Shown one piece after another: positions 1 to 35,155 of a stretch of 35,155 bases of DNA; the first letter of the stretch is position 1; each line of letters opens with the position of its first letter. This DNA comes from Clostridiales bacterium. GTDB lineage: Bacteria > Bacillota > Clostridia > Clostridiales > Caloramatoraceae. The stretch is from contig JARDZI010000007.1 of assembly GCA_029240935.1 (NCBI GenBank), positions 1 through 35,155 of the forward strand. Reading direction: 5' to 3'. The notes beneath the pieces are model-generated. The model saw nothing but the letters and a program-made list of their open reading frames with translations, was not told where the DNA came from and did not search any database. The position numbers and the translations under genes were made by a program.

Positions 1-95
1 CTCAACGTAAAGCATATAGGCTAAAGGTATAAAAGTGTTACCTATGTCTTTACACAAAGTGTTACCTATGTTGCTCTTGACACACTGTTCGCCCC
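1..95. mobile_element. IS21-like insertion sequence end fragment
   Basis: Tandem direct repeats aaagtgttacctatgt at 32-47 and 56-71 followed by ttgacacac near 78-86. Multiple terminal repeats of the gtgttacctatg type are typical of IS21-family ends. No istA/istB in the window. Confidence 0.5.
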
Positions 96-230
96 TACAA
101 GTCTCATCCTCTTTTGTGCCAGCATACTGCTGCGGGCACCCGGGGGAATTCTGAGGGTTAATAAGAATACTATTCTATCAAGTGATTTTTGCACATATAT
201 TTTTATGGAGATAAATTGCGAGGTAGAATT

Positions 231-1343
231 ATGGTAGTATTTATAACTATGAAAAAATCAACAATTATGAGGGTAACGACTGTCATTATTATTGTAATTT
301 TTGTTTCCCTATTATATAGGTTTAATACTGTGGTACCAGTTGCATTTGTTAATGAGGAATATACAGGGGTAATAAAGGATATTATTGAATGCCGAAACCA
401 GGCTATACTTAATAAGGATGCAACTACTATTAAATCTCTTTATGAAACAAAAACTAAATATGGTACATGGGCTTTTGAACATGAGGAGAGGAAATTAAAA
501 TATCTTCATAGATGGTCTGATAAGCAGGGTATAAAATTTATTGATATTAAATCTGTTGTAGTACCTAGATATGTTAAGGAGAAGGAATGGGGTTTCTCTG
601 CTAATTTAATAGTATCAACAGAATACTTATATGTTTACAATGATGACCCTGATAGAATAAATTTCTTTAGAATTGGTACCTACCATATTATTGATGTGCT
701 CAATCAGGATGAAGACTGGCTGATTAAGAAGGAGTGGTATACAGATCCTTTTGCAGATTCACTTAGTCTTGATGAAATAAAATCAGATGAGATAAAAAGC
801 TACATTACAGCCCAGGTAGGAAGGGATCTGTCTAAAATAGGAGAAAGAAGGCAAAAAGCAATAGAGTATGCTGATCAGTTTTGTGGTGCAGCATCTGACG
901 AGGAATATGGGTTTACATATAATAAAAAATATAAGGATTTCAATCCCCAGGGAGGGGACTGTGCTAACTTTGCATCTCAAATATTATATGAGGGTGGTAA
1001 GTTTAAAAAAACAGGTGCCTGGAATTATAACAAGGGAGATGTGACTAAGGCATGGGTAAATGCTCAGGGCTTTAAGGATTATATGCTTAATAGCGGAAGA
1101 GCATCCCTTATAGCTTCCGGAAGCTATAACAAGGTTTACAAGGCTGCCTACAAAATGCTGCCAGGTGATATTGTAGCATATGAAAAAAAAGGGAAGATTA
1201 AACATGTATCAGTAGTGACAGGAGCAGATTCAAAGGGTTACACACTTGTAAACTGTCACAACACAGACAGATATCATGTTCCCTGGGACCTAGGTTGGAG
1301 CGATAAGGGAATAAAATTTTATCTAATAAGGGTGCATTTTTAA
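231..1343 (+). CDS. Putative amidase-domain protein, N-terminal membrane anchor
   Basis: Hydrophobic N-terminus; NPQGGDCANFASQILYEGG and GDIVAYEKKGKIKHVSVVTG ... NCHNTDRYHVPWD resemble the amidase_6 Cys/His motif set. GAGG upstream of ATG 231. Confidence 0.75.
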   Translation: MVVFITMKKSTIMRVTTVIIIVIFVSLLYRFNTVVPVAFVNEEYTGVIKDIIECRNQAILNKDATTIKSLYETKTKYGTWAFEHEERKLKYLHRWSDKQGIKFIDIKSVVVPRYVKEKEWGFSANLIVSTEYLYVYNDDPDRINFFRIGTYHIIDVLNQDEDWLIKKEWYTDPFADSLSLDEIKSDEIKSYITAQVGRDLSKIGERRQKAIEYADQFCGAASDEEYGFTYNKKYKDFNPQGGDCANFASQILYEGGKFKKTGAWNYNKGDVTKAWVNAQGFKDYMLNSGRASLIASGSYNKVYKAAYKMLPGDIVAYEKKGKIKHVSVVTGADSKGYTLVNCHNTDRYHVPWDLGWSDKGIKFYLIRVHF

Positions 1344-1390
1344 AATTGGTGAGATGTATGGAGCCAGTTCACAAGTATTATAAACAATTA

Positions 1391-1428
1391 AAAACGGGAT
1401 GGATAATCAAATATCCATCCCGTTTTTA
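1391..1428. terminator. Rho-independent terminator (likely bidirectional)
   Basis: aaaacgggatggata atcaaa tatccatcccgttttt: long stem flanked by A and T runs, between convergent genes. Confidence 0.85.
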
Positions 1429-1474
1429 TGGTTTGCTTACATCTGCCATGTTTCATATCAAGCTTTAACTATCT

Positions 1475-2056
1475 TCAAGGTTTATAACTATTTTTTAAGT
1501 CCCTATACCTGAAAATAGTCTCTCTCTTATATATGCCATACCCGCCTTTAACAGGATCTTTGAAAATTGAGAGCTTAGGAGGAAAATAAGTAAACAAGGG
1601 AAATATAATTATAAGAGTTATAATAATTATTACGGATAAAGATGTTAAGCAGCTTGGTAATTGATCCATTGTTAATAGCTTAAAACTAACTTTCTGTCCC
1701 AAAAATATGGATAATATAAAAATAGAAATATCAACAAAGAGAAGGTTACGTCCTAGTATGGCAGTATATGAATAAAATAGTATAATAATTGAAATAGGAA
1801 TTACAAGGAAGGATGCAGCCTTTGCGATAATAAAATTGTTTGTAATGTTTGAAATAAAAATAAATTCTAATATTGAATATATTAATGCAGCCCAGAAGGC
1901 AATCTTCAGATGTTCCCAGGTGCTTTCATTAACAGCTGAAATAAGTGCTAATGGATCATATTCGTTAAACCATTTGTAAACAAAATGTAATAGGGTTCCA
2001 GTTATTGAAATAAAGATTACTCCGAATAGCTCCCATAAAAAAACTTTATACCTCAT
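1475..2056 (-). CDS. Multi-pass membrane protein (DUF6512-like)
   Basis: 193 aa, several hydrophobic helices, NESTWEHLKIAFWAAL motif. Confidence 0.6.
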   Translation of the reverse strand: MRYKVFLWELFGVIFISITGTLLHFVYKWFNEYDPLALISAVNESTWEHLKIAFWAALIYSILEFIFISNITNNFIIAKAASFLVIPISIIILFYSYTAILGRNLLFVDISIFILSIFLGQKVSFKLLTMDQLPSCLTSLSVIIIITLIIIFPLFTYFPPKLSIFKDPVKGGYGIYKRETIFRYRDLKNSYKP

Positions 2057-2174
2057 AGTGACACCTCTTAAATTATATAGACAGTAATATATATTTTTTT
2101 AGAATAGTATTTATTCAATTAAATTAATGTATAGAAGCTATTATACAATTGTTAAAAATATAAACTAAGAGGTT

Positions 2175-2248
2175 GTGTCATACTGAAGCATAGGGAAGGA
2201 TCTAATGTACTACTAAATAAAGATCCTTCACTCCCTTCAGGATGACAT
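2175..2248. repeat. Dispersed palindromic repeat
   Basis: tgtcatactgaagcatagggaaggatct ... agatccttcactcccttcaggatgacat; related to the repeat at 4770. Confidence 0.7.
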
Positions 2249-2291
2249 GGGATATGCTGGAGGAGTTTACTAAGAAACAGAACCGAAACTA

Positions 2292-4691
2292 TTAATTATC
2301 TATACTAAATCTGAATTCATCTCCTGAATCAATAATTATCTCCTGTGCTCCTGTGCAGGCTGTTAGGTCTTTTTCTGTTTGATTAATAGAGCTTAGCATA
2401 TAACCAGGAATGGAAATATTTATTTTCTTTAGGGGCTCCTTCAATGAAAGATTTCTATCTGATTTATATTTTCTAACTTCCTTTAAGATATCCTTAACTC
2501 TTTCTCCAAACTCTAAGCTTGATGTGTCAAGCTTATCTTCTCTTATCCACTCATGTTGGTGAAGAGACAACTTTCCTTCAATACTTCTAAAAAGGTCTTG
2601 ATAAATTTCCTCTGTTATATGAGGAGTATATATTGCATACATTCTCAGTATTCCCATAAATGCAGTGTATAGAGCGTATTGTCCAGATCTTCTTTCCAAT
2701 TCACCATGGATTTCTGGCTTATATACTCTATCTTTTACTATTTCAAGATAGTTATCACAATAATCCTTCCAGAAGAACTCATCTATTTCCCCACGGGCTA
2801 TGCCCATTTCGTATCTATTCATATACTGTGCTGCCTTTGTTTCAATTTCTCTTTGACGCTCAATAATCCATTTATCTATTGGAAGGAGGTTTTCAGGTTT
2901 TTCTCCTTTATAATCATTTAGGTGCATAAGTGTAAACTTTGCAGCATTCCAAAGCTTTGTAAGGAATCTATTTGATAACACCATCTCTTCCTCAGAATAC
3001 ATGGTGTCAGTACCAAGCTTTGCTCCTGCTGCCCAGTATCTTATGGCATCTGCTGAGTATTTTTCAATAAGCTGTGTTGGGGAGTTCTCTGAATTATTCT
3101 TTGACTTGCTTATCTTCTCTCCCTTTTTAGCCATTACAAAGCCACATATCATTATATCCTTCCATGGAAGCCTTCCTGTATGATAAAGGCTTTTTACAAT
3201 TGTATAAAAGGCCCAGGTTCTTATAATTTCATGTGCTTGAGTTCTCATTCCCATTGGTACAAGCCTGTCCGTAATATCATTTTCCTCTCCCCATTTGCTA
3301 TTGATTAGTGGTGTTAGGGAGGAGGTTGCCCATGTATCTAATACAGCTTCCTCTGGAATGAATTCATTTGAGCCACATGGACAAGTTTTATTTGGTGCAG
3401 TTTCTAGAGGATTTATTGGAAGCTCACATTCCTCTGGAAACATTGATTTACCACAGCTTTTGCAATACCAAACAGGTATTGGAACTCCAAAGTACCTCTG
3501 CCTTGAGATACACCAATCCCATTTGAGGTTTTCAACCCAGTTTTGATATCTGATTTTCATTGATGCTGGATACCAGTTAATATCATCAGCGGCTTTTAGG
3601 AAGCGTTCCTTTTCGGTTAATATGTCTATATACCACTGCTTGGATGGTATTATTTCAATTTCATGTCCGCATCTTTCATGGATGGAAACAGTGTGGGAAA
3701 TTTTCTCACTTTTCTTTAATAGGTTTCTATCTGAAAGGATATTAATTATCTCAGCCCTTGCTTCTTTCGTATTCATACCTCCTATAAAGGGGATACCGGT
3801 CCCTATTAATCCATCTGCTTCAATTGTTTTTCTGTATGGCAGAGAATGTTTGTTATACCACTCAAGGTCTGTAGTATCTCCAAAAGTAGCACACATTACG
3901 ATTCCAGTTCCCTTTTCAATAGCTACTTTGTCATCTCCAAGTATAGGAATCTCGAAATCATATAATGGTACCATTGCAGTTTTACCAATATAGCTGTTGT
4001 ATCTGAAATCCTCTGGGTTTATAAAGAGTGCAACACAACCATATAATAGCTCCGGTCTTGTAGTGGCAATAATCAATTCCTCTCCATCTACTAGAAATGG
4101 AATATAGTTAAAGCTTGAGTCTATATCTTTAGTGTCAAGCTCTGCCTGGGCAATGGAGGTTTGACAGGTTGTACACCAGAGTACAGGGCTTTCCTTTGTA
4201 TATGCCTTGCCTGATTTAGCTAGTTCAATAAATGATTTCTGAGAAATTCTCTGGGCTAGTGGACTTATAGTTTCATACTGTAAATCCCAATCAACACTGA
4301 AGCCAAGTGACTGCCACAGGGCTTTAAACTCACCAACATATTTTCCAGTAGTATTTAAGCATTTTTCGATAAATTTACTCCTAGGTAAATCCTTTGCCCT
4401 AATACCTTCCTCCCTCTCAACAAGTCTTTCGGTTGGAAGACCATTATCATCAAATCCAAATGGATAAAATACATTCTTCCCCTGCATTCTCTGATATCGT
4501 GCGGCTATTTCTCCCTGAGTGTAGGAAAAAATATGCCCTATATGCAGGCTTCCACTTACTGTAGGTGGAGGTGTATCTATTGAGTATATTTCCTTCTTAC
4601 TCTCAGGATTAAACCTGTAAATATCATTCTCCATCCAAAATTTCTGCCATTTTCCCTCTGATTCTTTAAAGTTATATTTTTTGTTTAACAT
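2292..4691 (-). CDS. valS: Valine--tRNA ligase
   Basis: Class I synthetase motifs PPTVSGSLHIGHIF and KISKSKNN; ValRS-like architecture; start at MLNKKYNFKESE with AGGAGG upstream; T-box leader. Confidence 0.93.
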   Translation of the reverse strand: MLNKKYNFKESEGKWQKFWMENDIYRFNPESKKEIYSIDTPPPTVSGSLHIGHIFSYTQGEIAARYQRMQGKNVFYPFGFDDNGLPTERLVEREEGIRAKDLPRSKFIEKCLNTTGKYVGEFKALWQSLGFSVDWDLQYETISPLAQRISQKSFIELAKSGKAYTKESPVLWCTTCQTSIAQAELDTKDIDSSFNYIPFLVDGEELIIATTRPELLYGCVALFINPEDFRYNSYIGKTAMVPLYDFEIPILGDDKVAIEKGTGIVMCATFGDTTDLEWYNKHSLPYRKTIEADGLIGTGIPFIGGMNTKEARAEIINILSDRNLLKKSEKISHTVSIHERCGHEIEIIPSKQWYIDILTEKERFLKAADDINWYPASMKIRYQNWVENLKWDWCISRQRYFGVPIPVWYCKSCGKSMFPEECELPINPLETAPNKTCPCGSNEFIPEEAVLDTWATSSLTPLINSKWGEENDITDRLVPMGMRTQAHEIIRTWAFYTIVKSLYHTGRLPWKDIMICGFVMAKKGEKISKSKNNSENSPTQLIEKYSADAIRYWAAGAKLGTDTMYSEEEMVLSNRFLTKLWNAAKFTLMHLNDYKGEKPENLLPIDKWIIERQREIETKAAQYMNRYEMGIARGEIDEFFWKDYCDNYLEIVKDRVYKPEIHGELERRSGQYALYTAFMGILRMYAIYTPHITEEIYQDLFRSIEGKLSLHQHEWIREDKLDTSSLEFGERVKDILKEVRKYKSDRNLSLKEPLKKINISIPGYMLSSINQTEKDLTACTGAQEIIIDSGDEFRFSIDN

Positions 4692-4769
4692 AATAAATCC
4701 TCCTAATTTTAATAAAATATGTTTAAAATTGCTGTATAGATCTCTCATCATATTCACGTATTTTCACTT

Positions 4770-4839
4770 GTCATCCTGAACGCAGTGAAGGATCTTTTGG
4801 AACCCCTGGGTAAGGTCCTTCACTAGGTTCAGGATGGCA
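4770..4839. repeat. Dispersed palindromic repeat
   Basis: gtcatcctgaacgcagtgaaggatc ... ggtccttcactaggttcaggatggc inverted repeat between valS and its T-box. Confidence 0.7.
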
Positions 4840-4884
4840 AGAATTTTCATTTGAATGTCTATAGGCTTTTATGACAGAGACAAC

Positions 4885-5165
4885 AAAAAACCCTTCATCC
4901 TAATTACTAGGACGAAGGGTTATACTCCGCGTTACCACCTAAGTTTGTACAAATGTACACTCTCAATATAGTACGGGCAAGCTGCCGATACTACTTCCCT
5001 TTTAACAGTGGGATTCCGTTAAAGCCTACTTTCATAAGATTTCGGTTTACTGCTCCGAGGCTACCTTCCATACATCCATCATAGGGAATTTCCACCAACA
5101 TCCCCTCTCTTTAAATCAAGAGTATATGTACTCCTCCTCATCAAAGCTTTTATATCTTGTTTTTT
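4885..5165 (-). promoter_or_regulatory. T-box leader of valS
   Basis: Minus strand AGGTGGTAACGCGGAG (4925-4940 complement) T-box motif, followed by terminator hairpin aacccttcgtcctagtaattaggatgaagggttttttg. Confidence 0.92.
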
Positions 5166-5315
5166 TATTATACTAATACTTTTTAGAACGGTTGTCAATA
5201 CTATTTCCTATAAAAACTATGATATTATGGATATGAACAATATGTTATAATTGTAAAAGTAATGAAAATAATCTTAATTACTTTCGAATTAAAGCTAATG
5301 GAAGGATTGGTAAAA

Positions 5316-6149
5316 ATGTATTCTGAAGAGATATTGAAGTTAATAGGGAATATATCTCCCCATGGAAGGGATTATGTAGGAAAAGCAATTGAAGACAATA
5401 GTGTTGAGATACTTTACATTGTAAATACAGAACAAAATAAGGGTGTATATTTAGTGATAAACAATGATAAATTCTGTTACTTTTATGCATCCTTTATTAA
5501 TGAATCCAATATAAAGCCGGCTTTAGAAATAATAAAAAATACAACTAAAAAATACATTTCAAAAGTAAATTCCAAGGAAATATGCTTCAATGTATACGGA
5601 AAAAATATAGAAATTGTTAGCCTAGTAAGAGAAATGGGATTCATCTCAGATATGGAAGGATACCATCTTCAATATATAGGTGAAGAATTGCCTGAATTAA
5701 AAAACTGTAACCTAGTGGTTAAAGGCTTTGAGAGCAGCATGATAAAAGAGTTTGTGGATCTATTCGATACTTCATATTACCAGTTAAATATTGATAATGG
5801 TTGGAATATAAATGGATATGCTGTAAATGAAGAAGGATTTCAAAGAAAGCTTAATTATTTGAAGGAGTTAGGACAAGTAGCTTCCTTCTGGCTAAATGAC
5901 GAACTGGTAGGAGCATATGTTATTGAACAAAACAACTATATATCAGATTTTGTGGTGAAGCCAAGGTTTCAAAATAAAGGATATGGAAGCTATATATTAG
6001 CACACTGTATTAGAAATATGAGGGAAGACAAAGCTATTGAAAACTTAAGACTGAGAGTTACCAAATCAAATATTAGTGCCAAGAGGCTGTATGAAAGATA
6101 TAATTTCATTGTGGTCGCATGCTTTGCTGAGCATACATATGGGGTTTAA
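5316..6149 (+). CDS. GNAT family N-acetyltransferase
   Basis: C-terminal VKPRFQNKGYGSYILAHCIRNMRE ... LRVTKSNISAKRLYERYNF acetyl-CoA motif. Start at MYSEE with GGAAGG upstream. Confidence 0.85.
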   Translation: MYSEEILKLIGNISPHGRDYVGKAIEDNSVEILYIVNTEQNKGVYLVINNDKFCYFYASFINESNIKPALEIIKNTTKKYISKVNSKEICFNVYGKNIEIVSLVREMGFISDMEGYHLQYIGEELPELKNCNLVVKGFESSMIKEFVDLFDTSYYQLNIDNGWNINGYAVNEEGFQRKLNYLKELGQVASFWLNDELVGAYVIEQNNYISDFVVKPRFQNKGYGSYILAHCIRNMREDKAIENLRLRVTKSNISAKRLYERYNFIVVACFAEHTYGV

Positions 6150-6215
6150 AATATAATTGAATTTATTAGATATTAAGTGTAGAAGATAAAATAATACTAA
6201 TGTGGTGGTGTTGTA

Positions 6216-6878
6216 ATGAATAAACCTAAAATGGTGATTTTTGATTATGGTCAAACACTTGTTAATGAAACTCCCTTTAACCCCTTGGAAGGTACTGCAA
6301 ATTCCATACTTGGAGAAATGGGAAGGTATGGTGTAGAGATTGAAAAGCAACCCTTTTTAGAAGTACATAATCATCTGTTTCAGAATTATCTATATGAGTA
6401 TTTTGGTATAGAGTTTACAAAATCCACTGTTGAGATAGAACGTATATTTAAAAACTCAGCTTGTGCTTCTAAGCCTACTGAGAATATTGTCAAGCTTCTG
6501 GAGTTCCTAGGCACCCAAAATATTCGAACAAGTGTAATAAGTAATATATCCTTTAGCGGTGCTTTCTTAAAGGAATGCATTGACAGCTATATACCATCAC
6601 ATAAGTTTGAATTTATTATAGCAAGCAGTGAATATGTCTTTAGAAAACCTCATAAACGAATATTTGAACTTGCACTTCGCAAAGCTAAGCTTAATGCAAG
6701 TGATGCCTGGTATTGTGGAGATAATGCAGTTTTTGATGTTGATGGTGCAGCAGGCTGTGGTATAACACCTGTTTGGTATAAAGGAGCAATAGAGAAGTCT
6801 AATAAATATATTCCCAAAAGTGAGCGCATTGAGATAAATGACTGGAACGAGATGATAGATATAATAAAAGCATTATAA
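6216..6878 (+). CDS. HAD family hydrolase
   Basis: MVIFDYGQTLVNE motif I; SVISNIS; FRKPHKRIF; YCGDNAVFDVDGAAGCG. Confidence 0.88.
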   Translation: MNKPKMVIFDYGQTLVNETPFNPLEGTANSILGEMGRYGVEIEKQPFLEVHNHLFQNYLYEYFGIEFTKSTVEIERIFKNSACASKPTENIVKLLEFLGTQNIRTSVISNISFSGAFLKECIDSYIPSHKFEFIIASSEYVFRKPHKRIFELALRKAKLNASDAWYCGDNAVFDVDGAAGCGITPVWYKGAIEKSNKYIPKSERIEINDWNEMIDIIKAL

Positions 6879-6899
6879 TTGTGAGTATGCATTAATAGT

Positions 6900-7016
6900 A
6901 TTGGGGGATACATATGTAGGAATGAAGATGGAATTGTAGTTAGAGATAATGATATTAAATTTATCGGAAATGTTATAAAAATTAAAAATGGGATGATTTA
7001 TAGTGGAAATAACTAG
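6900..7016 (+). pseudogene. Possible short gene remnant
   Basis: Reading frame ...GYICRNEDGIVVRDNDIKFIGNVIKIKNGMIYSGNN* with no usable start or domain. Confidence 0.25.
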
Positions 7017-7062
7017 AAGATAATAATGTATAAACAAATAAAAAATAAATGGGGATGATGTG

Positions 7063-7932
7063 ATGATTAATGTAATCGATACATTTAAGGATTTTAAGAA
7101 TTGTTTTGCTGGAAACTTAGAAATACCAGTCCAAGAAAAAATAAATTTATGGAAGACAAGCTATATTGGAAATTATCCAGAGTTAGAAGAAAAGTGCATA
7201 AGAGATTATGAGGATATGGGCATTAACTGGAGAGAATATGCTGAGAAAAGTGTTTTTAATAGAACGAAGGATGATTTTAACAAAATGATAGAAGCCCACA
7301 AAAACATTTTAGACACACTAGATTATATTAATAAAAGAGCAGCAGCAATGGTTGACATTTGTTTCGATATAAATATTGTAATTTACAGTGGACTTTGCAA
7401 TAGTGCTGGATGGGTGGATAAGTATAATGGAAAAAGAGCAATTCTATATGGAATTGATAAAATTGCCATGCTTAATTGGCATACAAAAGAAAAGATAGAA
7501 CCCCTATTAGCCCATGAATTGTGTCACGTAATTCATTTTGAATTAAGGGGAGAGGATCGTCTATCCCAAAATATTGAAAATAATAAATATAATAATGGAA
7601 TATGGGATTTATACGAAGAGGGTTTTGCACAGTATTTTGAAAATGTCCTAACAGAGAAGGATATTGATTCAAGGGGTAGGGAGTGGACTATAAAGTGTAC
7701 TGAAAAAGAAAAGGAACTTAAAAAAGAGTATATAAAAGCTTTAAATAATACTGAAATTGGAACAAAGGAGTTCTTTGGGGACTGGTTTCAAGTATTAGGC
7801 ATAAGTGATGTGGGATACTATTTAGGTTCAAAATTCATAGGAGAACTGCATAAGAATTATGATATGCATGCTATTGCAGAGCTGCCATTTGAAGAGGTCC
7901 AGAAGAAAGCAATAGAATATTTAATTGTGTAG
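7063..7932 (+). CDS. Putative zinc metallopeptidase (DUF2268-like)
   Basis: LLAHELCHVIHFELRG (HExxH) with downstream DLYEEGFAQYFENV acidic motif. Confidence 0.65.
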   Translation: MINVIDTFKDFKNCFAGNLEIPVQEKINLWKTSYIGNYPELEEKCIRDYEDMGINWREYAEKSVFNRTKDDFNKMIEAHKNILDTLDYINKRAAAMVDICFDINIVIYSGLCNSAGWVDKYNGKRAILYGIDKIAMLNWHTKEKIEPLLAHELCHVIHFELRGEDRLSQNIENNKYNNGIWDLYEEGFAQYFENVLTEKDIDSRGREWTIKCTEKEKELKKEYIKALNNTEIGTKEFFGDWFQVLGISDVGYYLGSKFIGELHKNYDMHAIAELPFEEVQKKAIEYLIV

Positions 7933-8039
7933 AAATTATAGGTGAAAATGAGGACTCTATTATAGAAATGGTATACCTTTAGGAAAATAGCTAAGCCAAA
8001 TTCTTATGAATCAAATGCTGGTTTATAGGGGGAATTCAA

Positions 8040-9161
8040 ATGATGAACAATATGGAACTGCTAGATTGGTTAATGGCAAACGGAGGTCCAACAATAAAAT
8101 ATCGCACTACTACAGAATTGATGGATAATCATTCAAAGCTAGATGAGTTAATTAATGATTTGCTTAATACTAAAACAATAAATTCTTTGCTTCGGAGAAT
8201 AGAATCTTATGAACCAATGCAGACAGTTGATATTCGTACAATAAATGCTATTCATTCTGGTGCTGGCGTAGAAGGAATAGTGGCTAAACTTCTAGAGTTA
8301 GGAATGAAATCGGGAATAGATGCCTTTGATTCTAGAATGCAGGTTTTTAGACAATATGTGAACAATGCCTTTGTAAGCAAAGCATTGTCAAGCCCTGGAG
8401 GGCAGGATGTTTCACATAATAGAGCAATTTTTATTGCTATACTTTTAGCTTCCTATTTTGTTCGTGCAGGATATGAGTATGATGAAATTATAAGTTTTAT
8501 AAAGGAACGTATAAATCTACTTTACAAAATTGCTACTGATAAGCAATTTAATATACACCTGAATGCTACTGAAATTTTATCTTATCCTAAACCTCCAAAA
8601 TCATGGAGTGCAAGTCCTGTTATTCGACCTGAATATGACCCAGGATGTAATGAAAAACCTCTGCCATTAATTCATGATATTTTTTGCTTAGCATATTTCC
8701 CAAAGTCCTTCATTGATAGAGATTTGGAGAATAAAATAAATAGTATTATTGAGTATATTCTTGATGAAAGATTTCAAGCATTACCCCAAGGATATGGATT
8801 ACTTTGGTATAAGACAAATAGAACTTATTATGCTTGCGGTTGGAGACCAGAATTGCCATGCTTGCATAATCATAATTCGGAATACGAAAAGAGTATATTA
8901 GTTTTATATATGGAGTTGATGTCAAAGTTTAAAGCAGCCAGAGAATCCAAGTGGTTCAAGAATTGCTTGAACTACCTGGAGGAATTTAAGACGAATAAGG
9001 GTACCTATTGTTTTCCAGCGTACTTTCTTAAAGATGCAAAAAACATGGGCTATGTGTGTGGCATGTCTATGGGACTTGGTGAAAATCGAAAATCTGAAAA
9101 GGCTTATGAAATTGAATCTACTTTTAGAATGTTATTGATTAAAAGGAGAGTGAACATATGA
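8040..9161 (+). CDS. Hypothetical protein, possibly alpha/alpha-toroid (prenyltransferase-like)
   Basis: 373 aa intact ORF, RBS gggggaattc; MELLDWLMANGGPTIKYRTTTELM start; fold assignment tentative. Confidence 0.6.
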   Translation: MMNNMELLDWLMANGGPTIKYRTTTELMDNHSKLDELINDLLNTKTINSLLRRIESYEPMQTVDIRTINAIHSGAGVEGIVAKLLELGMKSGIDAFDSRMQVFRQYVNNAFVSKALSSPGGQDVSHNRAIFIAILLASYFVRAGYEYDEIISFIKERINLLYKIATDKQFNIHLNATEILSYPKPPKSWSASPVIRPEYDPGCNEKPLPLIHDIFCLAYFPKSFIDRDLENKINSIIEYILDERFQALPQGYGLLWYKTNRTYYACGWRPELPCLHNHNSEYEKSILVLYMELMSKFKAARESKWFKNCLNYLEEFKTNKGTYCFPAYFLKDAKNMGYVCGMSMGLGENRKSEKAYEIESTFRMLLIKRRVNI

Positions 9162-9712
9162 AAAATATTTATGAAGAATGTCCAGTGTATAAAAACAAGC
9201 TTATTACATTAAGACAAACGAGTTTGGAGGATGTCCAAGAGTTATTAAAGTGCTATTCTGATGAAAAAGCAGTACAATTTATTAATTCAGATAATTGCGA
9301 AGGAGATAATTTTCACTATACAACAATTGAAAGAATGAGAAAAGCTATTGAATTTTGGGATTTCTCTTATAAAAAGAAGTACTTTGTAAGATGGACAGTA
9401 ATTTTCAATGAAACAAATGAAAAGGTTGGTACAATTGAAATGTTTCATAGAATTGCAGAGGATGAATTTAATCACTATGGGATATTAAGAATTGATCTAC
9501 AAAGCAAATTCGAAGTTCAACCAGTCATTGATGAAATTTTAGAAATTGCGAATGAAAATTTCTATAAGGCATTTGATGTTCAAGCTATTCTTACTAAAGC
9601 TATTCCGGAGGATACTCAAAGAATTAACTCATTATTGCAAAATGGATACCAACCAATTAACAAAAAAGTAATGATTTATGATAACTACTTTGTAAACAAG
9701 AAGAATATGTAG
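9158..9712 (+). CDS. GNAT family N-acetyltransferase
   Basis: LITLRQTSLEDVQELLKCYSDEKAVQFIN opening typical of RimJ/RimL-like GNATs; overlaps the preceding ORF by 4 bp. Confidence 0.7.
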   Translation: MKNIYEECPVYKNKLITLRQTSLEDVQELLKCYSDEKAVQFINSDNCEGDNFHYTTIERMRKAIEFWDFSYKKKYFVRWTVIFNETNEKVGTIEMFHRIAEDEFNHYGILRIDLQSKFEVQPVIDEILEIANENFYKAFDVQAILTKAIPEDTQRINSLLQNGYQPINKKVMIYDNYFVNKKNM

Positions 9713-9748
9713 GGCAGAATAGATAAACTTTATAAAAGGAGAAAAATT

Positions 9749-10411
9749 ATGATTGAATCAAAGGCATGGGATTGGAGTAAAAATGAGGATAATTACTGGT
9801 TAATACCTGAAATAGAAGCAGCCTATTTGGCTGAATCATGGAAATCAAAGGGCTTTAATAAATTTCTTGATTTAGGTTGTGGACTTGGGAGACATTCAAT
9901 TTATTTTGCAAAAAAAGGGTTTGAAGTAAATTCAATAGATCTATCTAATTATGGAGTAAATTACCTCAAAAAATGGGCAGAGAAGGAGCAATTGAATATT
10001 GAAATTAACATAAGTGATATGCTTAATTTGCCATTTGATGACAATACCTTTGACTGCATAATGGCATACAATGTTATCTATCACACAGACACTGAAGGGT
10101 TTGTTAAATCACTTAAAGAGATTAAGAGAGTATTGAAAAAGGATGGAGAGCTATTTCTTACTTTAATTTCAAAGAACACTTGGTCATATCAAAGAACTGA
10201 TCAATATAAACGTATCGATAATAATACTATCTTGAGAAATGAGCATGACACAGAAATGGATGTTCCTCATTTTTATGTAGATATTGAAGATATAATAAAG
10301 TATTTCGCAGATTATAATTTCATAAAGAAACCAGTTGAGCAAACAGTATATAAAATGGAAAATAGAGAATATTTTTCGAAGCACTTCAATTTGATCATTA
10401 GCAAGAAATAA
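9749..10411 (+). CDS. Class I SAM-dependent methyltransferase
   Basis: FLDLGCGLGRHSIYFAKKGFEVNSIDLS motif I; FDCIMAYNVIYHT. Confidence 0.9.
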   Translation: MIESKAWDWSKNEDNYWLIPEIEAAYLAESWKSKGFNKFLDLGCGLGRHSIYFAKKGFEVNSIDLSNYGVNYLKKWAEKEQLNIEINISDMLNLPFDDNTFDCIMAYNVIYHTDTEGFVKSLKEIKRVLKKDGELFLTLISKNTWSYQRTDQYKRIDNNTILRNEHDTEMDVPHFYVDIEDIIKYFADYNFIKKPVEQTVYKMENREYFSKHFNLIISKK

Positions 10412-10499
10412 CTATAGTACAGATTGGAGTAGTCTGTGTATAAAAAACATATTTTCAAACAACCAAGATTATAAATTTTTCAAAAGAGGGTGACTTTTT

Positions 10500-10943
10500 A
10501 TGGCAGTTGATGTAAATAGATTAGAAGAATTAATAAAAAAGTGGCAGGGTGTTTTAAGGCTAAGGGACTGGGATATAAAACTGAAAATTGTCGATACAGA
10601 ATGGAGAAAGTCTGGGGACATAAAAATTGATATGGACGATAAAAAGGCAGTAATGCTTATTAACAGTAATCCTAAAAGTACAAACCTTGAAGAGTTGGTT
10701 GTTCACGAACTACTGCACTTGAAGTTATGGGGAATGGACCAGATGATAGAAGGCTTTATAATTCAAACCTTTGGTGAGGACGATACTGATGTAAAAAAAG
10801 ACTTTGCAATGAATCAATTTTTTACTCTCCTTGAATCCACAGTTGAGGATTTAACCAAGGCTCTTCTAAAGGCGAATGACTGTAAAGAAGAATTAAGTTT
10901 TGGAAGACTGCAAAGGGATATAGATGAAGAAATTGGAATGTAA
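10500..10943 (+). CDS. Putative small metallopeptidase
   Basis: EELVVHELLHLKLWG HExxH motif, 147 aa. Confidence 0.55.
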   Translation: MAVDVNRLEELIKKWQGVLRLRDWDIKLKIVDTEWRKSGDIKIDMDDKKAVMLINSNPKSTNLEELVVHELLHLKLWGMDQMIEGFIIQTFGEDDTDVKKDFAMNQFFTLLESTVEDLTKALLKANDCKEELSFGRLQRDIDEEIGM

Positions 10944-10982
10944 AATGTTAAGGTAATGGTTAAAAATCAAGATGATTAAAAT

Positions 10983-11085
10983 CAACCAGAGATATGTTAA
11001 ACAACACTAATGTCAGTAATACCACCATATCTGGGGGTAAAAGCGACAAGGGAGCTACGATAGTGAAAAAGTTAATGGAAATTCC
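10983..11085 (+). repeat. Class II attC-like repeat, copy 1
   Basis: caaccagag..aacactaatgtcagtaataccaccatatctgggggtaa..gcgaca..gatagtg..gttaatggaaattcc; same block at 20289-20392; contains ACCaCC-atatct-GGgGGT hairpin. Confidence 0.65.
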
Positions 11086-11183
11086 TTAGAAAGTTTTTGT
11101 TGAAATGATAGAGAGAAAAGGGTTTGAAAACAATTATAGAGAATAGCGAATTAGGAATAATTTATATTAGTGGAGGTAAATGA

Positions 11184-11774
11184 ATGGATATTGAGATATG
11201 TAAGTTGATACCTGAGCTTGCAGAAGATTACGTACATTTTTTTGACACTACACCACATGATAAAAATGTGGTAGAGCATAAATGTTATTGTGTGTGTTGG
11301 TGTAATGATGATTATGAGGGCAAAGATTTTTCAACAGCTGAGAAAAGAAGAAAATATGCCTTACAATATGTTAAAGGCAATAACATTCAAGGTTATCTTG
11401 CTTATAGTGGTAATACGGCCGTTGGATGGTGCAACGCCAATACAAAATCAGATTGCTTGAAATGCGTTAGTTGGCGAAGATTTATGGATTATGTACCTTT
11501 AGAGGAATCTAACACGGGGATAAAGGTGAAATCTGTATTTTGTTTCGTGATTGCACCGGAGATGAAAAGAAAAAGCATTGCCACCCTGCTACTGGAGCGT
11601 GTGTGTAAGGATGCGCTCCAGGATGGATTTGACTTTGTGGAGGTATACCCATACAAAGAATCTAGTTATCAATCATCAGATTTTGGCGGCTATTTTGAGA
11701 TGTATAAAAAAAGTGGGTTTCATGTGTCTTTTGAGACTGAACAAGGGCTTGTCATGAGGAAACAGTTAAAGTAG
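11184..11774 (+). CDS. GNAT family N-acetyltransferase
   Basis: FVIAPEMKRKSIATLLLERVCKDALQDGFDFVEVYPYKE; RBS ggaggt. Confidence 0.8.
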   Translation: MDIEICKLIPELAEDYVHFFDTTPHDKNVVEHKCYCVCWCNDDYEGKDFSTAEKRRKYALQYVKGNNIQGYLAYSGNTAVGWCNANTKSDCLKCVSWRRFMDYVPLEESNTGIKVKSVFCFVIAPEMKRKSIATLLLERVCKDALQDGFDFVEVYPYKESSYQSSDFGGYFEMYKKSGFHVSFETEQGLVMRKQLK

Positions 11775-11904
11775 TACTGTACAAAATAGGCAATATATGA
11801 AGCTAATAAATTCCAGTTTATTGTTTAACTAATTTACATAATTTTGTAATGTTCATAAGAGAGTAAGCCTTTTTGAGTTTAAAACTTATGATGGTTTGAG
11901 CGCT

Positions 11905-12040
11905 GGAACTTCCATTAAACAAAGTGTTCAAGTTCGCTTTGGCCAATTAGGGTCAAGGCTTCGAAGCAGCCAAAGCACATCATTTCGCCTCATAAATGGG
12001 CTCAAGGACGTCTTGAACAAGAAACGGTAGAGGACATCCC
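11905..12040 (+). repeat. attC-like structured repeat, site 1
   Basis: Arms tgttcaag/cttgaaca, gctttggc/gccaaagc, acatcatt/aaggacgt; left flank ggaacttccattaaac; right core degenerate (acggtag). Confidence 0.75.
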
Positions 12041-12082
12041 TAAGCAGCTTTTCTCTGAGTTGAAAATATATGGAGGAATAAC

Positions 12083-12526
12083 ATGGAACCCAATATAGAT
12101 TATAAAATCAAATATATAGATAATGAAGAGAAACTGAAACCTGTATTAGAATTATGTTATAATCTTTTAGGTCAACAATCGAGAGAAATAGAAAATTATA
12201 CATATGATGCTTGGAAAAACAGAATTAGTAAATGGTCAAATGTTTTGATATACGCTGAATTTGATGGTAAAGTAATATCTGCTGTACTTGGCAGACCAGA
12301 AAATAATGATAGTTTAGTCATGGGGTTTGTTGCGTGTGATGAGAAATTTAGAAATCAAGGCATCACTAGGTCCCTTGTTAATGACTTTGAAAATAATGCA
12401 AAAATGTTAGGATTTAAATATATAACATTAGGAGCAAGACCTAATGCAAATAATTTTTATGAAAAATGTGGTTATATTGAAATTGATGAAATGTATGGAC
12501 AGAAAATCTATAAAAAGATTTTATAA
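12083..12526 (+). CDS. GNAT family N-acetyltransferase
   Basis: VACDEKFRNQGITRSLVNDFENNAKMLGFKYITLGARPNANNFYEKCGYIE. Confidence 0.88.
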   Translation: MEPNIDYKIKYIDNEEKLKPVLELCYNLLGQQSREIENYTYDAWKNRISKWSNVLIYAEFDGKVISAVLGRPENNDSLVMGFVACDEKFRNQGITRSLVNDFENNAKMLGFKYITLGARPNANNFYEKCGYIEIDEMYGQKIYKKIL

Positions 12527-12838
12527 TTAAAATATTTTAAATGTAAATACTGTTGAATAATGGATTTGTATTATGCAAGATATTTGAGATTGATGATGGT
12601 TCGTTTGTGGAAATGCATAGTAAAGAAATAATTCACTCTATAATCTGAAAATTTAAAGCATATTGTAAAACAGAAGTACTTAATTCTCACTTTTCTTATA
12701 TTGTTTATCAAAATTTTTGGATTAGTTTGATTGAAAGCTTAAGATTTAATTGCTTAATAATGAATGACAACATTAGACTATTTTTTTATTTAGCCTAGAG
12801 TATAAATTTATTGATTATGTTTTGTGGAGGAATTATGA

Positions 12839-13654
12839 ATGAGAAATATCATAGATCAAGATCTTGTTTTTGAGCAGCTAATGACTGAAGAGGAATTGAT
12901 TCGTTTTAGTATGTTTTATGCCATATGTATAGCTAATGATTCTTTTATTGTAACAAATGATAATAATGTAATTATTGGGCAAGAACGTCCAACATCGCCT
13001 TTATGGATTTATATTAAGAATAATTTATCTGATGATGAACGAGAAGAAGTTGTTAAAATCATATGCGAAAGACTTGCACTTAACACTACTCTTAATGTAG
13101 ACGGAGAAGAAAAATACCTTAAATCAATACTTGAAGAGGTTTCAAGTGTCTCTGGAGTTCCCTTTAAGATAAGTCTTCCTAAAAATTCATATGTTTGTCA
13201 TAAACCTATAAAGCCTGAAATAATTTGTGGTGGTTTATCAAAAGCGAGGGAGAATGATTTAGAAACCCTTTCTGTATTTTCTAGAGATAATTGGGAAGAT
13301 ATTGGTTTTGGAATTCTTACACCAGAGCAAGCTAATAATTTCGCACAACGAAAACTAACTAACTCTGATTTTCATGTTTGGAGGAATGATAATGAAAGAG
13401 TTGTTGCCATGGCATCTGTACATAAATATGGGGACGTTGTACTAACTGATGGTGTCTTTACTGATAGAAATGAACGTAATAAGGGATATGCAAAATTTTT
13501 AATGTATAGAATTACAAAAGATTTGCTTAATGAGGGTTTCATGCCGATATTATATGCTGACCGTAGAAAAGCAGCTCCAAATCATGTATATAAAAGTATT
13601 GGTTATGAATATTGTGGGGAGGTTACTGAATATAGATTTTTAAATTGCAAATAA
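12839..13654 (+). CDS. GNAT family N-acetyltransferase
   Basis: GVFTDRNERNKGYAKFLMYRITKDLLNEGFMPILYADRRKAAPNHVYKSIGYEYCGE. Confidence 0.82.
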   Translation: MRNIIDQDLVFEQLMTEEELIRFSMFYAICIANDSFIVTNDNNVIIGQERPTSPLWIYIKNNLSDDEREEVVKIICERLALNTTLNVDGEEKYLKSILEEVSSVSGVPFKISLPKNSYVCHKPIKPEIICGGLSKARENDLETLSVFSRDNWEDIGFGILTPEQANNFAQRKLTNSDFHVWRNDNERVVAMASVHKYGDVVLTDGVFTDRNERNKGYAKFLMYRITKDLLNEGFMPILYADRRKAAPNHVYKSIGYEYCGEVTEYRFLNCK

Positions 13655-13875
13655 TTCGAAATTTAGTAGTTTATAGAAAAGCGAGACATTGTGAATCTCA
13701 CTCTTTTGAATGATGATTTAGTTGTATGAAAAATTAAGTTTGAAAAAACTGTGTAATAAATGGTGCAATTAGCAATGTTATTTTGGTGTTTTATCGTAGG
13801 TAACCTAGGATTATTGATTTTTTGTATAGCTGAAAGTGGTTTTGATTTGGAATATTTTTAAAGAGAGGTGTTTTT

Positions 13876-14448
13876 ATGCAAATAAAGCTTGAAAAGTTTA
13901 AGACAGATGAAATTCCAAAATTGGTATCATGGATTCCAGATAAAGAGTTTTTACTGCAGTGGGGAGGTCCTGCATATTCAATTTCTTTGATTAATGAACA
14001 GCTTCTTAATGATGTAAAGTCTATGGATGAGGATGAACCTAAAAATTTGATGTTCAGTGCAAAAGTGATTAATAGTAATGAAATGGTAGGTCATATTCAA
14101 CTATTAGGAATAGACAGAACAAATATGTCTGCTAGAATAGGAAGAGTTCTTGTTGGAGAAATGGAGAACAGAAATAAAGGAATTGGACTACAAATGGTTA
14201 ATCACCTCTTAGAAATCGCATTTAATAAATTACATTTGCATAGGATAGACTTGGGTGTGTTTGATTTTAATAAATCAGCTATTGCATGTTATGAAAAAGC
14301 AGGATTTATTATCGAAGGAAAGTTTAGAGATTGTAGAAAAATTGATGAACAATATTGGTCTTTAATTAATATGAGTATTCTTGAGGAAGAGTACAAGAAT
14401 ATATTTGATGGGAAATCACCATATAACATTGAAATTGCTAATATTTAA
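13876..14448 (+). CDS. GNAT family N-acetyltransferase (RimJ/RimL-like)
   Basis: RVLVGEMENRNKGIGLQMVNHLLEIAFNKLHLHRIDLGVFDFNKSAIACYEKAGFIIEGKFRD. Confidence 0.9.
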   Translation: MQIKLEKFKTDEIPKLVSWIPDKEFLLQWGGPAYSISLINEQLLNDVKSMDEDEPKNLMFSAKVINSNEMVGHIQLLGIDRTNMSARIGRVLVGEMENRNKGIGLQMVNHLLEIAFNKLHLHRIDLGVFDFNKSAIACYEKAGFIIEGKFRDCRKIDEQYWSLINMSILEEEYKNIFDGKSPYNIEIANI

Positions 14449-14493
14449 AGTTGCATGCATTTAGCAGATCTAAAAGTATAGAAGGAGAAACAT

Positions 14494-15411
14494 ATGAAAA
14501 GATTCATGATAGGTCAATTCAATAAATTTGATGTAAATAGGCAAAATAGAGATTTTAGGGATTATTTTTTTGGCATCGAAGTTAATCAATTGGAATCCAT
14601 TAGTGAATTGGAAATATTGAAGGATAATATTAGAGAAGGAAATTTGAATATAGGAATTCATTTTCCATTGCTGAAAAATCAATGGAGATCTAGGGATCCT
14701 CAATATCTTTCCAAGGATGAAACAACTTATATTGAGTCCATTGATTACATGGAAAAGGAATTTGTGAAAGCCAAGGAGCTTAATCCAGATTATATTTTGC
14801 TTCATTATCCCAAACCAGTTATTTTAGATGATAGAGTTGATTGGTCATCTTGGAGATTTTTTGATGATACGGAATATTATTATGAATCCGAAATTTCATA
14901 CCAATTCTTTGAGGAAAAAAGCAGAAATTTTTTTAAAATATTATCTGAAGCGGGTAAAAAATATAATTTTACTCCGGTATTGGAGCTAGATGGGTTAAAT
15001 AAATATGTATATGAAACAAACTTGCTTGAAGGCTTATTGAATGAATACCCAAATATCAAACTGTGTCTTGATTTTGGCAGAATACACCTACAGGATTGTA
15101 TTGATGATAACTTTAGGGGACTGGATATAGTAAGGAAGTTTGGAAGATATACTTATCTTGTACATTTGTGGAATTCAAGTATAGATAGAAATGGACATTA
15201 CCCTGCACTGAAGTCCCTAAGGGTAGAGGATGGATGGGGAGATATGGAAGCATATTTTGGGATTTTGAATGAGATGAATGATAAGTACAAAGTGTTGTTT
15301 GAACATCAGTCTCAACTTATAAGTGACTTTGAACTGGAAGAATGTTATAAATGGATCGGTGAGCTGGTGAGGAAGGTACCTACTAATAATGACGTTAATA
15401 ACAATCTATGA
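14494..15411 (+). CDS. TIM-barrel sugar phosphate isomerase/epimerase-like protein
   Basis: GNLNIGIHFPLL; YILLHYPKP; TPVLELDGL; IKLCLDFGRIHL; VLFEHQS pattern of xylose isomerase-like TIM barrels. Confidence 0.7.
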   Translation: MKRFMIGQFNKFDVNRQNRDFRDYFFGIEVNQLESISELEILKDNIREGNLNIGIHFPLLKNQWRSRDPQYLSKDETTYIESIDYMEKEFVKAKELNPDYILLHYPKPVILDDRVDWSSWRFFDDTEYYYESEISYQFFEEKSRNFFKILSEAGKKYNFTPVLELDGLNKYVYETNLLEGLLNEYPNIKLCLDFGRIHLQDCIDDNFRGLDIVRKFGRYTYLVHLWNSSIDRNGHYPALKSLRVEDGWGDMEAYFGILNEMNDKYKVLFEHQSQLISDFELEECYKWIGELVRKVPTNNDVNNNL

Positions 15412-15442
15412 GTACTTCAGTAAAATATAAAAGAGGTGTTCA

Positions 15443-15829
15443 ATGAAAGATAAGCGCAACAGAGCATTTTACCTGATAATGATATTTGTCGTTATTTGTT
15501 TAGGCCTTTTATCAAGAAGAATGACTGCCTATATACCATATACAATCAACTTGTATCTAGGGGACTCACTGTGGGCACTCATGATATATCTGATTGTGTG
15601 CATGATTTTCAGAAGCTGGACAACTAAGAGAACTGCATTAATAAGTATTCTATTCTGTTTCTCAATTGAGTTTAGCCAGTTATACCACAGTAACTGGATT
15701 GATGTGATCAGAAGGACAACTTTAGGGGGACTAATTCTAGGATATGGCTTTTTGTGGAGAGATTTGGCAGCTTATTTATTAGGTATAGGATTTGGAATAG
15801 TAATTGACCATAAATTAAATATGAGGTGA
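15443..15829 (+). CDS. DUF2809 family membrane protein
   Basis: GLLSRRMTAYIPYTINLYLGDSLWALMIYLI ... EFSQLYHSNWIDVIRRTTLGGLILGYGF. Confidence 0.85.
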   Translation: MKDKRNRAFYLIMIFVVICLGLLSRRMTAYIPYTINLYLGDSLWALMIYLIVCMIFRSWTTKRTALISILFCFSIEFSQLYHSNWIDVIRRTTLGGLILGYGFLWRDLAAYLLGIGFGIVIDHKLNMR

Positions 15830-15835
15830 TATTTC

Positions 15836-16462
15836 ATGATGAACAGCAAAGGCTTTGACAACTGGGCTGGTGAATATGATGAAAGTATTGCAAAGAGCAA
15901 GGGGTATCCCTTTGAAGGATATTATAATGTGTTAGCATATGTACACAATATGATCCAAATTAATAATGACACTAAAATTCTAGACATTGGAGTAGGAACT
16001 GGACAATTAACCTATGAACTATATAAAAAGGGCGGACATGTTTATGGAATTGACTTTTCAGAAAAAATGCTTGAATTTGCCAGAGAAAGGATGCCAGGAG
16101 CTATATTTTATAAATTTAACTTTAATAATGGAATACCAGAAGAGATAAAAGATTTAAAATTTGATTATATTGTTTCATCCTATGCCATTCATCATATAGA
16201 TGATAAACAAAAATTAAATTTTATTAAGGAATTAAAGAGCATTTTAAAGTATAATGGAATTATTGTATTAGCTGATGTTGCATTTAAAACTAGAGATGCA
16301 TTGAAAAAGTGCAAAGAAAAGGTGGGTAATGGGTGGGATAATGATGAAATATATATGATAGCCAATGAGATGGAGTCAGAACTAAGAAGAGAAGGATTTC
16401 TAACTGATTATGTTCAGATGTCCTCATGCGCAGGAATTTTAAAGATCAAGCTTGGAGCTTAA
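15836..16462 (+). CDS. Class I SAM-dependent methyltransferase
   Basis: ILDIGVGTGQLTYELYKKGGHVYGIDFSEKMLEFARERM. Confidence 0.92.
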   Translation: MMNSKGFDNWAGEYDESIAKSKGYPFEGYYNVLAYVHNMIQINNDTKILDIGVGTGQLTYELYKKGGHVYGIDFSEKMLEFARERMPGAIFYKFNFNNGIPEEIKDLKFDYIVSSYAIHHIDDKQKLNFIKELKSILKYNGIIVLADVAFKTRDALKKCKEKVGNGWDNDEIYMIANEMESELRREGFLTDYVQMSSCAGILKIKLGA

Positions 16463-16488
16463 AAGAAGTTACTAGGAAGGAGTAAATC

Positions 16489-16926
16489 ATGGAAATAACA
16501 TTTAATCATGCTACAGCAAATGATATAGAGGTGTTATTTGAGTTAAACAAAAAGCTTATAGAGAAATATGAAACTAACTTAAATCACGATTTTGAAAAGA
16601 TTTATTCCTGGGTAAAAAGAAAGCTAGAAAATAATATAAAAAGCTATCAGTGTATATACTTTGATGGTATAAAGGTAGGCTATTTTTATCTGCATAATGA
16701 TGGTGAAAAACTTGAACTTGATGACTTATATATTTTTGATGAATTTCAAGGAGGAGGCATAGGAACAAGGGTTTTAAAATATGTTGCTTCAATTGCAGCA
16801 GAAAAAAATAAAGCTGTTTTCTTATATGTGTTTGCAAAGAACCATGGAGCTATTAGATTATATCTTAGGAATGGATATGAGATTGTAAAGAATATTGATG
16901 ACAGTAGATACATAATGAGTACATAA
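16489..16926 (+). CDS. GNAT family N-acetyltransferase
   Basis: LDDLYIFDEFQGGGIGTRVLKYVASIAAEKNKAVFLYVFAKNHGAIRLYLRNGYEIV. Confidence 0.9.
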   Translation: MEITFNHATANDIEVLFELNKKLIEKYETNLNHDFEKIYSWVKRKLENNIKSYQCIYFDGIKVGYFYLHNDGEKLELDDLYIFDEFQGGGIGTRVLKYVASIAAEKNKAVFLYVFAKNHGAIRLYLRNGYEIVKNIDDSRYIMST

Positions 16927-17015
16927 GAGAACTCAGATTTTATGGAGCACTAAAAATGAAGTAATGAATAAATTAAACAAGCCTAGACAATAAAATTTTT
17001 AGGGGGATGACAAAT

Positions 17016-17516
17016 ATGATTACTAACTTAAAAAAAAGGACTGGGTTTATCATAATGATACTAGTAATAACTACATTGTTTATTGGATGCAACAAGCAGG
17101 AAAATAGCAATAACAGTTTATTAAAAAGTATTGGAATTGAAAGTTTGGAAAGTGATGCTTTAGCTGTAATTATAAACAATCCATCAGATGACAAGCTTGA
17201 TAAAGTAACTGATCTTAAAACTTTTGAATATGATAAAACATCCAATGAGACGCTTTTGCTAGTACCAAGATTTAATAAAATGAGTATTGAAATCAAATCA
17301 TTAGTATGGGAGAATGATGCTTTAAAAGAGGATGAAACTATTTACAAGGAAGAAAACACAAAAGATGGATTTGGATTATTCTTAAGAGCATATCGTCCAG
17401 AAGGATCACCAGCAATAAAAATTTGCGTTGAGGGAAATGACATGAAGGGTGAATATATACTATCCTATAATGGGAAGGATGGTACCCCTGACATTGAATA
17501 TATAGTAAAAGAATAG
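17016..17516 (+). CDS. Putative lipoprotein
   Basis: MITNLKKRTGFIIMILVITTLFIGC lipobox; AGGGGG 9 nt upstream of this ATG. Confidence 0.65.
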   Translation: MITNLKKRTGFIIMILVITTLFIGCNKQENSNNSLLKSIGIESLESDALAVIINNPSDDKLDKVTDLKTFEYDKTSNETLLLVPRFNKMSIEIKSLVWENDALKEDETIYKEENTKDGFGLFLRAYRPEGSPAIKICVEGNDMKGEYILSYNGKDGTPDIEYIVKE

Positions 17517-17570
17517 TTTTAATATAAAGTAAGTTTTGATTTTAAAGATAAATAAATATAAATGTAAAAT

Positions 17571-17602
17571 TGGAGCAGCAAAATGCTGCTCTATTTTTAT
17601 TG
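17571..17602 (+). terminator. Rho-independent terminator
   Basis: gagcagcaaaatgctgctctatttttatt. Confidence 0.8.
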
Positions 17603-17654
17603 TAAAAACATCATTTATGTGCAATTATTAAAATATCATAAAAAGTTTTTTGTT

Positions 17655-17697
17655 ATCCATGGGATAACATTAAAATCATACGTCAATATATATGAAA
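17655..17697 (+). promoter_or_regulatory. Candidate ECF sigma-dependent promoter
   Basis: CCATGGGATA-N14-CGTC-AATATATATGAAA, shared with identical spacing upstream of the paralogous operon at 32630. Confidence 0.5.
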
Positions 17698-17738
17698 GGT
17701 AAAGAATAGGCATAATTTGATAGTGAGGAGGCTTTTAT

Positions 17739-18803
17739 ATGAGGAGAATTGGAACCATATCCTCTGCAGCAGGATTGATATTTCTTGGGGTATGGATGAT
17801 AATAAGCAAAACAAATCCAGCCCTTGGGGAAGAAGTTTTTAAGTGGTGGCCAGCAGTTATTGTAGTGTTAGGAATTGAAGTGCTATTTCAGTTCAGCAGA
17901 AAAGAAGGGGAGAAGACAAGAATAAACTTTCTTATAATCCCAGTTCTTTTAGTACTGCTAAGTGTGAATATATATCATGGAGTAAAAAGCGGTATTGGGG
18001 ATCTACTTGAAAATATTGATCTTGGTAATATTCCAAATATAAATATTAGTGGGCTTGATATAAACAACTATAAGCCTGTTAAGACAACCAAGACCTTAAA
18101 GGTTAGTGGAAATAAGCTATATTTTTCAGCAGATAATATAAAGTTGAATATAAAGAAATTAACAGCTGGAGACATAAGAATAGAAGGAGATGTTTATGTA
18201 GATAAGGACTACTCCATGGATATGTACAATATTATGGAGAAAAGTGAAGGCTATGGATACAATGTACAAATCAAAGAAAGCTATGTGAAAAAGGTTGAAC
18301 TTGATATTTATTTGCCTGATGGCATTGGATTAGAAATTGAAGGTGACAATCTTGAAATAATGAGTGACGATAAGTTTATTCAATCAGCTATTGATATTAA
18401 GGGTGATAATTGTAACATAAAGCTTCAGGGAGCAGCTTCAAGCCAGATCAATTTTGATAATGGAAATGTAAACCTTGAGAATATTAATGACATTAGGATA
18501 GCTGGTGGGAATTCAAATATAAAAATAGATGGAGAAGTTGAAAATATAAATATTAAATCAGATCTTGGAAGAATAGATGTGGACAATATAACATCCAAGA
18601 ATGTAAATATTGAAATGGACCAAGGAGTGGTAGACTTTAGAACTCAGGATGAAAATGCAGGAGTAAACATTGAACTTGATCAGGGAGTTACTGAAATCAA
18701 TGATTCTAAGTTTGTAAATGCAGGAAGCAGCAGGACATTTGGAACAGGGTCAGGCAAGGTTAAGATAATAATGGATCAGGGTGCAGTAAAATTCAGTAAT
18801 TAG
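17739..18803 (+). CDS. LiaF-like transmembrane plus DUF4097-type beta-repeat protein
   Basis: N-terminal LIFLGVWMIISK..EEVFKWWPAVIVVLGIEVLFQF (LiaI/LiaF-like TM region), C-terminal NINI/DQGV beta repeats. Confidence 0.75.
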   Translation: MRRIGTISSAAGLIFLGVWMIISKTNPALGEEVFKWWPAVIVVLGIEVLFQFSRKEGEKTRINFLIIPVLLVLLSVNIYHGVKSGIGDLLENIDLGNIPNINISGLDINNYKPVKTTKTLKVSGNKLYFSADNIKLNIKKLTAGDIRIEGDVYVDKDYSMDMYNIMEKSEGYGYNVQIKESYVKKVELDIYLPDGIGLEIEGDNLEIMSDDKFIQSAIDIKGDNCNIKLQGAASSQINFDNGNVNLENINDIRIAGGNSNIKIDGEVENINIKSDLGRIDVDNITSKNVNIEMDQGVVDFRTQDENAGVNIELDQGVTEINDSKFVNAGSSRTFGTGSGKVKIIMDQGAVKFSN

Positions 18804-18815
18804 GAGTGAGAAGCC

Positions 18816-19352
18816 TTGGAGGAACAGGATTTGATAAAGGGGCTTAGGGAAGGTGATGAGGACTGCTTCATCCGGGTGGTGGATTTGTACAAAAAGAAGG
18901 TTGTTTCTCTTTGCTATTCATACACCCATGATTATCAGGAAGCAGAGGATTTATCCCAGGAGGCCTTTATAACCATATACAACAGCATACAAAACTTCAG
19001 GGAAGAATGCTCCCTTTCAACATATATCTATAAAATAACTGTATCTAGATGCCTTGATTTTAAACGGAAGAGGAGCATTAAAAATTTTCTGACAGGTTTG
19101 ATTAGCGTCCATAAGGAAGAAAGCTTTGATGTTGATGATAAAAACTATGTAAGAGAATGTATTCAATCTTTATCTGAGGAGCTTAAAACTGCAGTGGTTT
19201 TATACTACTATGTTGGCTTAAGTCAGAAGGAAATTGGAGAGGTTTTAAATATATCTCAAAAAAATGTTGAGGGCAAGATATACAGGGCAAAACAAAAGCT
19301 TAGATTGGAATTTGAGAAGGGAGGGTTTATGGATGCAGCAAGAATGGGATGA
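18816..19352 (+). CDS. ECF-type RNA polymerase sigma factor (TTG start)
   Basis: YTHDYQEAEDLSQEAFITIYNSIQNF region 2; AVVLYYYVGLSQKEIGEVLNISQKNVEGKIYRAKQKLR region 4. Confidence 0.92.
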   Translation: MEEQDLIKGLREGDEDCFIRVVDLYKKKVVSLCYSYTHDYQEAEDLSQEAFITIYNSIQNFREECSLSTYIYKITVSRCLDFKRKRSIKNFLTGLISVHKEESFDVDDKNYVRECIQSLSEELKTAVVLYYYVGLSQKEIGEVLNISQKNVEGKIYRAKQKLRLEFEKGGFMDAARMG

Positions 19353-19623
19353 TTTAGATAGAGTTATTGAGGAATCCTTTGAGGATGTAAAAATCAGTGA
19401 TGGCTATAATTACAAGCTCATGGCTAAGATGAAAAAGAAGAAACAGGCCAGGAATCAGAGCTACACATTTGCATTCAGCCTTATACTTGCTGGGTTTTTA
19501 ATAATGTTTATGTATACCTCCGATGTTCAATATAGGCTTATTGATATACAATGTAGAATAAAAAGTGATATTACTATGCTTCAAAGCAACTTTAATATTT
19601 TTAACAACTTTAAGGGAGAGTGA
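19333..19623 (+). CDS. Single-TM protein, putative anti-sigma partner
   Basis: ORF overlaps the sigma gene by 20 bp, RBS gggaggg, one TM segment (FAFSLILAGFLIMFMYT). Confidence 0.6.
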   Translation: MQQEWDDLDRVIEESFEDVKISDGYNYKLMAKMKKKKQARNQSYTFAFSLILAGFLIMFMYTSDVQYRLIDIQCRIKSDITMLQSNFNIFNNFKGE

Positions 19624-20123
19624 TTATATTGCAAAAGAGGAATAGCTTTCTTACTTTTATAACAGCGTTGATTCCAGGGGTTGGATATATGTATCTAGGA
19701 CTTGTAAAAAGAGGCATTCAAGTTCTTCTAGCCTTTCTTCTGGTAGAACCTCTTTTCAGACTTCTTGGAATAGGCTTTTTAACTGGAATTGTAAGAATTC
19801 CAATATGGTTCTATACATTCTTTGACACCTTCAGTGTTGCCAGAATGCTCGATATGGAGAAGCCAGTACATGATACTGATTTTATATTCAGTAAGTATGT
19901 AAAGGATGGGGAATATCCAGTTGTAGATAGAAACAAGATAGGTAGAAATCTTACCTTAATAATAGCAATTGCATTAATACTTATTGGAATCTTTGCTATA
20001 TTAAACAATTTGTTTATATCTTACCCAATATACAAGTTAATTAGAAGCTATATAAGCTCATTGTTTATACCAGTACTTTTAGTTTTAGCAGGGATATATT
20101 TGTTGTTTAGAAATAGGAAATAG
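19620..20123 (+). CDS. Multi-pass membrane protein
   Basis: FLTFITALIPGVGYMYLGLVKRGIQVLL; paralogous to 33712-34224. Confidence 0.75.
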   Translation: MIILQKRNSFLTFITALIPGVGYMYLGLVKRGIQVLLAFLLVEPLFRLLGIGFLTGIVRIPIWFYTFFDTFSVARMLDMEKPVHDTDFIFSKYVKDGEYPVVDRNKIGRNLTLIIAIALILIGIFAILNNLFISYPIYKLIRSYISSLFIPVLLVLAGIYLLFRNRK

Positions 20124-20140
20124 AATAGAAATTTTAATAG

Positions 20141-20194
20141 GGCAACTATATTTTACATTAGTATTTAAGATTTTAAATGTAAAATATAGTTGCC
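20141..20194. terminator. Perfect 18-bp inverted repeat after the sigma-factor operon
   Basis: ggcaactatattttacat ... atgtaaaatatagttgcc, 18-nt spacer. Confidence 0.6.
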
Positions 20195-20288
20195 TTATTA
20201 TGTAAGTATTTATGTAAACCAAATTAGTACCATAATTGTGATATTGTGGTATAATACTACTAGGTCAGGTGACCCAGGATACTGTATA

Positions 20289-20392
20289 ACAACCAGAGTT
20301 AGGATAGACGACACTAATGTCGGTAATACCGCCATATCTAGGGGTAATAACGACAGAGGAGGGGCGATAGTGCAATAGTTAATGGAAATCCC
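20289..20392 (+). repeat. Class II attC-like repeat, copy 2
   Basis: caaccagagttaggatagacgacactaatgtcggtaataccgccatatctaggggtaataacgaca..gcgatagtgcaatagttaatggaaatccc; preceded by TAACAA core (20286). Confidence 0.65.
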
Positions 20393-20554
20393 TGAGCAAA
20401 TTAAGATGACTTTATGAAAGAAAATCTAAAAAATTAGTAATGAAGAATAGTAGGATATTATTCATCATGCAGGCCAATAGGATATTGAAGAACAGTATTA
20501 AGTTATTTACAAATGCGTAGCAAATAACAACTTTTTATAAAGGGGGGGATTAAA

Positions 20555-20767
20555 ATGCCTTTACTTGCTCCATACGTGTTAATATACGTATCACTTATAT
20601 TCATATTTAGTGCATTGTTGATGTGGCTCTGGAATATTACTATAACAAAAATTTTTAATATTAGGGATATTACCTATTGGGAAGCATTCAGATTAATGAT
20701 TATAGCATGGCTTATTTTTGGAAAGGGTCTTGAGCTTACTATTAGTTTTATAATAAGTCTGCTATGA
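20555..20767 (+). CDS. Small two-TM hypothetical protein, cassette payload
   Basis: 70 aa, RBS agggggggat; bracketed by attC-like repeats. Confidence 0.6.
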   Translation: MPLLAPYVLIYVSLIFIFSALLMWLWNITITKIFNIRDITYWEAFRLMIIAWLIFGKGLELTISFIISLL

Positions 20768-20864
20768 TTCTTATTTGCTACGTATTTTATACATGATGTA
20801 TAATATTCTTATTTTGTTTATCAAAATTTTTTAGATTAGTTTAGCCTGAGAGTTTGAGGTAAAC

Positions 20865-20996
20865 GGGACTTCCACTAACAACGCATGGCAGTTCGTGCTG
20901 GGGTGGTCAAGCTCTGGGGCAGCAGCACACATGTCTTCAATACTGCTATCGCCTATTTCAGACACGTCTGCCATGCAAAACGTTAGTAGAAATCCC
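20865..20996 (+). repeat. attC-like structured repeat, site 2
   Basis: gggacttccactaac/gttagtagaaatccc; gcatggcag/ctgccatgc; gtgctg/cagcac; acatgtct/agacacgt. Confidence 0.85.
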
Positions 20997-21050
20997 TAAG
21001 TAGATAAGAGCCAGGATCATAAAGAATTTTAATCATTAAGGCATGATAGT
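20983..21050 (+). repeat. Shared cassette leader alpha, copy 1
   Basis: ttagtagaaatccctaagtagataagagccaggatcataaagaattttaatcattaag; matches 23301 and 27059. Confidence 0.75.
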
Positions 21051-21181
21051 AATAAATTGTATATAGCAAATACGTTATTTAAAAAGCAAATGCAAATCTG
21101 CATCTATGATGTATTCGAAATATAAATGATGCAGAAATAAACTTCAGTTGTAAATTAAAGACCTAAAAGAGGTGGGATAAA

Positions 21182-21700
21182 ATGAACGCATTTTTGATAG
21201 TTATACCAATTTTACTTACAAGGTATGGTCTACTAAGTATTTTAAACGGGGAAGCATTAAAACGTGCGGGTTTCTTTGCTCCTTTAATAGGTAGAGAAAA
21301 AGTAGCATTCTGGGTTTATCAAATTACAACAATCCTTATTATACTAAAATTATTATTTCTCAAAATCAGAACCGACTCTAATTGGTTTTATATAGGTTTG
21401 ATTATATATAGTTTAGGACTTGTTTTATATATTGTATCTATAGTAAATTATGCTAAGCCTAAAATGAATGGAATAAATTTAAATGGGTTATATCGAATAT
21501 CCCGCAATCCTATGTACATAGCATATTTCATCTATTTTGTTGGGTGTGTATTACTTACACATTCATGGATATTACTTGTGTTATTAATAGTTTTTCAAGT
21601 ATCAGCACACTGGATTATTCTTTCAGAAGAAAGATGGTGTATCAGGAAATTTGGAGAAGAGTTCATAAAATATATGAGTAAAGTGAGACGTTATATTTAG
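21182..21700 (+). CDS. Isoprenylcysteine carboxyl methyltransferase-family membrane protein
   Basis: NLNGLYRISRNPMYIAYFIYFVGCVLL ... LSEERWCIRKFGEEFIKYMSKVRRYI. Confidence 0.85.
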   Translation: MNAFLIVIPILLTRYGLLSILNGEALKRAGFFAPLIGREKVAFWVYQITTILIILKLLFLKIRTDSNWFYIGLIIYSLGLVLYIVSIVNYAKPKMNGINLNGLYRISRNPMYIAYFIYFVGCVLLTHSWILLVLLIVFQVSAHWIILSEERWCIRKFGEEFIKYMSKVRRYI

Positions 21701-21768
21701 ATAGATATGATATAACTTTATTATTCGGGTGATACTTCGCATTATTTATATTTTGGGAGGTTATGTTC

Positions 21769-22350
21769 ATGGTAATTGATTATTCAAAATATTACTGGAG
21801 GAATTCGGTTATAACTCTTAGACGGCCCAAAGAAGATGACTGGGAATGTTTGGTACATCATATGTTTGATAGCCAAGGGCGCTTTTTCTTTAACGAGAAA
21901 ATAGATTTGCCAACAGACCTTGAACTCTACAAAAGAAGAACTGAATTTTTGGACCCAGAAAAATTAAACTATACATGTTTTGCGATTGAAAATAGTGAAG
22001 GAAAACATGTTGGGATAGCAAATCTCTTTAATATTGATGAACGAAACGGGACTTTCGGTCCAATTGGAATCGTAATAAATCCAACAGACAGAGGTAAGGG
22101 ATATGCTGTTGTGGCTTACAGAATGCTTGGAAAATACATGTTTAATGAACGAAGAATGCATAAATGGAATAATGGGTATATAGAAGAAAATAAAGCTTCC
22201 GAAACTTTACATAAAAAAATAGGTTTTATAATCGAAGGCGTTCAAAAAGACATGTATTATCATGAAGGTAGGTATTGGAATCAGGTCATTTGCGGCATGA
22301 CAGAAACACAGTTTTTCGAAAATGAAAAACGACGCCCTAACCTCTACTAA
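21769..22350 (+). CDS. GNAT family N-acetyltransferase
   Basis: GPIGIVINPTDRGKGYAVVAYRMLGKYMFNERRMHKWNNGYIEENKASETLHKKIGFIIEGVQKD. Confidence 0.9.
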   Translation: MVIDYSKYYWRNSVITLRRPKEDDWECLVHHMFDSQGRFFFNEKIDLPTDLELYKRRTEFLDPEKLNYTCFAIENSEGKHVGIANLFNIDERNGTFGPIGIVINPTDRGKGYAVVAYRMLGKYMFNERRMHKWNNGYIEENKASETLHKKIGFIIEGVQKDMYYHEGRYWNQVICGMTETQFFENEKRRPNLY

Positions 22351-22428
22351 TAAGCATAATCTATAGCCGAGTTAGTTCATAACTTTCTTGTATTATATAG
22401 CAATTTATTATAAAAGTACGGGATGTAT

Positions 22429-22565
22429 TTGCCACTGCATATAATACCACATGGCAGTTGGTGCTGGGGTGGTCAAGCTCTTAAGCAGCCAGCACACATG
22501 TCTTCAATACGGTTATCGCCTATTTTAGACACGTCTGCTATGCAAAACGTTATATGCCATCGCAA
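22429..22565 (+). repeat. attC-like structured repeat, site 3 (variant core)
   Basis: ttgccactgcatataat/gttatatgccatcgcaa; catggcag/ctgctatg; gtgctgg/ccagcac; acatgtct/agacacgt. Interior nearly identical to site 2. Confidence 0.82.
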
Positions 22566-22658
22566 TATGAATAGTAATTATTAAAAATATATTTGGAGGG
22601 TTTTGAATGAAAAGTTTAGGGTTATGGCTTTGCAATTCATCTCGGAGGTGAGTCGTTT

Positions 22659-22721
22659 ATGAATGCCATAAAAGGATATATGGTCTTCGGAATTGTCACC
22701 GTTTTAACCTGTTTGGTTTAG
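22659..22721 (+). pseudogene. Truncated 20-aa membrane peptide remnant
   Basis: RBS ggaggtgag then MNAIKGYMVFGIVTVLTCLV*. Confidence 0.35.
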
Positions 22722-22760
22722 TGATTGGTAATTTGGTATATAAGTAAAGGGGTGTTGATT

Positions 22761-23141
22761 GTGAAAATTAATAAGATTGCAGCTGGATACTCGATATTCG
22801 TTGGGTTATCTATGATCGGTATGTGGATTATGTTCTATTGCACCGGGGAAATTCCCGAACTAAATACTAAGCCAGCAGAAATAGGGTTACATATAACTGG
22901 CGAGATGATTACTGCTGTCGTACTTATAATCGGAGGTTATGCTATATTTACAAAAAAGAGCTGGGGACTCCAGGTATATACTTTGTCAATGGGAATGTTG
23001 TTATATACGTTAATTGTAAGCCCAGGATATTACGTCCAGAGAGGAGAAATCCCTTTTATAATTATGTTTTCTGTTCTATTCCTTTTGTCAGTACTCTTTA
23101 TTATTTTTTCGATTATTAAAAGGGAAGGTTTCCGCAACTAA
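22761..23141 (+). CDS. Multi-pass membrane protein (GTG start)
   Basis: About 126 aa, four hydrophobic segments, MKINKIAAGYSIFVGLSMIGMW. Confidence 0.65.
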   Translation: MKINKIAAGYSIFVGLSMIGMWIMFYCTGEIPELNTKPAEIGLHITGEMITAVVLIIGGYAIFTKKSWGLQVYTLSMGMLLYTLIVSPGYYVQRGEIPFIIMFSVLFLLSVLFIIFSIIKREGFRN

Positions 23142-23186
23142 CAATAGGGAAATGATAATGTTAGAAATTCTTTGGAGACGTGACAG

Positions 23187-23314
23187 TGTATAACAAGGCA
23201 CTCCCATTCGTTGTGGCTAAATAGGGTCAAGCCTACGAAGCAGCCACAACACATGCTTTTGCCACCTACCGAGGCTCAAGCACGTCGGGAGTTCAAAACG
23301 TTAGTAGAAATCCC
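23187..23314 (+). repeat. attC-like structured repeat, site 4
   Basis: gtataacaa..acgttagtag; actccc/gggagt; gttgtggct/agccacaac; acatgctt/aagcacgt. Confidence 0.85.
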
Positions 23315-23370
23315 TAAGTAAATAAAGACTAGAATCATAAAGAATTTAAATTATTAAAGAATAATAGCAA
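23301..23370 (+). repeat. Shared cassette leader alpha, copy 2
   Basis: ttagtagaaatccctaagtaaataaagactagaatcataaagaatttaaattattaaag. Confidence 0.75.
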
Positions 23371-23535
23371 TTTATGAAGAACTAATCTTGTTAGATTAGG
23401 GAGAAAAAAAGCCTTCTTTTTCTTTTGTAAATTGAATGAGTTATGGTAACATATTAATTTATTGTAATAAACATACACCTATGATAATATATATACGAAT
23501 GTATGTTCGATAAAAATTTAAAGGGAGTTGGGATT

Positions 23536-24288
23536 ATGAAAAATGCTGAAATAATCAAGCACATTGATGATGGAGCAAATTTTTATCTGAGGTTACTGGG
23601 TGATGCGGAACACATGGAGTATATTGACAACGGCTATTATTCAATTATCAGACCTAAAAGTGGCCAAAAAGGTGGTACATCACTTTTCAATATAAGGTTG
23701 GAGCATTTGTATGATAAGGAGCTAAAAGAAAAAATCAATGAAATTACGGAATTAAATATACATACTTGGTGGGGATTAGGATTGTCAGAAAGGATATTTA
23801 ATGCAATATTCGGTGAGAATAGACCAGAACCAGTTCCTGAACCCAACGACGAAGAAGCTAATATGGCGATGCTATCTAAAGATAAACCACAGTATGAAGA
23901 GATTGCTATGCCTATATCTGTGAAAAGGGTTGATAATATGGAAGATTTTAAATTGTGGGCTAATATAAGTAATACCGTATTGCACGATGGATATCCAATT
24001 ATACATCCTATAAATCATTACCGCCTAAGCCAAAATGGTGTTATGCCTTGCTATATTGCATATTATAACGGAACAGCTGCTTCTGTATGCTCAATTATAA
24101 ATAATAAGGATATTTCATCCCTTGAATTTGTTGCAACTATAGACGAGTTTCGTAGAAGAGGCCTTGCCAGGGCTGTTTGTATTAAAGCAATTGATGATGC
24201 AGTAAAGAATGGTTCTAAAATCATTACACTGAGAGCCTTTGCTGGAGCAAAAAAACTATATCAGACAATGGGGTTTAGGATTTATTAA
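23536..24288 (+). CDS. GNAT family N-acetyltransferase with extended N-terminus
   Basis: SLEFVATIDEFRRRGLARAVCIKAIDDAVKNGSKIITLRAFAGAKKLYQTMGFRIY. Confidence 0.88.
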   Translation: MKNAEIIKHIDDGANFYLRLLGDAEHMEYIDNGYYSIIRPKSGQKGGTSLFNIRLEHLYDKELKEKINEITELNIHTWWGLGLSERIFNAIFGENRPEPVPEPNDEEANMAMLSKDKPQYEEIAMPISVKRVDNMEDFKLWANISNTVLHDGYPIIHPINHYRLSQNGVMPCYIAYYNGTAASVCSIINNKDISSLEFVATIDEFRRRGLARAVCIKAIDDAVKNGSKIITLRAFAGAKKLYQTMGFRIY

Positions 24289-24413
24289 TTAAAAATATAA
24301 GCATTAAAATAGAAAATATTTAGAGTAGATACATATTAGTTACTTCCCATATTTCATTTGTTGCTTATCAAGTTGGGATTTTTATTTCCCAGTAATTGAA
24401 AGTTTTGTGTGTG

Positions 24414-24548
24414 GGGACTTCTACTAACAAAGGCTTGCAGTTTGTTGTGGAAGCCAAGGAGTCAAGCTATAAAGTCGCCACAACACATTCCTTCGCCACA
24501 TGAATGGGCTCAGGGATGTCTGCAAGCAGGAACGTTAGTGGAAATTCC
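24414..24548 (+). repeat. attC-like structured repeat, site 5
   Basis: gggacttctactaacaa..aacgttagtggaaattcc; gcttgcag/ctgcaagc; tgttgtgg/ccacaaca; acattcct/agggatgt. Confidence 0.85.
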
Positions 24549-24620
24549 ATTGAAGGTTTCGATAGAAATAAAAAGGGTTTGAAAACAATTATAGAAAATA
24601 GAGAATTAAGGATAATTTAT
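24533..24620 (+). repeat. Shared cassette leader beta (second copy at 11071-11165)
   Basis: gttagtggaaattcc..aaaaagggtttgaaaacaattatagaaaatagagaattaaggataatttat; compare aaaagggtttgaaaacaattatagagaatagcgaattaggaataatttat at 11117. Confidence 0.75.
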
Positions 24621-24699
24621 CTGATATATAGATAAATAGGAATTTGTTGTTGAGTTTTTTATATAATATCACACTGTTTCAATGAAAGGATAGATGTTG

Positions 24700-25824
24700 A
24701 TGGCAAGCATATTGATGATAAATGTACCATATTCAGGACATACAAATCCAACTTTACCATTAGCAAACGAACTTATAAAGCGCGGACATAAAGTTTTGTA
24801 CATTAATGCAGAGGAATTCAGAGAAAAAATAGAAGCAACGGGTGCAACGTTCATACCATATATAAATTATCCATCTAATCCAAGTGAACAACAGCAAAAG
24901 ACAAAATGCTTTAGAGCAGCTTTTGAAACTGCACTAAATATTAACGTAAGGATAGATTTACTTATTTATGAAATGTTTTTCTATCCAGGGATTCGTATTG
25001 CTGAAAAACTGGGTATTCCATGTGTTCGTCAATTCTCTCAACCTGCATGGAGTAAGGAGAGTGTGAGTGATGCGACAATGTTCCTTAGAATAAGTTGCAT
25101 GCTCATAGATATGCAAGTGATGCGAAACAAAAATGTTGATTTTATGCAATTGAAAAACAAAAGTCTTATACAAGCAGTTTTATATGATAAGCCGGATCTG
25201 AATATCGTATATGTACCACAGGTATTTCAACCTTATCGAAATTCCTTTGGCGAAAATTACTTATTTATAAATCCTCGGCTTCAACCATCGTTGTCAAAAC
25301 AAGTGATTCCATTTAGCAAAATGAGGAGACCTATAATTTATATTTCATTAGGTAGTATCATAAGCAATAAAGGTTTCTGTAAAGAATGTATAAGGGCTTT
25401 TGGTGGAAAAGAATTAACTGTGATACTCAATACAGGAAAAGTAAATCCACAAGCACTGGGGAAAATACCGGATAACATTTATGCTTATTCGTTTGTTCCT
25501 CAAATTGAAGTTCTTAGAAAAGCTGATCTTTTTCTTACACATTGCGGAATGAATAGCATAAACGAAGCAATGACTTTGGGTGTTCCTATGGTTGCAATGC
25601 CGTTTATCAATGACCAGATTTCCAATGCGAATCGTGTAGTAGAGCTGGGAATTGGCAAAAAAGTACGGTCGTTTCCAAGCAGTGGCAGAGAGCTATATGC
25701 TACATGCCAAAGTGTCATAAGGGATGAAAAGATCAAGGAACGATGCTATGAATTACAAATGGAGCTGAAAAAAGATGAAAACTTTGAAAAAATTATAATA
25801 GAAATTGAGAAATTACTAATTTGA
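24700..25824 (+). CDS. MGT-type (macrolide/UGT-like) glycosyltransferase
   Basis: MINVPYSGHTNPTLPLANELIKRGHKVLYINAEEFREKIEATGATFIPY; FLTHCGMNSINEAMTLGVPMVAMPFINDQISNANRVVELGIG. Confidence 0.92.
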   Translation: MASILMINVPYSGHTNPTLPLANELIKRGHKVLYINAEEFREKIEATGATFIPYINYPSNPSEQQQKTKCFRAAFETALNINVRIDLLIYEMFFYPGIRIAEKLGIPCVRQFSQPAWSKESVSDATMFLRISCMLIDMQVMRNKNVDFMQLKNKSLIQAVLYDKPDLNIVYVPQVFQPYRNSFGENYLFINPRLQPSLSKQVIPFSKMRRPIIYISLGSIISNKGFCKECIRAFGGKELTVILNTGKVNPQALGKIPDNIYAYSFVPQIEVLRKADLFLTHCGMNSINEAMTLGVPMVAMPFINDQISNANRVVELGIGKKVRSFPSSGRELYATCQSVIRDEKIKERCYELQMELKKDENFEKIIIEIEKLLI

Positions 25825-25979
25825 TTGCCTAATGTAGGGTTTATGAGCATAACCTTTAGCTTACAAATTCCAATTTATCGTTGAGTTAATTCATAATATT
25901 CTTAAAATGTGTGATTTAATTGAAAATAATACTAATAATTTGATGTGGTATTTAGAGCAAATTAAAATGTGGCGGAGAC

Positions 25980-26115
25980 GGAACTACAACTAACAAGGCA
26001 CTCCCATTCGTTGTGGCTAAATGGGGTCAAGCCTACGAAGAAGCCGCAACACATGCTTTCGCCACCTGCCGGGGCTCAAGCATGTCGGGAGTTCAAAACC
26101 GTTAGTTGCAATTCC
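25980..26115 (+). repeat. attC-like structured repeat, site 6
   Basis: ggaactacaactaacaa..ccgttagttgcaattcc; actccc/gggagt; gttgtggct/agccgcaac; acatgctt/aagcatgt. Confidence 0.85.
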
Positions 26116-26151
26116 TAAGTGAGTTAATTAACAGTAGTAGAATAAGGCGAA

Positions 26152-26391
26152 ATTGGTCTTAATGAACATGATGATTTGCATGTTCTGGAATTTGGATATG
26201 GTATTTTGGAAGCATACCATGGTGAAGGTTATGCAAAGGAAGCAGCGAAGCCGGCAGTATGTTGGGCTAAATCATATTTTGATATTCCATATCTGGTTGG
26301 TACGGCAGAAGTAGATAATACTGCTTCTAGGAAAGTTTTGGAACATTGTGGATTTGAACTTGAAGGTATTAAAAACCTTGAAGTTCATTAG
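26152..26391 (+). pseudogene. N-terminally truncated GNAT acetyltransferase
   Basis: LEFGYGILEAYHGEGYAKEAAKPAVCWAKSYF...TASRKVLEHCGFELEGIK; begins just after site 6 without the N-terminal half. Confidence 0.75.
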
Positions 26392-26426
26392 GAGAATTAA
26401 TGTTTCCTTGGGGAAGGGGGAAATAT

Positions 26427-27047
26427 ATGTTTTGTCCAAACTGTGGCAGTGAGTATAGAGAAGGATATAAAATATGTTCAGATTGTAACATCCCATTAGT
26501 TGATGAATTTCAAATGGGAAAGATAGCTGGTCATGAAAATTATCATATGAAAGTAGTAAAAGCGATTATATGTATTTTATTGCTGAGGATTCTTGCAATT
26601 ATGAAGAGCAAAACATATTATAGAATATCTGAAATTTCATATAAGCTTTTTGTTTTTGTGCTGTTTATACTAAACTTCTTAACCCTAAAATATATTTCTT
26701 TATGGGTCGTTGGACCAGGTTGGGAGATACCTGTTAACTTAGTAAATCCAATAAGGTTTATTAGTAGCTGTACAAGAATTAATATCTTGTTGTGTTTGAT
26801 TTCATTCATTATGGGATATAGAAGGTTTAGGTTTCAAAAGTTTACGAATAAAATAATCTCAGTTTTCTGGTTCCTTGGGAGCGTAGAGTTAGTCTTTATT
26901 TCATCTGATTTTATAAAACTGCCTAAGCAATATGTTGATTTGATAATACATTACTGGTGGATAGGAATGATATTGCCTTCTTTTATATTATGGCTACTAT
27001 TGTATGCAGATTCTATAATTAGGCATAAAGATAATGCATCTGATTAA
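26427..27047 (+). CDS. Zinc-ribbon membrane protein
   Basis: MFCPNCGSEYREGYKICSDCNIPLVDE plus several TM segments; RBS ggggaaggggg. Confidence 0.75.
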   Translation: MFCPNCGSEYREGYKICSDCNIPLVDEFQMGKIAGHENYHMKVVKAIICILLLRILAIMKSKTYYRISEISYKLFVFVLFILNFLTLKYISLWVVGPGWEIPVNLVNPIRFISSCTRINILLCLISFIMGYRRFRFQKFTNKIISVFWFLGSVELVFISSDFIKLPKQYVDLIIHYWWIGMILPSFILWLLLYADSIIRHKDNASD

Positions 27048-27058
27048 AAATTGTGCAT

Positions 27059-27130
27059 TTAGTAGAAATCCCTAAGCAAATAAGGACTAAAATTGTAAAG
27101 AATTTAAATCATTAAGATATTATAGCATTT
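27059..27130 (+). repeat. Shared cassette leader alpha, copy 3 (no adjacent attC-like hairpin)
   Basis: ttagtagaaatccctaagcaaataaggactaaaattgtaaagaatttaaatcattaag. Confidence 0.75.
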
Positions 27131-27202
27131 TAAAGGGATGTTTTTGTAGTTTATTGGGAAACACCTTTATATTTGATAAGAAAGAAAGGAGGAAAAGAGT
27201 AA

Positions 27203-27388
27203 ATGAAAGCCAAAAAAATATTTATAATAAGTTTAATTATAATGATAATTACGGTAGTATGTATGGGAATTAATTGGTTTATATCTCCATTCTCTGATAT
27301 TGTAATAAGAATCATAGGTGGCATAATGCTTATAGATTTATTTGTCTTAAGTTATAGCACAGTAAAATTAAAAAGCAAGAGAAATTAG
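27203..27388 (+). CDS. Small two-TM hypothetical protein
   Basis: RBS aaaggaggaaaa, 61 aa hydrophobic. Confidence 0.6.
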   Translation: MKAKKIFIISLIIMIITVVCMGINWFISPFSDIVIRIIGGIMLIDLFVLSYSTVKLKSKRN

Positions 27389-27486
27389 GATTTTTAGAAA
27401 ATAGTCAAATAAAGAAAAATGTTTTGAATGTTCAACAGAAATAGCTTTGAAATCAGGAGTAAGTTTGTTCATTAAACACATCAGTT

Positions 27487-27642
27487 CTAGGTTTCTTATA
27501 GTCTCAGTTTCAATTCTTCCATATCAAGTGAATCAGCAAAAGCATCAATTACTCTAACTGGATTATTCTCATTAATAAATTAATCTAAACAATTTAAAGT
27601 ATATGAAACCTGATTTCTATCTTCTCCATTAATATATCCCAT
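27487..27642 (-). pseudogene. IS1182-like transposase N-terminal remnant
   Basis: Reverse complement reads MGYINGEDRNQVSYTLNCLD*FINENNPVRVIDAFADSLDMEELKLRL*, matching the conserved N-terminus type YI.GE.RNQ...LDD.I.EDNPVRVIDAFVDSLD. Confidence 0.8.
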
Positions 27643-27784
27643 TTTTTACTTCACCTTTTCTTTTGATTAATATTACAGTATAGTATAGTTATACCACGGT
27701 TTAGATTCTGATGTACTTAAAATATAGGGTTTTCAACACTCTGACGTTAAGTCGGATGTTGCGAAATAACAATTATTTGTTTAA

Positions 27785-28291
27785 GTGGAGGGTGATTTTA
27801 TGATTTTGCCAACACATATAGTTGCTGCAGGGGGACTAATTATAAATGATGAAAATAAAGTTTTACTTGTGAAAAATCCACGCAAAGGATGGGAATTTCC
27901 AGGTGGGATTATTGAGCCAGGTGAAACACTTCCACAAGGATTAATTAGAGAAATAAAAGAAGAAACTGGTGTCGATGTAGAGATACTGAATATTGTAGGA
28001 ATTTATTTAAATACGAGAAAGAGAAAGGGTCATAGTGGGGTTGAAGAAATACCAACAACTGTGAGCATAGACTTTGTTTGCAAATACATATCTAGTGATT
28101 TAGAAACCAGCAATGAAAGTATCGAAGTAAAATGGCTTTCTGAAAAAGAAGCCTTAAAGATAGTAAATCTAAAACAGCAATATAGATTTAAAAAAGCATT
28201 AGACTATAAATCGGGATTTAGTTGTGTAGGATTCTATGTAAATTCCAATAATGAATTTGAGGTACATGAAGAATATTTATTTGATAGGTAA
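27785..28291 (+). CDS. NUDIX hydrolase
   Basis: GWEFPGGIIEPGETLPQGLIREIKEETGVDVEI Nudix box. Confidence 0.95.
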   Translation: MEGDFMILPTHIVAAGGLIINDENKVLLVKNPRKGWEFPGGIIEPGETLPQGLIREIKEETGVDVEILNIVGIYLNTRKRKGHSGVEEIPTTVSIDFVCKYISSDLETSNESIEVKWLSEKEALKIVNLKQQYRFKKALDYKSGFSCVGFYVNSNNEFEVHEEYLFDR

Positions 28292-28407
28292 TGCTATGAT
28301 GTTAGTATGGGATTCTTGGTGTGCAGGTCTCTGGAGATAGTTTTCTTGAACATTTTAGCTATATATTGGAAATTATTATATTTATATTAGGAGAAGGTGT
28401 ATATAGA

Positions 28408-29043
28408 ATGAGAAAATTGAAACTTGTTAGTTTTGACTTGGATGATACGCTGATTAGAGAAATCCATTCTGTTATGTTGCCCTGCATTTTAAATGGAAAA
28501 GAAAAAGAGCACTCTTACATTCAAGAACAGGAAGAAAAAGGTGAGGTTAACTATAAATCAGCAGACTACCTTAGAGCAGAATTACTTATAGGTCTTGAAG
28601 AATGTAAAATTGCTCAATCTTTTTTAGAGATTGCAAAACCTTTAAAAAATATCAAGAGTGTAGTTGAAGCATTACATGAACGAAATATAAAATGTATTGT
28701 TATAACTGTAGGCCCAAAACAAGTAGCCAAAGTTGTTTGTAGTATTTGGGGATTTGATGATTATTATGGTAGCGATTACGAAGTGGTTGAAGGAGTATTT
28801 ACAGGGAAAATTCTTAATTATATTGGTGCGGAACAAAAAATTGCTTGCTTACAAGATTTTTGTAAAAATAACAATATAAAACCTGAAGAGTGTATTGCTG
28901 TAGGCGATGGTTCAACAGATATTCCAATTTTTGAATACTGTGGAAACTCTATTGCTATCAACAGTTCTCAGAAAGTTCGAAAGAGTGCAATGTATGCAGT
29001 TGATACAGACGATTTAACTGACATTCTTGAATACATAGTATGA
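28408..29043 (+). CDS. HAD family phosphatase (SerB-like)
   Basis: MRKLKLVSFDLDDTLIRE; VITVGPKQ; CIAVGDGSTDIPIFEYCGNSIAIN; RBS ggagaaggtg. Confidence 0.85.
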   Translation: MRKLKLVSFDLDDTLIREIHSVMLPCILNGKEKEHSYIQEQEEKGEVNYKSADYLRAELLIGLEECKIAQSFLEIAKPLKNIKSVVEALHERNIKCIVITVGPKQVAKVVCSIWGFDDYYGSDYEVVEGVFTGKILNYIGAEQKIACLQDFCKNNNIKPEECIAVGDGSTDIPIFEYCGNSIAINSSQKVRKSAMYAVDTDDLTDILEYIV

Positions 29044-29149
29044 GCATAATTCAAAATATGTATAATTCGTAACTTTTGATAGAAAGTAATTTAAAGGGGA
29101 TGACTTAAATATTATTAAAAAAGAATGTCAGGATTTTAAACTTAGAATC

Positions 29150-29386
29150 ATGCAAAAAACCTTTTACGATTTAACTCTTTTGCTACTTAAGAATGATTTT
29201 GTCACATTTGAGGAATGGGAAAAATATACAGGATTATCACTTTTGTCATCAGGACCTTTTCATAGCTTCATAAATGTTGCAGATGATAAAATCATTATTG
29301 ACAAACAGAAAGCTCTCTCCCTTAAGCCAGAGCATTTATATTCATGGCACTATGAAGTGTTGAAGCAAGCGCTATTGGATATTTAA
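29150..29386 (+). CDS. Small hypothetical protein
   Basis: 78 aa; frame open upstream of the first ATG, so the true start is uncertain. Confidence 0.4.
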   Translation: MQKTFYDLTLLLLKNDFVTFEEWEKYTGLSLLSSGPFHSFINVADDKIIIDKQKALSLKPEHLYSWHYEVLKQALLDI

Positions 29387-29515
29387 TAATGGTTCAAGTA
29401 GTTATTCTGATGAATCACCAAGAGGATTGAATTATTCTAAAATACAATAATTAATGAGATATTTTTATATTGTTAATTGAGCAATAAAAGGCTGTGTAAT
29501 TGATAGATTTGTGGT

Positions 29516-29630
29516 AATGGAACTGCCGATAACATAAGATCAACAGACACCCTTCACAGGGTGCAATACACCGCTAGGAAGCATTCATTAAGGGTCAGGG
29601 AAATTGCTAATGATTGTTATTTCGGTAGTC
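29516..29630 (+). repeat. Candidate class III attC-like site
   Basis: actgccgataac ... gttatttcggtagt near-complementary ends (1-2 nt indels) about 110 bp apart; inner caccc/gggtg hairpin; unrelated interior. Confidence 0.4.
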
Positions 29631-29713
29631 ATTGAAGCAAAAGAGCGTATTAATAGAAAAAGGCAAAGCGTAGCAAATGTGAGAGATTAAGCATATATAA
29701 AGAGGTGTTAAAA

Positions 29714-30217
29714 ATGGATCAGACTTTAGATAATTTTTTAAATAGTTTGAATGATGAGGATAAAAAAATCTATTCGGAAATAGCAAACTTCGCATATGAA
29801 CTTGGATATAAGGCTAAAAGAGCAAAAACTAAGGATATTAATTATGTCTTTACAAGCAGCAAGACAAAGAAGCATCTTCTAAAGTATTCATTTAAGGATG
29901 GCAAGCCTAAATTGAAAATGAAATTTTATGCATCTAGAAATTACTCAAGCATCTTTCATGATAGCGTAAGAGAGGTTATTGAAGAATTTGATTTCAAGTA
30001 TACAGGCTGTTATAAGTGTGGAAAGTGTAAAGGAACACCGGAAGGATATATTTACGAATATCCAGATGGTAAAAGATATTTTAGATGTGGTAGTGAGTTA
30101 ATTGAGTTATCATCAATAACCGAGAACATTGTTCAGGAAATTTTGAGTTTACTCAAAACACAACATGAATATTATACTTCTGATGACAAATCAATGGTGA
30201 ATATCTTTAATTATTAA
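29714..30217 (+). CDS. Hypothetical protein with CxxCGKC cluster
   Basis: 168 aa, TGCYKCGKCKGTPEGYIYEYPDGKRYFRCGSELIEL; RBS agagg. Confidence 0.65.
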   Translation: MDQTLDNFLNSLNDEDKKIYSEIANFAYELGYKAKRAKTKDINYVFTSSKTKKHLLKYSFKDGKPKLKMKFYASRNYSSIFHDSVREVIEEFDFKYTGCYKCGKCKGTPEGYIYEYPDGKRYFRCGSELIELSSITENIVQEILSLLKTQHEYYTSDDKSMVNIFNY

Positions 30218-30243
30218 CATATATGATTAGAGGATGTGTAGCA

Positions 30244-30658
30244 ATGCAAAGATTATATGAAAAAGAAAGAGAAGACAAAAGATATGATAATATTACTGAA
30301 AGGAGTCCTGGTATTCAACAGTTGGAATCTTTTTATGTGATGAAACAACTGTTGGTCAATTAGTTTTTAAAAGAATTAATTATGAAAAAAATTAATATGA
30401 AATTGGGATTATACTTGCCAATGATAATTATAAAGGATTGGGATATGGAACTGAAGAAGTTGAATTAGCTATAGATTTTGCTTTTAACACTTTAAAACTT
30501 TAGTATATTTATGCAGAAACAATGGGCTCAAGCTCAAGCATGTAAAGGATACTTAATAGATTTGGATTTGAATGTACTAGCAGGTGGGAGCACAATTTAA
30601 ACTATATGCTTACAAATATGAACTTCATAGATAGGGCTGAGAAGAAAGACAGGCTATA
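30244..30658 (+). pseudogene. Decayed GNAT acetyltransferase
   Basis: GIILANDNYKGLGYGTEEVELAIDFAFNTLKL*YIYAET..RILNRFGFECTSRWEHN with in-frame stops. Confidence 0.75.
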
Positions 30659-30708
30659 AGAATGTATTGCTTATAAGCATTAAATTAAGGTGAAAAAGAA
30701 GGGTTAAT

Positions 30709-31143
30709 ATGGTTTATGTAAATTTATTAGAGTTGCAGCCTATGGAAGATAGTAAATTTTTATGTGCAATAATTGTTGCTAGGTATAAAGAAAAGTGGGT
30801 ATTTGTAAGGGGGAAGGGAAAGAAAACTTGGGAACTCCCTGGTGGAACACGTGAAGAAGGTGAGAATATTGATACAACTGCTTCTCGAGAATTATTTGAA
30901 GAAACAGGAGCAAAAAAATTTACCTTGATTCCAATATGTATCTCTTCTGTAAATGTAGATGAAAAAGTATCTTTGGGAAAATTGTTTTATTGTGAAATAG
31001 AAGAACTTGGTGAATTACCAAACTCTGAAATAGAAGATATAAAATTATTTAATTCTATTCCCAAAAATCTAACATATCCTTTAATCCATAAGTTATTGTT
31101 TAAAAAGGCTGAAGAATTTTATTATAGTTCTCAGATAAGTTAA
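30709..31143 (+). CDS. NUDIX hydrolase
   Basis: TWELPGGTREEGENIDTTASRELFEETGAKKFTL. Confidence 0.93.
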   Translation: MVYVNLLELQPMEDSKFLCAIIVARYKEKWVFVRGKGKKTWELPGGTREEGENIDTTASRELFEETGAKKFTLIPICISSVNVDEKVSLGKLFYCEIEELGELPNSEIEDIKLFNSIPKNLTYPLIHKLLFKKAEEFYYSSQIS

Positions 31144-31347
31144 TTGATTACCTTGGCACAAATAATTACTAAAATTGTTAATAGACCTGCCATTATATAG
31201 TAGTTAAGTCCTTCAAAAGTCCAAGTTATTTAATGATATCTCACATTTATTAGAGCTGACCTAAAAATAGTACCCTCACATCTGCAAATAAAATGTTGCC
31301 GTCCACCTGGCTGGTAGATTTGTTTATTTATAAAAAGGGAGGAAACC

Positions 31348-31812
31348 ATGAATTATTTTAATGAAGCCATAGAGGTTATGAAAGAATTATATGGACGAGA
31401 TGTTGCTATGCCGCTTGCAACAGTCAACGGGGATAAAGCAAACATCAGGGTAATAAACGCATATTATAAGGAAAATGATTTTTATATTACAACCTATAGC
31501 TTAAGCAACAAAATGAGAGAAATTATGAAAAATCCAAATGTTGCATTAAATCATAATTTGTTTGTTGCCCATGGCCTAGGAGAAAATATTGGCAATCCCC
31601 TAGAAGAGCAAAATAGAGAACTAAGAGAAGAGCTAAAACAGGTATTCTGTGGGTTCTATGACAAACATGTTTGTGAAGAAGATGCAAATACTTGTATTTT
31701 GAAAATAACCTTAACAGATGCTCTTGTATTTGCTCATGACTATAAGTACTTCATCGATTTTAAACATAAAACTGCTACACGAGAGGAATGTGTGGTTGAT
31801 ATAGTATTTTAA
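31348..31812 (+). CDS. Pyridoxamine 5'-phosphate oxidase-family protein
   Basis: MPLATVNGDKANIRVINAYYKENDFYITTYSLSNKMREIMKNPNVAL. Confidence 0.82.
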   Translation: MNYFNEAIEVMKELYGRDVAMPLATVNGDKANIRVINAYYKENDFYITTYSLSNKMREIMKNPNVALNHNLFVAHGLGENIGNPLEEQNRELREELKQVFCGFYDKHVCEEDANTCILKITLTDALVFAHDYKYFIDFKHKTATREECVVDIVF

Positions 31813-31852
31813 TAAATAGAATAGCATAATAGTTTATGAGGAGTCGTGTAAT

Positions 31853-32380
31853 ATGATAAGGAAACTGACTGAAGAACATAATAATATGCTGCATAATAAA
31901 ATATATATAATAGGGTCAGTTGCCAGTGGAAAAACCACAATGGCTAAAAAACTATCAAATCAATATAATATTGAATGGTATGAATTGGATAATGTAGTTC
32001 ATATCAGATTTCCAAACGGCGGTACTAGAAGGTCTCCAGAGGAAAGAGATTCTGTATTCAGTGGGATAATTAATAGTGAAAAATGGATTATTGAAGGTGT
32101 TTATCGCGAATGCTTTAATGATGGATTTGATAGGGCTGATAGGATTATTTTACTGAATACACCACCCTATAAAAGAAAATATCGCATTGCTAAACGTTGG
32201 TTTAGGCAAAAGTTTAAATTGGAGAAATCTAATTATATACCAACCTTGAAAATGCTTTTGAGTATGTATAAATGGAGTAAAGGATTTGAAAAATCAAAGG
32301 ATAATATTTTAAAAATGCTTGAATCTTATAAGGATAAGGTAATTATAATGAACGATAATACAGATATGGTTGGTATCTGA
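31853..32380 (+). CDS. P-loop kinase-like protein (FlaR/adenylate kinase-like)
   Basis: KIYIIGSVASGKTTMAKKLS Walker A; YELDNVVHIRFPNGGTRRSPEERD; IIEGVYRECF. Confidence 0.82.
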   Translation: MIRKLTEEHNNMLHNKIYIIGSVASGKTTMAKKLSNQYNIEWYELDNVVHIRFPNGGTRRSPEERDSVFSGIINSEKWIIEGVYRECFNDGFDRADRIILLNTPPYKRKYRIAKRWFRQKFKLEKSNYIPTLKMLLSMYKWSKGFEKSKDNILKMLESYKDKVIIMNDNTDMVGI

Positions 32381-32450
32381 GACAAAGGTTTATTCTAATA
32401 AGAAAATGATAAGAAGTGAGGGGCAACAAGTGCACTTACCTTAATAATAC

Positions 32451-32504
32451 GACAGGCACATCAGATATAAGATTACTTAAAATCTTATATCTGATGTGCC
32501 TGTC
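32451..32504. repeat. Perfect 24-bp stem, 6-nt loop hairpin
   Basis: gacaggcacatcagatataagatt acttaa aatcttatatctgatgtgcctgtc. Confidence 0.9.
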
Positions 32505-32542
32505 ACCTTTTCTCGAAATATTTCCAAAAGAATTATAAAACC

Positions 32543-32584
32543 TCCATGGGATATTCAATTCTTCCTGCGTCTATATATATGAAA
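32543..32584 (+). promoter_or_regulatory. Candidate ECF sigma-dependent promoter
   Basis: CCATGGGATA-N14-CGTC-TATATATATGAAA, as at 17655. Confidence 0.5.
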
Positions 32585-32629
32585 AACAAAACAAAGAAAA
32601 TAATAAATGTTTATAGAGGAGGTTTTTAT

Positions 32630-33694
32630 ATGAAAAGAATTGGAACAATATCAGCTGCGGCAGGGTTAATATACCTTGGGACGTGGATGATAATAAGCAA
32701 GGTTAATCCTGAATTAGGAGCTGAGGTTTTTAAGTGGTGGCCAATGGTAATTGTTATATTAGGTATTGAGGTGCTTGTACAGTTTGGAAGAAAGGATGGA
32801 GAAAGAGTAGGGTTTAATTTTCTAATAGTACCTGTATTGATTATAATGTTAATTGCAAATTTGTTTAATGGAATTAAATTTGGATTTGGCAACTGGTTTG
32901 ATAATTGGCCTGTAACAGGTGGAACTCATATAAGCTTAGGTGGTATAGGCTTTAATGATTCTAAACCAATAAACTCAAGTAAGAGTATGCCTGTTCATGG
33001 GAATGTACTCTATATTCACACTAATAATGCAAGTATTGATTTGAAGGAATCAAATGGCGGAGATATAAGAGTAGAGGGTAAGGTTTATGTGGATAAGGAC
33101 AGTTTTGTTAATAAGTATGACATAACAGAAAAGAAGGACGAGAATGGATATACAATAGAGTTATTGGATAATTTTATTGATGGAGTGGAATTTGATGTGT
33201 ACATTCCTGAAGGATATAATGTTAAGTTTTTAGTCGATAATTTAGATCTAAAGGGTAATGATGGATTTGATAAATCGAACTTTTATGTAGAAGCTGACAA
33301 TCTTAATGTTAAGCTTAGTGGAACACAAAGTATAGTTATGGATTATGAAAATGGTAATATTAACATCGATGATACTAAAGTTATAAATTTAAAGGGGGAG
33401 AATGGGAATATAAATATCAGAGGTAAGTCAGAAAATATTGATATTCAAGCTGACAATGGGAAGGTTGATGTGAATAATGAGGTCTGCAAAATTGTTAACA
33501 TAGATTTGAATCAAGGAATTGCAAGTGTAAGAACAAATGATGAGAATGTGGATGTAAAAATAGAGCTCAGCCAGGGTGTAACAGGAATAAACAATGATAA
33601 GAGCATAAACTCAGGTATGTCAAAAACCTTTGGACAGGGAACAGGGAAGGTTAATATAAAGGTACATCAGGGAACAGCAAACTTTAGAAACTAA
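32630..33694 (+). CDS. LiaF-like transmembrane plus DUF4097-type protein (paralog of 17739-18803)
   Basis: MKRIGTISAAAGLIYLGTWMIISKVNPELGAEVFKWWPMVIVILGIEVLVQFGRK; RBS ggagg. Confidence 0.78.
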   Translation: MKRIGTISAAAGLIYLGTWMIISKVNPELGAEVFKWWPMVIVILGIEVLVQFGRKDGERVGFNFLIVPVLIIMLIANLFNGIKFGFGNWFDNWPVTGGTHISLGGIGFNDSKPINSSKSMPVHGNVLYIHTNNASIDLKESNGGDIRVEGKVYVDKDSFVNKYDITEKKDENGYTIELLDNFIDGVEFDVYIPEGYNVKFLVDNLDLKGNDGFDKSNFYVEADNLNVKLSGTQSIVMDYENGNINIDDTKVINLKGENGNINIRGKSENIDIQADNGKVDVNNEVCKIVNIDLNQGIASVRTNDENVDVKIELSQGVTGINNDKSINSGMSKTFGQGTGKVNIKVHQGTANFRN

Positions 33695-33711
33695 TTATTA
33701 TATAAGGATAG

Positions 33712-34224
33712 GTGAATGTTATGGAAAATAAAAATGTAAGAAGTAGCTTTTTAACCTTTTTAACAGCCCTTATTCCGGGAGTTGGATATATGTATCTGGG
33801 TTTAGTGAAAAAAGGTATTCAAATATTAATGTTGTTTTTGCTTATAGAACCTGTATTTCATATACTTGGAATTGGATTTCTATCAGCGATTGTTAAAATA
33901 CCAATATGGTTTTATACCTTCTTTGATACCTTTACATTAGCAAATAAAATAGATAGAGGAGACCCGGTGCCTGATATGGACTTTATATTTAACAAATACA
34001 TGAAGGATGGTTCACAGGTAGCATTGGATAGAGAAAAGCTAGGGAAAAATTTCAGCTTGATTATAGCAATAGGACTAATAGCAGTAGGCGGTATTGCTAT
34101 ACTTCATAATTTCTCCCAGGGGAGTCCATTATTTAATATCATTAGATCATATATAAGCACCTACTTTATACCAGTACTTTTTGTACTTGGTGGTATATAT
34201 CTTTTATTTAAGAATAAAGCATAG
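33712..34224 (+). CDS. Multi-pass membrane protein (paralog of 19620-20123)
   Basis: SSFLTFLTALIPGVGYMYLGLVKKGIQILMLFLLIEPVFHILGIGFL; start may be ATG 33721. Confidence 0.78.
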   Translation: MNVMENKNVRSSFLTFLTALIPGVGYMYLGLVKKGIQILMLFLLIEPVFHILGIGFLSAIVKIPIWFYTFFDTFTLANKIDRGDPVPDMDFIFNKYMKDGSQVALDREKLGKNFSLIIAIGLIAVGGIAILHNFSQGSPLFNIIRSYISTYFIPVLFVLGGIYLLFKNKA

Positions 34225-34341
34225 CGGTTATGGGAGGGCTTAGGCTCTCTCTTTTCATTTATATTGTAGTATGGTAACATATGAATAACAGTAAGTTATG
34301 TAATTAAAGCACTGCAAACTGATTAGTAAAGAGGGATTTGT

Positions 34342-34947
34342 ATGAGCAATGATTTAACAGATACTAAGAGTAAAATATTTCAGGCAGCAATAGATATTGT
34401 AGGATTAAAGGGAGAGGTAACAATAAAAGAAATTTCCGAAAAAGCAGGGGTTAATATTGCAGCAATAAACTATCATTTTGGGAATAAAAACAATCTGCTA
34501 AGGGAAGTTGAAAATCATTATACTGATCTGCTTTATAAAATACAGCATGAAATATTAGTTAATGAGGAATTGCCCCCTTCTAAGAAATTAATACAGTGGG
34601 CAAAGGGAGTAGTAGATTTCATGTTTAAGTATCCAGCTCTACTTGCATTAATAGTTAACATTGTGTCTGAGGATAAGAACTATAATCCAGCAATCATAAA
34701 GAATATATATCTTAATAGTGAAATGCAGGTTTCAGTTAAAAATATCATTCGTGAAAGTACAGGTATTAATGAGGAGAAACTGTTAAACTATAAGTACATG
34801 CAAATTTTTTCTGGAATCCTAGGACCTGTAATTAACAAAGCAGTATCATCTATTTATAGTGAAGGTAAAGGAATTATGGATATAGATAATAGTGATGAAT
34901 TGAATGAGTATATAACAATACTTGTGAATTCCATATTAAAGGGTTAA
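34342..34947 (+). CDS. TetR family transcriptional regulator
   Basis: KSKIFQAAIDIVGLKGEVTIKEISEKAGVNIAAINYHFGNKNNLLREV helix-turn-helix. Confidence 0.93.
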   Translation: MSNDLTDTKSKIFQAAIDIVGLKGEVTIKEISEKAGVNIAAINYHFGNKNNLLREVENHYTDLLYKIQHEILVNEELPPSKKLIQWAKGVVDFMFKYPALLALIVNIVSEDKNYNPAIIKNIYLNSEMQVSVKNIIRESTGINEEKLLNYKYMQIFSGILGPVINKAVSSIYSEGKGIMDIDNSDELNEYITILVNSILKG

Positions 34948-34972
34948 GCATATAAATAAAATAGTTTGATGG

Positions 34973-35007
34973 TGGTAGGATGAATTTATTCCTACCGCTT
35001 TTTTATT
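34973..35007 (+). terminator. Rho-independent terminator
   Basis: ggtaggatgaatttattcctaccgcttttttatt. Confidence 0.8.
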
Positions 35008-35155
35008 CATATTGACCATAAAAAAATACTATGCTATTATTAAAATAAACATTTAAAACATACATTTAAAACAAACGATTAAATATATTTGTGACAATTC
35101 AATACTACTGATAAAGCACGTATATACAACGCAAGAAAGATTTACATTGTAGTGG

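Follow-up and report, generated by a model that had tools for sequence, protein, structure and literature searches.

Two cassette arrays in a clostridial genome apparently belong to an integron-like system whose recombinase lacks the IntI patch

The window, by which we mean the whole 35,155-nucleotide stretch of DNA analysed here, carries two separate arrays, at 11072-12026 and 20379-26101, in which unrelated single-gene units are parted by hairpin sites and which are each headed by an attI-like element (Table 1). A first-pass annotation had described a single array in this interval, and while the cassette arrays it recognised are real, it had run the two together and overlooked their attI-like heads. 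All six related sites that it had listed are present on the + strand within about 10 nt of the starts it quoted, and its size of ~130 bp per site is corrected to a conserved attC-like core of 113-117 nt with flanks of ~15 nt. Its list of payloads (a small membrane protein, ICMT/PEMT plus GNAT, a membrane protein, a GNAT, and a glycosyltransferase) was right as judged by open reading frames and Pfam and, as it had stated, no integrase is found among the open reading frames of the window. Sites 2-6 are spaced 0.6-1.5 kb apart. Complementarity between the two ends of a cassette, described below, is weak (6/15) in two of the four internal window cassettes, suggesting that the window arrays may be decayed in part.

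Table 1. Features of the two arrays and their surroundings (window coordinates)
Feature	Position	Strand	Details and basis
attI-like element 1	10985..11071	+	Crossover G11071|T11072; 78% repeat of 20275-20402; motif common to the attI elements that follow the integrase gene on C118 and in Clostridium sp. CS001; placed by complementarity to end of first cassette
Cassette, GNAT acetyltransferase (11184-11774) + attC	11072..12026	+	Pfam GNAT 1.3e-4; own ends complementary
attC-like site 1	11915..12030	+	R' decayed (CGGTAG); covariance model 111.6 bits, E 4e-23
GNAT ORF downstream of site 1 with no attC following it	12083..12526	+	ORF; weak GNAT family matches
attI-like element 2	20290..20378	+	Crossover G20378|T20379; repeat of element 1, two-palindrome motif, end complementarity
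Cassette, small membrane protein (20555-20767) + attC	20379..20982	+	ORF; own-end complementarity analysis
attC-like site 2	20874..20986	+	Crossover G20982|T20983; covariance model 93.6 bits, E 1e-18; fold z -5.4
Cassette, ICMT/PEMT-like methyltransferase (21182-21700) + GNAT (21763-22350) + attC	20983..22549	+	Pfam PF04191, PF13302
attC-like site 3	22440..22553	+	Covariance model 94.1 bits
Cassette, membrane protein (22725-23141) + attC	22550..23300	+	No Pfam match
attC-like site 4	23189..23304	+	Covariance model 120.7 bits, E 2e-25
Cassette, GNAT (23503-24288) + attC	23301..24534	+	Pfam GNAT 2e-8; own ends 11/15 complementary
attC-like site 5	24423..24538	+	Covariance model 111.1 bits; fold z -5.5
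Cassette, UDPGT/macrolide-type glycosyltransferase (24694-25824) + attC	24535..26101	+	PF00201 1.5e-20; TIGR01426 244.5 bits, under cut-off 260
attC-like site 6	25989..26105	+	Covariance model 117.7 bits; fold z -5.2
Last unit, without terminal attC: truncated GNAT (26176-26391) + zinc-ribbon membrane protein (26400-27047)	26102..27058	+	ORFs, family matches
Orphan cassette start TTAGTAGAAATCCC...	27059..27129	+	No attC precedes it; leader the same as those following sites 2 and 4; repeat family D2

The attC-like sites fold as a hairpin with a three-way junction and strong covariation. Derived from 11 sites of the same genome, the fold comprises 31 pairs, 19 of them with compensatory double changes, which bears out the TAACAA...AAAACGTTA outer frame and the branched interior that had been proposed from the first reading. 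Among 68 sites, 91.5% of cells were paired and 27 of the 31 pairs were altered on both sides, compared to <40% of cells paired in a control in which the partners were slid by 1-3 columns. The R'' and R' boxes (AAC...GTT) and the single-strand fold are found at cassette ends. In classical integrons a conserved extrahelical G in the L'' box serves strand choice; in the 11 own sites the consensus inner helix has 8 pairs and no extrahelical base, and what makes the sites asymmetric is their central spacer together with a conserved A/C mismatch located outside. When the whole 3.9-Mb genome was searched with a covariance model trained on these 11 sites, window sites 1-6 were recovered at E = 1e-18 to 2e-25, and 12 strong sites were found genome-wide, with the next match at only E = 0.01.

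The first ~17 nt of each cassette are complementary to its own end and not to that of its neighbor (10.3 versus 5.7 of 15 positions across 53 cassettes), a pattern present in 48 of the 53 and never equalled in within-contig permutations, and the pairing contains one conserved mismatch. This own-end complementarity, which does not rely on the hairpin model, pins the crossover at G|TT. An outer 15-bp stem, which in several window sites had at first seemed a fixed part of attC, was rejected as such, since across genomes it arises from pairing between the two ends of one cassette and is mostly interrupted within arrays. The position of attI was set by the same complementarity in the host genome, in the isolate Clostridium sp. 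CS001, and in two further genomes (G094 and G242), and its two-palindrome motif is present at other loci; a repeat considered as a second attC type (D3) proved to be attI. Exchange of cassettes between arrays at G|TT is seen in a Fic cassette common to two genomes (G118 and G353), in which similarity starts at G|TT and is preceded by attC in one and by attI in the other, and in tet(X), which occupies a cassette of this kind that follows attI in Acinetobacter but the end of an attC in Sphingobacterium, the two copies being identical from G|TT on. Tandem identical cassettes on one contig (G094:C48) were left out of the evidence because an intervening run of N could be an assembly effect.

That the sites are structured, on the coding strand, and 3' of genes would also be expected of structured 3'-UTR RNAs, terminator-like or regulatory, recurring after accessory genes without recombination. 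An Rfam scan of the window gave a T-box upstream of valS as its sole match, however, and known RNA families, introns, and IS RNA were ruled out as the identity of the hairpin sites by this lack of a match; an RNA regulator was rejected because the boundaries follow recombination points. Against the RNA explanation, the element has its boundary at G|TT, and one and the same cassette occurs behind different partners; the explanation also fails to account for the own-end complementarity across a whole gene and the link to one recombinase family, and we consider it highly improbable. Equally improbable is the insertion beside genes of IS200/IS605-type hairpins or of transposable elements that are non-autonomous hairpins or MITE-like. 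Such elements would explain multiple copies in one genome, but each site falls at the junction between the 3' end of a unit and the beginning of the following one, always in the same orientation, and the enzyme linked to the sites is a tyrosine recombinase with attI instead of a transposase; a lack of target-site duplications and of copies within genes also argues against such elements. The first-pass annotation had named, as grounds for abandoning a cassette array, repeats at fixed positions irrespective of adjacent genes, or inside a known transposon or intron, with a negative score on an attC model and no variable payloads in related strains; the sites instead part variable payloads, and no Rfam family of transposon or intron RNA matches them.

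Its remark that an integrase is lacking, true for the window, does not extend to the genome, in which another contig (C118) carries host arc genes, a tyrosine recombinase, attI, and cassettes with the same hairpins as the window. The attI adjoins the integrase and marks the insertion point. The host genome is available as a draft MAG (83% complete, 6% contaminated), in which binning and a shared attC family, but not assembly, connect the window with C118. Contamination of the MAG as the source of the system is unlikely, since it is complete in near-finished genomes and in isolate CS001, which has the same full layout with seven sites in 8 kb; the layout recurs in many other Bacillota genomes. 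The catalytic residues RKHRH-Y (R204, K229, H294, R297, H320, Y329) are invariant in the aligned integrases, and the best PDB match both by sequence and by fold is 2A3V, an integron integrase-attC complex. The own-genome hairpin model found sites in 11 of 291 genomes of the class, several on contigs carrying the integrase or fragments of it, and downstream of independently found integrase orthologues at seven loci plus one weak match, while giving no match in housekeeping DNA or in the class 1 integron locus tested. A second hairpin model found further sites near phylum-level orthologues. Related recombinases were found at 80 loci of viral contigs, and of these the own-genome model matched just the two closest orthologues, both times downstream and on the same strand; the impression that the more distant ones had no arrays was wrong, as arrays in the classical divergent orientation emerged there with a broader model and with a simple scan for hairpins.

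The recombinase on C118, in which the integron-specific patch is absent, is not an IntI. The ~40-aa patch (I2) is missing from 20 of 20 clostridial orthologues, in which the span between the same motifs is 64 aa versus 104-105 aa in IntI2-like and IntI1, and alignment to 2A3V leaves a gap in the C118 integrase where the patch lies. The protein scored 211.4 bits with the integron-integrase model TIGR02249, below its curated cut-off of 265, and 221.2 bits with NF040815 (XerA_Arch), above the cut-off of 220, a name that covers mixed Xer and integrase proteins and is no evidence of function. In the tree, the IntI clade (100/99, 17 rows) and the patchless clade (99/99, 38 rows) are sisters at 94/80, the latter also taking in recombinases from viral contigs and Bacteroidota plasmids. 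A classical integron or CALIN, that is, a true IntI-type integron gained horizontally with its integrase merely outside the window, would share the AAC/GTT boxes, the G|TT in attC-like sites, the cassette arrays, and attI, and a few integrons and CALINs have been reported in Firmicutes (PMC9024848); given the shortened span between motifs, the score below the integrase cut-off, a position outside the IntI clade, and a class 1 locus not matched by the hairpin model, this origin is very unlikely. The earlier description of an integron/CALIN-like array native to a Clostridium-like genome thus stands as far as an integron-like system with attC-like sites and mobile single-gene cassettes, but not as a classical integron, the integrase being patchless and sister to IntI. 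The alternative it had offered, a convergent non-integron hairpin system, is right in part: attC folds unlike the classical site (three-way junction, ~17-bp cassette-end box), yet with IntI as the sister of the enzymes' clade in the tree, common descent is likelier than convergence. Absence of the patch and the sister position together place this integron-like system in a patchless lineage of its own.

The sequences show the order of integrase, attI, and cassettes, a conserved attC with its three-way junction, a boundary at G|TT, cassettes complementary at their own ends, homologous cassettes at separate locations, and an integrase that has no patch and stands as sister to IntI. On this basis the two arrays of the window very probably belong to a chromosomal system that captures gene cassettes in an integron-like way, with recombination presumably carried out by an integrase encoded elsewhere in the genome (C118) that is related to IntI but patchless. 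In the proposed mechanism, this tyrosine recombinase would join double-stranded attI to the folded single strand of a cassette attC, with crossover at G|TT placing the cassette downstream of attI with its own attC at the 3' end, and attC x attC recombination would release a cassette as a circle. The C118 integrase would act in trans on the two attI-headed window arrays. The ~17-bp outer stem is complete solely in the free circle, where its stability exceeds that of the array form by 4.7-6.4 kcal/mol, and may act as a ratchet favouring insertion over excision. Since the patch is reported to be essential for IntI activity, and for integron function (PMC8138268), an active patchless enzyme would need another means to stop second-strand exchange.

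Integron surveys recognise the integrase by its patch (for example PMC2426708), and IntegronFinder 2.0 reported one complete integron in Firmicutes (PMC9024848). The patchless lineage is present in about 5-6% of sampled genomes of the phylum, plus viral contigs, so much of the cassette traffic in Gram-positive bacteria may have escaped counting. It also supplies a comparison for the stated puzzle of how attC sites and the I2 domain were each selected before the other existed (PMC4792948). Conceivably, though we put this at a little under even, integron recombination on folded attC strands predates the patch, with the patchless enzymes of Bacillota, Bacteroidota, and viral contigs sharing an attC-using ancestor with IntI and the patch gained later in the IntI branch only; if true, this would answer the 'chicken-and-egg' order of attC and the domain reading it. 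The antibiotic-resistance gene tet(X) seems to have been carried by relatives of the system in other phyla, suggesting how this tigecycline-inactivation gene turned mobile. A structure-guided recombinase needing no patch is possibly a useful genetic tool.

Like the classical integron, this system has a tyrosine recombinase with attI next to it, cassettes that hold one gene each and share one orientation, AAC...GTT boxes, crossover at G|TT, a folded palindromic attC, and cassette-end complementarity. It differs in an integrase without I2, with an extra N-terminal domain and in a separate clade, in the three-way junction that caps attC, in an outer box of ~17 bp with an obligatory mismatch at position 10, where classical cassette self-pairing is reported as 9-11 nt (PMC2727003), and, in Bacillota, in an integrase co-directional with the cassettes. 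The window arrays resemble CALINs in having no integrase within 35 kb and, for sites 2-6 as called with the own-genome model, at least two attC <4 kb apart; unlike CALINs, each is headed by its own attI-like element and the genome holds an integrase elsewhere (C118). Simple recombinases of the XerA/XerC/XerD type (NF040815) are likewise patchless with a catalytic domain of similar length, whereas the enzymes here are linked to attI and attC arrays, belong to the IntI-sister clade, and bear the extra N-terminal domain. They may belong to the 'integron-like' subgroup of Smyshlyaev et al. 2021 (PMC8138268), in which the insertion is described as not fully conserved; that account of the subgroup gives no cassette arrays for insertion-less members. 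The xerD/tnpF genes beside tet(X3) and blaVEB-3 fall in the patchless clade, with tet(X) in a matching cassette, but are truncated enzymes on resistance plasmids, annotated there merely as recombinases. The system thus looks and apparently works like an integron, with a recombinase that does without the domain thought to be needed by every integron enzyme.

The search of this draft metagenome-assembled genome and its relatives with an integron-integrase model led to another of its contigs, C118, where a 361-aa tyrosine recombinase with intact catalytic residues follows the host genes for arcA, OTC, and carbamate kinase. It is followed in the same direction by attI (the insertion-point element heading an array), an unknown ORF, attC, GNAT, attC, a MurJ-like ORF, and attC. 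The further presence of mfd, glmU, purR, and spoVG-like genes on C118 (identities partly by reading of the sequences) indicates a Clostridia-type chromosomal setting. A single attC family is common to C118 and the window arrays, on which the enzyme presumably works in trans.

The six attC-like hairpins that the first-pass annotation had placed 3′ of + strand genes in the window were all present, to within ~10 nt. Aligned with three sites from C118 and one each from contigs C150 and C375 (n = 11), they gave an RNAalifold consensus with a three-way junction, in which an asymmetric unpaired spacer (4 and 7 nt on its two sides) separates a short outer helix (TAAC/GTTA) from an 8-bp inner helix that leads into two hairpins. 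Compensatory double changes occur at 19 of 31 pairs. The covariance model R1, trained on these 11 sites, matched 12 sites in the 3.9-Mb genome before E jumped from 1e-14 to 0.01, E-values from such home-made models being rough. In a set of 68 sites drawn almost entirely from other genomes, both sides had changed at 27 of 31 pairs, and paired cells reached 91.5%, compared to 72% in shuffled and <40% with slid partners; this alignment is model-fitted and biased towards the model, but the slid controls are nonetheless far off.

Repeat D3, found immediately 5′ of each window array, is an attI that the first-pass annotation missed, giving the window two arrays headed by attI. Both C118 and Clostridium sp. 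CS001 carry a D3-type element 3′ of the integrase; at other loci, the attI-like element is formed by two imperfect palindromes terminating at the crossover point G↓TT, as in genome G306 (TTCACGAACTTATGTTCGTAGATACC...TTTACGAACCTATGTTCGTAGATGACGAAG↓TTATAAG). Similar 5′ leaders (50–96 nt, behind G↓TT) are common to window cassettes with unrelated genes and are possibly promoters, or traces of gene swapping inside cassettes. The window also contains a duplicated block encoding a small TM protein and a membrane protein whose C-terminal half is repetitive, the first copy adding an ECF-like sigma factor and ending directly 5′ of the second attI.

Coordinates of array elements and neighbouring features in the window and in other loci
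Sequence	Position	Feature
Window	10968-11095; 20275-20402	Repeat D3 copies
Window	10985-11071	attI of array 1, followed by one GNAT cassette and decayed attC
Window	20290-20378	attI of array 2, followed by five cassettes
Window	27059	Cassette start without attC
Window	11116-11165; 24571-24620	Shared 5′ leader
Window	20983-21053; 23301-23371; 27059-27129	Shared 5′ leader
Window	17739-20123; 32546-34224	Duplicated block
Window	4905-5153, minus strand	T-box leader 5′ of valyl-tRNA synthetase gene
L080 (CS001)	19918-20766	Second patchless recombinase
L103 (Chryseobacterium plasmid)	4965-8212	Patchless integrase, then Crp + RidA cassette and second cassette
L292 (NZ_CP123862.1)	2502-3832	tet(X) cassette locus
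L293 (NZ_CP054002.1)		tet(X) cassette locus
L104 (NZ_CP041297.1)	4890-6097	tet(X) cassette locus
L106 (NZ_CP084417.1)	3136-4757	blaVEB-3 behind truncated patchless recombinase
L143 (IMGVR_UViG_3300000568_000548)	2044-4116	Integron beside tape-measure-like gene
L161 (IMG/VR)	1-6000, minus strand	Array of short cassettes

The cassette boundary was tested independently of the hairpin model, which extends only 2–3 nt beyond the outer boxes (R″ and R′), by asking, in 53 cassettes, how far positions 4–18 after G↓TT match the reverse-complemented stretch that precedes R″. A cassette's own two ends were complementary at 10.3 of 15 positions, compared to 5.7 when the same R″ was matched with the array neighbour, 5.8 for other same-contig pairs, and 5.0 for other genomes (s.d. 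1.8). The own-end value was higher than the neighbour's in 48 cassettes, lower in 3, and tied in 2, and the maximum of two thousand within-contig permutations was 8.1. This identifies G↓TT as the cutting point of the unit, whose ends were formerly joined. Position 10 was complementary in 2% only, with A on the start side and C on the end side each at 70 of 74 sites. In DNA folding, the joined form beat the array form by a mean of 4.7 (top strand) or 6.4 (bottom strand) kcal/mol, an advantage seen in 41 of 51, which may act as a ratchet favouring insertion; we infer an insertion bias for the enzyme, which would act on single strands.

Cassettes are shared between arrays of different sampled genomes. 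The first cassette behind attI in G353, a Fic cassette, has an 82% identical counterpart inside the G118 array; the similarity starts at the TTA after the G, and the 5′ neighbour is attC in G118 and attI in G353. G118 also shares a GNAT cassette with G189 (88%), and further cassettes are common to G145 and G169 (77%) and to G094 and G191 (98.6%).

Clostridium sp. CS001 (NZ_JAIZZN010000028) encodes an integrase 69% identical to that of C118, followed within 8 kb by seven attC sites with mostly single genes between them; the array end adjoins a second, shorter patchless recombinase, 282 aa long and from a different subclade. With its training restricted to the window's own genome, R1 detected sites (E ≤ 1e-5) in 11 of the 291 genomes searched at class level. 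Five of the other genomes among these encode full-length integrase orthologues (49–57% identity) and two more encode fragments, in part on the very contigs that bear the sites. On contig G118:C47, 11 sites are spread over 11 kb, and nearly all are separated by one ORF. Protein searches recovered orthologues in 20 of 391 genomes at class level (E ≤ 1e-75) and 25 of 399 at phylum level (E ≤ 1e-70), prevalences that are rough since genomes were sampled; several lie on single-contig assemblies. Same-strand R1 sites lie downstream of the integrase at loci L127, L130, L131, L132, L135, L137, and L138, with one weak match at L128 and none found in the L129 flank (G361). A model from a wider alignment, R2, added sites near orthologues at phylum-level loci L236, L238, and L241–L245 and viral-contig loci L143 and L144. 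At L143, the Bacillota-type patchless integron lies beside a gene resembling those for phage tape-measure proteins, which hints at carriage by phages. At L091 (G288:C35) and L092 (G297:C8), integrase fragments with stop codons stand beside surviving attC arrays; these are integrons decaying to integrase-less arrays.

The integrase lacks the patch (I2), the additional domain of IntI, and is not IntI: the same two catalytic motifs are 64 aa apart in 20 clostridial orthologues, compared to 105 in IntI1 and 104 in an IntI2-like protein, and phmmer against 2A3V placed a gap at the same region. Its top fold matches were 2A3V chains, and it has an extra N-terminal domain of ~65–85 aa, modelled as strand-strand-helix-strand-strand-helix (AlphaFold2, mean pLDDT 84, pTM 0.58). 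In a 64-row tree, from which thinly filled columns including the patch were removed, support was 100/99 for the IntI clade, 99/99 for the patchless clade, and 94/80 for their sister relation, with Xer outside.

The patchless clade also includes recombinases of viral contigs and Bacteroidota plasmids, and the 'xerD/tnpF' genes beside tet(X3) and blaVEB-3. On Chryseobacterium plasmid NZ_CP041688.1, a patchless integrase precedes two cassettes, both of which have an attC and show the mismatch at position 10. On Sphingobacterium faecium plasmid pWB8, tet(X2) occurs as a complete cassette (...GAACCG↓TTATGTGCCATTTTTG...tet(X2)...AAAACGGCACATAACAAACAAATTGGC...GCCAATTTGCCAAACG↓TTATATGCC), and the same attC occurs in Bacteroides fragilis with other DNA behind it. 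In Acinetobacter, tet(X3) begins at the same TTATGTGCC, directly behind the attI of a truncated patchless recombinase. The tet(X) cassette start is identical from G↓TT on, preceded by an attC end in Sphingobacterium and by attI in Acinetobacter, which makes the recombinase next to tet(X3) a probable patchless-integron remnant. The junction before blaVEB-3 (GGGAG↓TTAGCGG) resembles attI followed by a cassette.

Arrays of short cassettes were seen on viral contigs (L145–L222, IMG/VR). Scanning 78 IMG/VR loci for plain TAAC...CGTTA hairpins gave 244 sites on one strand and 6 on the other, 236 of them upstream of the integrase, with a median cassette of 288 bp. Own-end complementarity was weak (2.7 vs 2.2 of 11), and the cassette boundary is therefore less well shown there.

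IntegronFinder 2.0 reported one complete integron in Firmicutes, in Limnochorda pilosa (PMC9024848), and archaeal integrons have the additional domain, whose origin together with attC has been called a chicken-egg paradox (Escudero et al., PMC4792948). The IMG/VR patchless loci resemble classical integrons in their divergent integrase-cassette layout. Classical attC sites self-pair over 9–11 nt (PMC2727003), whereas self-pairing in the present family spans ~17 with a fixed mismatch.
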